The position numbers and the translations under genes are program-made. A stretch of 64,000 nt of DNA, from NCBI GenBank assembly GCA_003955985.1, contig CP033784.1, positions 310,001-374,000 of the forward strand. The letters run 5' to 3'. How positions within the stretch are numbered: position 1 is the stretch's first letter; every line of letters starts with the position of its first letter. This DNA comes from Corynebacterium jeikeium (GTDB lineage: Bacteria > Actinomycetota > Actinomycetes > Mycobacteriales > Mycobacteriaceae). The notes below the pieces were generated by a model that saw only the letters and a list, made by a program, of their open reading frames with translations, did not search any database and was not told the DNA's origin. This document shows positions 1-64,000 of the stretch, one piece after another.

Positions 1-2
1 TT

Positions 3-1085
3 GTCCTGGGCTTGGTTATTGGTGTGCCCTTGGCGCCGCTAGCTATGGCGCAGGTCGAGAATCAGTCGGGAAAGGTTCTTCTGGGCCTCGGCACGGTGAT
101 TCTGTTCGCCCTGATTGGTCATGCGGTGGGAACAGTGGCAGGGCAGTCGCTGCGGAATACCATTCGCTCGCCGTTGGCAGTCGGCCTGGATTCGAGCCTT
201 GGTGCCATCGTGCAGTCCGTGACTGCGCTGGTAGTGACATGGATGATCGCCGTACCCCTGGCCACCGCCGTGCCCGGGCAGTTCGCCGACTGGGTGCGTG
301 AGTCCAAGGGCATGAACCTCATTGACCAGGTCGCGCCCGACGAATGGAGTGACGGCTTCAGTGGCATCCTCCGTCAGCTCCGCGACGATGGAATGCCCGC
401 CATCGCTCCGCCATTCGGCTACAAGCAGAACGTCCCCGATGAACCCGCCGACCCCAATGTGATTTCACAAGGTGTCGTCGACAGTATTCGACCGTCCATC
501 GTCCGCGTCTTGGGCGAGGCCCCGCAGTGCGAACGCTTGCTGCAGGGCACGGGCTTTGTCATCGCACCGGATCTGATTCTCACCAACGCGCACGTGGTCG
601 CCGGCGCCACCACTGTTCGGCTGGAAACTGTGGTCGGCATGGCTGACGCAAACGTCGTGCACTACGATCCGCTTGACGACGTCGCCTTGCTCCGGACCAC
701 CGACCTACCCCTGGAGCCCATGCAGTGGGCGGACCAGGAAGCTCGTCCGGGTGATGACGCGGTAGTGCTGGGCTTTCCCGAGTCCGGCCCCTTTAAAGCC
801 ACGCCTGCGCGCGTGACGGAGAACATTATTATTCGAGGCCCGGATATTTATTCGTCGACTCGACACGAGCGCCAGTCCTATGTTCTGAAGGCAGATGTGC
901 GCCACGGCAACTCGGGCGGACCACTGATTACGCCACAGGGTCAGATCCTGGGCTTGGTCTTCGGTGCCGGTGTGAACAATGACCAGACTGGTTACGCGCT
1001 GACGCACGCCGAGGTCCAGCCACACATTGATGAGGCGATGAATCACTACGGGGCCATCAGCACGCAGGAGTGCGTGGCGGGGTAA
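3..1085 (+). CDS. MarP-like membrane serine protease (5' partial)
   Basis: Periplasmic trypsin-like protease tethered by an N-terminal CvpA-type membrane domain, as in M. tuberculosis MarP (Rv3671c), which supports acid and oxidative stress resistance. The reading frame is open to the left edge, so the true start lies outside the window. Two hydrophobic segments are visible (around 75-140 and 190-285), then a linker, then the protease. The triad is visible: His in TNAHVVAG (codon at 591), Asp in DDVALLR, Ser in GNSGGPL. A Cys shortly before the protease core and one near the C-terminus could form the disulfide known in MarP. The neighbours (EphE-like hydrolase, holin-family protein) match the mycobacterial order, which supports the call. 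One copy of the CGTCGTNAAGC word lies inside the gene at 671-681. Confidence 0.88.
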   Translation, partial: VLGLVIGVPLAPLAMAQVENQSGKVLLGLGTVILFALIGHAVGTVAGQSLRNTIRSPLAVGLDSSLGAIVQSVTALVVTWMIAVPLATAVPGQFADWVRESKGMNLIDQVAPDEWSDGFSGILRQLRDDGMPAIAPPFGYKQNVPDEPADPNVISQGVVDSIRPSIVRVLGEAPQCERLLQGTGFVIAPDLILTNAHVVAGATTVRLETVVGMADANVVHYDPLDDVALLRTTDLPLEPMQWADQEARPGDDAVVLGFPESGPFKATPARVTENIIIRGPDIYSSTRHERQSYVLKADVRHGNSGGPLITPQGQILGLVFGAGVNNDQTGYALTHAEVQPHIDEAMNHYGAISTQECVAG

Positions 1086-1168
1086 GCGGCAAGTTGTGTG
1101 TCTGTGGGCAGGGCAGCCCCTAGTCCCAGCCGCAGGAGAGTTCTGGCTGGCTTCAGCCGTGCCGGAGC

Positions 1169-2146
1169 CTAAGATCCCTCCGGCAACCAGTGCAGGTGAT
1201 CTCTGATTGCCTGCACCACAGCCTGCGGTTTCTCTACCGGCAGGAAGTGCCCACAGCCCGGGATGACGCGCACGTGGGTGGAGCTGAGCTCCACCAGCGC
1301 AGGTGGGGTACGAGTGTCCTGCTCGCCGACGAGCAGCACCGTGTGCTCATCGTTTTTCGACGAGCCCTCCATCGCACCCAACCACTTGCGGAAAGCGACC
1401 GGAGCCGGTCGCGTCCACCAATTCATGTGAGCCAGTGCAGGGCGGAGTGCACCACTGGTCAGGCTGTCAGCCATGAGTTCCGCGGTCTGTTTCCCCTCAG
1501 GGGTCTCGGCGAACCCCTCCCCGGCGGTGGACATGGACTCGCGCACGATGCGGTCAATGAGCCGCTGCTGGCGAGCCTCAGCTGCCTGCGTGCTGAACTT
1601 ATTGCGACGCAACCGCGGTACCCGTGGCCGCGAGTCCCACCACGAACGGCGCAGCAGCGGGGCAAGGCTATTGCGGAAGTCCTCCGACCACGGGCTCTTC
1701 AACTGGTTGAGCCACACCTTCGGATGTGCAGCACCACAACCAATAATTCCGGTAACAAGATTCGGCTGCCGCGAGGCCAGCGTCCATGCCACCCACGTGC
1801 CGAACCCCTGACAGACCAGCAGTGCGGTCGAGTGCCCCAACGAGCGAATCGACGAGGCGATGTCCTGGGCCGCCTCAAACGGATCGTAGCCATGCGGTGT
1901 TCGGTCGGACTGACCGTAGCCACGCATAGAAATAGCCACAGCGTGCACGGGGAGGGGGTCGCCCGAGTCGTCGTTAAGCATTGGCAAAACCTCGCGCCAT
2001 TCAAACCAACCGCCAGTCGAGCCGTGAATAAACAACACGAGCGGATCGGAGGGGCGGCCGCACTCGGCGATGTGTAGGCGCTGGCCGCGGACGTGAATGA
2101 GACGATGACGCCAGGGGCCGGTAAGAGAATCGCTGAGGGAGGTCAT
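1169..2146 (-). CDS. Alpha/beta hydrolase, EphE (Rv3670)-like, nucleophile missing
   Basis: Alpha/beta-hydrolase fold protein of 325 aa, placed beside the MarP gene as ephE is in mycobacteria. The oxyanion-loop HGSTGG is at residues 41-46, and a late Asp (GEQDTRTPP) and His (GCGHFLPVEKP) are in the expected places. The nucleophile elbow reads VCQGFG at 111-116 where active relatives have the pattern G-H-D-W-G, so the nucleophile position is Gly. The protein may be non-catalytic or use another residue. The start is taken at the ATG at 2146 because it begins just before the conserved region; an in-frame TTG at 2224 would run through the terminator of the upstream gene. No good ribosome binding site is visible at either start. 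Confidence 0.75.
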   Translation of the reverse strand: MTSLSDSLTGPWRHRLIHVRGQRLHIAECGRPSDPLVLFIHGSTGGWFEWREVLPMLNDDSGDPLPVHAVAISMRGYGQSDRTPHGYDPFEAAQDIASSIRSLGHSTALLVCQGFGTWVAWTLASRQPNLVTGIIGCGAAHPKVWLNQLKSPWSEDFRNSLAPLLRRSWWDSRPRVPRLRRNKFSTQAAEARQQRLIDRIVRESMSTAGEGFAETPEGKQTAELMADSLTSGALRPALAHMNWWTRPAPVAFRKWLGAMEGSSKNDEHTVLLVGEQDTRTPPALVELSSTHVRVIPGCGHFLPVEKPQAVVQAIRDHLHWLPEGS

Positions 2147-2198
2147 GAGGGGAAATACCTTATCCGAAGGGCTTAAACCGGGACTGAATAAGACAAAA

Positions 2199-2222
2199 GG
2201 GCGAGACCAACAAGTCCCGCCC
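2199..2222 (-). terminator. Rho-independent terminator after holin-family gene
   Basis: A 9-bp stem with one mismatch (GGGCGGGAC / GTCTCGCCC on the minus strand), a 6-nt loop and TTTTGTCTT downstream. It lies 18 bases after the stop of the minus-strand gene ending at 2240. A T-rich stretch also lies on the plus side (TTTCTTTTT), so it may act in both directions. Confidence 0.7.
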
Positions 2223-2239
2223 AATTTCTTTTTAAGCCT

Positions 2240-2740
2240 TTAGGTGTACATACCGTTCGACTGCGAAGACTTCTTCGCCGACCCCGACGGCACGACCCCC
2301 TTCAGCTCCTGCATCGACTCGATGGTCTTCTCCGGCTTGCGGATCGACTTGACCTTCTTCAGACCCAGCAGCGCCGCGACACCGGCGATGACCAGCATCA
2401 GAACGAAAACGATGAGGAACGCAGCCCAGGTTGGCAGCCAAAGATCCAGCAGCCAGCCGAGGAAGAAGAAAAAGAAGAACGAGGAGTACAGCGCGACGAC
2501 GCCGGCAACCGCGAAGAAGCCACCGCCAACTGCACCCTTCTTAGCCTCGCCAGCAATTTCAGCCTTGGCCAGCTCAATCTCAGAGCGAACCAGAGCGGAA
2601 ATCTGCGAAGAAGCATTAGACACGAGCTGGCCGATGCTAGCATCACCCGATGCGTTGCTATCCACATCACTCAGCGGGATAGCGGTAACACGCGGTTCGG
2701 TGCCGTCGGTAAAGAGACCCTTCGTATCGTCGTTGCTCAC
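2240..2740 (-). CDS. Phage holin family (putative actinobacterial holin-X) membrane protein
   Basis: Small membrane protein of 166 aa matching the actinobacterial holin-X/phage-holin superfamily III layout (Rv3669-like). It has an acidic soluble N-terminus, an amphipathic helix (about 45-75), two adjacent membrane segments (about 75-125, the first containing a run of six Phe), and a charged C-terminal tail. Despite the family name these are chromosomal housekeeping proteins, not known lysis proteins; the role is unknown. GTG start with a strong AGGAGG at 2749-2754, 8 bases upstream. It is divergent from the Fic-like gene and followed by a terminator. Confidence 0.75.
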   Translation of the reverse strand: MSNDDTKGLFTDGTEPRVTAIPLSDVDSNASGDASIGQLVSNASSQISALVRSEIELAKAEIAGEAKKGAVGGGFFAVAGVVALYSSFFFFFFLGWLLDLWLPTWAAFLIVFVLMLVIAGVAALLGLKKVKSIRKPEKTIESMQELKGVVPSGSAKKSSQSNGMYT

Positions 2741-2944
2741 GTGTACTTCCTCCTACGCAGATGGTTGGAAAAGATGGTTGGAAACTTTAAAACTGCAGTT
2801 ACAAACTGCCATACTACCTCTGATTGTGGGTAGGGCGCGCCATAAGGGCGAAAAAGCCAAGAACTCGTTGAAGTTTTTCTCATCTTTGACCATTTCTATA
2901 TAAGTTTGTCACTTACTTAGCGGTGAAGAATTAGGGTGTGGGAT

Positions 2945-3952
2945 ATGAACAATCAGCCTGAGAACGTGCGTGGAGCCGATGGAGTTGGTGCCGGTGTCGG
3001 AAAGGGTGACGGCAATGGCGCCGGTGTCGGAAAGGGTGGCCTAGCTGGCATGAGCCTGGGTGTGTCCTCCGTGTCGGCGAAGAAGCGCGCAGAGCGTGAG
3101 GCAGCGCAGGCGAAGGCATCTGAATCGGGTGCCGGTCGCGCTGACAGTGCTCCCGCCGCTGCTATTCCGCAGCTTGACCCCAAGGACCCCCTCGCGCCCC
3201 TGTGGCAGCTCGACGGCGTTGCACACGCGGCTGATGTCGCGGCCAAGGCCATCCAGTCCGTCCATAGGCACAAAGCCAACCTGCGCAAGCACAACGTCAC
3301 CGGCTCCGAGTCGGTCCTGCGTGGCGCTCGGGCATCGGCGTGGCTAGAAGGCGGCGAGCCATCGCTTCCCGACGACGGCAACATCACCGATCCCGTACTC
3401 GCAGCAGCCCTGCGGGTTGCCGACACCATTTCCCCGGAGTCAATTGGTGAGACCACCCGCGTGTGGCAGCGCGCTCCGCAGCAGGTGCTGGCCAAGTTTG
3501 CGTTGAACGCATCGCCCGCAGGTGAAACTGAAGACGGTTCCGAGGCGCGGATGAAGGCCGGCCGTCCGGTCGGTGACGACAAGCTCTCGTCTGCGATGAA
3601 GGAGCAGCGTCTGCACGTGCTCGGTGACTTCATCACTGGCCGCAGCCAGATTCATGCTGGTGTGCTCTCGGCGATTGTGCACGGTGAGCTGCTGACTCTG
3701 CGCCCCTTCGAGTATCACAACGGCATCATCGCCCGCGCCGCCTCGCGACTGACAACTGTCGCAACCGGCCTGGATCCGCGTGGCTTGGCCGTGCCCGAGG
3801 TCTACTGGACTCGCCACCGCCAGGAGTATGTCGAGGCCGCAGAGGGGTTTGCGTCGGGAAGCGCCGATGGCCTGCGTGCGTGGATTCTCCTGCACCTGGA
3901 GGGGCTGAAGGCCGGTGCCGTGGAAGCGCGCGGTATCGCCGAAGCGGTGTAG
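2945..3952 (+). CDS. Rv3662c-family protein with degenerate Fic-like core
   Basis: 335 aa, best matched by position and layout to the mycobacterial Rv3662c family. The N-terminal 70 residues are low-complexity Gly/Ala/Lys and contain a DNA-level direct repeat (two copies encoding GAGVGKG-like units). The C-terminal half resembles the Fic fold: helical segments lead to LRPFEYHNGIIAR, which aligns with the Fic motif HPFxxGNGRxxR. The catalytic His is replaced (RPF rather than HPF) and GNGR reads HNGI, so AMP-transferase activity is doubtful. ATG at 2945 is preferred over GTG at 2936 because AGGG at 2933-2936 is then 8 bases upstream. It runs convergently into the SerB-like gene 24 bases away. 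Biological role unknown. Confidence 0.6.
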   Translation: MNNQPENVRGADGVGAGVGKGDGNGAGVGKGGLAGMSLGVSSVSAKKRAEREAAQAKASESGAGRADSAPAAAIPQLDPKDPLAPLWQLDGVAHAADVAAKAIQSVHRHKANLRKHNVTGSESVLRGARASAWLEGGEPSLPDDGNITDPVLAAALRVADTISPESIGETTRVWQRAPQQVLAKFALNASPAGETEDGSEARMKAGRPVGDDKLSSAMKEQRLHVLGDFITGRSQIHAGVLSAIVHGELLTLRPFEYHNGIIARAASRLTTVATGLDPRGLAVPEVYWTRHRQEYVEAAEGFASGSADGLRAWILLHLEGLKAGAVEARGIAEAV

Positions 3953-3976
3953 GCGGGCCGGCTGCCGGATGGTGGG

Positions 3977-4876
3977 TTAGTCGGCCTTTGACTCGTCGTC
4001 GTTGTTGCGCAGTGCCAACAGCGTCGCACCCGCGCCAAGCGCCAGTGTGACGCCGGCAAGAATTGCAGCATTGCGTTTCGACGGCGCGCGAAACAGCGGG
4101 ACGGGATTCCGGAATTGGCGCACAGGCCACTCACGTTCCGTCGCAATCTTGCGCAGGGCGCGATCGGGATTGACCACAACGGGATGGCCGACTGCAGACA
4201 GCATGGGCTCATCAGTGATGGAATCCGAGTACGCAAAGCATTCGGCCAGGTCGAACTGGCGCTTTTCCGCTATCCGACGCATCTGCACGGCCTTGTTTTC
4301 GCCTCGGCAGAAGAACTCCGTTTCACCCGTGAAGAGCCCATCGCGGACCTCCAGCTCGGTGGCCACCACGTTGTAGACACCGAGCGCCTGCGCAATGGGC
4401 TCAACAATCTGCCGAGCCGATGCCGAGATAATGAACACCTGATGCCCCTGTGCGCGGTGTTCACGAATGAGCTCCAATGCCTCGGCGTAGATGTACGGCG
4501 TGATGTTCTGCTCTAGGGTTTCGATGGCGACCTGGCGCAGCTCCCTGGCGCTGTGACCAGCGATAAGGGCGGAAAACTGCTCGCGGGTGGCCTCCATTTG
4601 CGCCTCATCGTGTCCCTGCGACATGTATAGGGCATGGCTGAGCGCCATTTGCAGCATGTCTGTCGGCGAAATGATGCCGCGCTCGAGGAATTGCTTGTTG
4701 AACGCATATGCCGAGCTCTTGGCAATAATGGTTTTATCCAGGTCAAAGAACGCAGCGACGCGAGAGTCAGCGGTGGCGTGGAGGCCTGCAGCGATTTGGG
4801 CATTTTTAGAGCTGCTCGTGTCCGTAGAAGCGTGAGGCTGCGGCGTTGTTGACGCCTTGTTCTCGCCGGTGTTCAT
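3977..4876 (-). CDS. HAD-IB family (SerB-like) phosphatase with C-terminal membrane anchor
   Basis: 299-aa haloacid-dehalogenase-superfamily hydrolase, Rv3661-like. Motif I is FFDLDKT (nucleophile Asp45, Asp47), motif II is in FIISASA, and motif III/IV is in AYSDSITDEPML, all as in HAD-IB enzymes such as phosphoserine phosphatase. A Ser/Thr-rich N-terminus of about 25 residues precedes the domain. A hydrophobic segment near 270-290 (AAILAGVTLALGAGATLLAL) followed by an acidic tail suggests a C-terminal membrane anchor, so serine biosynthesis is not assured; lipid or small phosphate-ester hydrolysis is possible. The ATG start is preceded by GGAG. The 6C RNA follows on the opposite strand, as in mycobacteria. 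Confidence 0.75.
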   Translation of the reverse strand: MNTGENKASTTPQPHASTDTSSSKNAQIAAGLHATADSRVAAFFDLDKTIIAKSSAYAFNKQFLERGIISPTDMLQMALSHALYMSQGHDEAQMEATREQFSALIAGHSARELRQVAIETLEQNITPYIYAEALELIREHRAQGHQVFIISASARQIVEPIAQALGVYNVVATELEVRDGLFTGETEFFCRGENKAVQMRRIAEKRQFDLAECFAYSDSITDEPMLSAVGHPVVVNPDRALRKIATEREWPVRQFRNPVPLFRAPSKRNAAILAGVTLALGAGATLLALRNNDDESKAD

Positions 4877-5130
4877 AGACTCCGAGCTTACCCATGGATG
4901 TCGGACCCGGGGAGAGCATTATGAGTGTTTAACTGCTGGGTGGGGGACTGGGGCGATTGGGCCGGTGGCGGTCGTGGGGGGCTTGGCGGCGATTGGGGCG
5001 CGGCATTTCCTGGGCGCGATTAATCGAGGAAACGTGACATCGAACATATTGGGCATTAAATCCTTTGTAAGGTATTTGCAGATTCCTTGGGATATGTAAT
5101 ACTTGGACGTGGCTGGCCCCTTCTTGTTCT
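4877..5130. other. Intergenic region upstream of 6C RNA
   Basis: Between the SerB-like gene and the 6C RNA. It should contain the SerB-like promoter (minus strand) and the 6C promoter (plus). A TATGTAATACT stretch at about 5093-5103 could serve as an extended -10 region. No convincing protein-coding sequence is seen; the short frame running through it has no ribosome binding site. Confidence 0.4.
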
Positions 5131-5236
5131 TTTTAGAAACAGACTGCGAGGCCGCCCCGGCTCAATCCCCCCCCCGAGCCGGTTAAAGACGCCTCGCGCC
5201 AATCCCCCCCCCCGGCGCGGGGCGTCGCCCCTTTTT
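5131..5236 (+). ncRNA. 6C small RNA
   Basis: Two consecutive hairpins carry C-rich loops, the hallmark of the actinobacterial 6C RNA (B11 in M. tuberculosis). Hairpin 1: CCGGCTC (5157-5163) pairs with GAGCCGG (5176-5182), with AAT plus nine C in the loop. Hairpin 2: 13-bp arms 5188-5200 and 5214-5226, with AAT plus ten C in the loop, followed by CCCCTTTTT as terminator. The location between the Rv3661-like and Rv3660c-like (ssd) genes is the same as in mycobacteria. The 5' end is estimated. In C. glutamicum 6C has been linked to the SOS response and growth; the C-rich loops are thought to pair with G-rich ribosome binding sites. Confidence 0.9.
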
Positions 5237-5270
5237 GGCCCAATGTTGAGGGGTACGTAGTAAAAATTGC

Positions 5271-6836
5271 GGGCTGCAAATGTGAAACTGTATGAGTTTA
5301 TGACACTTTCAAGTGGTAGGTTCAGGCGGTGAATGCATCACCACTTTCGACCAGGAGAAGTAGTGAAGCAAACCCGCCGAACGAAATACAGTGCCATCAA
5401 ACCCATTGCGCTTCAACACATCGCCAACGGGGCATCAGCAAGCGCAGTTGGACGTGAGTTAGGGATACCCTCACCAACTGTCAGGCGGTGGGCGCGACAA
5501 GCCGGAATTGCGATTCAGCACCAATCGCACTGCCCGAAGGTCTCGATGATGCATAAGCATCGCGTGATCTACGAGATGCTTATGGCCGGCTCATATAGTG
5601 TTGCCGAGATTGCCGCGCAGGCTGGGGTGTGCACAACCACGGTGTATAACCGGCGGGCTAGTTTAACCACTATGAATACCCGCAGTCGGATAACACCTGG
5701 TGATGTATCTCGTGTTGGTACTGGTCGGCGGCTAGGGCTGGCCGAACGCTTACTTATTGCCGATTGCCTGCGGGCAGGTCATTCGCACCGGCGTATCGCC
5801 CAGATAGTCTGTCGTAGTCAATCCACTATCAGTCGTGAAATCGCACGCAACAGCGTCGATGGTATCTACGATGCCTATCACGCTGATCAGGCCAGCCGCG
5901 GGCGTCTTGCTCGTCCAAAGCCGCGCAAACTCGATGACAATCGATTTTTGCGCGCCCAGGTTGTCAATCTGCTCAACCGTGGCGCCTCGCCGCGTCAGGC
6001 CAGTGGCAGGTTGGCTGCACTGTGGGGTGATAATACGTCCATGACTATTAGCCACGAGTCGATTTACCAGGCCCTTTACGTACAAGGGGCAGGAAGCTTG
6101 CGCAAAGAACTTGTGTTTGAAAAGTCCTGCCGGACTACCCGGCCAGGGCGTAAACCCCGCTCGCTTCTCGCAGGGGTGCCCAAGCCACGTGGAAAACGCT
6201 GGACTCATGATGCCAATATTTCACTTCGCCCAGCCGAAGCCAATGATCGTGCGGTACCCGGTCATTGGGAAGGCGATTTGATTATTGGCGCAGATGGCAC
6301 CAGTGCTTTAGCGACGTTGGTGGAACGCCGCAGCAGGTTTGTGCTGCTCGGCAGACTCGGCACTGACCATACTGCCGCCAGTGTCAATGAGGTGATGGTA
6401 CGGATGATTCGTCGGCTCAAAGAGTCGATGGACACCACGATTTCGACGTTGACCTGGGATCAGGGGGTGGAGTTTGCCAAACACACGGAGTTTTCTGTCG
6501 CGGAGAATATCCAGGTGTTTTTCGCCGATCCGCATTCGCCGTGGCAGCGAGGTAGCAATGAGCGGATGAATCGGGATATCCGGTTTTATTTCCCCAAAGG
6601 CACCAACTTTACCGATGTCACCGACCAAGAGGTCGCCGAGGCGGAAGCATTGCTGAATAACCGGCCGCGGGTAGTGCTCGACGGGTTAACTCCTCGGGAG
6701 GTAATCTCTGGTGTTATCCATGATGCAATGACCGCCTGACCCTACCAGTCATTTTTCGTGCCATTTTTGTCATAAACACAGTCACTAACTCGCATCGACC
6801 CAACGCCACCTGACATAAACGTAGTCACTAACTTGC
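5271..6836 (+). mobile_element. IS30-family insertion sequence
   Basis: A transposase gene of the IS30 family flanked by related ends. The left end has GTTTATGACA at 5296-5305, the right end the complement TGTCATAAAC at 6768-6777. The right end is doubled: a roughly 43-bp unit (6768-6810) is followed by a second diverged copy starting TGACATAAAC at 6811. The outer flanks (5271-5295 and 6778-6836) also recur beside the mini-element near 15.4 kb, in inverted orientation, so the mobile unit or a larger repeat includes them. Exact boundaries and target duplication are not resolved. It lies between the 6C terminator and the ssd gene. Confidence 0.8.
5363..6739 (+). CDS. IS30-family transposase
   Basis: DDE transposase of 458 aa. 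It has an N-terminal tandem HTH region (ASAVGRELGIPSPTVRRWAR; SVAEIAAQAGVCTTTVYNRR), a second HTH typical of IS30 (LIADCLRAGHSHRRIAQIV), and a catalytic core with GHWEGDLI, LTWDQGVEFA and PHSPWQRGSNERMNRDIR. These give the Asp-Asp-Glu triad with the IS30 signature around the Glu. GTG at 5363 is chosen because AGGAG at 5353-5357 precedes it by 5 bases; an ATG at 5333 is in frame but has no ribosome binding site. The reading frame is intact, so the element may still be active. Confidence 0.88.
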   Translation: MKQTRRTKYSAIKPIALQHIANGASASAVGRELGIPSPTVRRWARQAGIAIQHQSHCPKVSMMHKHRVIYEMLMAGSYSVAEIAAQAGVCTTTVYNRRASLTTMNTRSRITPGDVSRVGTGRRLGLAERLLIADCLRAGHSHRRIAQIVCRSQSTISREIARNSVDGIYDAYHADQASRGRLARPKPRKLDDNRFLRAQVVNLLNRGASPRQASGRLAALWGDNTSMTISHESIYQALYVQGAGSLRKELVFEKSCRTTRPGRKPRSLLAGVPKPRGKRWTHDANISLRPAEANDRAVPGHWEGDLIIGADGTSALATLVERRSRFVLLGRLGTDHTAASVNEVMVRMIRRLKESMDTTISTLTWDQGVEFAKHTEFSVAENIQVFFADPHSPWQRGSNERMNRDIRFYFPKGTNFTDVTDQEVAEAEALLNNRPRVVLDGLTPREVISGVIHDAMTA

Positions 6837-6840
6837 ATTG
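6768..6840. repeat. Tandemly doubled IS30 right end
   Basis: Two direct copies of the element terminus: TGTCATAAAC...AGTCACTAACTCGCAT at 6768 and TGACATAAAC...AGTCACTAACTTGCAT at 6811, a period of 43 bp. The copy near 15.38-15.45 kb has the same doubled arrangement in inverted orientation, so the doubling predates the separation of the two copies. Confidence 0.7.
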
Positions 6841-6889
6841 GTCAGGCCGCGCAGTAGCCATAAGGCAAAGGCGACATGGCGTTCTGCAG

Positions 6890-6916
6890 TTATCCACAGT
6901 CTGAAAATTATCCACA
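6890..6916 (+). promoter_or_regulatory. Two perfect DnaA boxes upstream of ssd
   Basis: TTATCCACA occurs at 6890-6898 and again at 6908-6916, same strand, 18 bp start to start. This is the exact consensus DnaA box. They lie about 50-75 bp before the ssd start, in what must be the promoter/leader of the ssd-tad operon. The genomic context is not oriC-like (no dnaA/dnaN), so transcriptional control by DnaA or DnaA titration is the likelier reading. Confidence 0.65.
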
Positions 6917-6964
6917 GACAGCGAGGTTTTGGCCCCTTGCGGGCATCATTGAATCCGCCCTGTA

Positions 6965-8380
6965 GTGCACGCTATGGCCATGGCAATCAAGAAACTGTCC
7001 ATGGCTCAGCGAACCGAGGCTTCAGCAAATCCAGTAGTCAACGCCGTCGATGATGAGGCGCTGCGTGAAGAGGTTGCGCTCATAGTCGCTGCTACCGGTC
7101 GTGACTGTGTGCAGGAGACCGTGCCACCTGTGGCTGCAGCGTCAGTGGCCGCACAAACATTTGCTTCGCCGCCAGCATCACTATCATCATCAGCCCCAGA
7201 GCCTTCCCCATCGTCAGTATCGACAGGAGCGGGAGTTTCATCGGCCCTGTGGCGTCGGGCACCAGCGGTGTTCGTCGATGCACCGGCAGCCCGAAGATTA
7301 GCCGGACGGCCTCATAGTGAGGGAGCGATCTTTCTGGTCCGCAGTGATACTGAGGCGGAAGATGCGCAGGTAGCGGAGGTTTTAGCTCCTGTTTACAGCG
7401 CCAGTTTGCCCGCGGACAACGTCGATATTGTCGAGCTGCTCGGCCGTGGCGACGTACGCCCGGATGCTCCGAAGCCCTCCGATTGCCAAAACCGCTCGAA
7501 CCACCTGAACCACCATCAGAACCCAGCGTCACCTGCCTTCGCAGACGTGATTACAGCACCGGGTACAGAACCCGTACCGAACGTGCCGGCAACTACAACC
7601 GATTCCACGGCAACGTGCCTGATGTTGGTTCCTGCGGTCGGCGGTGCCGGGGCTTCCATTGCCGCGGCGGCGAGTGCATTGGTTCTTTCCCGTGAAAGGC
7701 CCATCTGTTTGGTGGACGCGGACGTGCTCGCGGGAGGCATTGATCTGGTGCTCGGGATGGAAACGGAACCGGGATTGAGGTGGCAGGACTTCTCGGCTGC
7801 TGATGGTCGTCTCGACGGAGCGGCACTCTACGAAGCACTGCCATCCTGCCCGCGATCACCCGCTCTGAAAGTGTTGACGTGGACTCGCAGTCGCACGCCC
7901 GAGACGACTTACAACCACGCCTCGGCGAACAACAAATTCGACAGCGCCGACAGAACCGACAGGCCCGACGATGTCCGGCACATTGCCAGCACCATTAGTT
8001 GCCTTATTCATGCCGGAATTACGGTCATCGTGGACTGCCCGAAGCAGGTGGAGTACGTCACCACTCTCGGCGCACTTGCCGATGACACCGTCATAGTCCT
8101 GCCCACCTCCGTTCGAGCCATCGCAGCCGCTGGGCACTTGGCGAGCATCTGTGCACAGGCGGGGTTCACCCCAAATCTTGCAGTGAGGTACCAGCAGCAC
8201 CGCGATATCAGTGTCGAAGAGGTGGAATACGCTCTCGACCTGCCTATTGTTGGTGAGATTGAGTACTGCAAGAAGGTAGCTCACGAGATAGATGTGGGCG
8301 GGCTCGCTGGAACCGTCGGCAAGCTGACGCGGGGATTGGAAGCGATGTTTGCCCTTGTCGGCGGTGGTGGCGATGGATGA
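6965..8380 (+). CDS. ssd: Septum-site-determining/CpaE-like protein Ssd
   Basis: 471 aa, equivalent by position and layout to Rv3660c (Ssd), a MinD/CpaE relative heading the tad operon and reported to affect septation in mycobacteria. Residues about 55-95 are a Pro/Ser/Ala-rich linker, followed by a receiver-like region (LVRSDTEAED...LAPVYSASLPADNVDIVELLGR). The ATPase-like domain starts with LVPAVGGAGASIAAA. The Walker A lysines of KGGxGKT are absent, as in other Ssd proteins, so ATP hydrolysis is doubtful. The start is uncertain: GTG at 6965 and ATGs at 6974, 6980 and 7001 are in frame and none has a clear ribosome binding site. The stop overlaps the tadA start. Confidence 0.8.
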   Translation: MHAMAMAIKKLSMAQRTEASANPVVNAVDDEALREEVALIVAATGRDCVQETVPPVAAASVAAQTFASPPASLSSSAPEPSPSSVSTGAGVSSALWRRAPAVFVDAPAARRLAGRPHSEGAIFLVRSDTEAEDAQVAEVLAPVYSASLPADNVDIVELLGRGDVRPDAPKPSDCQNRSNHLNHHQNPASPAFADVITAPGTEPVPNVPATTTDSTATCLMLVPAVGGAGASIAAAASALVLSRERPICLVDADVLAGGIDLVLGMETEPGLRWQDFSAADGRLDGAALYEALPSCPRSPALKVLTWTRSRTPETTYNHASANNKFDSADRTDRPDDVRHIASTISCLIHAGITVIVDCPKQVEYVTTLGALADDTVIVLPTSVRAIAAAGHLASICAQAGFTPNLAVRYQQHRDISVEEVEYALDLPIVGEIEYCKKVAHEIDVGGLAGTVGKLTRGLEAMFALVGGGGDG

Positions 8381-9518
8381 CGTCAGGCTGTTGGCGGCGG
8401 TGCGGACGGCGCTTGCGGAGCGGCCTGGGGTGGCATCGCATAGCGAGGTCGCCGACATCATTCGAGCAGAGACCTCGGGGGTTGTCTCCGATGTGAAGGT
8501 GCTGGAGATTCTACGCACGATTCGCGAGGAAACAGTGGGCGCGGGTGTGTTGGATGCGCTGTTGCGACGCCCGGGTGTCAGCGATGTGCTGGTCACCGCG
8601 CCGGGCGAGGTCTGGGTCGACGCTGGCAACGGACTGGAGCGGGCCGAGATTTCCTTCACGGACGAGGGCGAGGTGCGCGCGTATGCGGTGCGGCTCGCGT
8701 CGCGGTGTGGACGAAGGCTTGACGACGCGCAACCCTGGGCCGACGGCCATATTCCTGGTGGTGTCGGCGGCTGTGGTGTGCGAGTTCATGCGGTGCTTTC
8801 CCCACCGTCGGCGACCGGCACTCAGATTAGCCTGCGGGTGCTGCGTCCGGCTCGTCGCGGACTTGCGGAGCTATGCGATGTCGGGCTATTTCCACCGGAG
8901 ATTCTGCCGGTGCTCCGGGGAATCGTGGCGGGACAGCTTTCGTTTATTGTCGCCGGTGGCACGGGTGCGGGAAAGACCACGCTATTGGCGGCGATGCTTT
9001 CAGAAGTTAATCCTGACCAGCGCATTGTGTGTATCGAGGACACTCCGGAGTTGCAACCGCAGCACCCGCATGTGGTGAAGCTGGTGACCAGGGCCGCCAA
9101 CCTGGAGGGTGCCGGTGCGATTGGGCAGCAGGAGTTGCTGAAGCAGGCGCTGCGCATGCGTCCCGACCGCATTGTCGTCGGTGAGATTCGAGGCGCCGAA
9201 GTGGTGGATCTGCTGGCAGCGTTGAATACGGGGCATCGCGGTGGGGCGGGGACAATTCACGCCAACCGGATTGGGGATGTCGTCGCGCGCTTTGAGGCCC
9301 TGGGGTTGATCGGTGGCCTTGGTCGCGCCGGGCTACATGCGCAGTTGGTCTCGGCGGTGCAGGTGGTGTTGGTGGTCGAACGCGCTGATGTTCGCCGGCT
9401 GGCACAGATCGGGCTGCTACGCGGTAACCCACCGGAGGTGGTGGAGGTCTGGACTGCTCGGGATGGGCCTGGGCCGGGTTGGGAAGCGTTGCAGAAGTTG
9501 CTGGTCGGCGGGGAATAA
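8373..9518 (+). CDS. tadA: Tad pilus secretion ATPase TadA (CpaF family)
   Basis: Hexameric type II/IV secretion ATPase of 381 aa that powers Flp pilus assembly at the inner membrane. Walker A VAGGTGAGKTTLLAAML, Asp box, Walker B RIVVGEIRG and the His-box region LNTGHRGGAGTIHAN are all present and intact. The ATG at 8373 overlaps the ssd stop by 8 bases, implying translational coupling; an upstream in-frame TTG at 8349 is less likely. Equivalent to Rv3659c. Confidence 0.88.
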   Translation: MDDVRLLAAVRTALAERPGVASHSEVADIIRAETSGVVSDVKVLEILRTIREETVGAGVLDALLRRPGVSDVLVTAPGEVWVDAGNGLERAEISFTDEGEVRAYAVRLASRCGRRLDDAQPWADGHIPGGVGGCGVRVHAVLSPPSATGTQISLRVLRPARRGLAELCDVGLFPPEILPVLRGIVAGQLSFIVAGGTGAGKTTLLAAMLSEVNPDQRIVCIEDTPELQPQHPHVVKLVTRAANLEGAGAIGQQELLKQALRMRPDRIVVGEIRGAEVVDLLAALNTGHRGGAGTIHANRIGDVVARFEALGLIGGLGRAGLHAQLVSAVQVVLVVERADVRRLAQIGLLRGNPPEVVEVWTARDGPGPGWEALQKLLVGGE

Positions 9519-9584
9519 CCGGTGGAATACCCGATGGAATGACTAGAGGAAAAGTCAGGGGATTAGACGGGGAGATTAACAGCT

Positions 9585-10475
9585 ATGGGGGAAGGGTTTA
9601 GCGTGGCGATGCTCATTGGGGGCGTGGCTGCAGTAGTCGCTATCTGGCCGGACAGCTCGGCGGCGGTGCGCTCGCGAGCACTGGCAGGCCGTGCCCGCGA
9701 GGTGTCCAGCGGGCTGAAGTGGTTGCAGCGCATGGTTGGACTTGGTGCTGGTTCCACGGGGTCGAGTGCAGCAAGCACTGGCAGTGCGAATCGAACTACA
9801 GGACTATCAATCCTCATCGTTGCAGGCCCAGCACTCGTGTTGCTGTGGCTCGCCGGGATTCCAGGTGTCATAGCCGGGCTGTTGCTGGGCCGCACCGCAG
9901 GGGCAGTAGTGCGCGCTGTGAGGGAGAGGCGCTGTGAACGTCGGGAAGCGGACAGCGCTGCGGTAGCGCTGGAAACCTTGACCGCGCAGCTGCGCGCAGG
10001 AGTGGCGGCTTCACGAGCGCTCAACGCGGCAGCAGCGGAATTGCGCAGGTCAGAGGATGAGACTGTGTTGGCTGATCATCTCGCGCACGCGGCGCATCGC
10101 GCGAACTTCGCCGACCCGTGGGAGGGCGAAGAATCTTCGGAGCAACTGCGCCGGATTGGGCGTATGTGGACGGTGGCGCAGCAGCACGGTCTGAGTTTGG
10201 CTGGGTTGCTGGACTGCGCGCGGGGTGATTTGCAGGCTCGTCAGGCGCATCGCTCACAGACGTCTGCTGCGCTGGCGGGACCACGCATGACGATCGCCAT
10301 CTTGGCATCACTGCCGGTGTTCGGTTTGGTCATGGGGCAAGCTTTCGGAGCGTCCCCATTCGAGTTCCTCAGTCGCGGCATCGGAGGAATTGTGCTGGTC
10401 ATCGGTGTCGGGCTGGTGTGCGCGGGCATCGAATGGGCGGTCGCCATCATCGATCGTGCGGAGGCCGGACAATGA
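9585..10475 (+). CDS. tadB: Tad pilus inner-membrane protein TadB (GspF family)
   Basis: 296 aa with a type II secretion F-domain layout: N-terminal membrane segments (residues 1-20 and about 65-105), a cytoplasmic helical domain (TLTAQLRAGVAASRALNAAA...ADPWEGEESSEQLRRIGRMW), and two C-terminal membrane segments (MTIAILASLPVFGLVMG; GGIVLVIGVGLVCAGIEW). It forms the platform with TadC on which TadA acts. ATG with GGGGAG at 9569-9574. A 66-bp gap separates it from tadA. Equivalent to Rv3658c. Confidence 0.8.
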   Translation: MGEGFSVAMLIGGVAAVVAIWPDSSAAVRSRALAGRAREVSSGLKWLQRMVGLGAGSTGSSAASTGSANRTTGLSILIVAGPALVLLWLAGIPGVIAGLLLGRTAGAVVRAVRERRCERREADSAAVALETLTAQLRAGVAASRALNAAAAELRRSEDETVLADHLAHAAHRANFADPWEGEESSEQLRRIGRMWTVAQQHGLSLAGLLDCARGDLQARQAHRSQTSAALAGPRMTIAILASLPVFGLVMGQAFGASPFEFLSRGIGGIVLVIGVGLVCAGIEWAVAIIDRAEAGQ

Positions 10476-11125
10476 TTGCCGCCGCACTTCTCATCGCCGT
10501 CTACCTCTGCTTGCCGACGTTCAATCCCGTCCGCAGCCGACTGCCCGAATTGGTAGCCGAGTCGGATGCTCGCGCGCGAGGAAGCGTACGCCGACAGGTG
10601 ACCAATCGGGTGGCGCAGATTGCCGCACAGGTGCGGGAACGTGTGCGAACTGTCATTGGCGGTGAGCGCATCAGCCCGGCTGTGCTGCTCGATGCCGCAG
10701 CGGCCCTCGACATCATTGGTGCTTGTTTGAGCTCCGGTATGCCGTTGTCGCAGGCCATGGCAGCAGCTGCCGATGGTGCAAACCCTGAGCTGGCCGAGCC
10801 ACTTCGACAGTGTTCCGCCAGGTTGTCCGTGGGCGCGCACTCCGCTTGGGACAGCCTTGCTGCCACACCCGCGCTCGTACCCCTGGCGACGGCTGGGCGC
10901 CGAGCAAGCGAATCCGGCACCGTTCTGGCGCAGGCGTTGGAGGACACCGCTGCCACGTACCGCAGTCAAGCGCACGATGCGGCGCAAGCCGTCGCCGAAA
11001 AGGCTGGTGTCCTCATTGCCGGGCCTCTGGCGTTGTGCTTTCTACCCGCGTTTGTGGTGCTGGGTTTGGTGCCCACCATCGCTGGGCTTGCCGACGAAAT
11101 GTTTGCAGGACTGATGCCGTCATGA
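10472..11125 (+). CDS. tadC: Tad pilus inner-membrane protein TadC (GspF family)
   Basis: 217 aa, short GspF-domain protein. N-terminal membrane segment (MIAAALLIAVYLCLP), a helical domain with the typical LDIIGACLSSGMPLSQAMAAAA and AGRRASESGTVLAQALEDTA blocks, and a C-terminal hydrophobic region (LIAGPLALCFLPAFVVLGLVP). The ATG at 10472 overlaps the tadB stop as ATGA and follows GGAGG, so the two are translationally coupled. Equivalent to Rv3657c. Confidence 0.8.
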   Translation: MIAAALLIAVYLCLPTFNPVRSRLPELVAESDARARGSVRRQVTNRVAQIAAQVRERVRTVIGGERISPAVLLDAAAALDIIGACLSSGMPLSQAMAAAADGANPELAEPLRQCSARLSVGAHSAWDSLAATPALVPLATAGRRASESGTVLAQALEDTAATYRSQAHDAAQAVAEKAGVLIAGPLALCFLPAFVVLGLVPTIAGLADEMFAGLMPS

Positions 11126-11248
11126 AGCGTGGACACTTCTGCGCCCAGCCTCGCGCGCTGGCACGCGCCGGATGCAGTGCTGGTTGCGCTCTCAGCTGTG
11201 GCTTCGGTTGTGCGCGTGGTCCGCCTGCCGCGCCGTAATCCAAGATGC

Positions 11249-11278
11249 GTCAACGCACGTCAACGCGCGTCAATGCAC
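11249..11278. repeat. Three 10-bp direct repeats upstream of pilin gene
   Basis: GTCAACGCAC, GTCAACGCGC and GTCAATGCAC follow each other without gaps, 55 bp before the pilin start. A 10-bp period places them on one face of the helix, suggesting a protein-binding site that sets pilin expression apart from the assembly genes. The rest of the 207-bp gap (11126-11332) shows no gene I can support. Confidence 0.5.
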
Positions 11279-11332
11279 ATCACACCTCACAACTGTCCTG
11301 TCACTCGACATCCACATAGGGGGGAAACACTC

Positions 11333-11581
11333 ATGACCACTCAAAACTCCAACCGTCCAACCAATCCGCTGACCGCTGCGCAGTCCCAGCTGCGCTCGTA
11401 TTTGCACAAGCGTCTGCACGCTCTGGCAACTGAGGAAAACGGCATGTCAACCGTGGAATATGCTCTCGGAACGATCGCTGCCGCCGCTTTCGGAGCCCTG
11501 CTCTACACCGTCGTGACCGGCGGCGATATCACCCAGGCGCTCACCGACATCATCGAAAGGGCGCTCAACACCGATGTCTAG
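11333..11581 (+). CDS. Flp-type pilin (DUF4244 family)
   Basis: 82-aa major pilin candidate (Rv3656c-like). A basic, hydrophilic N-terminus of about 40 residues leads into EENGMSTVEYALGTIAAAAFGALLY, a typical class III pilin signal: Gly before the cleavage site, Glu at +5 and a hydrophobic helix after it. A short C-terminal tail follows. ATG at 11333 is preceded by AGGGGGGAA, the strongest ribosome binding site in the operon, as expected for the most abundant subunit. A longer frame extending upstream to 11129 lacks such a site and is not used. The stop overlaps the next gene by 8 bases. Confidence 0.82.
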   Translation: MTTQNSNRPTNPLTAAQSQLRSYLHKRLHALATEENGMSTVEYALGTIAAAAFGALLYTVVTGGDITQALTDIIERALNTDV

Positions 11582-11927
11582 CCGCATCCGCTCTACGCTT
11601 CATCGCCTGTGCGTCGGCGACGAAGGCCAAACGACGGTAGAAACCGCTTTCGGTCTCGCGGCGCTGGTCACGGTCATGGTCACGGCTCTGTCCGGGCTGG
11701 TCACAATCGCAATGTACCTAGGGCTTACCGACGCAGCCGGAGCCATCGCACGGGCTGAGGCGCGGGGCGATGCGGAGACAGTAGCCGAGCTTCGCGCAGA
11801 CGCGGATGGGCAGGTCGCGATATCGGAAACCTCCGGTACCGTGCGCGTGACCATTCGGCGCTCAGCGGGGCCATTTTCGCTGGAAGCACGCGCGGTCGCA
11901 CTGCGGGAAAGAGCGGCATCGTCATGA
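11574..11927 (+). CDS. TadE-like minor pilin
   Basis: 117 aa, Rv3655c-like. Short basic N-terminus, then GQTTVETAFGLAALVTVMVTALSGLV, the TadE/prepilin pattern (Thr-Val-Glu followed by a hydrophobic helix), then a small soluble domain (residues about 60-117) with beta-type sequence. A likely minor pseudopilin of the Flp system. Starts inside the end of the pilin gene and overlaps the following gene by ATGA at 11924-11927, so it is translationally coupled on both sides. Confidence 0.75.
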   Translation: MSSRIRSTLHRLCVGDEGQTTVETAFGLAALVTVMVTALSGLVTIAMYLGLTDAAGAIARAEARGDAETVAELRADADGQVAISETSGTVRVTIRRSAGPFSLEARAVALRERAASS

Positions 11928-12289
11928 GAAACGTGACAGCCCGCCTTCTCCGCGAAGAAGAAGGTTCCACCACAGTCGCAGCTGCACTGTTCATCGCCGC
12001 TTTCGTCGTTCTGACTTTGGTCGGAGTTACGGCCGGGGTGAGGGTGGTGCAGGCGCGGCAGGCAGCGGTAGCAGCGGATCTGGCCGCGGTGGCCGGCGCT
12101 GTGGCTGCGCAAGAGAGCGACGATGCCTGCAAAGCTGCGGGGTCAATCGCAAAAGCTAACCACGCACGCCTTGTGACCTGTGAGATTGAAGGGGAGGACG
12201 TGCAGGTCAGCGTCCAACGAAAGGAGAGAAAAGCCACGTCCAGGGCAGGGCCGGTAGCGGTGGAGGATGCTGCTACTGGCCGTCGTTAA
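11924..12289 (+). CDS. TadE-like / Rv3654c-family secretion-locus protein
   Basis: 121 aa, last gene of the tad operon. REEEGSTTVAAALFIAAFVVLTLVGV gives a prepilin-like Glu-Gly-Ser-Thr-Thr and hydrophobic helix, followed by a small domain with two Cys (DDACKAAGS; LVTCEIEGE) that may form a disulfide. Equivalent in place and size to Rv3654c. Its stop codon lies inside a copy of the CGTCGTNAAGC word (12281-12291), and its last 17 bases overlap the 3' end of the helicase gene on the other strand. Confidence 0.7.
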   Translation: MRNVTARLLREEEGSTTVAAALFIAAFVVLTLVGVTAGVRVVQARQAAVAADLAAVAGAVAAQESDDACKAAGSIAKANHARLVTCEIEGEDVQVSVQRKERKATSRAGPVAVEDAATGRR

Positions 12290-14618
12290 GCGCGCGAGAG
12301 ACCCCACTGAGCACCTTGATTGCGCCGGCCTTGTCCAGCGGATCGTTGCCATTGCCACACTTGGGCGACTGGATGCACGATGGGCAGCCGGATTCGCACT
12401 CGCAGGCGGCGACAGCATCGCGGGTCGCGCGAATCCACTGAGCGAAGGCCTCGTAGCCGCGGTCGGCAAACCCCGCACCACCAGGGTGCCCGTCGTAAAC
12501 AAAAACGGTGGGCTGCTGGGTATCGGCGTGCATGACCGTGGAAACACCGCCGATATCCCAGCGGTCGCAGGTGGCAATCAGCGGCAGCATGCCGATAGCC
12601 GCATGCTCGGCTGCGTGGAGAGCCCCCGGTGCGATGTCGGAGCCCACACCCCACGAGCGCAGGCTGGACTCGGGCATTGTGTAGGCCACGGCGCGCGTGA
12701 CCAAACGCTGCGGAGGGTAGTCAAGTTCAACGCTGTCGAGAATCTCGCCGGTATCCAGACGACGAAGATAGGAGGTGACCTGGTGAAAGACCTCGACCTG
12801 GCAGGAAGCGACCTGTAGGCCCTGGTAGTGGCGCATATCGTCAACGTCCAGAATGCGGATGGTGGTGTCCATGCGCGAGCTGGTGGAATAGCGTGGCTGC
12901 TCGGGGTGGACCAGGGCGACGAGGCTGTCGAAGTCCAGCTGGTCGACAAGATAGGACTCACCGCGGTGCAAGTAGACGGCACCGTCGTGGACCTGCTGCA
13001 TCGCACGGCCAAGATCGATGGTGCCAAGCAGTCGACCATCGGTCTGGTCGACGATGGCCACTTCCTGGCCATCACCGCCGCGGACGTTCACGGCATCGTG
13101 GGCAGTGGCAATGCGCGGCCCCTCATCGCGGTCGGTCGGGTAGTAGACGGGTTCTTGTCCTTCCCAGGTGCGCTTGCGCAACCAGCCCGCTGACACCATA
13201 TCTTCGGCTACGGGCAGGGTTCCCCACGCCTGAAGCTGGCTGGTGGTGACGGGTTTCTCCACAGCCGCGCAGTAGAGGTGTGACCACACCACATGCGGGT
13301 TACGGGGATCGAAGACGGTCTTCTCCACTGGCCGGCCCAACAGCGCGGAAGGGTTGTGGACTAAGTAAGTGTCCATGGGATCATCGCGAGCCACCAACAC
13401 CACCAGCGCGCCCTGACCACGACGGCCCGCGCGGCCGGCCTGCTGCCAGAATGAAGCGACCGTGCCTGGGAAACCGGCCTGCACCACCGCGTCGAGGCCA
13501 CCGACGTCAATGCCCAGCTCCAGTGCATTGGTGGTGGCCACACCTAGCAGGGTGCCGTCATCGAGCATGCGCTCGATGTCGCGGCGTTCTTCGGCCAGGT
13601 AGCCGGCGCGGTAAGACTCGATGCGCTCGGCGATATCGCTGCGGCGGCGCTTCTCCAGGCGCTCGCGCACGCCGAGCGCTACCTTCTCGGCACTGCTCCG
13701 CGAACGGGTGAAGGTCAGGGTGCGGGCGCCCTCGACAAGCAGGTCGGCCATGATATCTGCGGCCTCTGTTGGGGCGGGGCGGCGCACGGGTGCGCCGTTC
13801 TCGCCTTGGAGATCAGGGAGCAGGCCGGGTTCCCACAGGGCGATAGTCCGCTCACCGACTGGGGCGCCGTCTTCGGTGACGGCCTCGACAGGCTCGCCGA
13901 TGAGGCGACGAGCCTGGTCAGCAGGGTCGTTGGTAGTCGCAGAGGCGAAAATCACGGTCGGCGAGGCACCATATTCCCGGGACAGCCGCAGGAGGCGACG
14001 TAGAATTTGGGAGACGTTGGCGCCGAATACGCCTCGATAGGCATGGCATTCGTCGACGACGATATAGCGCAGGTTGCGCAGCATCCGCGTCCACCGAACA
14101 TGATTGCCGAGGACCGAAACATGCAGCATATCGGGGTTGGTAAACACCCAACGGGTGTGGTCGCGGATGGCGCGCCGGGCGTCTTGCGGGGTGTCGCCGT
14201 CGTAAAGCGAAATCAGCGAGCTCAGCGACGCCGGTGCCATCGCACGAGCCGTGTCCAACTGATCGGCGCCCAGCGCCTTGGTCGGGGAGAGGTACAGCGC
14301 GGTGGCCGCGGGGGTGGCCGATAGTTCTGTGAGCACGGGCAGCAGGTAACCGAGCGATTTGCCCGACGCCGTGCCCGTCGCGACGACACAGTGCACGCCC
14401 TCGCGGGCGAGGTTCGCGGTTGCTGCCTGATGAGTCCACAGGTTCTCAATTCCGCGATCTACCAGCACTTCTTTCAGCCAATCCGGCACCCACTCAGGCC
14501 AAGGTGCGGTCACGCCAGCGCGCGCAGGAAGATCCGCAATGTGCGTCACCGTCGCCCGCGGATGTGCACGAATAACCGGCCCCAGCAGCTCCCGTCCAAA
14601 CGACTCCACCGACACCAT
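12273..14618 (-). CDS. DEAD/DEAH-box helicase with DUF1998 (Rv3649-like)
   Basis: 781-aa superfamily 2 helicase. Q-like region [14 protein letters not shown], Walker [16 protein letters not shown], motif [12 protein letters not shown] (DECH), motif III SATTND, and C-terminal motifs [14 protein letters not shown] and [10 protein letters not shown]. The C-terminus carries the DUF1998 cysteine cluster [19 protein letters not shown], a Zn-binding module like that of the Hrq1/RecQ4-like and mycobacterial SftH helicases. Probably a 3'-5' DNA helicase in repair. The start is set at ATG 14618, directly after AGGAAAGG; an upstream TTG at 14630 is unlikely. Confidence 0.85.
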
Positions 14619-14926
14619 CCTTTCCTGCAAACGCGCACTTCACATGCTTGACGACGCTTCCTACCAGCCACTTTTCCGCTGCTCAACACCCCAGTTTCTC
14701 CGGATCCCGAGCACGGGGTTTACGGGGGTGGCAAGAAGCTGTTGCTAATCGGCGCTCGCGCCCCAAACGTGGCAGACTTTTTGAGTGTATCGCCCGCCAA
14801 AGGGCACCCGGCAAAAGCCCGCTCGAGGCGGAAAGGGTGTTCTGGCCGTGTTTACCCCATTGTGTGTGGCCGGATGTGCGTGGCGAATACTTGTTTTATC
14901 GAATCCTGAAGTTGGGAAGTTTTGTA
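14619..14926. other. Divergent region and long cspA leader
   Basis: 308 bp between the helicase start and cspA. It contains a CGTCGTNAAGC word (complement strand, 14646-14656) close to the helicase start and probably the cspA promoter. Any transcript starting in the left half would give cspA a 5' leader of over 150 nt, common for cold-shock genes. No coding sequence is supported. Confidence 0.4.
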
Positions 14927-15130
14927 ATGGCACAGGGTACTGTGAAGTGGTTCAACTCGGAGAAGGGCTTCGGGTTTATCGCCCCAGCTGACGGTGGCAA
15001 CGACGTGTTCGTTCACTACTCCGAGATTCAGGGCACTGGTTTCAAGACGCTGGAAGAGAACCAGGCAGTCGAGTTCGAGATTGGTGAGGGCCAGAAGGGG
15101 CCGCAGGCTCTGGACGTGAAGCCTCTGTAA
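14927..15130 (+). CDS. cspA: Cold-shock protein CspA
   Basis: 67-aa single cold-shock domain. Both RNA-binding motifs are intact: KGFGFIAP (RNP1) and VFVHYSEI (RNP2), after the standard [15 protein letters not shown] start. It binds single-stranded RNA/DNA and acts as an RNA chaperone. ATG 14927 gives the canonical length; GGGAAG lies about 8 bases upstream. The position between the Rv3649-like helicase and topA matches the mycobacterial cspA. Confidence 0.93.
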
Positions 15131-15231
15131 GGTAGCCATTTCCGGGTTGAACTGGGCTATTGTCTGGTTTGGCGCGCGGAATTTTTGGCTTTTCAAGGTC
15201 CATGTTGTGTTCATAGGGTGAGCCTTGATTC

Positions 15232-15266
15232 TCCCACGTGGAAAGTAATTTCTGCGTGGGATTTTT
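15232..15266 (+). terminator. Terminator downstream of cspA
   Basis: TCCCACG (15232-15238) pairs with CGTGGGA (15255-15261) with further pairing inside the loop, followed by TTTTT. It stands about 100 bases after the cspA stop. Confidence 0.7.
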
Positions 15267-15380
15267 GCATTTCTGGGGGGGGAAGGTGCGCGACAATCGC
15301 GGGGTAACAGGCAAAAAGTGTGTCCGCTCAGCGTTCCGACTGGCGCGTGGGCGGGTGGGCGCTTTTTGCTTCTTACCTCA

Positions 15381-15513
15381 ATGCACGTTACTGACTGTGT
15401 TTATGGCTGGTGGCGTTGGATTGATGCGAGTTACTGACTACGTTTATGACAAAAACGGCCCGAAAAATGGCTTGAAAGTGTCATAAACTCATACAGTTTC
15501 ACATTTGCAGCCC
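15381..15513 (-). repeat. Internally deleted IS30-type mini-element
   Basis: A non-coding relative of the IS30 element at 5.3-6.8 kb. 15471-15513 is the exact complement of 5271-5313 (43 of 43 bases). 15381-15450 matches the doubled right end of the IS with scattered differences. The two ends are joined with no transposase between them: GTTTATGACA (15442-15451) and TGTCATAAAC (15479-15488) frame a 47-bp core. Best read as a miniature derivative (MITE) of the IS30-family element, inserted between cspA and topA. Confidence 0.75.
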
Positions 15514-15794
15514 CTTCAGTCACACCCAAAATCCGCCCGATACTTGAGGAATCCACGCGACAAACTAGATTGTGTGTACGGTATTCCTTATATTCTTCAT
15601 ATTCTTTCCAGATAATCTTCCGGAGAGAACGCGGCCGGGAACTGATTTGCACTGATCGGAACCGGTTGGAACCGATTGCGGGCTTCTCACAGCTGAAGCC
15701 CAGCCAGAGTCCGGCCAAGAACCCCCAAGATTTAAACGAAAACAAGAACCTAGACAGTCAAAAACATTCAACGTTGCAGGATAGAAAAACTTCT
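15514..15794. other. topA upstream region
   Basis: About 280 bp between the mini-element and topA. An open frame upstream of topA extends into it but has atypical composition (AT-rich, no ribosome binding site), so it is treated as leader/promoter DNA. Nothing else is recognised. Confidence 0.4.
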
Positions 15795-18755
15795 ATGGCG
15801 AATTCAGACGGCCTCAAGCGCCTTGTAATTGTCGAGTCGGCGACGAAAGCTCGCAAGATTCAGCCGTATCTCGGCGATGATTACATCGTGGAGGCGTCGG
15901 TGGGTCACATTCGCGACTTGCCCCGTGGCGCAGCCGACGTTCCGGCTCGTTACAAGAAGGAGCCCTGGGCTCGTCTGGGTGTGAACGTCGACAACGGATT
16001 CGCTCCGTTGTATGTCGTCAGCGCTGATAAGAAGAAGAAAGTCGCCGACCTGAAGGCCAAGCTCAAGGAAGTCGACGAGCTCTATCTCGCAACTGACCCC
16101 GACCGTGAGGGCGAGGCTATTGCCTGGCACTTGCTGGAGGTTCTGAAGCCCAAGGTGCCGGTGCGTCGCATGGTGTTCCATGAGATCACCAAGCAGGCCA
16201 TCTTGGAAGCCGCCGCCAACACCCGTGAGCTGGACCAGAACCTGGTCGACGCCCAGGAAGGTCGCCGTATCCTCGACCGTCTCTACGGCTACGAGGTCTC
16301 CCCGGTGCTGTGGAAGAAGGTCATGCCGCGCCTGTCGGCAGGCCGTGTGCAGTCGGTGGCAACGCGTGTCATCGTCGAGCGTGAGCGCGAGCGCATGGCG
16401 TTTATCTCCGCTGAGTACTGGGATGTCGCCGCCACTCTGGACACCGGCTCGACTTCTGCTGACGCCAACCAGCCGAAGGAATTCGTTGCAACCCTGACCA
16501 GCGTTGATGGTCAGCGCGTAGCGCAGGGCCGAGACTTCGATGACCGTGGCCAGCTGAAGAAGTCCGATGGCATCCGGGTCGTCGATAAGCAGCTCGCCGA
16601 AACCCTGGCGGCGGACCTCGTGGGCTCTGAGCTCAAGGTCGCGTCGGTGGAGGAGAAGCCGTACACGCGCCGTCCGTACCCGCCGTTCATGACTTCTACG
16701 CTGCAGCAGGAGGCGGGCCGCAAGCTGCATTACACCTCTGAGCGCACGATGCGTGTGGCGCAGCGTCTGTACGAAAACGGTCACATTACCTACATGCGTA
16801 CCGACTCCACGACGCTGTCCAAGGCCGGTATCGATGCCGCGCGTAAGCAGGCGCTGGAGCTCTACGGCTCGGAGTACGTCGCCGATGCGCCGCGCCAATA
16901 TTCGCGCAAGGTGAAGAACTCGCAGGAAGCGCACGAGGCAATCCGTCCGGCTGGCGAGACATTCGCAACGCCGGGGCAGCTGGCGGGATCGCTGGATGCC
17001 GAGGAATTCAAGCTCTACGAACTGATTTGGCAGCGCACCGTCGCCTCTCAGATGGCCGACGCACGCGGCACGTCCATGAAGGTCACCATCGCCGGCGCCA
17101 CCGACACGCACGCCGTCGAGTTCGCCTCCACTGGACGCACGATTCGCTTCCCGGGCTTCCTCAAGGCATACGTCGAGGTCTCCGCGCTTTCCGACGGCCG
17201 CAAGGTCGCCGACAACGCCGAGAAGCGTCTGCCACAGTTGACGGAAGGCCAGGGCCTGACGGCCACGGACTTCAGTGCCGACAGCCACTCCACCAACCCG
17301 CCTGCGCGCTTCACCGAGGCCAGCTTGGTGAAGAAGATGGAGGACCTGGGAATTGGTCGTCCGTCGACATACGCGTCGATTATCAAGACCATTCAGGATC
17401 GCGGCTACGTCTACTCCCGCGGCAACGCTCTGGTGCCCTCGTGGGTGGCCTTTGCCGTGGTGGGGCTGATGGAGGAAGCGTTCTCCGATCTGGTCAACTA
17501 CGACTTCACCTCCGAGCTGGAGGATGAGCTCGACGGCATTGCTGCGGGCAATAAGGATCGCACGACCTGGCTGACCGGTTTCTACTTCGGCGATGACAAG
17601 GATCACCGCCACAAGGGAGCCGACGCCATTGCGACCCATGGTGGCCTGAAGAACATCATCGACGTGAACTTGGAATCGATTGATGCTCGGAAGGTCAATT
17701 CGCTCCACCTTCTCGACGATGCCGAGGGTAACCCAATCATCGTTCGCGTTGGCCGCTATGGGCCGTACCTGGAGCGCACGCGCCCGGGTGCCGGTGAAAA
17801 CGGTGCCGACGAGGTGCAGCGCGCCAACATCCCGGAGGCCATGACTCCGGACGAGCTGGATCTGGCCGCCGCCGAGAAGCTGCTGGCCATGCCGCAGGGT
17901 GGCCGTGAACTGGGCATTAACCCGGCCAATGGTCGCATGATTGTTGCTCGCGATGGCCGCTACGGTCCCTACGTCACCGAGCTGGTCACCGATGAAGAGC
18001 GCGAAGGTGTCGTAGCCAAGGCTGAGGAGATCATCGCAGCTGAGCGCGCCGAAGAGGACGCTCAGCGCGCTGCCGAGGGCAAGCGAAAGAAGAACTGGGA
18101 AACCAAGACCGCTGCCAAGCAGAAGGAAAAGCGCACCGCGGAAATTATCGAGGAAACTCTGAAGCCGAAGACGGCCTCGCTGTTTTCCTCCATGGAGCCG
18201 TCGACTGTCACGCTGGAAGAGGCTCTGAAGCTGATGAGCCTGCCGCGCGAGGTCGGTGTCGACCCGGTCGATAACGAGGTTATTACTGCTCAGAATGGCC
18301 GTTACGGTCCGTACCTGAAGAAGGGCACGGACTCGCGTTCACTGGCTAACGAAGAGCAGATTTTCACCGTGACATTGGACGAGGCGCGTCGTATCTACGC
18401 TGAGCCGAAGCGCCGCGGTCGCGCTGCTGCGAAGCCGCCGCTGAAGCAGCTGGGCGACAACGATGTCTCCGGTCGCCCGATGTCGGTGAAGGATGGCCGA
18501 TTCGGTCCGTACGTCACCGATGGTGTCACCAATGCTTCGTTGCGCAAGGGGGATACGCCTGAGACTCTGACCGATGCCCGCGCCTGCGAGCTGCTGTCTG
18601 AGCGCCGCGCGAAGGAAGCCGCCGATGGTGGCACTAAGAAGGCTGCGAAGAAGTCGACTCGCAAGACCACGAAGAAGGCTGCGAAGAAGACCACCAGGAA
18701 GGCAGTCAAGCGCACCACCAAGCGAGTGGTGAAGGCGACCCGCCGGGGCAAGTAG
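15795..18755 (+). CDS. topA: DNA topoisomerase I
   Basis: Type IA topoisomerase of 986 aa that relaxes negative supercoils. TOPRIM domain with LVIVESATKARKI (residues 10-22) and DPDREGEAIAWH. The catalytic Tyr is in ITYMRTDSTTLS at about residue 333. The C-terminal third has four repeated blocks built on GRYGPY/GRFGPY (about 655, 720, 840 and 900) instead of Zn fingers, as in other actinobacteria, then a Lys/Arg/Thr-rich tail (about 925-986) rich in KKAAKKTTRK-like units, which promotes DNA binding. ATG 15795 gives the family's usual N-terminus. No CGTCGTNAAGC word occurs within this long gene. Its stop lies 3 bases from that of the convergent DUF418 gene. Confidence 0.96.
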   Translation: MANSDGLKRLVIVESATKARKIQPYLGDDYIVEASVGHIRDLPRGAADVPARYKKEPWARLGVNVDNGFAPLYVVSADKKKKVADLKAKLKEVDELYLATDPDREGEAIAWHLLEVLKPKVPVRRMVFHEITKQAILEAAANTRELDQNLVDAQEGRRILDRLYGYEVSPVLWKKVMPRLSAGRVQSVATRVIVERERERMAFISAEYWDVAATLDTGSTSADANQPKEFVATLTSVDGQRVAQGRDFDDRGQLKKSDGIRVVDKQLAETLAADLVGSELKVASVEEKPYTRRPYPPFMTSTLQQEAGRKLHYTSERTMRVAQRLYENGHITYMRTDSTTLSKAGIDAARKQALELYGSEYVADAPRQYSRKVKNSQEAHEAIRPAGETFATPGQLAGSLDAEEFKLYELIWQRTVASQMADARGTSMKVTIAGATDTHAVEFASTGRTIRFPGFLKAYVEVSALSDGRKVADNAEKRLPQLTEGQGLTATDFSADSHSTNPPARFTEASLVKKMEDLGIGRPSTYASIIKTIQDRGYVYSRGNALVPSWVAFAVVGLMEEAFSDLVNYDFTSELEDELDGIAAGNKDRTTWLTGFYFGDDKDHRHKGADAIATHGGLKNIIDVNLESIDARKVNSLHLLDDAEGNPIIVRVGRYGPYLERTRPGAGENGADEVQRANIPEAMTPDELDLAAAEKLLAMPQGGRELGINPANGRMIVARDGRYGPYVTELVTDEEREGVVAKAEEIIAAERAEEDAQRAAEGKRKKNWETKTAAKQKEKRTAEIIEETLKPKTASLFSSMEPSTVTLEEALKLMSLPREVGVDPVDNEVITAQNGRYGPYLKKGTDSRSLANEEQIFTVTLDEARRIYAEPKRRGRAAAKPPLKQLGDNDVSGRPMSVKDGRFGPYVTDGVTNASLRKGDTPETLTDARACELLSERRAKEAADGGTKKAAKKSTRKTTKKAAKKTTRKAVKRTTKRVVKATRRGK

Positions 18756-18758
18756 GGC

Positions 18759-20081
18759 TTAAGGGGCCGCCGCGCCCGCCGCGCTCGGCGTACCCGGCGC
18801 ACCCGGCGCATCCTGCGGAGCAGGCTTGGGGCCGCCGACCCCGGCCAACTCTGCCCGCATCGTCGGCCCGTACGACAGCCGGCGATGCACCTTCTCAAAC
18901 GGACCCTGCATGCCGCGACGCTCCATCGCCCACGCGGCCAACAACGTCACCAGCCAGACACCAATAGCGATGAGTGTTTGCACAAATGCACCCATGTCGC
19001 GCGGGATGTTCAGAGTAAACGGGTACACCAGCACAAAGAAGATCACCGACTGCATCAGGTAGCCCGTCATCGAACGCTTACCGAGTGCCACAATCGGCAC
19101 CAGCCAACCAGGTACAGCGGCGCCCTCGTTCAGGCGTCGTTGGAGCGGCTGCAGTGCTAACGCCAGCCCGGCTAGGATGCCAGGACCGGCGAACACTCCG
19201 GCAAAGTTATTAATTACCAAGAAGGCCATGTGCTGTCCGGCTGGAAGAACTCCAATCGCTGCCAACCCCATAGGGATGCCGACACCGAAAGCCACGACCA
19301 CAGCCACCACGAGCCACCGAATAAGCAGGGGGCGGTGCGCGTCAACGTCGTCAAGCACGCCCTTGCGAGCCCACACGAAGCCAATCATCATCACCGGCAG
19401 GTAGAGGAACAGCTGCAGCGGCAGGGTAGTGATGCTCATTGTCAGGACCTCGAGATTCGCGCCGAGCATATCCAGGTAACTCGTTTCAATCGCGCCGCCG
19501 TTGACGAACTCGCTCATGTCGGAGCCGGAGAGCCCGGTGTCGGGCATCGCAATTGTGAATACCAAAAACAGCAGGCTCACTGCAGCGTTGATCGTCAGCG
19601 CAATCCACGCGAGAATCGTCAGCACCTTGTTGCTGAGGCCCATAAGCAGCCCCAGGATGATGCCGCAGATGCCGTAGAGAAACATGATGTCGCCAAAGAA
19701 CAGAAACAGCATGTGCGCGATGCCGAACAGCCCCAGGAACGCATAACGCTTTACGACGACCACCCGCGCCCGCGAGATTGGAAAGTTCCTCCTGGCCAAA
19801 CTGCGGACGATGAGTCCCACACCGAAGCCGAGCAGCGTTGCGAACATCGGCAGCCCGCGGTTATGCGCGGTCACTGCGGTAAACAGCACGGTGGCCTTGT
19901 CGGCGATGCTGTCGCTTATGACGCCGCCGAAGAATGCTGCGGGCAGTTCGGGATCTGCAACCAGCCAGGCGGTGGCAATGTTCGCGATCGCGATGCCGAG
20001 GAGGGCGAATCCGCGCGCAGCATCGGGGACGAGCATGCGGGGTCTGGGGTCGGTGTTAGAACTGGGTCGGTTGTCAGTCAT
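18759..20081 (-). CDS. DUF418 membrane protein (YeiB family)
   Basis: 440-aa polytopic membrane protein. The N-terminal signature PDAARGFALLGIAIANIA is typical of DUF418/YeiB proteins, which are related to acyltransferase-type membrane enzymes. About nine to ten hydrophobic segments follow, with the C-terminal DUF418 block around GKRSMTGYLMQSVIFF, and an Ala/Pro-rich tail. Function unknown; transport or modification of envelope components is only a guess. ATG 20081 is chosen because homologous sequence begins there; GGAGG is only one base upstream, unusually close, so the start could be slightly off. Two CGTCGTNAAGC words lie inside (19346, 19748). Confidence 0.78.
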   Translation of the reverse strand: MTDNRPSSNTDPRPRMLVPDAARGFALLGIAIANIATAWLVADPELPAAFFGGVISDSIADKATVLFTAVTAHNRGLPMFATLLGFGVGLIVRSLARRNFPISRARVVVVKRYAFLGLFGIAHMLFLFFGDIMFLYGICGIILGLLMGLSNKVLTILAWIALTINAAVSLLFLVFTIAMPDTGLSGSDMSEFVNGGAIETSYLDMLGANLEVLTMSITTLPLQLFLYLPVMMIGFVWARKGVLDDVDAHRPLLIRWLVVAVVVAFGVGIPMGLAAIGVLPAGQHMAFLVINNFAGVFAGPGILAGLALALQPLQRRLNEGAAVPGWLVPIVALGKRSMTGYLMQSVIFFVLVYPFTLNIPRDMGAFVQTLIAIGVWLVTLLAAWAMERRGMQGPFEKVHRRLSYGPTMRAELAGVGGPKPAPQDAPGAPGTPSAAGAAAP

Positions 20082-20157
20082 TCCTCCAACGTAAAGGAAC
20101 TGCGGGTGGGTGCGCAGGTTGGCGGCGGACGGCGATTGTTGCAGGAGCCTTGCGGCA

Positions 20158-20205
20158 TATCGAAAAGCGATATAGTATCGAAAATCGATACATCGAATAA
20201 CGATG
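20158..20205. promoter_or_regulatory. Three consecutive operator palindromes
   Basis: Three 15-bp inverted repeats: TATCG-AAAAG-CGATA at 20158-20172, TATCGA-AAA-TCGATA at 20176-20190 and CATCG-AATAA-CGATG at 20191-20205. The common form is ATCG-N5-CGAT. They fill the space between the divergent DUF418 and DUF2975/XRE genes, so a dimeric repressor probably occupies the promoter. The small XRE protein encoded just downstream is a candidate for autoregulation. Confidence 0.7.
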
Positions 20206-20289
20206 TGTTGGGGTTTGGCTGCAGCTCCAAGCGCCCCGCAGAATAATCTCACTAACCGCGCCAATTACGGTGCAGTAAGGAAGTTAGCT

Positions 20290-20880
20290 ATGGTATCTCC
20301 ACAGACCAAGAAGCCAAATGACCCGTATGTCAATCAAACTAAGGAGCGCCGGGATGTAATCGTGAGCCTTTTTGCCGGAGTGTTTGCACTGGTTTACATT
20401 TTGCTCCAGCTCCGTCATCCGGTTCTTCATCAGCAGTTCCCCAGTGATCTGACCCTGCTTTTGCCCGAAGTGCTGGGAAGTGGCAAAGGGGTTCCTATCG
20501 AGGTTATGAGTGGTGGAGTCCTCTCCTTGTTTATTGCTGCGACTGTTGTTCGATGCGCTATCGTCGCCGCGATTGCCGTGCTCTGCGTGTTGTTCTCACT
20601 CTCGTACCTGAAGGGCGAGTTTTTTACAGTTAAGACTGCGCGACGAGTTATGGCTATCTCCTGGCTGGTAGCGATGTATCCGGCAAGTAGTTTCCTACAG
20701 CATATGGGTGAAAACTGGGTCGCAAGTGGCCTGAATCTGAGCGCGTGGTACCAGCGTGATCATGCCGATTTCAATGAGCACCTGGGAATATGGTTTGTGC
20801 TTATGATAGTCATCTCCACTCTCGGAGTTATGTTGTTCCGAGCTGCGCGAATGCAGGAAGATCAGGAAGGACTCATTTAA
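20290..20880 (+). CDS. DUF2975 membrane protein
   Basis: 196 aa with four predicted membrane segments (about 25-42, 75-105, 120-140, 165-185), matching the DUF2975 layout. Members are usually encoded with a tiny XRE regulator, as here; their function is unknown, possibly signal sensing. ATG 20290 is preceded by AAGGAAG at 20277-20283. The TAA at 20878-20880 directly abuts the ATG of the regulator, so the pair is one transcription unit. Confidence 0.75.
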   Translation: MVSPQTKKPNDPYVNQTKERRDVIVSLFAGVFALVYILLQLRHPVLHQQFPSDLTLLLPEVLGSGKGVPIEVMSGGVLSLFIAATVVRCAIVAAIAVLCVLFSLSYLKGEFFTVKTARRVMAISWLVAMYPASSFLQHMGENWVASGLNLSAWYQRDHADFNEHLGIWFVLMIVISTLGVMLFRAARMQEDQEGLI

Positions 20881-21084
20881 ATGGCGAAGGTTGTGTGCCA
20901 CTTAGATGAGCTGCTTGAAAGCCGCGGAATGACGTTGGCAGCCCTTTCCGAACAGGTCGGGGTCACTCCGGTCAACCTCTCAGTGCTGAAAAACAACAGG
21001 GCGAAGGCCGTGCGATTCACGACGCTCACTATGTTGTGCGAAGCTTTGGACTGCCAGCCAGGAGATTTATTCTCGGTGGAGTAA
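20881..21084 (+). CDS. XRE-family transcriptional regulator (YozG-like)
   Basis: 67-aa protein consisting of one Cro/C1-type helix-turn-helix (LAALSEQVGVTPVNLSVLKNNRAKAVRFTTL...LCEALDCQPGDLF). It starts immediately at the stop of the DUF2975 gene. By analogy with similar pairs it probably represses its own operon through the palindromes at 20158-20205 and may be controlled by contact with the DUF2975 membrane partner; that is inference. Confidence 0.82.
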   Translation: MAKVVCHLDELLESRGMTLAALSEQVGVTPVNLSVLKNNRAKAVRFTTLTMLCEALDCQPGDLFSVE

Positions 21085-21133
21085 GTGTGTTCGCCGTCTG
21101 AGAAGTCTAGGGGTACTGGGCGCCCAACGAGCC

Positions 21134-22660
21134 CTAAGCTTCGTCGGCAAGCGTCGGGCGCACCGGGCGCGCAAGCTGCGTCATGTGCGTACGGCCGCGC
21201 AGCTCCACGGACTTCAGGGTGGTCCAGCGAGCCTGCTCGTCCTCGTTGGCCAGGCGAATGGTGGAAGCTGTGGCGAGCACGCGGCCCGGGGTGTCCTTGG
21301 CCAGCTCGGTCAGACGGGCAGCCTGGTTAACCGCGTCACCAATAACCGTGTATTCAAAACGGTCGCGGGCACCGATGTGGCCGGCAACGACGTGCCCGGC
21401 GGAGACGCCGATACCCGCGGTGAGCTGGAGGTCGAGCAGTTCCTCGCGCAGTTCACGGGCGGCTGTGAGGGCGTGCCCAGCAGTGTCATCGAGGGGCAGG
21501 GGAGCGCCGAAGACAGCCAGAGCCGCGTCACCCTGGAACTTGTTGATAATGCCCTTATTGCGGTGCACACAGTCAACAACGTGGTCGAAGAAGGCATTGA
21601 GCTCACGGACAACGACTTCTGGCGAGTTCTTCTCCGCGAAGTTGGTCGAACCAATCACGTCCACAAACAGCACCGCGACGAGGCGATTCTCGCCGCCCAA
21701 AGTCGGCTTTTCTTCCAGAGCCTTACGGGCGACCTCAGACCCGACATAGCGGCCGAAGAGGTCACGGACCCGCTGACGCTCCTGCAGGCCACGCATCATT
21801 TCATTGAAACCCGCCTGGAGAACGCCCATCTCGGAGCCGTCGTAAATAGGCACGCGCGTATCCACCTGGCCCTGGCGGACCTTGTTAATCGCACCCGTGA
21901 GATCACGAATCGGGTCGACGATGGACATAGTGGCCAACATCGTGCCGAAATAGCCGGTAATCAGAGCCAGAATTGCCAGCGCGGTGATGGTGGGCAGCAA
22001 ATCTGCCGCGTCATCTGTGAATAGACCACGGCGCTGACCTATCAGCACAAGCAGGATTGCTACCACTGGAACACCGCTGGTCAACACCCACGTCTGGCGC
22101 AGGCGGTGACCAATCGGTGGCTCCAGCGAAGAATCCGGGGCCCTACGCGCCAGCGCCTCCACAGCAACCGGACGCACCATGCGCTCCGCAATTAGATAGG
22201 TCAACAGTGCCACCATGGCGCCACCGAGCACCGAGGTGAGCAGCACCATCAGGCCAATCTTGCTGTCATAGGCGAACGCGACTCCACTGAAGACAATCAC
22301 GCCCAGAGACCAGATGACGGTACCCAAGAGTGCCTGATAGACAGGCACGCGCATGACCAGATATCGTACCCGCCGCGGATCGTGCATATCCGGATGACGC
22401 TGCCATTTCAACAACGGCTTGAACAGGATCCAAGTAGTGCCGATTCCCGCAATAATTGCCAGAACCAGGTAACCAGCCAGGGCATAGATGACCCCATTAG
22501 CCAACCGCGGCAGGTGAGTTTCTTGGTTCAGTGGCAACAGCATGCCGAGGAACAAGCCGACAATCATGGCTCCGACAAGGTTGCAGACGAAGATAAATGA
22601 GGCATAAGCAGGCCACATTGTCCCGCTTAGCCATTTCAGATTTCGCCAGAGCCGTTGCAT
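21134..22660 (-). CDS. cyaB: Class III adenylate cyclase CyaB-type (membrane, HAMP)
   Basis: 508-aa membrane-bound adenylate cyclase that makes cAMP, the effector of GlxR in corynebacteria. Six hydrophobic segments in residues 1-255 are followed by a HAMP domain (MSIVDPIRDLTGAINKVRQG...YDGSEMGVLQAGFNEM) and a class III catalytic domain. Catalytic residues visible: metal-binding Asp in AVLFVDVIGST, substrate-specifying Lys and metal Asp in NKFQGDAALAVFG, and FEYTVIGDAVNQAARL. The location between topA and holB is the same as cyaB of C. glutamicum and Rv3645. The nearby upstream sequence has no clear GlxR palindrome. Confidence 0.88.
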   Translation of the reverse strand: MQRLWRNLKWLSGTMWPAYASFIFVCNLVGAMIVGLFLGMLLPLNQETHLPRLANGVIYALAGYLVLAIIAGIGTTWILFKPLLKWQRHPDMHDPRRVRYLVMRVPVYQALLGTVIWSLGVIVFSGVAFAYDSKIGLMVLLTSVLGGAMVALLTYLIAERMVRPVAVEALARRAPDSSLEPPIGHRLRQTWVLTSGVPVVAILLVLIGQRRGLFTDDAADLLPTITALAILALITGYFGTMLATMSIVDPIRDLTGAINKVRQGQVDTRVPIYDGSEMGVLQAGFNEMMRGLQERQRVRDLFGRYVGSEVARKALEEKPTLGGENRLVAVLFVDVIGSTNFAEKNSPEVVVRELNAFFDHVVDCVHRNKGIINKFQGDAALAVFGAPLPLDDTAGHALTAARELREELLDLQLTAGIGVSAGHVVAGHIGARDRFEYTVIGDAVNQAARLTELAKDTPGRVLATASTIRLANEDEQARWTTLKSVELRGRTHMTQLARPVRPTLADEA

Positions 22661-22742
22661 GATTACTACCTTAGTGGCAACCCCGGATTGCAGGGAGTAG
22701 TTACCTCACAAGAGTCTCGTGGGGCGCGCTAGAGTTGTGGCC

Positions 22743-24116
22743 ATGACAGAGCCGATGACAGAGCGCAGCGTGTTTTCTCGTATGCCCGAAACCGGTGGGG
22801 TTCGCCAGCGGCTGCAGGCTGCTGTGCGCGCTGCGCATTATCGCTTTGCCAACGGTCAACCGCTGGCAGGCGATGGGGTGGAGGTTTCGCCGGAAGGTGG
22901 GGACGCGGGGTCGTCGTTAAGCGATGTGCCACGCGACTCGGACATGACGCACGCCTGGCTGTTCACGGGACCTGCGGGGTCGGGGCGGTCGGTGACGGCG
23001 ACGGCGTTTGCGGCGGCGCTGCTGTGCACGCGGCATGACAACCCCGGATGTGGCGAGTGCGAGGGCTGCCGGACGGCGCTGGCGGGAACGCATGGCGATA
23101 TCAAGATTGTGCGCCCGGAGGGCACCATCATTTCCGTGGCGACGGTGAGGGACGAGCTGCGGCCCTGGGCCTACAAGATGCCCACAACGGCGGATTGTCG
23201 CGTGCTGATCATCGAAGATGCCGACCGTCTCAACGAATCCGCCTCAAATGCGCTGCTCAAGGTGGTGGAAGAACCGCCGCTGCGCACCGTCATCATCATG
23301 TGCGCACCAACGACGAACGCGGAGGATTTCTCCGTTACGCTCCGTTCGCGCTGCCGCCACGTCTATGTGCCGACGCCGCATATCGACGACGTTACAAACC
23401 TCCTGCGCGCAGAGCGGCCAGAGCTTACCGACGAGCAAGCGGTCTGGGCCGCGACGGTGTCCAACGGTCACATTGGGCGTGCGCGTGGCTTTGTCTCCGA
23501 TGAGGGCTCGCGTGCCTGGCGGGGCAAGGCCCTGGATTTCGTAGAGGCCGTGTTCGACCCGGCGAAGTCGTATTTGGCGGCGCGAGAGTTAGCCAACGAA
23601 GTGGCTGGCGAGGTGAAGCGGCGGATGGAGCCGCTAGAGGCTGAGGAGCTGGAGAATCTCGAGCGCTCGTTGGGTGTAGGTGCGTCTGGCAAGGGTGCGC
23701 AGGCGGCGCTGCGCGGCTCTAAGGGCGTGATCAAGGAGCTGGAGGATAATCAGAAGCGGCGGCGCAGGCGCGCGGAGTCAGATCTGATCGACCTGTCGTT
23801 GACCGACATTATGGGGCTTTACCGTGACGCCCTGGTGCTGGCGTTTGGGGCGGAACGTGGTGGTGAGACTGCTTCGGGGGATTCGGGCTTTGGTGCTGGT
23901 TCTGAGTTTGGCGATGGCGCGGTCTACCTCATAAATCCAGACCGTCGTCGGACAGCCACGGAGCTAGCCCGACGCCTTCCGCCGGAGGCGATATTGGCCT
24001 CCATCGATGCTGTCACCGAGGTGCGCGGCATGCTCGTGACTGCAGTGAAGTTGACGGTCTTGATGGATGAATTGATGGCTAAATTGCAGATCGCGGGGCA
24101 GGTTGGTCGTAGGTAA
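22743..24116 (+). CDS. holB: DNA polymerase III delta' subunit
   Basis: Clamp-loader delta' subunit of 457 aa (Rv3644c-like). Residues about 70-260 are the RecA-like fold: FTGPAGSGRSVT in the P-loop position (the usual GKT reads GRS, typical of delta', which does not hydrolyse ATP), a Zn motif CTRHDNPGCGECEGC, VLIIEDADRLNESASNALLKVVEEPP, and the SRC motif (LRSRCRHVYVP). The C-terminal third is a collar-type helical domain. ATG 22743 is preferred over a GTG 24 bases upstream because the conserved sequence starts soon after it. Divergent from cyaB. Confidence 0.88.
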   Translation: MTEPMTERSVFSRMPETGGVRQRLQAAVRAAHYRFANGQPLAGDGVEVSPEGGDAGSSLSDVPRDSDMTHAWLFTGPAGSGRSVTATAFAAALLCTRHDNPGCGECEGCRTALAGTHGDIKIVRPEGTIISVATVRDELRPWAYKMPTTADCRVLIIEDADRLNESASNALLKVVEEPPLRTVIIMCAPTTNAEDFSVTLRSRCRHVYVPTPHIDDVTNLLRAERPELTDEQAVWAATVSNGHIGRARGFVSDEGSRAWRGKALDFVEAVFDPAKSYLAARELANEVAGEVKRRMEPLEAEELENLERSLGVGASGKGAQAALRGSKGVIKELEDNQKRRRRRAESDLIDLSLTDIMGLYRDALVLAFGAERGGETASGDSGFGAGSEFGDGAVYLINPDRRRTATELARRLPPEAILASIDAVTEVRGMLVTAVKLTVLMDELMAKLQIAGQVGRR

Positions 24117-24250
24117 GCCGGTAGCCGCGCCTAATGCAGCGGACTGCAGGCCCCATTTTGGTAGCGATGGGGGCAGTACAGTAGTATTACCGCTTGTACA
24201 TTTTGTGCAGGGTTATTTCTGCTTGCTTGAAAGCTCGGCGCAATGTGCGT

Positions 24251-24323
24251 GCCGCCTTAGCTCAGTCGGTAGAGCGTCTCACTCGTAATGAGAAGGTCGC
24301 GAGTTCGATTCTCGCAGGCGGCT
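24251..24323 (+). tRNA. tRNA-Thr (anticodon CGT)
   Basis: A complete cloverleaf can be drawn. Acceptor GCCGCCT/AGGCGGC (24251-24257 with 24316-24322), D arm GCTC...GAGC, anticodon stem TCTCA/TGAGA with loop CTCGTAA, so anticodon CGT reading ACG (Thr), variable loop AGGTC, T arm GCGAG TTCGATT CTCGC, discriminator T. CCA is not encoded. It lies downstream of holB, as a tRNA-Thr does in related genomes. Confidence 0.95.
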
Positions 24324-24330
24324 CGGTTTG

Positions 24331-24367
24331 AAACGGGATCCTTTAAAAAGGGTCCCGTTTTTTTATT
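24331..24367 (+). terminator. tRNA-Thr terminator
   Basis: AAACGGGATCC (24331-24341) pairs with GGGTCCCGTTT (24350-24360) around a short A/T loop, then TTTTTTATTTTTT. The T-rich tail also contains, on the minus strand, the original last codons and stop of the permease gene before the IS insertion. Confidence 0.88.
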
Positions 24368-24377
24368 TTTTGGATCG

Positions 24378-24385
24378 GTCAAACA
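24378..24385. repeat. Target-site duplication, left copy
   Basis: GTCAAACA directly left of the IS, identical to 25792-25799 on the right. An 8-bp duplication is usual for IS256-type elements such as IS1249. Confidence 0.9.
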
Positions 24386-24438
24386 GGGTTAAGTGACAAA
24401 AAGTGTGTCTGATTTTCAGCCTATTTGCTGGTCAGGCC

Positions 24439-24486
24439 GCATAAAACGGGCTTATATAAGGTTCCAGACCTTATTCAGGCCCGTTT
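24439..24486 (+). promoter_or_regulatory. Hairpin at 5' side of IS1249-like transposase
   Basis: AAACGGGC (from 24439) pairs with GCCCGTTT (ending 24486), with inner stem TAAGGT/ACCTTA. It lies just inside the left end, before the transposase. It would block read-through transcripts from the neighbouring tRNA promoter and so limit transposase expression. This is inference from position and structure. Confidence 0.55.
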
Positions 24487-24547
24487 CTTGCTCAATCCAC
24501 CGGAATGGCTCCTGCATGTGGTAACAGGGGCCTGGTTGTCTTTCTGG

Positions 24548-25738
24548 GTGACTCCAAACAGACCCCGATGCCCTATATGCGCTGGGCAAATGAAGAAAAA
24601 CGGCACCACAACCAAAGGGACAACCAGGTGGCGATGCAAAAACCCTGACTGCGGATGCTCAACAACACGACACCGCCCCGATCAGACCCACACCCGGGAT
24701 TTCAAAGCGTTTCACACCTACGTCACCGGCACTGCTTCTTTAACCAAGGTGGCCGACACCTTGAATGTCTCCCGGCGCACACTCGACCGCCGGTTCACCT
24801 CATTGTGGCTTATCGATGTCCCTAACACCCCCGATCCCAACCGGGTCTACGACCAAATCTTCATCGACGGCACCTACACCGACGCTGGCTGCTTACTTGT
24901 GGCAGCCAGCCACGACCACGTCATCGCATGGCACTGGACACAACGCGAAACCGCCCACGCCTACACCCAACTACTCAAAAACATCGCCCCACCACTATGC
25001 GTTGTCCTCGACGGTGGCCAAGGCGCCTACTCAGCAATCAAAACCTGCTGGCCAACCACCCGCATCCAACGCTGCCTTGTCCATGCCCAACGCGTGGTCC
25101 GTCGCTACACCACCAGCCGTCCACGCACCGACGCAGGCAAAGCTATCTACGCCCTGGCGTTGAAACTGACCCGTATCACCACACTCGACCAGGCACGGGA
25201 GTGGACGCTGCGCCTGCATGACTTCGGACAGGTATTCAAAGCATTCCTCAACGAAAAAACACCCCTCCCCAAAGAACGCCGCACCCTCAACAACCAGTGG
25301 GAATGGACCCACCTGCGAGTTCGCAAGGCATACAACTCACTGCTGCACCTATCGCGCAATAACTGGCTGTTTACCTACCTGCAGCCACCACCAGAAGCAC
25401 TCGAACCACAGCGCTGGGCATCAACAACCAACAGTCTGGAAGGCGGCGTCAACGCCCAGCTCAAACGCATCGCCGACGCGCATCGCGGCAGGTCCGGGGA
25501 GCGCCAACGCAAAATGCTCGAGTGGTACCTGCACTCGAAAACGCAGCTGCCTGACGACCCGCTAAAGATCGCCAGGCAGTGCAATTACGGACAAGATCAA
25601 CTCGCCAAAGTCAACGATCTTGTCCCAGAAGACCACAACAAAGCCGACCACGAAACAGGACGACCAGCCTTCTACGACAACGCTATCCCAACCGAATACC
25701 AACACAACATAGGAATCCGGAAAGGGCCCATGAGATAA
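24548..25738 (+). CDS. IS1249-family transposase
   Basis: About 396 aa from a GTG at 24548. An N-terminal Zn-ribbon (CPICAGQMKKNG...WRCKNPDCG) is followed by an HTH (SLTKVADTLNVSRRTLDRR) and a DDE core: IFIDGTYTDAG, VVLDGGQGAYSA and SLEGGVNAQLKRIADAHRG supply Asp, Asp and Glu. The frame stays open to 24425 but that part crosses the leader hairpin and looks non-coding, so a start after 24486 is preferred; GTG 24518 is an alternative. The gene is intact. Confidence 0.85.
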   Translation: MTPNRPRCPICAGQMKKNGTTTKGTTRWRCKNPDCGCSTTRHRPDQTHTRDFKAFHTYVTGTASLTKVADTLNVSRRTLDRRFTSLWLIDVPNTPDPNRVYDQIFIDGTYTDAGCLLVAASHDHVIAWHWTQRETAHAYTQLLKNIAPPLCVVLDGGQGAYSAIKTCWPTTRIQRCLVHAQRVVRRYTTSRPRTDAGKAIYALALKLTRITTLDQAREWTLRLHDFGQVFKAFLNEKTPLPKERRTLNNQWEWTHLRVRKAYNSLLHLSRNNWLFTYLQPPPEALEPQRWASTTNSLEGGVNAQLKRIADAHRGRSGERQRKMLEWYLHSKTQLPDDPLKIARQCNYGQDQLAKVNDLVPEDHNKADHETGRPAFYDNAIPTEYQHNIGIRKGPMR

Positions 25739-26744
25739 AAAGGGCCCACCCGGCGACACACCGAGCGGACACACTTTTTGTCACTTAACCCGTCAAACAT
25801 GAGGAGAGCGAATCCGGCGGCAATCCAGAGGATGAGAACCCACCAGGCTGCCACAGCGCCGTTGCCATCGAAGAATGACAGGGACCTGACCAGGTGTCCG
25901 GTCGCCCCAATGGGCATCCACTGGCCAAGAGTGGACCAACCGGCTGGAAGCAGCCATGGGCCAGTGGATAGTCCAGATAGCGGGTTCGCTAGGAAAATCG
26001 TCAAAATGGCGCCAATGCCTACACCCGGAGTGCCGATAATGGCTGCGAGCCCAGCGGTAAGCATTGAGGTAGCCAGGATTCCCAGAGAAATAGCCAGCCA
26101 TTCCATGCCGAAGCTGCCCGAAAGCGTGCCGTAGACAGAGTGGAGCATCCACGTTGCCACGAGGGCTCCGAAGACTGCGATGCCAGCGAGGACACCCAAT
26201 TTCGTCCACTTCTTACCTCGGAAGAGGAAGGTGGCTATAACTGCCGAGATGATACCGCCGAAAGCCAGCGGCAAGCCGAGGAGCGCGACACCGGAAGCTT
26301 GTGGGTCATCCTGTGTGGTTGGAGCCAAATCCTCCCGCTCTACAGGGATGTTTTGAGACTCGAGGGTCGTCGCAATGCCGTCGATAAGCTGCGAGTAAGG
26401 TGCGCCGTTGCCTGAAGCGGTGTAGGCGGTAGCGCCCGTCGGGGAGATGACGATGCCGCCAACAGTTTCGCGATTGAGGATTGACTCGCGTACGGCGTCA
26501 GGGGTGTCCATCACCTGGATATCAGGAGCATCGTCGCCAGCTTTGTGTTCGATGGCTTGGGTGATTTGTTCGGATATTGGGGCGGGGGCAGTCAGCGCAA
26601 TGGGGACATCGTTCGGGCCGGAGGCAAATGTCGGTGCCAGGAACGCGAAGAGCATGAGCCCGATGACGAGCGGAATACCGAAGATCACGGCTACTGCTTT
26701 GGGGGCGGGTGAGGCTTTTTCGTCTCAGTCGTAGCTGTTGACAT
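25672..26744 (-). pseudogene. ABC-2/YhgE-type membrane permease, frameshifted and IS-interrupted
   Basis: Membrane protein of the ABC-2/Pip family: N-terminal membrane segment (GIPLVIGLMLFAFLAPTF), a soluble extracytoplasmic domain (residues about 25-140), then five hydrophobic segments. Two lesions are visible. First, the start with a good ribosome binding site (AGGAG, ATG at 26744) runs 17 codons into a stop; the permease frame resumes at GTG 26688, so one base appears lost near the CCCCC or AAAAA runs at about 26700-26720. Second, the IS enters after Asp codon 25792-25794 and replaces the ending Arg-Ser-Lys-Lys-stop by about 40 IS-encoded residues. The divergent TetR gene probably regulates it. 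Confidence 0.7.
25792..25799. repeat. Target-site duplication, right copy
   Basis: GTCAAACA directly right of the IS, matching 24378-24385. Confidence 0.9.
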
Positions 26745-26760
26745 GGCCTATCTCCTAACT

Positions 26761-26801
26761 GGAGCAGAGTGTTTCACTTACAAAGTGGAGCATAGTGTTC
26801 C
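26761..26801. promoter_or_regulatory. Probable TetR operator region
   Basis: Two direct copies, GGAGCAGAGTGTTTC (26761-26775) and GGAGCATAGTGTTCC (26787-26801), each partly palindromic, bracket a clean palindrome CACTT-ACA-AAGTG (26775-26787). They occupy the 75-bp space between the permease start and the TetR start, where a repressor would control both divergent genes. Confidence 0.6.
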
Positions 26802-26819
26802 GTTTGTTAGGATGCAAGT

Positions 26820-27419
26820 GTGAGACAAGATGCAGTGATGAACAGTGATGCCATCGTGGAAGCAGCGCGAAAACTCTTGATAGAGCAAGGAGCCGGTGTA
26901 TCCATGCGTGCGATTGCCAGGGAGGCCGGTGTCGGTTTAGCTACGGCAAGCAGGCACTTTCCCAGCAGGATTGAGCTTCTCGGCGCAGTCAGTGCTCGTG
27001 TTGCAGCTGATATCGACAGGGTTACTGAGGCAGCCGTAGCTCAGTTTGACGACGATCCGGACGGCGCTTGGCACGAAGCAGTCCACGCGATCGCGAAATT
27101 AAGTGTTGCGGCACTTGCCCAGGCATTATTCAGCGATCTCAATACCAGTTTGGGGAGCGAGGCGAAAAAGATTGATGGCATTATCGAAAAGCGAATGACG
27201 GAGTTGCGTCAGAGCTATACGCGACTGCTGGATAAGGCAAAAGCAGCTGGGCTATGCCCGGAGGACGTTGCACCGCTTGATTTCCACCTTGGGCTCGCTG
27301 TGGTGTCGCGTCCCCTTCCTAACTCTGCAGCGGTCGAGCAGTACTTTCCCGGTGTGCAAGAAAAGCTTGTGGACTTAATGCTTACGGGTTTGGCAGCACA
27401 GGCGAAGGGGAATCACTAA
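26820..27419 (+). CDS. TetR-family transcriptional regulator
   Basis: 199 aa. N-terminal HTH (residues about 10-55: IVEAARKLLIEQGAGVSMRAIAREAGVGLATASRHFPSR read as helix 1 to helix 3), then an all-helical ligand domain. GTG 26820 is 8 bases after AGGA; an ATG at 26838 is also possible. Divergent from the permease gene, with the operator repeats between them, so it most likely represses the permease and itself. The ligand is unknown. Confidence 0.85.
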   Translation: MRQDAVMNSDAIVEAARKLLIEQGAGVSMRAIAREAGVGLATASRHFPSRIELLGAVSARVAADIDRVTEAAVAQFDDDPDGAWHEAVHAIAKLSVAALAQALFSDLNTSLGSEAKKIDGIIEKRMTELRQSYTRLLDKAKAAGLCPEDVAPLDFHLGLAVVSRPLPNSAAVEQYFPGVQEKLVDLMLTGLAAQAKGNH

Positions 27420-27580
27420 ACCCCTCGGTGATAAGTCCTGAAAAATCCTGCACACGTCCCGACGTGCGGTGATTCCCCGAAACGAAGGGGGAGGAAATCT
27501 CGGAGCCGGCGACTCTCAATCGAGTGTTTGCTACTGTTACTCAGCACATAGCAGGTACGCGGAAACTAGGAGAACGCACT
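27420..27580 (+). other. Leader region of the amidase gene
   Basis: 160 bp upstream of the amidase start, containing G/C-rich complementary stretches (for example CACGTCCCGACGTGCGG near 27452 and CCCCGAAACGAAGGGGG near 27476) that could fold as hairpins in a transcript. Cell-wall hydrolase genes of actinobacteria often have a ydaO (c-di-AMP) riboswitch in this place, but its conserved blocks are not recognisable here. Confidence 0.3.
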
Positions 27581-28552
27581 ATGCGGCAGCCCGGACACCA
27601 GGGACTAGCAGTGCAGCGATCAGCAAGACGACTAGCTGTGGCTTTGGTGGCTGCGGCAATTTTGCCAGCCGGTCTTGTAGCTTGCACCATCGACACGGAG
27701 GCTTCCAAAGCAGGAAGCGCTCAGCAAGCTGCGTCGACAGAAACGCAAACGTCGTTGGCAGCTGAAGAAGAGGCTATGCAGATGCCGAACCCCACTCCGC
27801 CGAATGAGGAGTCTGCAATGTCTGATTCTGCTAACCCCGACGCAGTCGCTTCTGGCGATGCACAACAACAGCAAGCTAATCGCGCTACTTCGCGTGCCGA
27901 CGGCTCCAGCGCTGTAGCCGGCAAGGTCATCTACCTCGACCCGGGACACGCCGGCACCCCACCACCAGCGGACATGATGGTCACTGACGGCCGCGGTGGC
28001 CAGAAGCCATGTAATACCTCCGGTACCGCTTCCAATGACGGCTTCCCGGAGCATGAGTTCAATTGGCTGATGGCGCAGGAAATTAAGCAGCTGCTCGAAC
28101 AGCGCGGTGCTCAGGTGCTGCTCAGCCGCGTCGATGACACCGGTCGTGCAGATTGCATCGATGCCCGTGCAGAGAAGGAAAATGCCTCCAACGCCGATGC
28201 CGTGGTGAGCCTTCACGCAGATGGTGCTGGAGAGGGCAACCGCGGATTCCATGTGTCTGCGATTTCGCAGCCGCTCGCCAATAATGACGAGCAGGGATCT
28301 ACCGCGCTGGCAACCGCGCTGCGCGATGCTTTTGTCGCAGCCGGTTTTGCTCCATCCAACTACCTCGGTAGCCAGGGGCTGAATCCGCGCGCTGACCTCA
28401 CCGGACTCAACCTATCGACGAAACCAAAGGCACTGGTCGAATACGGCAACATGCGTGATAGCAGCGACATTGCCCTCTTGACCTCCAACGAAGGCCGTCA
28501 GCGCTTGGCAGAGGCCACTGTGGCTGGGTTGGAAGGTTTCTTGGCGCAGTAG
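27581..28552 (+). CDS. N-acetylmuramoyl-L-alanine amidase (Amidase_3), putative lipoprotein
   Basis: 323-aa cell-wall amidase (Rv3717-like) that cuts the bond between muramic acid and the stem peptide. N-terminus: basic region, hydrophobic stretch and lipobox-like LVAC at about residues 31-34, so probably lipid-anchored. A Ser/Ala/Gln-rich linker to about 115 precedes the catalytic domain: zinc His in YLDPGHAG, Glu in FPEHEFN, second His in VSLHADG, and a late Glu in ALVEYGNMRD. Cys in QKPCNTSG and RADCIDAR fit the disulfide of actinobacterial members. ATG 27581 is 8 bases after AGGAG. Confidence 0.86.
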   Translation: MRQPGHQGLAVQRSARRLAVALVAAAILPAGLVACTIDTEASKAGSAQQAASTETQTSLAAEEEAMQMPNPTPPNEESAMSDSANPDAVASGDAQQQQANRATSRADGSSAVAGKVIYLDPGHAGTPPPADMMVTDGRGGQKPCNTSGTASNDGFPEHEFNWLMAQEIKQLLEQRGAQVLLSRVDDTGRADCIDARAEKENASNADAVVSLHADGAGEGNRGFHVSAISQPLANNDEQGSTALATALRDAFVAAGFAPSNYLGSQGLNPRADLTGLNLSTKPKALVEYGNMRDSSDIALLTSNEGRQRLAEATVAGLEGFLAQ

Positions 28553-28633
28553 CCAACCTGCGCATCCAGGCCGTAGCTACCTCACACCAGTCACCGCCAC
28601 AGCAGCCACCACAGCGGCCAACCGGCCAACACG

Positions 28634-30685
28634 CTAACTAGCCGGGTTTGCCTTAGCTTTCGGTGTCATCGCGTCGTAAGGCTCCATCATGGGGATATCC
28701 AGCATGGTGCTGGGGACACCGAAGGCGTCGACAAGCACCTCAGACCAGGGGCCAAGGGAATCAACAAGATCGGCCAAGCCCGCCCGCGCGCCCTTGGTGC
28801 GAGTACCGGTGAGCAGTGACTGCTCCAAGAACCAGCCGGCGTTATCGCAGACCACCGACAGGAAGAACACATCGCGAACCTGCTCGAGCACCTCTTGAGA
28901 GCGCTCATCTGTGAGTGTGGATTCAGCTTCAAAGAACGCTTCCAAAATCATGCGATCGATATGCGCCCACGCGCAGGAAATCATGTGGTCCTGGACCTTG
29001 TCCACCAGCTTCGCGGCCTTTTCCACAGGCAGTTTCCGCGCCGGGCGCAGCCTGCGAGCAAGGGACTTGAGAAGTCGATTCTCGCGCTCGATGAGCAATT
29101 GCATCTGGCTGGCGGGGTCAAAGAGCGAGGACTCATCAGCGTCAGTCAGCGCATCCAAGAGGTTCTGAACGACGGCGTCCGCACCGGTGCGACGGCGCAA
29201 AATGCCACTGAAATTGTCGAGGCCGAAGCGCACCATTTCCAGGTTGGAAAAACTCTGTACCTCCCGGGCAAAACCACCCAAAAGTTCCTTGGTGACCAGC
29301 TGCAACATCACCACGTTGTCGCCCTCAAAGGTAGTGAATACGTCAGAGTCCTCTTTGAGAATGGTCAACAGGTTCTCCGCCATGTAGCCAGCTCCACCGG
29401 TGGCCTCACGCATCTCCTGGATGGCATCGGTGGCATGCGCGGTGTTGGCGACCTTCAATGCGGCGGCATGTGCCTCCGCTTCACGTAGATCGCGAGCCTG
29501 CTCCGGGGTTAGATTCGCACGGTCCAGCCCTTCCGCTTCGAGGTCGTGAATCCGCTTGATCAGCAGGTTGGTGGCAAATTGCAGACCGTACGAACGCGCA
29601 ATGCGGGGGAGTAGTCGGATTCGGTGCTGGCGGTGCTCAATGAGTTTCTTTTCCGGCAGCGAATCGTCGGGAGCAAATTGGCGCCGCAAGTGTGCGTACT
29701 TGGTGCCGATGGTCAGTGCGGTGCGGGTTGCCGCACCAGCGGCCGCACCGACTGTCACGCGGCCGCGCACGAGGGCACCGAGCATCGTGAAAAACCGTGC
29801 ATTGGGGCTGCCAATATCGCTGCTGTACTCGCCAGCGGCCGAGACATCTGCGAAACGGTTAAGCAGGTTCTCCCGCGGCACGCGGTAATGGTCGAACATG
29901 AGAGTGCCGTTGTCCACGCCCAAGAGGCCGCCCTTGGTGCCGTGGTCGCCGATAGCAACTCCGTCGACAGGCGAACCATCATCATTGCGGATTCGAGCGA
30001 CAATGCAGTGCACACCATGGGATTCTTCCTGCCCTGGTGTGTAGAGCTGGCAAAAGACCGCAGCCCAGCGCCCATCGCGCGCGGCATTGCCCAAAAACCA
30101 CTTCTCAGAGGAAGCCGTAGGGGAATTGAGGATGAATTCTTCCGTCTCGGGGTCGTAGTGCGCCGTGGTCTCGAGTGATTGGACGTCCGAGCCGTGGCCG
30201 CGCTCGGTCATCGCAAAGCAGCCGAGAGCCCGCAGCTCAATGAGGTCACGCACCAACTCGCCGTGACGCTCTGTTCCCAGGTTGCTGACAGCGCCGCCGA
30301 AAAGGCCCCACTGCACTCCGGACTTCACCATCAACGACAAGTCGGTGTGGCCAAGCATTTCAATCCCGGTGAGAGTGCCACCGGTATCTCCTGTGCCGCC
30401 CTGGTCAGTGCGGAAAGCCCCATAGGGCATGCCGGTCTTAAGCACCTTGGACAGTGACTCGGTGGTGTGCTGCCTGGCCTCCTCCACGGTCAGCCCAGAG
30501 GCAGGCCGTAGAGACGGATCTTCTAAAAGAGTGCGGACATCAGCGCGCGCCTCGGGGAAATAGCCGTCCAGGGCCTTTTGCAGTGCACCTGCCACTTCCG
30601 GTTCAGGACGGGAGGGGAGCGTCTTCGGACCGTCGGTCGAGCGACGGCGGGGGATTCGCGTGGAGCTGGAAGAAGTCTGTGCCAT
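28634..30685 (-). CDS. Acyl-CoA dehydrogenase/oxidase family protein
   Basis: 683 aa, an FAD-dependent acyl-CoA dehydrogenase of the long acyl-CoA-oxidase-like type (ordinary ACADs are near 380-400 aa). The flavin-contacting motif CFAMTERGHGSDVQSLET is of the oxidase form (TERGHGSD); then WFLGNAARDGRWAAVF, the helical domain with ATGGAGYMAENLLT and EGDNVVMLQLV. The C-terminal 180 residues are an extra all-helical domain. Likely acts in beta-oxidation of fatty acids. It stands alone between the amidase and the transporter gene; the ATG follows a Ser/Arg-rich N-terminus of about 25 residues that could be disordered. Confidence 0.82.
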   Translation of the reverse strand: MAQTSSSSTRIPRRRSTDGPKTLPSRPEPEVAGALQKALDGYFPEARADVRTLLEDPSLRPASGLTVEEARQHTTESLSKVLKTGMPYGAFRTDQGGTGDTGGTLTGIEMLGHTDLSLMVKSGVQWGLFGGAVSNLGTERHGELVRDLIELRALGCFAMTERGHGSDVQSLETTAHYDPETEEFILNSPTASSEKWFLGNAARDGRWAAVFCQLYTPGQEESHGVHCIVARIRNDDGSPVDGVAIGDHGTKGGLLGVDNGTLMFDHYRVPRENLLNRFADVSAAGEYSSDIGSPNARFFTMLGALVRGRVTVGAAAGAATRTALTIGTKYAHLRRQFAPDDSLPEKKLIEHRQHRIRLLPRIARSYGLQFATNLLIKRIHDLEAEGLDRANLTPEQARDLREAEAHAAALKVANTAHATDAIQEMREATGGAGYMAENLLTILKEDSDVFTTFEGDNVVMLQLVTKELLGGFAREVQSFSNLEMVRFGLDNFSGILRRRTGADAVVQNLLDALTDADESSLFDPASQMQLLIERENRLLKSLARRLRPARKLPVEKAAKLVDKVQDHMISCAWAHIDRMILEAFFEAESTLTDERSQEVLEQVRDVFFLSVVCDNAGWFLEQSLLTGTRTKGARAGLADLVDSLGPWSEVLVDAFGVPSTMLDIPMMEPYDAMTPKAKANPAS

Positions 30686-30806
30686 AACCCAACGTTAATG
30701 GGATATCTGGGGCTTGTCAGCCGCTTTCGACTGAGAAACTCATGAGGAAATCGGGGCCGCGGGTCGGAAACAAGCTACCGGGATAGAACGAAGGTGGAAA
30801 CGCAAA

Positions 30807-30853
30807 AGCCGTCGTCAAGCAAATACTGCGTTGTGCAGTGCTTGACGACGGCT
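30807..30853 (-). terminator. Terminator built from an inverted pair of CGTCGTNAAGC words
   Basis: AGCCGTCGTCAAGCA (30807-30821) pairs perfectly with TGCTTGACGACGGCT (30839-30853); the loop contains an inner ACTGC/GCAGT stem. On the minus strand TTTTGCGTTT follows, so it terminates the transporter gene ending at 30899. Each arm contains one complete copy of the dispersed word. Confidence 0.82.
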
Positions 30854-30898
30854 CGCGTAATCAGCCCCTCGGTGGGGCAGATCCCTTAGCTGTGGGAA

Positions 30899-32242
30899 CT
30901 AGACGCGCGACTTAACTTCGTCGAGGTTAGTTTCCGGGTGCTCGATCAGGTCTCGGTCTTCGAGACCCTTCGGCAGCAGGAACAGGGCAATCAGTGCCGG
31001 GATAGCCATGGCCATCAGGTAGACGGAGATGTAGAACGGGTTGCCGGTGGCGTCCATGATCATCTGGGCAATCATCGGAGCGAATGCGCCACCGAGGACG
31101 GCGCCGATGGCGTAAGCGATGGAAGCGCCCGAGTAGCGGACCTCAGCCGGGAACATCTCGGAGTACATGGCTGGCTGCGGGCCGAAGGTCAGGGCCAGTG
31201 GCAGGGTGAGAACTGCGACGGTCATGATGTACAGGAACGGACCCTGGTCCAGGATGCTCCACATGACGGCCTCCCAAATCATAATCACGACGTAGCCGAT
31301 GATGAAGGTCTTAGCGCGGCCGATGCGGTCGGACCAAGCACCGGCGATGAACATGAAGATGGTCCAGCAAATACCAGCGACGAGAGTACCGGTCCATGCG
31401 ACGGTTGCGGGGTAGCCCAGTGTCTTCTGTGCGTAAGCGCCGAAGAATGCGATCACGAGGTAACCGGTAGCCTGCTGAGCAGCGAAGATCAGAGCACCCT
31501 GGATGACCTTGCCCCAGTGGTTGCGGAAGAGCTCCGGCAGCGGAGCGGAACGCTCGGCAGACTCAGTCTGCATAGCCTGGAAGACCGGGGACTCGTCAAC
31601 GGAACGGCGAATCATGTAACCGATCAGAACCAAGATGAAGGACAGCAGGAACGGCACACGCCAGCCCCAGTCCATGTAGGCTTCCTCGCCGACGATTGCC
31701 ATAACAATCAGCATGGTGCCGGTCGCGAGGGTCAGACCCAGCGGAACACCGGCCTGCGGGAATGCGCCGTAGAGACCGCGCTTTTCCTTCGGTGCGTACT
31801 CCACGGACATCAGGGCTGCACCGCCCCATTCACCGCCAGCGGAAATACCCTGGAAAACACGGAGGAGAACCAGCAGGATAGGTGCGGCGATGCCGATTGA
31901 TTCATAGGTCGGTAGCAGGCCGATGCAGAAAGTAGCCGCACCCATGCCGATGAGGGTGAAGACCAGAATCATCTTGCGGCCGTAACGGTCACCGATATGG
32001 CCAGCGACGATCGCGCCAAGCGGGCGGAAGAGGAAGGAAATACCCAGGGTTGCCCAAGCGAGGACCTGGGCCACCTGTGGATTCGACTGTGCAGCAGGCT
32101 CGATGAAGTGCGGAGCAAGCACGATAGCTGCGGCCTGAGCGTAAATCAGGAAGTCATAAAACTCGATGGTCGTACCCACGAGAGTTCCCGTGAGCACCTG
32201 ACGGCGCTGCTTGGGATCATTCGCGATGATCGAAGTAGTCAT
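30899..32242 (-). CDS. MHS-family MFS transporter (metabolite:H+ symporter)
   Basis: 447 aa, 12 predicted membrane helices. The N-terminus GTLVGTTIEFYDFLIYAQAAA and loop 2-3 motif GHIGDRYGRK are typical of the metabolite:H+ symporter family (ShiA/ProP/KgtP type), followed by RVFQGISAGGEWGGA. Imports an organic acid or similar metabolite; the substrate cannot be told from sequence. The second half has the family's GAWSDRIGRAK motif. Start at ATG 32242 gives the standard length; there is no strong ribosome binding site. Confidence 0.85.
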   Translation of the reverse strand: MTTSIIANDPKQRRQVLTGTLVGTTIEFYDFLIYAQAAAIVLAPHFIEPAAQSNPQVAQVLAWATLGISFLFRPLGAIVAGHIGDRYGRKMILVFTLIGMGAATFCIGLLPTYESIGIAAPILLVLLRVFQGISAGGEWGGAALMSVEYAPKEKRGLYGAFPQAGVPLGLTLATGTMLIVMAIVGEEAYMDWGWRVPFLLSFILVLIGYMIRRSVDESPVFQAMQTESAERSAPLPELFRNHWGKVIQGALIFAAQQATGYLVIAFFGAYAQKTLGYPATVAWTGTLVAGICWTIFMFIAGAWSDRIGRAKTFIIGYVVIMIWEAVMWSILDQGPFLYIMTVAVLTLPLALTFGPQPAMYSEMFPAEVRYSGASIAYAIGAVLGGAFAPMIAQMIMDATGNPFYISVYLMAMAIPALIALFLLPKGLEDRDLIEHPETNLDEVKSRV

Positions 32243-32773
32243 AAAAAAACAAGACTTTCTTTACATACCCGTCCGCACGGCCATCGAGGACCTTGGTGAT
32301 CTCAGCGGTCGCGCAGAAATCGCCCCAGGTTTTTCTCAGCCAGCGTTTGGGGAATGGACAGATTGTTTGACGGTGTCGAATTCTTACACAGCCAGACCGG
32401 TAGCGACCAGCGTTTGAACTTCAGCGAGCGGTGACAAAAAGTGAACAACGGGGGTAATGGGGGTCGGTGAATGGCGGTAGATTTCCTTTGTTTGTGACCG
32501 ATTTATTTATACGCATGCCTGAAAAAGGCGGATTCGGGGGTGTGCAAAGGGGGTGGGTTGGGCACTACTTAACGACGGGTTGTTTCTGGATCGATTTGCG
32601 CGACCTGGCGGCCGTCTATGTGCGAGATTGTCTTAAATAGGGGAAATCTGCGTTTTATGGCTGTTCGACTACCCCCACATTGAACTAATTTGTAATTATA
32701 TATTCAGAAGTTGTGTGAATGGTGTGGCAAAAGTGGCTCAAGATACAGAAGAAGTAACGGAACAATAACGATG
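32243..32773. other. Divergent transporter promoter region
   Basis: About 530 bp of AT-richer non-coding DNA containing the promoter of the MHS transporter (minus) and the distal promoter region of the second MFS gene (plus). A near-match to the dispersed word (CTTAACGACGG at 32571) occurs. I see no gene. Confidence 0.4.
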
Positions 32774-32935
32774 TAGTGTCGAAAAGGGCACTGCCCCCGG
32801 ATGGGGCAGGGAAACAAGGTTGGCAACAAGTCACCCCGAGACGGGGGTGTGGGCCCCAGGTTTCAGGGGCATTTTGGGGCGGTGGTAGCGCCAAGCGCCG
32901 AAACCACCCCGACACATCTTTTGTGGTTAGCCCCG
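32774..32935 (+). promoter_or_regulatory. Strongly structured leader upstream of MFS gene
   Basis: Four consecutive G/C-rich hairpins can be drawn: CTGCCCC/GGGGCAG (32791-32809), CACCCC/GGGGTG (about 32832-32850), GCCCC/GGGGC (about 32853-32870) and GGTGGT/ACCACC with an inner GCGCC/GGCGC-type stem (32881-32908). Such spacing suggests a structured 5' leader (riboswitch-like or attenuator) for the MFS gene at 32993. It matches no riboswitch class I can recall. Confidence 0.4.
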
Positions 32936-32992
32936 TAACTCAATTTCCACCATTGCGCGTAAGGCGCTGGGGACCGTCGTAAAGTAAACGAC

Positions 32993-34282
32993 ATGTCTTC
33001 TCACGCAGGAACTAACGGCAATGAAAATGAGGTACCTCACGGCAGGGCCAAATCCAATAAGGGCACGCCGCTGTGGTTGCTTGCCGCAATTGCAGTTTTC
33101 GCCGTCGCGTGGGGTGGCAACGAATTCACGCCGCTGATGGTGATGTACCGCGAAAATGCCGACCTGGCGCCGGTGTTTATTGACCTTCTATTGCTGGTCT
33201 ACGCCCTCGGTATCGCGCCGGCACTGCTGATTTCCGGCCCAATCTCGGACCGTATCGGCCGTAAGCCGGTGATGCTCGCCGCGCCGGTTCTCTCGATTCT
33301 GGGGTCGACTCTTATTGCGTTGGGCGAGACTACCGCCCCGCTTATTCTCACTGGTCGCTTTATCTCTGGCTTGGCAGTCGGCATTGTCATGGCCGTGGGC
33401 GGCTCGTGGGTAAAAGAGCTCTCTGATCCGCGCTTTGACCCCAAGGCCAAGTCAACCTCGGGTGCGAAGCGTCAGTCCATGGCGCTGACCTTGGGCTTTG
33501 GTCTGGGTGCGGGAATTGCCGGCACGCTGGCGCAGTTCGCACCGCTGCCGGGGCAGCTGGCTTATATCATCCACATCCTGATTTCTATCCCGACAATCTT
33601 CGGTCTGTTGGCCGTGCCGGAGACCCGCCAGTCGCCGCACCTGGGCGGCAGTAATGCTCCGCGCGAGACCCTCTGGGAGTCTCTACGTACCCCATCGGTA
33701 ACTAACCGTCGCTTCCTGCTCGTCGCCGCGATGGGAGCGCCGTGGGTCTTCGGTGCAGCCGGTGTTGCCTACGCAATCATTCCGTCTCTGCTTCAGGACC
33801 ACGTCTCCCAGCCAGTGTTCTACTCCGCGATGGTCACACTGTTTGCGCTGCTCTGCGGTTTTGGTATTCAGCAGATTGGTCCCCGCTTTGTGACCGAGCA
33901 CAACGCCCGCGGTTCGCTAATCGCAATTGGCATTGTGGTTATCGGTATGGGCTTGGCGGCCTGGATGTCCACCAACCCCACCGCAGTGACGGCGTTCATT
34001 GCAGCGCTGGTGTTGGGTGCCGGCTACGGTCTGTCCATGTTTACCGGCCTCAACGAGGTACAGCGCATCGCTGGCCCGCGCGATATGGCTGGTCTGACCG
34101 GTATCTTCTACTGTCTGACCTACATCGGCTTCGCATTCCCGGCAATTCTGACCAAGCTCTCCGAGTCCATCTCCTGGATGACCTACCCGGTCATGCTCGG
34201 TGGCGGTATGGTCATCGCCATCTTGATGGGCTTGGTTATTTTCTTCAATTCCACTGTCAACCTGCCACAGCGCGCTGAGTAA
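32993..34282 (+). CDS. MFS transporter
   Basis: 429 aa, 12 predicted helices, with a hydrophilic N-terminus of about 25 residues. Loop 2-3 motif GPISDRIGRKPVM is the MFS signature; the first helices (LAAIAVFAVAWGGNEFTPLMVMYR) resemble a corynebacterial drug/proton-antiporter-like group. The substrate is unknown. ATG 32993; the ribosome binding site is poor, and a structured leader lies upstream. A near-copy of the dispersed word (CGTCGTAAAGT at 32974) sits just before the start. Confidence 0.78.
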   Translation: MSSHAGTNGNENEVPHGRAKSNKGTPLWLLAAIAVFAVAWGGNEFTPLMVMYRENADLAPVFIDLLLLVYALGIAPALLISGPISDRIGRKPVMLAAPVLSILGSTLIALGETTAPLILTGRFISGLAVGIVMAVGGSWVKELSDPRFDPKAKSTSGAKRQSMALTLGFGLGAGIAGTLAQFAPLPGQLAYIIHILISIPTIFGLLAVPETRQSPHLGGSNAPRETLWESLRTPSVTNRRFLLVAAMGAPWVFGAAGVAYAIIPSLLQDHVSQPVFYSAMVTLFALLCGFGIQQIGPRFVTEHNARGSLIAIGIVVIGMGLAAWMSTNPTAVTAFIAALVLGAGYGLSMFTGLNEVQRIAGPRDMAGLTGIFYCLTYIGFAFPAILTKLSESISWMTYPVMLGGGMVIAILMGLVIFFNSTVNLPQRAE

Positions 34283-34357
34283 TCTCGCATTCCTCGGAAG
34301 ACTAATCAACCCCGTCAATGTGAGGTTGGCACACGTATAAGCGGTTTTCCTTACTAA

Positions 34358-35377
<1,020 letters not shown>

Positions 35378-35438
35378 CGCAGCTTACGCGGGCGGCTTCG
35401 CGCAGTCGTCCGCGTAGGTTAGCCGTGAGTCAGCCAGG

Positions 35439-36434
35439 TTACTTGCCAGCTTCCTCCGCGCGCTTGGCGTGGATGAGAGCCAGCTCGATATTGTCCTCGA
35501 ACACGTCGAGAGGCTGTGCGCCCGAGACGAACTGAGTACCAACGAGGAAGCCCGGAGTACCGGAAATGCCCAGCATGGAACCGAACTGGGTGGCATTCTC
35601 GACCGCCTCGGTCCACTTGCCGTCCTTAAGCTCCTTTTCAAAGCGCTTCATGTCCGGCACACCGGCCTCACGAGCGACGGCAATCAGTTCCTTTTCAGTG
35701 AACTCCGGGTGGCCCTGGCCCTTTTCGCCGGCCTTCTTAAACAGCGCACGGGAGAACTCCCAGAACTTGCCCTGAGCTGCCGCGGCACGGCCGGCCTCAG
35801 CGTCCTTGATGGCCTTCTCACCATTGATGGCCATATCGTTCCACTCCAGGCGGACCAGTCCCTCATTGACGTACTTTTCCACGAGGGCAGACTCGGTTTC
35901 GTTTGCGAACTTCGCGCAGAACGGGCATTCGAAGTCCGAGTAGATTGAGATTACGACCGGCGCATCCACTGCACCGAGAGCAAAAGGATCATTTTCATTG
36001 CGGCGGTGGACATTGTCCATATCCTCCGGGGACTTTAGCTGCGCTCCCGCCTTTGGGCCGTAGATGCTGGCGTCGAAAGAGCCATTCGGGCCAGGTACAG
36101 GCGCAATTTCCCCCTTGCCTGGTGCAACGCCCGCCATGTTGACGGTGCTCACGCCGTTGAAGTTAGCCGAACGCGAGCCAGCGAAGAAGCCCGCTGCGCC
36201 GACAACGATCAATGCGACGACAGCTAGCGCCCATGCGGCGTTCGGAATCGAGTACCACGACTTGGTTTTTCCATCACTGTCGGCAGACCAGGACTCCAAG
36301 TCCTGCTCAGTGGGTACCGGCTGAGAAGCCTGCTGGGGTTCCTGCAGTGTCTCCTGACGTGCTTCATCGGCCGATGGCTGCTGCGAATCGCCGCTATGGT
36401 CAGCGGCGATGTTGTCCTTATTTTCTTCGCTCAT
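35439..36434 (-). CDS. DsbA-like thiol-disulfide oxidoreductase (membrane-anchored)
   Basis: 331 aa. An acidic cytoplasmic N-terminus of about 70 residues, one membrane helix (AWALAVVALIVVGAAGFFAG, about 70-90), then an exported thioredoxin-fold domain of the DsbA type: SDFECPFCAKFANE gives the CPFC active site, and the cis-Pro loop is in GISGTPGFLVG. Probably makes or shuffles disulfides in secreted proteins. The C-terminal stretch FEDNIELALIHAKRAEEAGK ends the domain. It is the last gene of the minus-strand group; 49 bp separate it from DUF2304. Confidence 0.83.
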   Translation of the reverse strand: MSEENKDNIAADHSGDSQQPSADEARQETLQEPQQASQPVPTEQDLESWSADSDGKTKSWYSIPNAAWALAVVALIVVGAAGFFAGSRSANFNGVSTVNMAGVAPGKGEIAPVPGPNGSFDASIYGPKAGAQLKSPEDMDNVHRRNENDPFALGAVDAPVVISIYSDFECPFCAKFANETESALVEKYVNEGLVRLEWNDMAINGEKAIKDAEAGRAAAAQGKFWEFSRALFKKAGEKGQGHPEFTEKELIAVAREAGVPDMKRFEKELKDGKWTEAVENATQFGSMLGISGTPGFLVGTQFVSGAQPLDVFEDNIELALIHAKRAEEAGK

Positions 36435-36483
36435 GGCTTCTATGGAACCACAGCCTCAGATTCACATGCGCTTAGCGTGCCGA

Positions 36484-36906
36484 CTAGTCGGACGGAGCGT
36501 TGTTCTCGACGTTTGTCGCGCTGTCTTTTTGGCTGCTGCTCTGGCTGCCCGAAATCACAATTTCTTCTTCCGGACGCACAGCGGTCTTCAAGGCCACTGC
36601 ACGAGCCAGTCGTGCGTAGCGTAGCTCCTGTTCGCGGAAGCGAATGTAGGACGACACCGTGGTAAACACGAACGCCAACACCAGTACGTAGAGCAGCAAA
36701 TCGGTGCCCCGGGTCACACCAATCCAGTTGGCCACCACGGTCAGATCGTCGGGACGCACGATTGCCCACAGACACGCGATGACGAAAACGACGAATCCCA
36801 GTTTCACGCCCGCCTTGGCGCGCGCTTTACGACGGTTAGCGACGAAGTAAGCGACCAGGCCCACCATCGCCAGCAGCAAAATAATTTGAACGATGGATGC
36901 GGTCAT
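36484..36906 (-). CDS. DUF2304 membrane protein (Rv3632-like)
   Basis: 140 aa with three hydrophobic segments (about 5-22, 35-50, 65-85) and a hydrophilic C-terminal tail including FREQELRYARLARAVALKT. DUF2304 proteins sit beside polyprenyl-phosphate glycosyltransferases; in M. tuberculosis Rv3632 is reported to stimulate PpgS (Rv3631). The start overlaps the stop of the adjacent GT2 gene (36903-36906), so the two are co-translated. One dispersed word lies inside (36834-36844). Confidence 0.8.
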   Translation of the reverse strand: MTASIVQIILLLAMVGLVAYFVANRRKARAKAGVKLGFVVFVIACLWAIVRPDDLTVVANWIGVTRGTDLLLYVLVLAFVFTTVSSYIRFREQELRYARLARAVALKTAVRPEEEIVISGSQSSSQKDSATNVENNAPSD

Positions 36907-37607
36907 GGCAGCCTCTTCGAAATCAGGGAGTCGGCAAGGATATTGACACCGTTGAACAAGGATTGCCCTTTGGACATGGAGTATTCCGTGTAGAGGATAT
37001 CCACCGGCTGCTCAGCGGTACGCCAACCTCTGTTGTCCATGACCTCGACAAATTCGGAGGCATGGCTCATACCGTTCATGCGCAGGTTCAGTTGCTCTGC
37101 CACCGTGCGGTTGAAGGCGCGCAGGCCGTTGTGGGCGTCGGTAAGACCGAGCCGGCGCGTGCGTGGTGACAACATGACCACCGTCTTGAGGACAATTCGC
37201 TTAATCAGCGGCACCTGGTCATCTTCGGCGCGAGGGCGGCCGAAACGGGTCCCCACAATGATGTCGATTGGTTCGCTGCGCAGTCGCTGCACCATGGCGA
37301 CTACGTCCTTGACCTGGTGCTGGCCATCGGCGTCGAAGGTGACAAAGTACTTCGAGCCAGCCTGCGCGCGAGCGTATTCCACGCCGGTCTGGATAGCCGC
37401 CCCTTGACCCAAATTGACAGGGTGGTTGACCAGGTGAGCGCCAGCCCTGTGGATCTCCAGGCTGGAGTTATCCGAAGAGCCGTCGTTGACCGCGACAATG
37501 TTGGGGAAGGTCTCGCGAGCGTGCTCGAGAACCTCACGAATAACCTGGCCCTCGTTGTAGCACGGCACAATCAGCCAGGTGTCCGAGAAATCCATGTTGT
37601 CAGTCAT
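36903..37607 (-). CDS. GT2 polyprenyl-phosphate glycosyltransferase (PpgS/Rv3631-like)
   Basis: 234-aa family 2 glycosyltransferase of the dolichol-phosphate mannose synthase type. DTWLIVPCYNEGQVI starts the nucleotide-sugar fold, IVAVNDGSSDNS binds the UDP/GDP moiety, and FVTFDADGQHQVKD supplies the DxD-type metal site. There is no C-terminal membrane segment; the DUF2304 partner probably supplies membrane contact. PpgS transfers GalNAc from UDP-GalNAc to decaprenyl phosphate for arabinogalactan decoration in mycobacteria; the same role here is inference. GGAG sits very close to the ATG. Confidence 0.8.
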   Translation of the reverse strand: MTDNMDFSDTWLIVPCYNEGQVIREVLEHARETFPNIVAVNDGSSDNSSLEIHRAGAHLVNHPVNLGQGAAIQTGVEYARAQAGSKYFVTFDADGQHQVKDVVAMVQRLRSEPIDIIVGTRFGRPRAEDDQVPLIKRIVLKTVVMLSPRTRRLGLTDAHNGLRAFNRTVAEQLNLRMNGMSHASEFVEVMDNRGWRTAEQPVDILYTEYSMSKGQSLFNGVNILADSLISKRLP

Positions 37608-37618
37608 CGCTCCGAAGC

Positions 37619-38440
37619 CTACCGCACAAACAATCGTCGATACGCGCGTGACATGAGCTGAGTTGGCAAAAGTCGGAAAAGTGTCCGCACCGCCAAGTTA
37701 AACACCGCCCGCGGCCTGGAAATCAGCCCCTCAGCTACCAGCGTGCGCTGGAGCTGACGTTCACCGCGGATGATGCCGCGCGAGGTTCGCCGCTCGAACA
37801 TGCCGTCGGCGCGGAAGTACACCAGCGGCTCGGGCAGATTCTTAAACTTCGCGCCAGCGGCCATGAGGCGCACCCAGAGGTCGTAGTCCTCCATCAGACG
37901 GATGTCGCGATACCCGCCGACCTCACGCACCTTCGCCGTGCGCAGCATCGAGGAGGGGTTATTTACAGGCGAATTGATCTTGATATAACGCGCAATTTCG
38001 GCGTGCGTCTGCGGCAGAGTCCGCACGCGCACCACATTGTTCGGCGTGCCCTCGAACTCCGCCATTGCACTGCCCAATACATCCAACTCCGGGTCAGCGG
38101 TCAGCGTGTCCCACTGCTTTTCAAATCGGTCCGCACGCGCAATATCGTCCGCATCCAGCCGCGCCACCCATGGGGTCTCCACCAGCTGAAGACCCGCCTG
38201 CGAAGCCACTCCCGAGCCGCCATTTTCCGCACAACGCAGCACGGTCATCTCCGAATGCGCCTGCTCATGCTTGACGACGACCCGGTCGAGTTCCTGCCCA
38301 ATCGGGCCATCGATGACCACAATGACGTGCGCGGCCGGACGCGTCTGGTTCCACAGCGACTGCAGCGCAGTATCGAGCTGGTCGGGGACGACGCGGTGGT
38401 AGACGGTCATGAGAACCGTGAGGTCAGTGATGGTGGACAT
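37619..38440 (-). CDS. Glycosyltransferase family 2
   Basis: 273 aa. LTVLMTVYHRVVPDQLDTAL begins the GT-A fold; AENGGSGVASQAGLQ and VARLDADDIARADRFEKQ (DxDD metal site) follow, and RLMEDYDLWVRL carries the catalytic ED region. Typical of cell-envelope glycan transferases. The frame extends upstream to 38698 but conserved sequence begins at ATG 38440. Eleven bases separate it from the PpgS-like gene. One dispersed word lies inside (38269-38279). Confidence 0.82.
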   Translation of the reverse strand: MSTITDLTVLMTVYHRVVPDQLDTALQSLWNQTRPAAHVIVVIDGPIGQELDRVVVKHEQAHSEMTVLRCAENGGSGVASQAGLQLVETPWVARLDADDIARADRFEKQWDTLTADPELDVLGSAMAEFEGTPNNVVRVRTLPQTHAEIARYIKINSPVNNPSSMLRTAKVREVGGYRDIRLMEDYDLWVRLMAAGAKFKNLPEPLVYFRADGMFERRTSRGIIRGERQLQRTLVAEGLISRPRAVFNLAVRTLFRLLPTQLMSRAYRRLFVR

Positions 38441-38514
38441 GTGAGTCTCGAACCTTGGGAGTTGCAGGGAGATATGGACGGTGCTTTTTGGGACGGCATC
38501 GGATGCGGGTGGTG

Positions 38515-39900
38515 TTATTCCACCGCAAAAGCCTCCGATACGGCTGACCTGGCAGCACGTGGGGAAAGTGTGCGCAGCGCAAGCAGGTGAATGGCAACAC
38601 CTACTGCAGAGCCTACGGCGATAGCGGCGACCGTGCGTACCGACAGGTGCCCAGGGAGGAAAAGAATGGCAACGGCGATCGTGGTCGCAGCCAACCAACC
38701 GATCAGATACATATGGTGCTTCTCCACTGCCAAGGTGACCGAGCCGGTAATCATCAACATGGCGGTCAACGTCGCACCGAGCGTCAGCGCCGCGAGCACC
38801 GGCCCGGACACGTGATAGCTATCGTCCAGGATGAGAGTCATGATCCACGGGCCGATGAGCCATGCCAGGCCCGCCCCGAAGGTGCCGAAAGCAGCCAGCG
38901 CCCCCAACGGCTTGGCCAGCGCTGCCAGCACGCCCTCGGAGCGATGCCGGACAAAGCTCACAATGATGGCGTTTTGGAACTTCTCCAAGGGCATGAGCAG
39001 CGGAGCGCGGGTCAGCGTTACGGCGTAGGCGATTCCCGCAATGGTCACTGCTGCGGTGAAGTTGTTGGCATGCGGCGGGGTAAGTGACTCGGCTATCCCG
39101 GCGCCAGTGGTGACCGCTTCGCCGGCAATCTTGACGATTGTCGGAAAACCTGTGACCAGCACAGCAGATGCGCCAGATGCGCCCATGGCCGTGACCATGA
39201 GAGTGATGAAGCGGCGCACCGGGACGTCGGCACGCGCGAACATGACCGAGCGGGTTGCCGAGGAAAACAGCGCGAGAATAAGCCAACTGACTGTCCCGAA
39301 CACCGTAATAATCAGCCAGGCCAGCAGACCCCAGCCGAAGTACCAGGCGACGAGTGCCAGTGCTACGCGCACGAGAATGTCGATCATGATTAGGGCGGCG
39401 TAGGGGCCCCACAGCTGGCGGCCGCTGAGCAGACCCGAGGTGGTGGCCTGCATCGAGTACAGAGCAAGGCCAGAGGCCATGAGCAGAATTGCAGTGCCGG
39501 CGTCATCCTGCACGACCAGTGGGGCCCACAGCGGACCCGTCACTGCCATGGTGATGAAAGTAACTGCGGCGACGCCCAGCGAAACCGTGATGGGACGAGC
39601 GCCGAGAGTTTGACCCGTTTCGGTAGCTGTCTGCTCCTGTTCCTGCTCCGGCTTCTGCTCTGGGGTCTGTTCACGGGGCCGCTCCCGCTTCCGGTTCCGC
39701 GCTTCCGCAGCACCAATCGCGCGCGTGGTCTCCTGCATCAACCCGCCGAGAACACCCGTGAGCGCGAAGAACAGTCCCCAAAACGCCACGAACTGCAGGT
39801 TTACCGCATTGGGAAGTGCGCGGGCCGAGATAATCAGCACCGCGAAGCTGCCTATCGCCGCGACAATCGTGGCCAGCGACAACCATTTGAAACCGGACAT
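38515..39900 (-). CDS. Polysaccharide flippase-like membrane protein (Rv3630-like)
   Basis: 461 aa, about 12-14 predicted membrane segments, in the MATE/MOP (Wzx-like) arrangement. Between the second and third segments a charged low-complexity loop of about 35 residues (REQTPEQKPEQEQEQTATE) is unusual and probably cytoplasmic. The location in a glycosyltransferase group, as Rv3630 next to Rv3631, suggests it moves a lipid-linked sugar or related glycolipid across the membrane. ATG 39900. It follows the aminopeptidase gene by 18 bases, in one likely operon. Confidence 0.75.
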   Translation of the reverse strand: MSGFKWLSLATIVAAIGSFAVLIISARALPNAVNLQFVAFWGLFFALTGVLGGLMQETTRAIGAAEARNRKRERPREQTPEQKPEQEQEQTATETGQTLGARPITVSLGVAAVTFITMAVTGPLWAPLVVQDDAGTAILLMASGLALYSMQATTSGLLSGRQLWGPYAALIMIDILVRVALALVAWYFGWGLLAWLIITVFGTVSWLILALFSSATRSVMFARADVPVRRFITLMVTAMGASGASAVLVTGFPTIVKIAGEAVTTGAGIAESLTPPHANNFTAAVTIAGIAYAVTLTRAPLLMPLEKFQNAIIVSFVRHRSEGVLAALAKPLGALAAFGTFGAGLAWLIGPWIMTLILDDSYHVSGPVLAALTLGATLTAMLMITGSVTLAVEKHHMYLIGWLAATTIAVAILFLPGHLSVRTVAAIAVGSAVGVAIHLLALRTLSPRAARSAVSEAFAVE

Positions 39901-39918
39901 TGACGTGCCTCTAGCTCT

Positions 39919-41379
39919 CTAGTCCTTGGCCTTCGAGTAGCCGAGCTTTGCAAACTGAGCAGCCAGTTCCTCGTCCACGATTGGAGCACCATTATCGTCG
40001 ATGCCCTGGTCAGCAGGGGAACGCGTTGGGTCGGTGGGGAAGTCCGGCAAGGAGCTGCGTGACAGCCAGGAGTCAAAGATGACATCCAGGTGCGAGGTGG
40101 TGATGCCACGCTCACGGCATACGCGGTTGGCCAGTGCGCGGAAGTCCACTGCATCGACCACACTGTGGCGGTTGGTGGTGGTCCACTTGTGCACCAGGTC
40201 GAAGAACACCTCGTCGCCCAGCAGCAGACGCAGAGCGTGCACAGTCAGCGCGCCGCGCTTGTACAGACGGTCGTCGAACATCAGCTTGGGCCCTGGGTTG
40301 GCGATGACGATGTCCTGATCATCTTCAAGCAGGTCCAGGTAGTGCTTGCGGGCGTGCACATCCGCGCTGGCACCGCCGCTGACCTCGGACCACACCCACT
40401 CGGAATAGCAGGCAAAACCCTCGTTGAGCCAGATATCGCGCCACTGCGAAATGCCGACACTGTTGCCGAACCACTGGTGCGACAACTCGTGGGCAATCAG
40501 TCGATTCCACGTGTCCTTGCCGTCGGCGTGGTTGGCTCCGAAGATGGACAGACCCTGTGCCTCGATGGGGATCTCCAGGTCGTCTTCACAAATGACCACC
40601 TGGTAGGCACGGAAGGGGTAAGGGCCAAAGAGCTTGGCGAATTCATCGAGCATGCGTCCCTGGTCGCGGAAGTCGTGGCGGGCATTTGCCACCAACTCAG
40701 AGGGCACCCAGGCCACTACGGTCGAGGTCTGGCACGGCAGCTCGACCTTCTTAAACTGGCCGACATTGATGGTGGCCAAGTAGGAGGCCATGGGCTCCTC
40801 GGTGACAAACCGCCAGCGGCGGCGCGATCCGCCCACGTTCACCGGAGCGTCGGCAAGCCCTGGTGCGACGACCTCGTAGGGAGCGTCGGTGACCATCGTG
40901 AACTCGTAAAATGCCTTGACCTCGGGATCGTCATCGCAGGGGTACCACGACGCCGCGCCCACCGGCTGCGATGCCACGAGTGCACCGTTTTCGAGTTCCT
41001 CCCAGCCAATTTCGCCCCACTTCGAGCGCACCGGACGTGGCGTGCCCGAGTAAGTCACAATCAGCCGCAGCGTCTCGTCGGGAGCCAACTCGCGGTCAAA
41101 GGTGACGCGCAGCTTGCGTCCCGAATGGCGCCAGCGCTTTACATCGATTGAGTGTGCCTGCGAATCGGAAATCGCATCCACCGAATCGACCCCCAGCGCA
41201 TCCGCAAAGTCGAGCGTGATGTGTGAGGTCCAAGCATTGATTTCGATATGCAGAGTCGCCGTCGCCTTCAGACGATTCGGCCCGACCCGATAATCGAGGT
41301 CCAGCTCGTATTTGTTCACCCGGAAACCCAGGTTGAACGCAATACCGGTATAAGGATTAGTGAAATCAGCGCTACTCAC
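39919..41379 (-). CDS. M1-family metallo-aminopeptidase
   Basis: 486 aa, gluzincin peptidase of the M1 family in a short form (N-terminal beta domain plus catalytic domain, lacking the long C-terminal domain of PepN). Zinc site HELSHQWFGN with the distal Glu in WLNEGFACYSEW. The exopeptidase loop expected as GAMEN reads EAQGLSIFGAN, a variant also seen in actinobacterial members. GTG 41379 is chosen because it follows AAGG and begins the conserved sequence; the frame is open far upstream. It starts 11 bases after the prolyl-oligopeptidase stop, an operon. Confidence 0.83.
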   Translation of the reverse strand: MSSADFTNPYTGIAFNLGFRVNKYELDLDYRVGPNRLKATATLHIEINAWTSHITLDFADALGVDSVDAISDSQAHSIDVKRWRHSGRKLRVTFDRELAPDETLRLIVTYSGTPRPVRSKWGEIGWEELENGALVASQPVGAASWYPCDDDPEVKAFYEFTMVTDAPYEVVAPGLADAPVNVGGSRRRWRFVTEEPMASYLATINVGQFKKVELPCQTSTVVAWVPSELVANARHDFRDQGRMLDEFAKLFGPYPFRAYQVVICEDDLEIPIEAQGLSIFGANHADGKDTWNRLIAHELSHQWFGNSVGISQWRDIWLNEGFACYSEWVWSEVSGGASADVHARKHYLDLLEDDQDIVIANPGPKLMFDDRLYKRGALTVHALRLLLGDEVFFDLVHKWTTTNRHSVVDAVDFRALANRVCRERGITTSHLDVIFDSWLSRSSLPDFPTDPTRSPADQGIDDNGAPIVDEELAAQFAKLGYSKAKD

Positions 41380-41389
41380 GGCTGTTACC

Positions 41390-43540
41390 TTACTTGAGCT
41401 TGTTCCACAGCCACGTAGATATGAGTGCCTCGACGAACGCGACCTGCGAATTATCCGCCGCACCGGCGTGGCCTCCTTCGGTATTTTCGTGATAATCCAC
41501 CGGCTGTCCCGCTTCCTCCAGCAGCCACGCCAGGCTCCTCGCATGTGCCGGGTGGACACGGTCATCCCTGGTAGACGTCGTAATCAACGCTGGTGGGTAG
41601 GCGCGCTGCTCTCGCTTGACGACGCGCTGGACCGGCGAATACTGCGCAATCGCAGCCCGCTCGGTGGGGTCGTCCGGGTTTCCATATTCGGCCATCCAGG
41701 AGGCTCCCGCGGACAGCTTGTGATAGCGCATCATGTCCGCCAGTGGCACCTGGGACACCACCGCTCCCACTAACTCCGGGTAGGAGGTTAGGCAGACAGC
41801 GGTCAGCAGCCCGCCGTTGGAACCACCGCGCACGCCCAGCTGCTCGCGCGTGCAGTAGCCACGTGCAACCAAATCGCGCAGTACGGCCTGATGATCCTCA
41901 TAGACCCTCATCCGCTCAGTCTTGACCACCGAGGAGTGCCAGGTCGGGCCGAATTCGCCACCGCCACGCAGGTTGGCCTCCACGAAGTACCCGCCTCGCT
42001 CGAGCCAGGTCAGGCCACGAATCGCCGAGTACTGCGGGACCAGTGAGACCTCGAAACCGCCGTAGGCGTGCACGAGGGTAGGGGCTGGGTTCGGAGTGGG
42101 TGTGGCTGTGGTTGTCTCTGCACTAGCGCCTGCGTCGAAGCGGCCGGTGATGCGATACGGAATCCGCGTGCCATCGGCCGAGGTCGCCCAGTGCTGCCGC
42201 GTCTCCATCCCCTCACTGTCGAAGAGCGCCGGAGCACGCCGCACTTCCGTGAGCGGGTTGCCGACTTGCCCGTACCAGAGGGTTGCCGGCTGCGTTGCCG
42301 AGGTCGACACCAACCAGATCTCATCGTCGCGTTCAGAGGCCGTATCAATCACGCTCACAGTGGCCTGTGCCGGTAACTCGCCGAAAGCCTCCACCGGCTC
42401 CCACGAGCCCTCCCGCAACACGACCAACTTCGTCGCGACATCCTCCAACAGCGTCAACACCAGGAAGTTCTTCGTCCACGCCAGCTGCTGGAACGAGGTG
42501 TGCGCATCAGGGGTGAAAATCACCTCCACCTCACGCGAGCCCGCCAGCCACTTATCGAGCTCCACAACGGCCACGCCACCAGCCGGAATGCCATTGAACT
42601 CCGTGCGGGGCATCAGCACCAACCACTGCCGATGGACACTCGTGCGACAGTCCTGCGGCACCTCCAGGATCTGCAGGGAAAAGTCCCCATTCTGCTGCGC
42701 CGCCAACTTGCCCGGACGCTCCGCTGCCACGAACCGCTGCGAATTATAAAAATCATGCGCACGCTCGACAAACAGCCGCTCAAAACCCTCCGTCGCGTCG
42801 AACCAGCCGCCCACGGCCACATCATCACTGTGGCCCGAGAAAACCACATCCGCGCTTGACGACGGCGTGCCGCGCCGCCACCTACGCACCTGCCGCGGGT
42901 AGCCCGAATCCGTCAGTGACCCCGGACCAAAGTCACTGCCAACGAGAATTTCGTCACGACCCAACCAACAGACATCGGACTTCGCCTCCGGGAGGTAGAA
43001 CGACTCATCCTCGACAAAAATGCAGTTGACGAGGTCAAACTCCCGCACCACAGTGGCATCGGCGCCGCCGCGAGAGAGCAGAATCAACGCGCGGTCATAC
43101 TCCGGATAGCGGCACACCGTGCCCTTCCAGACCCAGTTTTCTCCCTCGGCTTTCGCCAGCGCATCGAGGTCGATGAGAGTTTCCCACTCGGTCGCCTGCG
43201 GATCTTCCTGGCCAGCCAGATAGCTCTGCAACGACGTCCGCCGCCACAGGCCCCGCGGATGCTCGGCATCCCGCCAGAAGTTATAGAGGTACTCGCCGCG
43301 CCGCACCGGGTATGCGATCCGGGCATCGGTGTTGAGCGCAGCCAGGATGCGTTGTTCCAGGTTGGTGCGGTCGCTGGTGTCGTCGGCAAGCGAATCGACG
43401 CCTGCGACGGTGGCCTCCGACTGCGCGCGGGCCCACGCCAGCGCCTGGGAGCCGTCGATATCGTCCAGCCAATCGGGGACAAGGTCAGTGGAGAGGAAGG
43501 AGAGATTGTTGCCCAAGTCGGTGTCCGTGTCGGTGCCCAT
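41390..43540 (-). CDS. Prolyl oligopeptidase family serine peptidase (S9A)
   Basis: 716 aa, close to the usual S9A length. Residues about 70-430 form the beta-propeller that gates access; the C-terminal alpha/beta hydrolase domain has the nucleophile Ser in GVRGGSNGGLLTAV, Asp in TSTRDDRVHPAHARSL and His in NTEGGHAGAA. Cleaves short peptides after proline. The N-terminus has an odd TDTDTD repeat directly after the ATG at 43540; the frame runs further upstream without support. Divergent from lpd with 82 bp between. Two dispersed words lie inside (41614, 42854). Confidence 0.88.
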   Translation of the reverse strand: MGTDTDTDLGNNLSFLSTDLVPDWLDDIDGSQALAWARAQSEATVAGVDSLADDTSDRTNLEQRILAALNTDARIAYPVRRGEYLYNFWRDAEHPRGLWRRTSLQSYLAGQEDPQATEWETLIDLDALAKAEGENWVWKGTVCRYPEYDRALILLSRGGADATVVREFDLVNCIFVEDESFYLPEAKSDVCWLGRDEILVGSDFGPGSLTDSGYPRQVRRWRRGTPSSSADVVFSGHSDDVAVGGWFDATEGFERLFVERAHDFYNSQRFVAAERPGKLAAQQNGDFSLQILEVPQDCRTSVHRQWLVLMPRTEFNGIPAGGVAVVELDKWLAGSREVEVIFTPDAHTSFQQLAWTKNFLVLTLLEDVATKLVVLREGSWEPVEAFGELPAQATVSVIDTASERDDEIWLVSTSATQPATLWYGQVGNPLTEVRRAPALFDSEGMETRQHWATSADGTRIPYRITGRFDAGASAETTTATPTPNPAPTLVHAYGGFEVSLVPQYSAIRGLTWLERGGYFVEANLRGGGEFGPTWHSSVVKTERMRVYEDHQAVLRDLVARGYCTREQLGVRGGSNGGLLTAVCLTSYPELVGAVVSQVPLADMMRYHKLSAGASWMAEYGNPDDPTERAAIAQYSPVQRVVKREQRAYPPALITTSTRDDRVHPAHARSLAWLLEEAGQPVDYHENTEGGHAGAADNSQVAFVEALISTWLWNKLK

Positions 43541-43609
43541 GCCCACCACCGTAGCCGACCGCAGTAGGTAAAACCGGGACTCGCGCGTGAAGTAAAGACA
43601 AGTCGTGCG

Positions 43610-43615
43610 TAGACT
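43610..43615 (+). promoter_or_regulatory. Candidate -10 box of a leaderless lpd mRNA
   Basis: TAGACT ends 7 bases before the GTG start codon of lpd. No ribosome binding site separates them, the arrangement expected of leaderless actinobacterial transcripts. No clear -35 hexamer is visible. Confidence 0.4.
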
Positions 43616-43622
43616 TGTGCAC

Positions 43623-45038
43623 GTGGCTGAACATTTTGATCTTGTAGTACTCGGCGGCGGTCCTGGCGGATACGTCGCAGCAATCCGTGCATCCCAGCTG
43701 GGCCTGAAGACTGCCGTGGTGGAGAAGCAATACTGGGGCGGTGTCTGCCTCAACGTTGGCTGTATTCCATCCAAGTCTCTGTTAAAGAACGCCGAGGTGG
43801 CGCACATTTTCAACCATGAGGCTAAGACCTTCGGTATCTCCGGCGATGTCTCCTTTGACTTCGGTGCCGCACACGCGCGTTCGCGCAAGGTGTCCGCGGG
43901 CATTGTCAAGGGCGTTCATTTCCTGATGAAGAAGAACAAGATCACCGAAATCAACGGTTTCGGTGAATTCACTGGCCCGACCTCCATGGCCATCACTGAT
44001 GGCGATGACGAAGGCAAGGAAATTACCTTCGATAAGGCGATTATTGCGACCGGCTCTGTCGTCCGTTCCCTGCCGGGCGTTGAGGTCGGCGGCAACATCG
44101 TTTCCTACGAAGAGCAGATTCTCTCCGACGAGCTGCCGGACTCCATGGTTATCGTCGGCGCTGGCGCCATCGGTATGGAGTTCGCATACGTCTTGGCTAA
44201 CTACGGCGTGGATGTCACCATCGTCGAGTTCATGGACAACGTTCTACCGAACGAGGACGCAGACGTCTCCAAGGTTATTGCCAAGGAATACAAGAAGCTG
44301 GGCGTCAAGCTCATGACCGGACACAAGACCACCTCCATCGTGGACAATGGTGACTCGGTTGAGGTCAAGGTCGAGGCCAAGGATGGCGGCGACGAGCAGA
44401 CTCTGACCGTCGACCGCGTTATGGTCTCCATCGGCTTCGCACCGCGCACCGAGGGTATCGGCCTGGACAAGGCTGGTGTTGAGTTGGGCGAGCGCGGCGA
44501 GATTGTCATCGACGAGTACATGCGCACCAACGTCGATAACATCTACGCCATCGGTGACGTCACCATGAAGCTGCAGCTGGCACATGTCGCTGAGGCACAG
44601 GGCGTTATTGCAGCTGAGCACATGGCGGGTCACGAGACCGAGACAATCCCGGACTACAACATGATGCCGCGCGCAACCTTCTGTAACCCACAGGTTGGTT
44701 CCTTCGGTAAGACCGAGGCACAGGCCAAGAAGTGGGCAGAGGAGAACGGTCGCGAGATTAAGGTCTCCACCTTCCCGTTCTCTGCCAACGGTAAGGCGCA
44801 GGGTCTGGCGGAGCCGGTTGGTTTCGTGAAGCTCATTGCAGATGCCGAATACGGCGAGCTGCTGGGTGGCCACATGGTGGGCGCCAACGTTTCCGAGCTC
44901 ATGCCGCAGCTGGTTCTGGCGGAGAAGTACGAGCTGACCACTGAGGAAATCGGCCGCGCCGTTCACATTCACCCGACCATGTCCGAGGCCATGAAGGAAG
45001 CAGCCGAGGGCGTTATGGGCAAGATGATCAACCTGTAA
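43623..45038 (+). CDS. lpd: Dihydrolipoamide dehydrogenase
   Basis: 471-aa E3 flavoprotein of the 2-oxoacid dehydrogenase complexes. FAD site LGGGPGGYVAAIRA, redox disulfide GGVCLNVGCIPSK, NAD site VIVGAGAIGMEFA, second FAD contact NIYAIGDV and the C-terminal His-Glu pair in HIHPTMSEA. GTG 43623 matches the family's N-terminus. There is no Shine-Dalgarno sequence; a TAGACT -10-like hexamer at 43610-43615 puts the transcript start at or near the GTG, so the mRNA may be leaderless. The gene is next to ramB, as in C. glutamicum. Confidence 0.95.
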   Translation: MAEHFDLVVLGGGPGGYVAAIRASQLGLKTAVVEKQYWGGVCLNVGCIPSKSLLKNAEVAHIFNHEAKTFGISGDVSFDFGAAHARSRKVSAGIVKGVHFLMKKNKITEINGFGEFTGPTSMAITDGDDEGKEITFDKAIIATGSVVRSLPGVEVGGNIVSYEEQILSDELPDSMVIVGAGAIGMEFAYVLANYGVDVTIVEFMDNVLPNEDADVSKVIAKEYKKLGVKLMTGHKTTSIVDNGDSVEVKVEAKDGGDEQTLTVDRVMVSIGFAPRTEGIGLDKAGVELGERGEIVIDEYMRTNVDNIYAIGDVTMKLQLAHVAEAQGVIAAEHMAGHETETIPDYNMMPRATFCNPQVGSFGKTEAQAKKWAEENGREIKVSTFPFSANGKAQGLAEPVGFVKLIADAEYGELLGGHMVGANVSELMPQLVLAEKYELTTEEIGRAVHIHPTMSEAMKEAAEGVMGKMINL

Positions 45039-45120
45039 GAGGTTGTGGCTTTGGCCTAGGGCCAGTTTTCGCTGGTCCTGGCTCTCACTGGGCTGGTCCC
45101 GGTTCAGGCAAATACGAGTT

Positions 45121-45185
45121 AGTGCTTAAGTTTATGACAGTTTGACCGTGAAAATCGGTGCGAAAGTGTCATAAACTTAAGCACT
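45121..45185 (+). repeat. Palindromic 47-bp-core mini-element (lpd/ramB gap), probable terminator
   Basis: Perfect 19-bp inverted arms, AGTGCTTAAGTTTATGACA (45121-45139) and its complement (45167-45185), with a 27-nt middle that has its own ACCG/CGGT stem. The inner 47 bp (45130-45176) have the form GTTTATGACA-N27-TGTCATAAAC shared with the IS30 ends. TTCTTTTT follows on the plus strand, so it probably ends lpd transcription. It stands between convergent lpd and ramB. Confidence 0.75.
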
Positions 45186-45198
45186 TTCTTTTTGGGTC

Positions 45199-45220
45199 TT
45201 CCTTTTTTTTGGGGGGGGGG
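45199..45220. repeat. Poly-T/poly-G homopolymer tract
   Basis: About eight T followed by ten G between the mini-element and the end of ramB. Such tracts are slippage-prone; here it is intergenic and no effect on a gene is evident. Confidence 0.6.
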
Positions 45221-45281
45221 AGCATCCTGCGCGAACCAAGCCCCCGCAAACAGGCCGGCTCCGCGCCCGTCGTAAAGCGAA

Positions 45282-46706
45282 CTAGTACGGCGAGACGGTG
45301 GAGCGGTGCATGTTGATGTCGATATCGCGATGGATCGGCGGGAACGCGCGCTGCGGACATGCCTCGCGGGAGCAGACCCTGCAGCCGGCACCGATTGGAG
45401 TGGCGGCGTCGAGGTCCGCGAGATCGAGACCATCGGCGTACACGGTGCGCTCAGCGTGACGGGCCTCGCAGCCCAAACCGATGGCAAAAACCTTACCTGG
45501 CTTGCCGAAACGTGCCGCGTGATGCTCCACGGTCCGCGAGATCCACATGTACGGCCGACCATCCGGCATGAGCGCGACCTGCCGCATGACTTTGCCGGGG
45601 TAGGAGAAAGTCTCGTAGACGTTCCACAGCGGGCAGGTACCGCCCGAATGCGTGAAGTGGAAGCCCGTGGCGGATTGACGTTTGGACATGTTGCCCGCGC
45701 GGTCGACGCGCACGAATGTCCACGGGATGCCGCGCAAGCTGGGGCGTTGCATCGTGGACAATCGGTGGCAGATGGTCTCGTAGCCGACACCGTAAGTGCG
45801 CGACAACAGCTCGATGTCGTAGCGCTTCGACTCAGCCATCGCATGGAACGACTCATACGGCAGAATCAGCGCCGCCGCGTAATACGTCGCGACTCCGCGC
45901 TGCGCCAGCTTCCGCGACTCCTCCGACATGAAATGCCCGGACGCGACGGCCTCGGAAATGGTCTCGCCCTGCTCCAAAAACCCCAGCTCCGTGGCCATGC
46001 GGAAGGCCCGCTGTCCCGGCGAGAGGTGCCGCGCGAGGTAGAGCGTCTTCGTCCGCCGATCAAGGCTGTGCTGCACATCGCCTAACGACGATTCCAGCGC
46101 AATCCGAATCCCATGGTCGTTGGACAGCCTGTCGGCCAGCACAGAGACCACATCGGTGGTCTCGTCGGTGATGCGCAGCTCGCGGGCCAGCTCCTCAGCG
46201 GCGGTGTCGACCGAAGCGATGTAGTTCTGGCGGGCGTAGAAGTAGTCGCGGACCTCCTCATGAGGCATGGTCAGCGCCTGTGAACCGGAGGCGGTGTCGG
46301 TGCTGTTGCCGAAGTTGCGCTCCTCGGTGGCCAGAGAGAGTTTGTCCGTGACGTTGCGGTAGCGGCGGTGAATGTCCACCATGATGCGGGCGATATCAGG
46401 GTGGTCGCGAACCATTTCCGAGATCTCCTGCAGATCCATGGGAGACTTAGCGATCTCCTTGTCCATTACCACGTCCTGGACCTCAGCGAGGAGGCGGGAG
46501 TCGTCATCTCGGGAGAAGAAAGTCGCGTCAACGCCGAATGTGTCCGTGATGCGGAGCAGCACGGGCACAGTCAGCGGGCGGACGTCGTGCTCAATCTGGT
46601 TGACGTAACTAGCCGAGAGGCCCAACGCCTGTGCGAGCGCAGCCTGGCTGAGGTCGCGCTCGCGGCGTAGCTGGCGGAGGCGGGATCCGACATAGGTTTT
46701 CGACAT
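45282..46706 (-). CDS. ramB: Acetate-metabolism transcriptional regulator RamB
   Basis: 474-aa regulator. N-terminal XRE helix-turn-helix ([37 protein letters not shown], read in two parts around residues 8-45), a central IrrE/ImmA-like domain (DUF955) and the C-terminal short-chain-fatty-acyl-regulator domain with a Cys cluster ([17 protein letters not shown]). In C. glutamicum RamB represses aceA, aceB, pta-ack and others; here aceA is its direct neighbour and aceB 2.5 kb further, consistent with local control. ATG 46706 fits the family start; the frame extends upstream to 46835 without support. Confidence 0.92.
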
Positions 46707-46837
46707 ACTGCCCAGCATATCGCGGGCTTTGCTGAACTTGTGTAGAAAACCGTTGCAACCTTTGCTTACGTGTGTAGGTGCTGAGGTTCTCAGGCACGCT
46801 TCACGACGGCCCGGAGTCGACACGTCGATGAACACAC

Positions 46838-46882
46838 AAAAACACCCAGCGGTGGCTGCAGGTGCAGCCCTCGCTGGGTGTT
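46838..46882 (-). terminator. Terminator of aceA
   Basis: On the minus strand AACACCCAGCG pairs with CGCTGGGTGTT, with an inner GGCTGCA/TGCAGCC stem, followed by TTTGTGTG. It begins 39 bases after the aceA stop. Confidence 0.88.
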
Positions 46883-46920
46883 GAAGCTAGGTCTTAGACC
46901 TAAGCCCTAAGCCGAGTGAC

Positions 46921-48213
46921 TTAGAACTGACCCTCCTCGGTGGAGCCCTTCAGGGCGGTGGTGGAGGAGTTCGGGTCGACGGTGGTGGCGATGCGGTCGA
47001 AGTAACCAGCGCCAACCTCGCGCTGGTGCTTGACAGCGGTGAAGCCGCGCTTCTCGGCAGCCTCGAACTCGCGGTTCTGCAGGTCGACGAATGCGGACAT
47101 CTGCTCGCGAGCGTAGCCGTAAGCCAGGTCGAACATGCCGTAGTTCAGGGCGTGGAAGCCAGCCAGGGTGATGAACTGGAACTTGAAGCCCATCTTGCCC
47201 AGCTCGTTCTGGAACTTGGCGATCTCGTCCTTCTCGAGGTGAGCGGACCAGTTGAAGGACGGGGAGCAGTTGTAAGCCAGGAGCTGGTCCGGGTACTCAG
47301 ACTTGACGCCCTCAGCGAACTTCTTAGCCAGCTCGAGGTCCGGAGTACCGGTTTCCATCCAGATCATGTCAGCGTACGGAGCGTAGGACTTTGCGCGCGC
47401 GATGCACGGCTCCAGGCCGTTCTGGACGTGGTAGAAGCCCTCGGAGGTGCGGTCACCGGTGATGAACTTCTGGTCGCGCTCATCAACGTCGGAGGTGATG
47501 AGGGTAGCGGCCTCAGCGTCGGTGCGGGCGATGATGACGGTCGGGGTGTTGGAGACGTCAGCAGCCAGGCGAGCAGAGGTCAGGGTACGGATGTGCTGCT
47601 GGGTCGGAATCAGGACCTTGCCGCCCAGGTGGCCACACTTCTTCTCAGAAGCAAGCTGGTCCTCCCAGTGGGTACCAGCGGCACCAGCGTTGATCATGGC
47701 CTTCTGCAGCTCGTAGACGTTCAGAGCGCCACCGAAGCCAGCCTCACCGTCAGCGACGATCGGCAGCAGCCAGTTGTCGACGGAGTCGTCGCCCTCGATG
47801 CGAGCGATCTCGTCTGCGCGGAGCAGAGCGTTGTTGATGCGGCGAACGACGTTCGGCACGGAGTTAGCCGGGTACAGGGACTGGTCCGGGTAGGTGTGGC
47901 CGGAGAGGTTAGCGTCACCAGCAACCTGCCAACCGGAGAGGTAGACAGCCTTCAGGCCAGCGCGAGCCTGCTGAACGGCCATGTTACCGGTCAGTGCGCC
48001 CAGAGCGTTGATGTAGGAGTCGTCCTTAACGTTGACGCCTTCCCACAGGATCTCAGCGCCACGGCGAGCGAGGGTGTTCTCCTCGACGACGGTGCCCTGG
48101 AGCTCAGCGACCTGCTCAGCGGTGTAGTCGCGGGTGATACCTTCCCAGCGCGGGTTCTCGTCCCAATCCTTCTGGATTTCGGCGGCGGTACGTGCCTTAC
48201 CAACGTTAGACAT
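46921..48213 (-). CDS. aceA: Isocitrate lyase
   Basis: 430 aa; cleaves isocitrate to glyoxylate and succinate, the first step of the glyoxylate shunt, needed for growth on acetate or fatty acids. The active-site signature KKCGHLGGK is intact, with the upstream [15 protein letters not shown] metal/substrate loop and the [10 protein letters not shown] region. ATG 48213 is chosen, with AAGGAA about 11 bases upstream; an in-frame GTG at 48225 abuts that site. Placement between ramB and the malate synthase gene resembles the mycobacterial icl1 neighbourhood more than C. glutamicum. Confidence 0.95.
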
Positions 48214-49229
48214 AAACGGAGTCACTTCCTTTTGCTTGCTTTTTGAACTCCGGGTGCTGACTTAAGAACAATTCCGACAGAACCGATCTACAGGCTGACC
48301 CGATAGTGACCGCGGTGTCACGTGAATGCAGGGGGCGCTAGCAAAGTGCTGTACCCCTGCACACAAACACGCGAACAAAAACAATGTCCGCTTCCGCGTG
48401 CCATGTCTCACATTTTGGGGCATAGCGCTACGTTCGTCAAGCAGCTTCCGATGTGAATTCAAGTATGTAATACGGATAACACTTGTGAAGATTGCAAACA
48501 TTGTGATGTGTAGCTTGGCTTTAACAATTTTCGCCTGTGACCGGCCGGTACATTTGTACTGTTATTTCCCTATGGCGGACTCGCGAATAATGTTCCCCCC
48601 GCTTTGGGGTGATTTATATTTTGGTATTTATCAAAGCTGGCCGTTAACAGTGTTTGGGGTTTAGGGGGTGTTTCGCTACCCCCGAAATTACGGCCGTAAA
48701 GGTGGAAACGGGCTTCTAAATACACTGCCGTTACACCGTCAGTACCCCGCCGGAGCATCCCTGGGTAGTGGCCAGGGTCTCGGTTGTCATCTCGCTTTTA
48801 TGGTCTGGTTTGAAGGCGGAGGCTGTAGCGACGTGATTGGTCGCTGGCCGTTGATATGCAGGTCGCAATAGTAAATGTCTGTGAGGCGCGACACTTTCCC
48901 ATTGTGTGTGGTGTTCTGTGGCTGGAGGAAAGAGTGCCGGGGATGCTGTAGTCAATGCGGGTGGGGGAGGGCTGGTTGTGGCGTCAGGACTGAATGCCCG
49001 AATGGTCATTGGGGAGGGGTGGGGTCTGTTCGCAGGGTGCTCGTCGTAAAGCGAATGAAATGGCAAATGTGAGCGGCGCTATACCGGGCTGGCGGTTGGC
49101 GGTTATGGAAAAAGACGGTTCATAAGTGCGCCGAATCACATACAGTAGGGGAACAACGCATCCAGTGTGAGCCGCTGACGTGGCCGTGGCTGGATGGGCA
49201 AATTGCAATCAATAGTTTTGAGGAGAGCA
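48214..49229. promoter_or_regulatory. Long divergent aceA-aceB control region
   Basis: About 1 kb without a supported gene, between divergent glyoxylate-shunt genes. It holds words resembling RamA boxes (T/A followed by four to six G or C): TGGGGC at 48416-48421, ACCCCCG at 48678-48684, ACCCCG at 48744-48749. A TTGCAAAC at 48492-48499 resembles the core of RamB sites. One copy of CGTCGTNAAGC lies at 49042-49052. The assignments are pattern matches only. Confidence 0.45.
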
Positions 49230-51440
49230 ATGGCACAGCGTATTTCGGCAGGTGGAATGCAGGTCGCGAAGGTTCTTTACGACTTCGTTAATGACACCGC
49301 ACTCCCCGCCGCCGGCATTGAGGACAAGGACGCGTTCTGGAACGGCTTCGGTGACATTGTCGCTAAGTACACTCCGCGCAACCGCGAGCTGCTGGCCAAG
49401 CGCGATGAGCTGCAGGAAAAGCTCGACGCTTGGTACAAGGAACACCCGGGCGAGCAGAATCAGGATGAGTACGTCGCATTCCTGAAGGAAATTGGCTACC
49501 TCGTTGACAACCCGGGTGACTTCCAGGTCACTACCGCTAACGTCGACACCGAGATCACTTCCACGGCTGGCCCGCAGCTGGTTGTGCCGGTTCTCAACGC
49601 CCGTTTCGCCATCAACGCTGCGAACGCACGCTGGGGCTCGCTTTACGACGCGCTGTACGGCACCAACGCTATTCCTGAAGATGGCGGTGCGGAGAAGGAC
49701 ACCCCGGGCTACAACAAGGTCCGCGGTGACCGCGTTATCGCATGGGGTCGTAACTTCCTGGACAAGGCTCTGCCGCTGGTCGACGGTTCCCACGCGGACG
49801 TCACCTCTTACGACATCGTCGACGGTCACCTGCAGGCAACCCTGGAAGACGGCGCTACCTCCGGTCTGCGCGAGCCGGAGACCCTGGTCGGCTACACCGG
49901 TGACAAGGACGCGCCGGAGTCCATTTACTTCAAGCACAACGGTCTGCACATCCAGCTGCTGATTGACCCGGAGTCCCCGGTTGGCAAGACCGACAAGGCT
50001 GGCGTCAAGGACATCATCCTGGAAGCCGCTGTCACCAACATCATGGATCTCGAGGACTCTGTCGCCGCAGTTGACGCTGCAGACAAGACCCTGGGTTACA
50101 CCAACTGGCTGGGTCTGAACGTCGGTGACCTCGCAGTCGAGTTCACCCGTGGCGGCAAGAAGCTGTCCCGTACCATCAATGACGACCGCACCTACACCGC
50201 GCTTGACGGTTCCGAGGTCACCCTGCACGGTCGTTCCCTGAACCTGGTCCGTAACGTCGGCCACCTGATGCAGAACCCGGCCATCCTCGACCGCGACGGC
50301 GAGGAGATTTTCGAGGGCATCATGGATGCCGTCGTCACCGCTGTGTGTGCAATCCCGGGCCTGGACCAGGACAACGCACGTAAGAACTCCCGTACCGGTT
50401 CGATCTACATCGTGAAGCCGAAGCAGCACGGCCCGGATGAGGCTGCATTCACCAACGAGCTGTTCGCAGACGTTGAGAAGCTGCTGGGTCTTCCGCACAA
50501 CACCCTGAAGGTCGGCCTGATGGACGAGGAGCGTCGTACCTCCGTCAACCTGGACGCCGCCATCAAGGCTGTTTCCGAGCGTGTCGTCTTCATTAACACC
50601 GGCTTCATGGACCGCACTGGTGATGAGATCCACACCTCCATCCAGGCTGGTCCGATGTTCCGCAAGGCTGTTCAGAAGACCGCTCCGTGGATGCTGGCTT
50701 ACGAGGACAACAACGTCGACTCCGGTCTGGCACACGGCCTGCAGGGCAAGGCTCAGATTGGCAAGGGCATGTGGGCCATGACCGAGCAGATGGCTGAGCT
50801 GCTGGAGCAGAAGATCGGTCAGCCGAAGCAGGGTGCTTCCACCGCATGGGTTCCGTCCCCGACCGGTGGTGTGCTGCACGCTACCCACTACCACGAGGTT
50901 GACGTCTTCGGCGTTCAGGACAAGCTGCTTACCGACGGTCGCCGCGACTCCATGGGTGACCTGCTCACCATCCCGGTAGCGGCAGCTAAGGCTGGCGAGC
51001 CGGGCGCTGACTGGTCCGATGAGGACAAGGCTAACGAGCTGGACAACAACTGCCAGTCCATCCTGGGCTACGTTATCCGCTGGGTTGAGCAGGGTGTTGG
51101 CTGCTCCAAGGTGCCGGACATCAACGATGTTGACCTGATGGAGGACCGCGCTACCCTGCGTATTTCCTCCCAGACTCTGGCTAACTGGCTGCTGCACGGT
51201 GTTGTCACCGAGGAGCAGATCATCGATTCGCTTCAGCGCATGGCCGAGGTCGTTGACCGCCAGAACGAGGGCGATGAGGCATACCTGCCGATGGCCCCGG
51301 ACTTCGACAAGTCCATTGGTTTCCAGGCTGCCAAGGAGCTCATCCTCGATGGTGTGAACCAGCCGTCCGGTTACACCGAGCCGATCCTGCACCGCCGTCG
51401 CCTGGAGTTCAAGAAGCGCGAGGGCATCGACCAGGACTAA
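49230..51440 (+). CDS. aceB: Malate synthase G
   Basis: 736 aa, the G isoform (about 80 kDa) rather than the shorter A form. It condenses glyoxylate with acetyl-CoA to malate. Seen: catalytic-base and metal regions [14 protein letters not shown] and [13 protein letters not shown], the long inserted domain (about 130-290) typical of form G, and the C-terminal plug GVTEP-like [18 protein letters not shown] 49230 follows AGGAGAG. Codon usage is strongly biased, as in highly expressed genes. Divergent from aceA; could equally be called glcB. Confidence 0.95.
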
Positions 51441-51489
51441 TTCTTGGTCGGGCTGCGGCTGCCGAGCCTGCAATAACAAAATAGATATC

Positions 51490-51565
51490 CAAACTGCCGG
51501 TGTGTAGGTGGTATTGGCTAACCTCTGATGCCAATTCCGCATGCGCGCCGGCAGTTTTGTTTTTG
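51490..51565 (+). terminator. Terminator downstream of aceB
   Basis: AAACTGCCGG (51491-51500) pairs with CCGGCAGTTT (51548-51557), with an inner ATTGG/CCAAT stem in the long loop, followed by TGTTTTT. Confidence 0.65.
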
Positions 51566-51698
51566 GGGGAAGCGCACCATGATTCTCGGATTCGAGATAC
51601 CCGGGTTCGCAAGCGGGGTAGGGGCAACGTTGCTAGCGTTGATTGGGAAGTTAATTGAGAATATGCAGTCTGCAACGTCCAAGGAGCTGCGACCCCCC

Positions 51699-52472
51699 AT
51701 GACTAATTCCACGACCGACAGTGCTACCAACCTCGCCAAGGCCAAAGAATTCCTCCATAGCGCGGGCGCAATCCTCTTTGACCTCGACGGGGTAATTACC
51801 CCTACTGCCGATGTTCACGAGCAGGCGTGGGCGGACATGTTTAGCGACTACTTCGAGCACAAGGGTGTCTCGGCCTACACAGAGGAGGACTACTTCACCT
51901 ACCTCGATGGCCGCCGCCGCGATGAGGGCATCGCAGCAATCCTGGAATCTCGCGGCATTTCGCTGCCACACGGTAGCGATGAGGACACAGCGAAAGACGA
52001 GACGATTGTCGGGCTCGGGAAGCGCAAAAATGATGACTTCTTGGCGCGAGTCGAGAGGGGAATTGAGGCCTACCCGGGGTCGGTTGCGCTGCTCGACGAG
52101 TTACAGGGCGCGAGGGACTCGTCGGCAAGCGAAAAACCGCAGTTGGCGGTGGTTAGCTCGTCGAAGAACGCGGTGCCGGTGCTGACGGCCGCTGGGCTGC
52201 GTGAGCGGTTCGTGGAGATTGTTGACGGCGTGGTGGCGCATGAGAACAACCTGCCGGGTAAGCCAGCCGCCGATACTTTCGTGTACGCGGCGAAGAATCT
52301 GGGGGTGGCGCCGCGCGATGCTGTGGTGGTCGAGGATGCCATCAGTGGTGTGCAAGCGGGTGCAGCCGGCGCATTTGGTCTGGTCATTGGTGTTGACCGC
52401 GGTGCTGGTGCGGAAGCGCTGCGCCGAGCGGGCGCCGACGTTGTGGTCAGTGACTTGGCGGCACTCGTCTAG
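51699..52472 (+). CDS. pgmB: Beta-phosphoglucomutase (HAD family)
   Basis: 257 aa, HAD subfamily IA. Nucleophile loop ILFDLDGVITPTADVHEQAW, cap-domain motif YLDGRRRDEGIAAIL, motif II VVSSSKNA, Lys in GKPAADTF and motif IV VVEDAISGVQAG, all typical of beta-PGM. It converts beta-glucose 1-phosphate to glucose 6-phosphate. The next gene encodes a GH65 phosphorylase that would release beta-glucose 1-phosphate, so they form a disaccharide-use pair (as Rv3400-Rv3401). ATG 51699 has AAGGAG 12 bases upstream, a little far; ATG 51663 is an alternative. Confidence 0.85.
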   Translation: MTNSTTDSATNLAKAKEFLHSAGAILFDLDGVITPTADVHEQAWADMFSDYFEHKGVSAYTEEDYFTYLDGRRRDEGIAAILESRGISLPHGSDEDTAKDETIVGLGKRKNDDFLARVERGIEAYPGSVALLDELQGARDSSASEKPQLAVVSSSKNAVPVLTAAGLRERFVEIVDGVVAHENNLPGKPAADTFVYAAKNLGVAPRDAVVVEDAISGVQAGAAGAFGLVIGVDRGAGAEALRRAGADVVVSDLAALV

Positions 52473-52487
52473 GCTGGCTCGTGACAA

Positions 52488-55103
52488 ATGGCTGAGACAA
52501 AACCGGAAGGCATCATGGCCAACGATTCGACCACGGCAGCAGTCGACGAGACTGAGCGTGTGATTCCGCAGGGGCAGGGTCACGACGCGGAGACCGCAGA
52601 GGCTGAAAAACAGGAGGAGACGGTGTCCCCAGTTCGTCGTAAGCAGCGTCGTAACTTCCCGGCGGATCGTGCGGATAAGCACCACCACCTTGTAAATGCC
52701 GAGGGACTCATGGACCGAGACATCACTCCGGTCGATGAGTGGCGTCTGATTGAGACGAAGCCGAACGGCCTCCCGCTCGGTTTGGGCGAGACGCTGTTTG
52801 CGCTGTCGAACGGGTACATCGGCATGCGTGGCAACCCGCCGGAGGGCCGTGACTCCAGTGAGCACGGCACTTATATCAACGGTCTGCATGAGACCTGGCC
52901 GATTAGGCACGCCGAGGACGCCTACGGCCTAGCCCGCCAGGGGCAGACGATTGTCAATGCTCCGGACGCTAAGGCAATGCGTCTCTACATTGACGATGAG
53001 CCCCTGCGTCTCGGCAATGCTGAGGTCAGCGACTACGAACGTAGCCTGGATTTCCGCGAGGGCGTGCTGCGTCGTCGGTTCATTTGGCGCACCCCGGGTG
53101 GCAAGCGCGTTCGCGTCACCTCTGAGCGCATGGTGTCTTTCCAGGAAAAGCATGTCGCCGCGATGAGTCTGGAAGTCGAGCTGCTGGATGCGGATGCTGC
53201 GGTGATGATTAACTCGCAGATCCTCAACCGCCAGGACGGCGAGGACGAATACCACGATGCCGCTAAGGCGCAGGGCACCGAACTGGATCCCCGTCGCGCC
53301 GAGGCGCTGGAAGACCGCGTTCTCATTCCGGCATTTCAGTCGGAATCGGCGCACGGGCAGCGCTCGACGCTGGGCTACCGCTGCGCGAACTCCGGTATGA
53401 CCGTGGCTACCTCCATGGACCACACCTTTACTGTCCGCACTCCCGACGGCACGGAGCCGTTCGTAGAGATTTCGCAGTCGACCGAGCCGGATGTGGCCAG
53501 CTCCCTGTTCAACCTGGATGCGCCGGTCGGCACTGTCATACGCCTGGAGAAGCTGGTCGCGTACCACTCCTCCCGTAAGGTGCGTGCCGAAGAGCTGGCA
53601 TTCCGCTGTGAGCGCACCCTGAACCGCGTCGGCCGCATCGGCATGCTGGGGCTGATGGAGAACCAGGAGGAGTGGCTCGAACGCTTCTGGGAGCGCTCTG
53701 ACGTGGTCATTTACAATCAGCCGGAGATTCAGCAGGCAGTGCGCTGGAACATTTGGCAGATTATCCAGGCCGCCGCCCGCGCCGAATTCCAAGGCGTCCC
53801 GGCCAAGGGAATGACCGGCACCGGCTACGGCGGCCACTACTTCTGGGACACGGAAATCTACGTGACCCCATTCCTTACCTATACGTCGCCGCAATTCTCG
53901 CGCAATGCCATGCGTTTCCGCTGGGACATGCTCGAAGCCGCGTGGGCGCGTGCCGACGAACTGGCGCACGACGGTGCCCTCTTCCCGTGGCGCACTATCA
54001 ATGGTCAGGAGTCCTCGGCCTACTTTGAGGCCGGCACGGCGCAGTACCACATCGATGCGGACATCGTGTACGCGATGATGAAGTACGTCTATGCCTCCGG
54101 CGATGAGGAGTTCCTGCTCAAGGAGGGCACGGATCTGTTGCTCGGCACGGCCAGGTTTTGGATGTCGTTGGGATTCTTTGATGCCGAGCAGCGAGAGTTC
54201 CAAATTCACAGCGTCACCGGTCCAGATGAGTACAACACGGTGGTGAACAACAACCTGTACACCAACGTGATGGCGCAGTATAACCTGCGGGTTGCTGCGG
54301 ACGTCGTCAAGCAGATGAAGCGTGATCGCCCTGCTGCCTATCGCGAACTGACCAACCGCTTCGACCTCACTGAGCGCGAGGTTGAAGAGTGGGAGCAGGC
54401 CGCTGAGGCGATGTACATCCCGTTCGATGAGAAGCTCGGCATTCACCCTCAGGATGACCAGTTCCTGCTGCGTAAGCGCTGGAATCTCGACGATCCCGAA
54501 GTTGGCCCGCTGCGCCCGCTGCTGCTGCATTACCACCCGCTGACGATTTACCGTCACCAGGTCATTAAGCAGGCGGACGTCGTCCTCGCACTGTTCCTCA
54601 TGGGCAATCGCTTTACGACGGAACAAAAGCGCGCAGACTACATGTATTACGATCCGCTCACCACCGGTGATTCCTCGCTGTCCGCCGTTGTGCAGTCCAT
54701 TGTTGCGGCCGAGTTGGGCTTGCAGGAGCAGGCAATGGACTTCTTCCTACGCGGACTCTATGTGGACCTGGCGAACTTGCATGGCAACGCTGCCGATGGT
54801 GTCCACGTCGCATCTGCCGGTGGTGTGTGGCAGTCCCTGGTCTATGGTTTCGGTGGTTTCCGCGATCATGACGGCCGCTACAGTATTGACCCGCGTCTGC
54901 CGGAGGACTGGAGTGGTCTGACGTACCGAGTCACTATTCGTGGTTGTCGTATCCGAGTGACGGTGCGCGGCCGCACGGTGGAAGTCGTCCTGGAGGAGGG
55001 AGACCACCAGGTTGGGCCGATTATGGTCGCAGGACATGAGGTGATCATTGGTCCGGAGCCGTTGACCGTGGTGATGGCGAACTCGGATCAGAGCGAGGAT
55101 TAG
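52488..55103 (+). CDS. Glycoside hydrolase family 65 disaccharide phosphorylase
   Basis: 871 aa. The first 70 residues are charged and low-complexity; the GH65 N-terminal beta-sandwich follows (LIETKPNGLPLGLGETLFALSNGYIGMRG) and the (alpha/alpha)6 barrel from about 380. The general-acid Glu is in HSVTGPDEYNTVVNNN, and the phosphate-contact region follows in GDSSLSAVVQSIVAAELG. Phosphorolysis of maltose, trehalose or a related glucoside gives beta-glucose 1-phosphate; the substrate is not determined. It begins 15 bases after the beta-PGM gene. The start is uncertain (52488 or the ATG at 52515). Two dispersed words lie inside (54302, 54610). Confidence 0.86.
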   Translation: MAETKPEGIMANDSTTAAVDETERVIPQGQGHDAETAEAEKQEETVSPVRRKQRRNFPADRADKHHHLVNAEGLMDRDITPVDEWRLIETKPNGLPLGLGETLFALSNGYIGMRGNPPEGRDSSEHGTYINGLHETWPIRHAEDAYGLARQGQTIVNAPDAKAMRLYIDDEPLRLGNAEVSDYERSLDFREGVLRRRFIWRTPGGKRVRVTSERMVSFQEKHVAAMSLEVELLDADAAVMINSQILNRQDGEDEYHDAAKAQGTELDPRRAEALEDRVLIPAFQSESAHGQRSTLGYRCANSGMTVATSMDHTFTVRTPDGTEPFVEISQSTEPDVASSLFNLDAPVGTVIRLEKLVAYHSSRKVRAEELAFRCERTLNRVGRIGMLGLMENQEEWLERFWERSDVVIYNQPEIQQAVRWNIWQIIQAAARAEFQGVPAKGMTGTGYGGHYFWDTEIYVTPFLTYTSPQFSRNAMRFRWDMLEAAWARADELAHDGALFPWRTINGQESSAYFEAGTAQYHIDADIVYAMMKYVYASGDEEFLLKEGTDLLLGTARFWMSLGFFDAEQREFQIHSVTGPDEYNTVVNNNLYTNVMAQYNLRVAADVVKQMKRDRPAAYRELTNRFDLTEREVEEWEQAAEAMYIPFDEKLGIHPQDDQFLLRKRWNLDDPEVGPLRPLLLHYHPLTIYRHQVIKQADVVLALFLMGNRFTTEQKRADYMYYDPLTTGDSSLSAVVQSIVAAELGLQEQAMDFFLRGLYVDLANLHGNAADGVHVASAGGVWQSLVYGFGGFRDHDGRYSIDPRLPEDWSGLTYRVTIRGCRIRVTVRGRTVEVVLEEGDHQVGPIMVAGHEVIIGPEPLTVVMANSDQSED

Positions 55104-55517
55104 TCGGACGGCTTCGGCCGTACACGGTGCCAATAGGGGGGGATTGCCTGTTGGGGGTGGCTGTTTGGGCCTTTGGGGAATTCGGCAGGGGTAAAAATAA
55201 AGAATTTCGCAACATAATTATTGAGTATTAAATCCGTCCACCTGAGAAAAGTGGGCGGTTTTTTATTTTCGTGCTATTTATGTTGCGTTATTAGCTAGTT
55301 TGGGCGGGGGAAAAATCGGCAAAAGTCGGGGTAGGGGCGTTTTTATGGTGGGGGAGAGGGTTTATGCAGCGACGACGTCAGAAGTGGCTAAAATGCGATA
55401 ACCTGAGAAAAGGCGGAGAAAAGACCTAGGTAACCTGTGAAAATCCCCACCCAAAAGGGGGAAAAATGTTTACCAGGCGCTGTGTGACTTTAGAGTGAAT
55501 ATGACACTGGAGGTGCC
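55104..55517. other. sdhC upstream region
   Basis: About 410 bp: the GH65 terminator, then an AT-rich and G-run-rich stretch that must hold the sdhCAB promoter. Several GGGG-containing words could serve RamA, and TGTGA-N6-AGTGA at about 55481 resembles half of a GlxR site. No gene is seen. Confidence 0.4.
55234..55264 (+). terminator. Terminator of the GH65 gene
   Basis: CCGTCCAC (55234-55241) pairs with GTGGGCGG (55251-55258, one G-T pair) with a 9-nt loop, followed by TTTTTT. Confidence 0.85.
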
Positions 55518-56258
55518 ATGACTGTTAAAAGTTCAAACCGTGACGCAATCGCGCACGGCAAAATTAATGTAGAACCGCTGCGCGAGCAGCCTAAATACCC
55601 TTCATGGGCTCTGAAGCTGACCATGGCCGTCACTGGCGTGCTGTTTGGCCTCTTCGTTATTGTCCACATGCTGGGTAACCTGAAGATTTTCGCTGGCGAG
55701 GAAGACTTCAACGCATACGCGACCTTCCTACGCACTGTCGGTGCTCCGGCAGTTCCGAACGAGGGCATTCTGTGGATTTTCCGCATTGTCCTGCTGGTAG
55801 CTATTGTCCTGCACATTTTCGGTGGCCTCACCCTGGCTGCACGTGCAAAGCAGTCCCGCGGCAAGTTCCGCCGTCAGGGCATGGTGTCCAGCTGGAACAC
55901 CTTTACTGCACGTTCGATGGTGATCACCGGCATCGTGCTGCTGGCCTTCATCATCTTCCACCTGCTGGACCTGACCATCGGTGCTGGCGTTTCTCCGTCT
56001 TCTTTCGAGCACGGTGAGGCATACCAGAACGTGGTTGCGTCCTTCTCGCGTCCGGGTGTTGTTGTTTGGTACATCATTGCTCAGCTCGCTCTGCTGCTGC
56101 ACCTGTCCCACGGTCTGTGGACCGCTACTTCCGACCTCGGTATCACCGGTAAGCGCTGGCGCAAGGTTCTGCTGTTCCTGTCCGGCCTGCTGCCGCTGCT
56201 GGTTGTTGTCGGCAACATCTTCATCCCAGTCGCCGTCCTGACCGGTCTGGTCTCGTAG
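55518..56258 (+). CDS. sdhC: Succinate dehydrogenase cytochrome b subunit
   Basis: 246 aa, one-subunit, five-helix di-heme anchor of the type B (Bacillus/actinobacterial) enzyme; no sdhD follows. Probable heme ligands are His residues in FVIVHMLGNL, IVLHIFGGL, IIFHLLDLT and LLLHLSHGLW. It anchors SdhAB in the membrane and passes electrons to menaquinone. ATG 55518 follows GGAGG. First gene of sdhCAB. Confidence 0.94.
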   Translation: MTVKSSNRDAIAHGKINVEPLREQPKYPSWALKLTMAVTGVLFGLFVIVHMLGNLKIFAGEEDFNAYATFLRTVGAPAVPNEGILWIFRIVLLVAIVLHIFGGLTLAARAKQSRGKFRRQGMVSSWNTFTARSMVITGIVLLAFIIFHLLDLTIGAGVSPSSFEHGEAYQNVVASFSRPGVVVWYIIAQLALLLHLSHGLWTATSDLGITGKRWRKVLLFLSGLLPLLVVVGNIFIPVAVLTGLVS

Positions 56259-56277
56259 GTCGAGGAGGAAATTTACT

Positions 56278-58296
56278 ATGACTAACACTGAAGCAACCGT
56301 CGCTGCGGACTTCCGCGCGCCGGAAAGCGCTGTCGACGGGGTCAAGATCGGCAAGGTTCTGTCCGATAACTCCCCGGGTGACAAGGTCTCCATGAAGGAC
56401 CACTGGCAGTACCAGAAGGATCACGCCAACCTGGTTTCGCCGCTGAACCGTCGTAAGTTCCGCGTCATGGTCGTCGGTACCGGCCTGGCTGGCGGCGCTG
56501 CCGCTGCTGCCCTCGGTGAGCTCGGCTACGACGTGCAGGTTTTCACCTACCACGACGCTCCGCGCCGTGCGCACTCCATTGCTGCACAGGGTGGTGTGAA
56601 CTCCGCTCGCGGTAAGAAGGTCGACAACGACGGCGCTTACCGCCACGTCAAGGACACCGTTAAGGGCGGCGACTACCGCTGCCGCGAGAACGACTGCTGG
56701 CGTCTGGCTGTCGAGTCCGTCCGCGTCATCGACCACCTGAATGCAATCGGTGCTCCGTTCGCTCGCGAGTACGGCGGTACCCTGGCAACCCGTTCCTTCG
56801 GTGGTGTGCAGGTCTCCCGTACGTACTACACCCGTGGTCAGACGGGTCAGCAGCTGCAGCTGTCGACTACCTCGGCTCTGCAGCGTCAGATTGGTCTCGG
56901 CAACGTCGAGATCTTCACCCACAACGAGCTGGTTGACATCATCGTCGCCGACGGCCGTTGCCAGGGTGCCATCATGCGTAACCTCATCAATGGTGAGCTG
57001 ACCGTTCACACTGCTCACGCAGTTATTCTGGCTACCGGCGGTTACGGCAACGTCTACCACATGTCCACGCTGGCCAAGAACTCCAACGCTTCGGCCATCA
57101 TGCGTGCATACGACCAGGGTGCTTACTTCGCATCCCCGTCCTTCATCCAGTTCCACCCGACCGGTCTTCCGGTTAACGCGCACTGGCAGTCGAAGACCAT
57201 TCTGATGTCCGAGTCCCTGCGTAACGACGCACGTATTTGGACCCCGAAGAAGAAGGGCGACGAGCGCCCGGCCAACGACATCCCGGAGGACGAGCGCGAC
57301 TACTTCCTGGAGCGTCGCTACCCGGCATTCGGTAACCTCGTCCCGCGTGACGTCGCTTCCCGTGCCAACTCTCAGCAGATTAACGCCGGCTACGGTGTTG
57401 GTCCGCTGAAGAACTCCGTCTACCTGGATCTGCGTGACGCAATTGAGCGCCTGGGCCAGCCGGTCATCAAGGAACGCTACTCGAACCTGATTCAGATGTA
57501 CGAAGAGGCAATCGGTGAGGACCCGTACAAGGTTCCGATGCGTATTGCTCCGACCTGCCACTTCACCATGGGTGGTCTGTGGTCTGACTTCAACCAGATG
57601 ACCTCCATCCCGGGTCTGTTCACCGGTGGCGAGGCATCCTGGACCTACCACGGTGCAAACCGTCTTGGTGCAAACTCCCTGCTGTCCGGTTCGGTCGACG
57701 GTTGGTTCACCCTGCCGTTCACCATTCCGAACTACCTTGGCCCGCTGCTCGGTACCGACCGCCTGGCTGAGGATGCCCCGGAGGCCAAGGAAGCACTGGA
57801 CCGCGCTCAGGCTCGCCTGGACAAGCTGATGAGCATCCAGGGTAAGCACGGCGCTGAGTACTTCCACCGTCAGCTCGGTGAGATTCTCTACCGCGACTGT
57901 GGTGTGGCTCGTAACAAGGAAGACCTGGCTCGCGGTATCGAGGAGATCCGCGAACTGCGTAAGGCATTCTGGTCTGACCTTTTCATCCCGGGTGAGCCGA
58001 ACGAGATGAACCAGCAGCTCGAGTACGCTAACCGCGTTGCTGACTACATCGACCTCGGTGAGCTCATGTGTGTCGACGCCCTCGACCGCGATGAGTCCTG
58101 CGGTGCTCACTACCGCGATGACCACATCTCCGAAGATGGCGAGGCAGAGCGCGATGACGCTAACTGGTGCTTCGTTTCCGCATGGGAGCGAGGCAACAAT
58201 GGTCCTGCATGGGATCAGTCCGGTCACGAATTCATTCGCCACGCCGAGCCGCTCACCTTCGAAGCCGTCCCGCTCATGACAAGGAACTACAAGTAA
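56278..58296 (+). CDS. sdhA: Succinate dehydrogenase flavoprotein subunit
   Basis: 672 aa. FAD-binding VVGTGLAGGAAAAALGELG, covalent-FAD His in RAHSIAAQGGVNSA, substrate-site residues in FIQFHPTGLP and GGEASWTYHGANRLGANSLL. Oxidises succinate to fumarate in the TCA cycle. Strong GAGGAGG upstream, 20 bp after sdhC. The stop overlaps the sdhB start as TAATG. Codon usage is strongly biased. Confidence 0.96.
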   Translation: MTNTEATVAADFRAPESAVDGVKIGKVLSDNSPGDKVSMKDHWQYQKDHANLVSPLNRRKFRVMVVGTGLAGGAAAAALGELGYDVQVFTYHDAPRRAHSIAAQGGVNSARGKKVDNDGAYRHVKDTVKGGDYRCRENDCWRLAVESVRVIDHLNAIGAPFAREYGGTLATRSFGGVQVSRTYYTRGQTGQQLQLSTTSALQRQIGLGNVEIFTHNELVDIIVADGRCQGAIMRNLINGELTVHTAHAVILATGGYGNVYHMSTLAKNSNASAIMRAYDQGAYFASPSFIQFHPTGLPVNAHWQSKTILMSESLRNDARIWTPKKKGDERPANDIPEDERDYFLERRYPAFGNLVPRDVASRANSQQINAGYGVGPLKNSVYLDLRDAIERLGQPVIKERYSNLIQMYEEAIGEDPYKVPMRIAPTCHFTMGGLWSDFNQMTSIPGLFTGGEASWTYHGANRLGANSLLSGSVDGWFTLPFTIPNYLGPLLGTDRLAEDAPEAKEALDRAQARLDKLMSIQGKHGAEYFHRQLGEILYRDCGVARNKEDLARGIEEIRELRKAFWSDLFIPGEPNEMNQQLEYANRVADYIDLGELMCVDALDRDESCGAHYRDDHISEDGEAERDDANWCFVSAWERGNNGPAWDQSGHEFIRHAEPLTFEAVPLMTRNYK

Positions 58297-59045
58297 TGAA
58301 ACTGCACCTTGAAATCTGGCGCCAAGCAGGTCCGAACGTCGAGGGACACTTTGAATCCGTTGACGTTGACGACGCCGTCGCAGAGATGTCGATCCTGGAG
58401 CTGCTTGACCACGTCAACTCCAAGTACGTCGAGTCCGGCAAGGAGCCGTTCGCGTTCGCATCTGACTGCCGTGAGGGTATCTGTGGTACCTGTGGTCTGA
58501 ACGTCAACGGTCGTCCGCACGGCCCGGGCCAGAACACCCCGACCTGTCAGCAGCGTCTGCACCAGTTCAGCGATGGTGACACCCTGAAGATCGAGCCGAT
58601 GCGCTCCGCCGCATACCCGGTCATCAAGGACATGGTCGTTGACCGCTCCGCTCTGGACCGTGTCCTCGAGCAGGGTGGCTACGTCTCCATCAACGCTGGT
58701 ACCGCTCCGGATGCAGATACTCTGCACCTGAACCACGAGACCGCTGAGTTCGCACTTGACCACGCAGCCTGCATCGGCTGTGGTGCTTGTGTGGCAGCTT
58801 GCCCGAACGGTGCTGCACACCTGTTCACCGGCGCAAAGCTGGTTCACCTCTCCCTGGTCCCGCTGGGTAAGGAAGAGCGTGGCAAGCGTGCTCGCAAGAT
58901 GGTTGACGAGGTCGAAGGCACCTTCGGTCCGTGCTCCCTCTATGGTGAATGTGCTGATGTCTGCCCGGCCGGTATCCCGCTGACTGCGGTTGCCGCCGTT
59001 ACCAAGGAACGAGCTCGTTCGTTCTTCCGCGGTAAGGACGACTAA
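58296..59045 (+). CDS. sdhB: Succinate dehydrogenase iron-sulfur subunit
   Basis: 249 aa. 2Fe-2S ligands in SDCREGICGTCGLNVNG plus PTCQQRL; 4Fe-4S and 3Fe-4S clusters from CIGCGACVAACPNG and CSLYGECADVCPAG. Transfers electrons from FAD to the SdhC hemes. ATG 58296 shares its first base with the last base of the sdhA stop (TAATG), showing translational coupling. Confidence 0.96.
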   Translation: MKLHLEIWRQAGPNVEGHFESVDVDDAVAEMSILELLDHVNSKYVESGKEPFAFASDCREGICGTCGLNVNGRPHGPGQNTPTCQQRLHQFSDGDTLKIEPMRSAAYPVIKDMVVDRSALDRVLEQGGYVSINAGTAPDADTLHLNHETAEFALDHAACIGCGACVAACPNGAAHLFTGAKLVHLSLVPLGKEERGKRARKMVDEVEGTFGPCSLYGECADVCPAGIPLTAVAAVTKERARSFFRGKDD

Positions 59046-59085
59046 ACTCTTTCTCGATTAGAGTTTTCCAGAAGGGACATAGATT

Positions 59086-59484
59086 ATGGCGAATGCAGTC
59101 AAGCGTTACCAGGGCGAAGAGCACTTCGTCGACGGTTACGTGCCTCAGAGCATGAATGCCGAATACTCCTCGCTTCACAAGAGCATTACCTGGATTGGCA
59201 TGGGACTCATGCTCGCCTCTCTGGCGGCTTGGGGCACCTTCATTTTCGGTCTCGCAACGACCGTTTTTGCCGACCAGACTGCTGCCTCTCACAGCAACGG
59301 TTTCCTGGCTAAGGATGCCGCCAACTACACCGACTACACCGGTGGTTGGAACTTCGACGGCAGCGTGTTCATGTGGGCTGGCCTGGTAGTCGGACTGGTT
59401 ATGGTTATTGCGGGTCTGGCCTGCATCTCCATCGGTCGTCGTGACTACAAGGCTTACCGAAAGGAATTCGGCACTCACCACTAA
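59086..59484 (+). CDS. Small membrane protein of the sdh operon
   Basis: 132 aa with two membrane segments (about 35-60 and 95-118) and a short extracytoplasmic loop (KDAANYTDYTGGWNFDGS). Corynebacteria carry a similar gene directly after sdhCAB; function unknown, possibly an accessory of the complex. AGAAGGGA precedes the ATG; 40 bp after sdhB, with similar biased codon usage, so it is co-transcribed. Confidence 0.75.
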   Translation: MANAVKRYQGEEHFVDGYVPQSMNAEYSSLHKSITWIGMGLMLASLAAWGTFIFGLATTVFADQTAASHSNGFLAKDAANYTDYTGGWNFDGSVFMWAGLVVGLVMVIAGLACISIGRRDYKAYRKEFGTHH

Positions 59485-59514
59485 AGGCTTGCCCCAGTTT
59501 AAAGGGGCTCGCCT
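59485..59514 (+). terminator. Hairpin after the sdh operon
   Basis: AGGC-TT-GCCCC (59485-59495) pairs with GGGGC-TC-GCCT (59504-59514). There is no strong T-run, so this is a weak or factor-assisted terminator candidate. Confidence 0.45.
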
Positions 59515-59674
59515 CTAGGCGGATGCAACGCTAGCCTTTTGAACTAGCACCTCCACAGTTGATGCCACTGTGCACAGTGCGCTGGGGTAGGGAAGTATTG
59601 AGAAGTACCTCTCTCACCAACAGCGGACTGCGGCGCGGTGGCATTTTCGCGTTTTCGGCGCCTAATCTATACAC

Positions 59675-61024
59675 ATGGATAACAACCCCGCTAAGCTCCC
59701 GGCAGCTGTAGATACGGTCTCGGACCGTCTCGAAGTTCCCGGGCCATCACCAGAGGTTGAGGCGGAAAAACGTGCGCAACTGCGTAAGGCTAAGGCCTTC
59801 GCTACGATGCTGCTGGTCATCGCAACCGCTGTGTATTTCACATGCCGCGGTATTGAGTCTTCACACTTATCCGCAGGCGAAGTTGTGCCCGCGTGGGTGG
59901 GCTACGTTCGCGCTGCTTCTGAGGCTGGCATGGTCGGTGCCCTCGCCGACTGGTTCGCAGTCGTAGCTCTGTTCCGCCACCCGCTCGGCATTCCTATCCC
60001 ACACACCGCTATCGTCCGTCGCAAGAAGGACCAGGTCGGTGAGTCCCTGGCGCAGTTCGTCGGTGATAACTTCCTGAACCCCGCTTTGATTGTGGACAAG
60101 GTGCGTAAGGCCGAGATTCCTGAGCGTATCGGCGAATGGCTGGTAGCGCCGGGAAACGCCGACAAAGTGTCCGCAGAGGTCGGTAAGTTCACCGGAAATG
60201 TGCTGGAGGCGATTAATCCTGACGATGCCGCCGCAGTGCTGAAGTCAGCAGTCATCGACGAAGTTGCAGCCCCGGAGTGGGGGCCACCAGCGGGTAAGGT
60301 TCTCGAGCAGCTGATCGAAGAAGGGCGCACCGAGCCTATTGTCCAGCAGATGGCTGAGTGGCTGCACCGGAAGTCGCTGGGCTCGCAGAATCTTATCGAC
60401 CGACTCGTCGGAGAGCGCGCCCCCTCCTGGGCACCGAGCTTTGTCAACGATCTCATCGGCGACAAGGTCTATCGCGAGCTGGTTGATTGGACCTGGCAGG
60501 TGCAGCATGACCCTAAGCACGACGCGCGCCTGGCGCTCCACCGCTTCCTCACGCAGCTCGCCGTTGATTTGCAGAACGACGAGAAGACCATCGCCAAGGT
60601 CGAAGAAATTAAGACTGACATTCTTTCGTCCGCCGCTGTCACACAGGCACCGGCGAAGATTTGGGCATCAACATCCGCAAAGCTTGTCGACGCTGCCCGC
60701 GACCCGGACTCCCTGCTCCGTCGGAAGGTCTCGGAAACGGCCGCCCGCTACGGCGAGCGAATCCAGTCCGATCCTGAGTTGCGCAAACGAATGGACCGCC
60801 GTCTGGAAGCGGCTGTCGTCTTCATCGCTGAGAACTACGCGGGCGAGATTACCTCGATCATTTCCGAGACCGTCGAGCGTTGGGACGCCGATGAGGCTTC
60901 CGACAAGATTGAACTGATGGTCGGTCGCGATCTGCAGTTCATTCGCGTTAACGGCACTGTTGTCGGATCACTGGCCGGTTTGGCTATTTACACCCTGTCG
61001 ACCTTGGTGTTTGGGGCTATTTAG
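59675..61024 (+). CDS. DUF445 domain membrane protein
   Basis: 449 aa. N-terminal membrane segments near 40-58 and 85-100 (VGALADWFAVVALFRHPLGIPIPHT is the DUF445 signature), a long soluble helical domain (about 110-420) with repeated VGDNF-LNP / IGEWL units, and a C-terminal membrane helix (VGSLAGLAIYTLSTLVFGAI). Proteins of this family are found in envelopes of many bacteria; the function is not known. ATG 59675. Confidence 0.85.
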   Translation: MDNNPAKLPAAVDTVSDRLEVPGPSPEVEAEKRAQLRKAKAFATMLLVIATAVYFTCRGIESSHLSAGEVVPAWVGYVRAASEAGMVGALADWFAVVALFRHPLGIPIPHTAIVRRKKDQVGESLAQFVGDNFLNPALIVDKVRKAEIPERIGEWLVAPGNADKVSAEVGKFTGNVLEAINPDDAAAVLKSAVIDEVAAPEWGPPAGKVLEQLIEEGRTEPIVQQMAEWLHRKSLGSQNLIDRLVGERAPSWAPSFVNDLIGDKVYRELVDWTWQVQHDPKHDARLALHRFLTQLAVDLQNDEKTIAKVEEIKTDILSSAAVTQAPAKIWASTSAKLVDAARDPDSLLRRKVSETAARYGERIQSDPELRKRMDRRLEAAVVFIAENYAGEITSIISETVERWDADEASDKIELMVGRDLQFIRVNGTVVGSLAGLAIYTLSTLVFGAI

Positions 61025-61103
61025 CAGCACAACCCAGCACATCAGACCGTGTGCGTTAGCATGTAAAAAGCAATGCATCCCTGTTAAAGGAGTTGTTCCC
61101 CCG

Positions 61104-61460
61104 GTGCGCCTGTTACCATCTTTGCCCAGTCTTGCGGATTCGCCGCTGATGGCAATTTCCGTCTATGTGGACGTCCTGTTTCAGTTCGCCATTCCGTTTG
61201 TCATCGGCATCTTGGCGCTAATCGGTGCGGTGCTTGTCATCACCACCCGCGCGGATGCCTTTGACGCTGCAGACCGCAAGAGCCGCAACGTCTGGGCCGG
61301 CATGCTGGTCGGTTCGGCTATCTTCCTACTCCTGCCGTGGCTGGGCTGGGCAATGCTGGGCATCCCGCTGATTGCCGGACTAGTCATCACGGGGATTTAC
61401 TGGTTGGATGTTCGCCCACAGATCAAGGACATTTTGTCGAACGCACAGGGCGGTTATTAG
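61104..61460 (+). CDS. DUF2516 small membrane protein
   Basis: 118 aa from GTG 61104 (AAGGAG 11 bases upstream). Three hydrophobic segments (about 20-45, 65-85, 85-102) and a conserved-looking central ADAFDAADRKSRNVW. The C-terminal WLDVRPQIKDIL fits DUF2516 proteins of actinobacteria, function unknown. An alternative ATG at 61149 would give a shorter protein. Confidence 0.7.
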   Translation: MRLLPSLPSLADSPLMAISVYVDVLFQFAIPFVIGILALIGAVLVITTRADAFDAADRKSRNVWAGMLVGSAIFLLLPWLGWAMLGIPLIAGLVITGIYWLDVRPQIKDILSNAQGGY

Positions 61461-61506
61461 TCCCGGGCGGGTGTTAGTCCAGGGCGGGTGTTAGCCCGCA
61501 CAACTG

Positions 61507-61579
61507 AGAAAGTGTCTGGGTTTATGACAGTTTCTGGGTGAAAAACCCGGTGATTTTGTCATAAACCCAGACACTTTCT
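61507..61579 (+). repeat. Palindromic 47-bp-core mini-element (DUF2516/purU gap), probable terminator
   Basis: Perfect 23-bp inverted arms (61507-61529 and 61557-61579) around a 27-nt middle with an inner GGGT-GAAAA-ACCC stem. The inner 47 bp (61520-61566) are GTTTATGACA-N27-TGTCATAAAC, as at 15442 and 45130. The outer arms start AGAAAGTGTCTGG and are complementary within this copy. Located between convergent genes. Confidence 0.75.
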
Positions 61580-61619
61580 TTCTGGGGGAGGGGATAGGGA
61601 TAGGTCTGGCTCCCCGAAA

Positions 61620-61682
61620 ACCTACTGGAACGCCACGGTAACCTACTGGAACGCCACGGTAACCTACTGGAACACCACGGTG
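61620..61682 (-). repeat. Three 21-bp tandem repeats across the purU stop codon
   Basis: Units 61620-61640, 61641-61661 (identical) and 61662-61682 (two differences). Each contains the last codons of purU and its TAG; the copy nearest the gene is the functional end, the other two are downstream. Each unit keeps the frame (seven codons). Confidence 0.85.
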
Positions 61683-62569
61683 CGGTTGCCGTAAACCTGC
61701 ACACGGTCCTCCAGGTGCCAGCGCAAACCGCGGGCGAGGACCTGCTTCTCCGCATCGCGACCTTCACGCTGCATGTCCGCAGCGGTGTATTTGTGGGAGA
61801 CACGCATGACGTCCTGCTCAATAATCGGACCATCGTCGAGGTCCTCAGTGGCGTAGTGGCAGGTGGCACCGATGAGCTTCACACCACGTCGATAAGCCTG
61901 CAGATACGGGCGCGCGCCCATGAACGACGGCAGGAAGCTGTGGTGGATATTGATTGCGCGGCCTTCCCACTTCTCGCACAGATCCGGCGGCAGAATCTGC
62001 ATGAAACGTGCGAGCACGATGGCATCCGGGTTTTCGGCGTCGACAATCTCGGCGACCTCATCGAATGCCTTACGCTTGCCGACGGCATCCTTGGGGAAGG
62101 GCACATGGTGGAAGGGAATGTCATACGCTGCGACCAGTGGCTCCAGATCGCGGTGGTTACCAATTACTGCAGCGATTTCCATCGGATAGTCGGACTGTGC
62201 GACGCGGCCGAGCAGATCCTGCAGGCAGTGGCCTTCCTTGGTCACCAGGATGACAGCGCGCTTCGGGACAGCGTTGTCGGTGACCTTCCAGCGGACCTCA
62301 GGGCCCCAATCACCGACGAGCTCGGCGAATTTCTCGCGCAGCTCTTCTACCGTCAGGTCGAGCGCGTCGGCGCGGACCGCCTGGCGAGTGAAAAACCATC
62401 CGGTCTCCGGGTCGGAGAAGAAGTCCGCTTCGGTAATCCACGCACCAATGTCGGACAGGAAGGTCGACAGGGTGGAAACGATACCGGTACGGTCTGGACA
62501 GCCGAGCGAGAAGATGTACTGGCGCTCGGTGGGAGTACCGCTATTTGCGGTGATGAGAGAGCGAGTCAT
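61664..62569 (-). CDS. purU: Formyltetrahydrofolate deformylase
   Basis: 301 aa. N-terminal ACT domain (FSLGCPDRTGIVSTLSTFLSD, about 20-95) then the formyltransferase-like domain with LVTKEGHCLQDLL, FHHVPFPKD, NIHHSFLPSFMGARPY and the catalytic Asp in EDLDDGPIIEQDV. It hydrolyses 10-formyl-THF to formate and THF, balancing one-carbon pools. The C-terminus ends in Thr-Val-Val-Phe-Gln at the tandem repeats. Confidence 0.95.
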   Translation of the reverse strand: MTRSLITANSGTPTERQYIFSLGCPDRTGIVSTLSTFLSDIGAWITEADFFSDPETGWFFTRQAVRADALDLTVEELREKFAELVGDWGPEVRWKVTDNAVPKRAVILVTKEGHCLQDLLGRVAQSDYPMEIAAVIGNHRDLEPLVAAYDIPFHHVPFPKDAVGKRKAFDEVAEIVDAENPDAIVLARFMQILPPDLCEKWEGRAINIHHSFLPSFMGARPYLQAYRRGVKLIGATCHYATEDLDDGPIIEQDVMRVSHKYTAADMQREGRDAEKQVLARGLRWHLEDRVQVYGNRTVVFQ

Positions 62570-62586
62570 TCTCGGTATCTTACCTG

Positions 62587-63357
62587 CTAGCTAAAGGTAA
62601 GTTCGCTCACGGTCGACAAAGGCAGATTTGCGCCCGTCAGCGTCAACGCCAGGCCCTCCCCGGTGACGTGCGCTTCCTCCACCTGCATACCGTGGCCGAT
62701 ATCGTAGCTCAACAGCGTACCGCTCGCTTCTCCCAGCCAGCCGGCCAGGCCATCGAGGTTTAAGCCGAGGATTGAGCCGCCCTCCAAGTTGATTTCGATA
62801 TGGCCGCCGTTGGCAATCGGGCGGAATTTGGAGGTCGCAAATCCGGAGGCGAATTCAATGTTGAACAGGCCTTCGTCCGGCAACGGCGTGATTGTGGAAG
62901 CGCGTACACCGCTTTCCCGGTTAATTAGCGCCTGCAGCAGCTGAGGTGGGATTGTGACGTCTACTCGCAGCGACTCTGCGGTCGGATCCGCACGATTGCT
63001 CAGATCCACGTTTTCCAGGTGCACTTCCGCTGCCGGGTCACCGTTGATCTCCGGTGCGCTACCCAGCGCTTCCGGGTTCTTGACCTCCAGTGTGTTCGGA
63101 GTGGACAGATCCATCGAGGGCACTGACTTGGTGGCCAAGGCGAGCAGCATCGGGCGGGTGCCGAAAGAAACCTTGGGGTCTTCAGTGACCGTCGCACCAC
63201 GCTCTTCGGCGGAGGTGCGGTAGCCGTCGGAAATCTCCTTGCTCACGAACATCCGGACGCCGATTTCGCCGGCAATCGCAATGAGTGCCACCACGATGAT
63301 GACACCGAGGACGGTGGGCAGGACTTTGACGCTCGACGAGCGTTTAGCAGAACTCAT
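62587..63357 (-). CDS. DUF2993 / LmeA-family lipid-binding protein
   Basis: 256 aa. One N-terminal membrane helix (VLPTVLGVIIVVALIAIAG, about 12-30), then an exported domain of the DUF2993 type; mycobacterial LmeA of this family is periplasmic, binds phospholipid and affects lipomannan elongation. ATG 63357. The gap to the DUF2505 gene upstream contains one dispersed word (63371-63381). Confidence 0.78.
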   Translation of the reverse strand: MSSAKRSSSVKVLPTVLGVIIVVALIAIAGEIGVRMFVSKEISDGYRTSAEERGATVTEDPKVSFGTRPMLLALATKSVPSMDLSTPNTLEVKNPEALGSAPEINGDPAAEVHLENVDLSNRADPTAESLRVDVTIPPQLLQALINRESGVRASTITPLPDEGLFNIEFASGFATSKFRPIANGGHIEINLEGGSILGLNLDGLAGWLGEASGTLLSYDIGHGMQVEEAHVTGEGLALTLTGANLPLSTVSELTFS

Positions 63358-63454
63358 GGTTCCCAGTCTTGCTTAACGACGGCTCCGTCGCTACCACCTT
63401 TCTTCGCCCGGGTGTCCGCCCCCGGTGCCGCCTCGGTGTGCCCCGCTGCGCAAC

Positions 63455-63952
63455 CTACTTAGTGACGTAGTCCGCCAGCACAGCGGTCTCAGCGTTGAGG
63501 ACGCGCTCCAGGTACGGAGCTGCCTTCTCCTCGAGCTTGCCACCGAGCAGCGGCACGTTGATGGCGAACTCGGAGTTGGTGGTCAGCACGGAACCTTCAC
63601 CCTGGGCGGTGAGCTTCTGGGACGCACTGAAGGACGCCGGTACGCCCGAAGCTTCTGTGGTCAAAGTAGAGGTCGCGCCGTCGTCGTTAAGCGGGCTGAT
63701 GACGAACGTGCGCGTCATGCCGACCCCGGACTTGACGAACTTCTGTGCCTGCGCCGGAATCTTGTCAGCAGAGACGGTCTGGCGAATCACGACGGTGGTG
63801 CCAGCGTCGGTGGTCTCGAACTTTTCCACCTTGCCGTCAGCTGCCGAGAAACGGTTTGCGACCTTCTCCCAGAAACCGGCGTCGGTGAGGGCCTCGTAAA
63901 CCTTCTCAATCGGCTGGTCGAAGTTGACGGTGTGCGTGTTAGTCGTACTCAT
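63455..63952 (-). CDS. DUF2505 (START/polyketide-cyclase-like) protein
   Basis: 165 aa, single-domain protein of the SRPBCC-type fold suggested by the N-terminal beta-alpha start (VNFDQPIEKVYEALTDAGFWEKVANRF) and alternating strands to the long C-terminal helix (LEERAAPYLERVL-like). DUF2505 proteins occur in actinobacteria and may bind a hydrophobic ligand; role unknown. One dispersed word lies inside (63682-63692). Confidence 0.8.
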   Translation of the reverse strand: MSTTNTHTVNFDQPIEKVYEALTDAGFWEKVANRFSAADGKVEKFETTDAGTTVVIRQTVSADKIPAQAQKFVKSGVGMTRTFVISPLNDDGATSTLTTEASGVPASFSASQKLTAQGEGSVLTTNSEFAINVPLLGGKLEEKAAPYLERVLNAETAVLADYVTK

Positions 63953-64000
63953 GCGCTTGATGATACGTAATTTGCACTACGCTAGGGGCGTGGAAAATCT

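Follow-up and report, generated by a model that had tools for sequence, protein, structure and literature searches.

The described systems closest to the one considered here are the DNA-uptake sequences (DUS) of the Neisseriaceae and the USS of the Pasteurellaceae, which often form inverted repeats acting as terminators and whose receptors are ComP in the Neisseriaceae and, as has been proposed, ComN in the Pasteurellaceae. A further word of comparable abundance is HIP1 of cyanobacteria, a highly iterated palindrome whose function is debated. The DUS, comprising the AT-DUS and its dialects, are short, non-palindromic and present in hundreds to thousands of copies, and have dialects that track phylogeny and leave an inner core unchanged (PMC3630211, PMC12616744). 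The USS, whose two types (Hin-USS and Apl-USS) lie a few bases apart, have a nine-base core and many copies, and are accompanied downstream by AT-rich tracts reaching out to about 32 bases, as set out in the relevant part of PMC12616744. In the actinobacterium Micrococcus luteus, whose genome carries comEA and comEC, Flp/Tad-like pili are needed for transformation, and the part of PMC6370729 that documents this makes no mention of an uptake sequence.

Here, we analyse a motif identified in a 64,000-nucleotide stretch of the Corynebacterium jeikeium genome (hereafter the window). Like the DUS, the motif is short, non-palindromic and iterated hundreds to thousands of times; like the USS, it has a nine-base core, many copies and two closely similar types; and, like M. 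luteus, Corynebacterium is an actinobacterium endowed with a Flp/Tad-like pilus, comEA and comEC. The motif differs from the DUS in the phylum that carries it, in its sequence and in having two free bases inside, while the pilus known from the genes is of the Tad/Flp class rather than the type IV class of Neisseria, and terminator-like inverted pairs are few. HIP1 is a palindrome, whereas the Corynebacterium word is directional and has dialects.

Definition of the motif and its sites in the window

The initial annotation of the window had singled out a word with ten fixed bases, CGTCGTNAAGC, in at least 24 exact copies, 10 on the plus and 14 on the minus strand. All 24 are present at the positions given, against an expectation of 0.32 (mean of 100 dinucleotide shuffles; shuffle maximum 2), and the genome-wide count, proposed at that time as a check, is likewise far above expectation, with 662 copies (322 forward, 340 reverse) compared with 15 of the reversed word (10 and 5). 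While the over-representation of the consensus is thereby confirmed, its width proved too narrow: single-mismatch counts revealed that base 6 is free and base 9 loose, most other fixed positions being sharp, and these counts together with a spacing scan led us to abandon the narrow word as the full motif. The wider motif, CGTCG-NN-AAGC or CGTCGNNAAGC, occurs 508 times in the approximately 850 kb examined for spacing, where 13 alternative spacings yield 10 to 23 copies each; genome-wide, 1,574 copies stand against 66 of the reversed word, and 45 copies lie in the window. The motif is directional and non-palindromic, such that its two strands read differently. Within the 15 bases on either side of 236 sites, information content is at most 0.32 bit per position and there is no AT-rich tract of the type accompanying the USS. 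The apparent depletion of single-base near-misses carries no claim, since the motif itself inflates the Markov expectation.

The variants of the motif are distributed over both strands of the window. CGTCGTCAAGC occupies positions 671..681 (-), 8717..8727 (-, inside tadA), 14646..14656 (-), 19346..19356 (+), 38269..38279 (-), 41614..41624 (-), 42854..42864 (-) and 54302..54312 (+); CGTCGTTAAGC, 1969..1979 (+), 12281..12291 (+), 22912..22922 (+), 34573..34583 (-), 63371..63381 (-) and 63682..63692 (+); and CGTCGGGAAGC, 3364..3374 (-), 3852..3862 (+) and 9939..9949 (+, inside the tadB-like gene). Copies of CGTCGGCAAGC are found at 8314..8324 (+), 10509..10519 (-) and 11086..11096 (-), the latter two inside the tadC-like gene, and at 21142..21152 (+), 34422..34432 (+), 40848..40858 (+), 43381..43391 (+), 52120..52130 (+) and 62074..62084 (-), whereas those of CGTCGGTAAGC are at 11723..11733 (-, inside the tadE-like gene), 23423..23433 (-) and 50927..50937 (-). 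CGTCGTAAAGC is located at 14198..14208 (+), 19748..19758 (-), 36824..36834 (-), 45268..45278 (+), 49042..49052 (+), 49640..49650 (-) and 54610..54620 (-); CGTCGACAAGC at 28726..28736 (+) and 60682..60692 (-); and CGTCGTGAAGC at 46798..46808 (-). An inverted pair outside predicted genes, at 30810..30850 (30810-30820 + and 30840-30850 -), has the potential to form a strong hairpin (fold -38 kcal/mol). Finally, CGTCGATAAGC is present at 16580..16590 (+, inside topA), 26379..26389 (+) and 61887..61897 (+), and CGTCGGAAAGC at 17186..17196 (-, also inside topA). The word had been described as absent from the IS elements and from topA; the IS30 gene (5333-6739) indeed contains no CGTCGNNAAGC site, but the two topA copies restrict the latter statement to the T-subset of sites.

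Distribution and dialects

In many Corynebacterium species, a genome contains hundreds of copies of the motif, up to about two thousand. Among 201 genomes of the genus, CGTCG-NN-AAGC is present in at least 280 copies in 139 and in at most 134 copies in the other 62. Ten of these 62 carry at least 600 copies of a one-base dialect, CATCGNNAAGC, in which CA replaces CG at base 2; three carry this dialect weakly and 49 carry neither, while one of the 139 CG-rich genomes carries both. Overall, a strong dialect marks 149 genomes and neither dialect is found in 49. In a tree built from TadA, from which one genome (G128) was left out, in which another (G010) covers 11% of the columns and whose bootstraps are not settled, all 11 CA rows fall within a single 15-member clade (support 98/99) and the CG dialect is scattered over the rest. 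The two dialects differ at one base, retain the inner core and follow phylogeny as represented by this tree. Outside of the genus, 199 genomes showed no comparable enrichment, the ratio of motif to reversed word not exceeding about 2.1.

Of the 49 motif-less genomes, G128 is the most ambiguous, with 115 copies compared with 27 of the reversed word, and the motif-less state of G014 and of G170 represents a nested loss. Scans covering 10 of the 49 (80 kb each of G014, G151, G039, G066, G010, G147 and G162, 40 kb of G128, and 20 kb each of G041 and G131) disclosed no further dialect. The scan of G151 was dominated by a repeat family.

Conservation of sites and depletion in plasmids

In all four pairs of relatives compared, the fixed bases of the motif are better conserved than their flanks; the same holds at third codon positions, where 2 of 116 had changed as opposed to 1,372 of 15,795. 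In the closest pair, both NN bases are also unchanged at 44 of 44 sites (0 of 64 NN bases changed in predicted genes), and conservation there is therefore not confined to the fixed bases. Across 17 Corynebacterium plasmids totaling 1.02 Mb, nine hosts being matched to their plasmids, there are 37 motif sites and 23 of the reversed word, i.e. near background. In C. stationis, for example, the genome holds 1,074 CA copies and the 53 kb plasmid none.

The Tad/Flp locus and competence genes

The window also encodes a Tad/Flp pilus on its plus strand. The locus is headed by a gene for an Ssd/CpaE-like protein (6965..8380; TIGR03815, E 3e-44, 151.5 bits, just below the cut-off of 154.45), followed by genes for the TadA pilus ATPase (8349..9518; TIGR03819, E 3e-135), a TadB-like membrane protein (9585..10475; PF00482, E 1e-7), a TadC-like membrane protein (10418..11125; PF00482, E 2e-18) and a DUF4244 pilin (11333..11581; PF14029, E 8e-24) that from its place and sequence appears to be Flp-like. 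Two further genes encode a TadE family minor pilin (11574..11927; NF041390, E 8e-13) and an Rv3654c family TadE-like protein (11924..12289; TIGR03816, E 1e-22), both of which are candidate receptors for the motif. ComEA, ComEC, DprA and a prepilin peptidase are encoded elsewhere in the same genome, outside the window.

These components are nearly universal in the hand-chosen panels of Corynebacterium genomes that were surveyed. ComEC is encoded in 80 of 80 genomes (in two pieces in G001) and DprA in 79 of 79; TadA has a match in 79 of 80, of which 77 exceed the cut-off, the exceptions being two fragmented assemblies, G024 with no match and G112 with a trace only, and G010, which falls just below the cut-off. 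A prepilin peptidase is matched in 77 of 79 genomes, 74 above the cut-off, and the two without a match (G058 and G137) are both motif-bearing; G024 was omitted from this panel and that for DprA. ComEA accompanies 23 of the 24 comEC loci examined (the miss is G088), and Flp with two TadE-like pilins is matched in 60 of 61 loci, the locus of G072 stopping at a contig end; in G180 a single fragment accounts for both TadE-like matches. ComEC, TadA, prepilin peptidase and DprA are equally common in motif-less species, so that gene presence does not discriminate and presence or absence of any of the four is ruled out as the switch. None of the titles returned by literature searches reported natural competence for Corynebacterium.

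One TadE residue is E in 10 of 11 CA rows and D in 10 of 14 CG rows. However, dialect-linked columns are no commoner in the TadE-like pilin (2 of 100) than in TadA (8 of 375), as counted over 38 of the 61 loci; those left out include nine CG rows from the clade to which the window belongs, whose pilin is too different to align. The residue had the look of a receptor signature, but with columns of this kind about as frequent in TadA it is for now treated as ancestry, which may account for the dialect-linked TadE residues in general.

Arrangement along the chromosome and alternative explanations

In predicted genes, the motif displays a 2:1 antisense bias and one favoured frame: 242 of 396 coding sites lie in antisense frame 2, reading CTT-NNC-GAC-G, a pattern that lends some appeal to codon-pair, amino-acid or mutational bias as the source of the word. 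Yet the 130 sense and 266 antisense sites compare with 20.6 and 8.7 expected from 100 synonymous shuffles, a null that does not preserve codon pairs; the excess is present in all six orientation and frame classes, three control words of altered spacing or order show no enrichment, and the dialect amounts to one base flipped between species. Within the limits of that null, codon or amino-acid bias is ruled out as the cause, in line with the earlier view that amino-acid usage does not account for the word, and bias of any of these kinds is almost certainly not its origin. The non-coding share (102 of 508 sites) is only indicative because the gene caller was crude, calling 76% as coding and missing the tadB-like, tadC-like and both TadE-like genes. 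A polar word acting in recombination or segregation, like Chi or KOPS, would also be over-represented and differ between genera, as such words do, but the motif lacks replication polarity (122/137 on one replichore and 117/132 on the other, over 844 kb of chromosome), bearing out the absence of strand bias noted in the window, and nine fixed bases would be long for Chi; this explanation is disfavoured as very improbable.

The sites are evenly spread (variance/mean 0.74), with 39 gaps below 200 bp compared with 57 by Poisson, i.e. no excess of close pairs; 9 of 10 pairs less than 60 bp apart are inverted, and inverted pairs are few. Dense, even and chromosome-wide sites are what a chromosome-organising or nucleoid protein with a specificity drifting between species might be expected to bind, and plasmid depletion would fit as well. 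Most known organising motifs, by contrast, show an ori-ter gradient or replication polarity; no ori-ter gradient of motif density was found, replication polarity is absent, and 49 of 201 congeners carry neither dialect, all of which makes such a binding site unlikely, though worth keeping in view. Alternatively, the word might be the target of a DNA methyltransferase or of a self-marking defence system, as a likeness to the highly iterated HIP1 and a species-wise presence and absence reminiscent of restriction-modification turnover would suggest. However, the motif is neither palindromic nor of type I form, its dialect follows phylogeny, and restriction targets tend toward avoidance rather than accumulation; we consider this quite improbable.

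A putative DNA-uptake sequence

With the motif, its dialects and their phylogenetic spread, the conservation of sites, the depletion in plasmids and the presence of the machinery established here, C[G/A]TCG-NN-AAGC is, judging from sequence, probably a DNA-uptake sequence of Corynebacterium serving Tad-pilus competence. The initial annotation had advanced an uptake sequence as a candidate on the strength of over-representation and analogy, both of which hold; new support comes from the dialects, the restriction to one genus, the conservation of sites and their depletion in plasmids, whereas the consensus width and the absence from topA had to be revised. The overall pattern resembles the "self" tags by which a few bacteria select DNA for uptake. 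Weighing against an uptake role are the equal occurrence of competence genes in motif-less species, the two motif-bearing genomes with no prepilin peptidase match, the scarcity of inverted pairs and lack of excess of close ones, the unchanged NN bases in the closest pair of relatives, dialect-linked pilin residues no more frequent than those of TadA, and literature titles that name no competent Corynebacterium. According to this uptake model, either ComEA or a surface protein belonging to the Tad/Flp pilus, conceivably one of the two TadE-like minor pilins encoded in the window, would bind motif-bearing double-stranded DNA. The pilus would pull the bound DNA across the mycomembrane and wall, ComEC would then import a single strand, and recombination of this strand would fall to DprA and RecA. 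Favoured uptake of DNA from marked relatives would cause the motif to accumulate by molecular drive, maintaining a high density in chromosomes and a low one in plasmids. A shift in receptor specificity would create a new dialect, with CA in place of CG at base 2, and upon loss of specificity or competence the motif would decay.

On balance, we lean toward the broader proposal that the uptake sequences of Corynebacterium form a third system of independent origin, and the first of the Actinomycetota. In this scheme, a directional word of 11 bases would tag the chromosomes and be recognised by a competence machine built on the Tad pilus; one clade would have shifted its dialect by a single base, and the motif would have been lost repeatedly. 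If so, natural transformation is common, or was until recently, across a genus with no report of competence in the literature searched, and the uptake-sequence strategy arose again in another phylum with a different pilus. Corynebacterium cells also have an outer (myco)membrane. Natural competence becomes directly testable in this industrially important genus; the 149 strong-dialect genomes, the 49 with neither dialect and the one-base switch provide material for locating the receptor, and the motif dialect would predict which species can exchange DNA.

Motif definition and abundance

The 24 copies of the word CGTCGTNAAGC that the initial annotation had reported within the window were all recovered, as against 0.32 in shuffled sequence, and the excess extends across the 2.53-Mb genome (322+340 copies vs 10+5 for the backward word). 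Single-mismatch counts in 850 kb of DNA, comprising the window, 39 further 20-kb chromosome stretches and a 6-kb contig, reveal that base 6 of this word is free, its three alternatives being enriched 12-, 7- and 22-fold. Substitutions at base 9, a loose position, reach 3- to 7-fold, and T in place of A at base 8 is also accepted (10 copies, 6.6-fold); the remaining changes at fixed positions yield 0 to 2.3-fold. The real unit is therefore wider than CGTCGTNAAGC, namely CGTCG-NN-AAGC, which occurs 508 times in the 850 kb as compared with 10 to 23 for the 13 alternative distances tried between its two halves, and 767+807 times in the whole genome (~0.6 per kb) vs 35+31 for the reversed word. One contig of this assembly (L044, contig C2, 5,990 bp) is probably cross-contamination rather than a Corynebacterium replicon, because it matches a mobilisable plasmid of Enterobacter at 96.9% identity over 89%.

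Chromosomal layout, DNA-level excess and conservation

The earlier view that the motif lacks the polarity of KOPS- or Chi-like elements holds: forward/reverse sites number 122/137 and 117/132 on the two replichores, with the origin taken as position 1. The sign of GC skew switches near 1.35 Mb and is already that of the opposite arm in the initial 20 kb, so the true origin may be some tens of kb further along. Sites are spread more evenly than random (variance/mean 0.74 over 42 stretches of 20 kb), average 12.5, 11.1 and 12.4 per 20-kb stretch from origin to terminus, and are separated by gaps below 200 bp in 39 cases vs 57 expected. Hairpin-type inverted pairs show no excess; the few hairpin-capable pairs beyond predicted genes include one at window 30810-30850 (fold -38 kcal/mol) and one with a T-tract in stretch L015.

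Predicted genes carry 271 antisense and 135 sense sites, with one favoured reading frame (CTT-NNC-GAC-G) that is probably where proteins best tolerate the motif. Amino-acid usage was rightly discounted as the cause, and codon usage does not explain the excess either: in 100 synonymous-codon shuffles within genes, sense sites average 20.6 vs 130 observed and antisense sites 8.7 vs 266. The excess sits at the DNA level, since it survives these shuffles in all six orientation and frame classes, while three control words altered in spacing or order were without enrichment over the same shuffles.

In four pairs of close relatives, with small numbers per pair, identity is higher at the nine fixed bases than at 20 flanking bases: 0.995 vs 0.953 (44 sites), 0.917 vs 0.772 (16 sites), 0.989 vs 0.955 (20 sites) and 0.994 vs 0.969 (18 sites). 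Agreement at the NN bases was 0.56 in the most distant pair, 0.90 and 0.97 in two others and 1.00 in the first, where the fixed bases are thus not distinct from NN. Between the window's own genome and G098, motif bases at third codon positions changed in 2/116 cases vs 1,372/15,795 for other bases (p = 0.004), and genic NN bases in 0/64.

Dialects across the genus

Among 201 Corynebacterium genomes, CGTCGNNAAGC (the CG dialect) is present in at least 280 copies in 139 and at most 134 in 62, with an empty gap between; the highest reversed count is 107. Ratios to each genome's own reversed count nearly bridge the groups, the lowest in the high group being 3.7 (G091) and the highest among the 49 genomes with neither dialect 4.3 (G128). 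A second dialect one base removed, CATCGNNAAGC (CA), reaches at least 600 copies in 11 genomes, ten of the 62 low-CG genomes plus G142, which bears both (1,337 CA and 352 CG copies), as might be expected for a lineage in transition. Weak CA counts of 159-213 in G072, G083 and G200 are perhaps decaying remnants, and eleven CG genomes have mildly raised CA counts (118-159). The CA dialect came to light in a template-free gapped-word scan of two low-count genomes (80 kb each), which put CATCGNNAAGC as the top word, with 38 and 33 copies vs ~2, and a scan of ten motif-less genomes found no alternative word. The free bases vary by lineage, being AT in G029 and GC, TC and TA in the window's genome. 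Across 199 genomes from the order's other genera, CRTCGNNAAGC does not exceed ~2.1x its reversed control. In G151 (L073-L076, 80 kb), word counts are dominated by a repeat family (words including ATACCTCCGC and CCGCGTGCGC; about 51-53 copies), possibly a CRISPR or another repeat array.

A TadA tree was built from 60 of the 61 rows, with G128 omitted, and its bootstraps had not settled. Every one of the 11 CA genomes belongs to a single 15-row clade (support 98/99), whose other members are two weak and two motif-less rows; G072 and G200 adjoin motif-less G014 there. The motif-less label requires 10 changes on this tree, at least five of them by well-supported branches. From these placements, and with the root not fixed, CG looks older, CA looks like a single switch and loss looks repeated.

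Pilus and competence genes

A Tad/Flp pilus locus occupies window 6965-12289. It encodes an Ssd/CpaE-like protein (just short of the cut-off of its model), TadA and a pair of T2SSF proteins, followed by a Flp-like pilin (DUF4244), a minor pilin of the TadE family and a TadE-like protein of Rv3654c type. Convergent to it, at 12273-14630, lies a DEAH-box helicase with an MrfA-like zinc domain, whose family name (TIGR03817, "helicase/secretion neighborhood") agrees with this position. Outside the window, the genome encodes ComEA with SLBB and helix-hairpin-helix domains, ComEC, a prepilin peptidase and DprA. Transformation is reported to require Flp/Tad-like pili in Micrococcus luteus, a species with both comEA and comEC (PMC6370729). 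Such genes are near-universal in the searched panels, including motif-less species, and therefore allow an uptake reading without proving it. Prepilin peptidase (PF01478) had no match in motif-bearing G058 and G137, through divergence, assembly gaps or real loss. In G001, with 1,618 motif copies, the ComEC match (C4:524862-525658) comprises two overlapping pieces in different frames, possibly a frameshift or sequencing error.

The TadE-like pilin (38 of 61 loci) has a residue that is E in 10/11 CA rows and D in 10/14 CG rows. TadA holds as large a share of dialect-linked columns, however, so shared ancestry would be enough to explain it.

Plasmids and functional interpretation

In 17 Corynebacterium plasmids of our choice (1.02 Mb), CRTCGNNAAGC occurs 37 times vs 23 reversed; the two plasmids with most sites carry 7 (96 kb) and 6 (84 kb). 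Nine were assigned to surveyed genomes by RepA search. The C. stationis match to G178 is exact (RepA 100%, same coordinates); the hosts C. mustelae, atrinae, marinum, halotolerans, comes, occultum, crudilactis and maris we infer from the contig and from RepA coordinates agreeing within some 30 bases. These nine carry 25 sites (16 reversed) vs ~219 at host densities computed from rounded genome sizes, and C. stationis has 1,074 CA copies genome-wide and none in its 53-kb plasmid.

Such depletion argues against a process that would mark every DNA molecule in the cell alike, and fits DNA recently arrived from elsewhere. That the motif is a chromosome-organising site seems unlikely, and that it is a methylation or defence mark less likely still. 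The resemblance to Neisseriaceae and Pasteurellaceae uptake sequences, proposed initially, stands for density, length and fixed-core dialects tracking phylogeny, and for absent polarity and mobile-DNA depletion (PMC3630211; PMC12616744; the last two features in part general background). The phylum, the sequence itself, the pilus type and the scarce terminator pairs differ. Among the open-licence papers searched, no title or abstract opening mentions either an uptake sequence or an over-represented word for Corynebacterium. We do not file the motif as a DNA uptake sequence, a class defined by preferred uptake; it is a candidate that most probably works like one.
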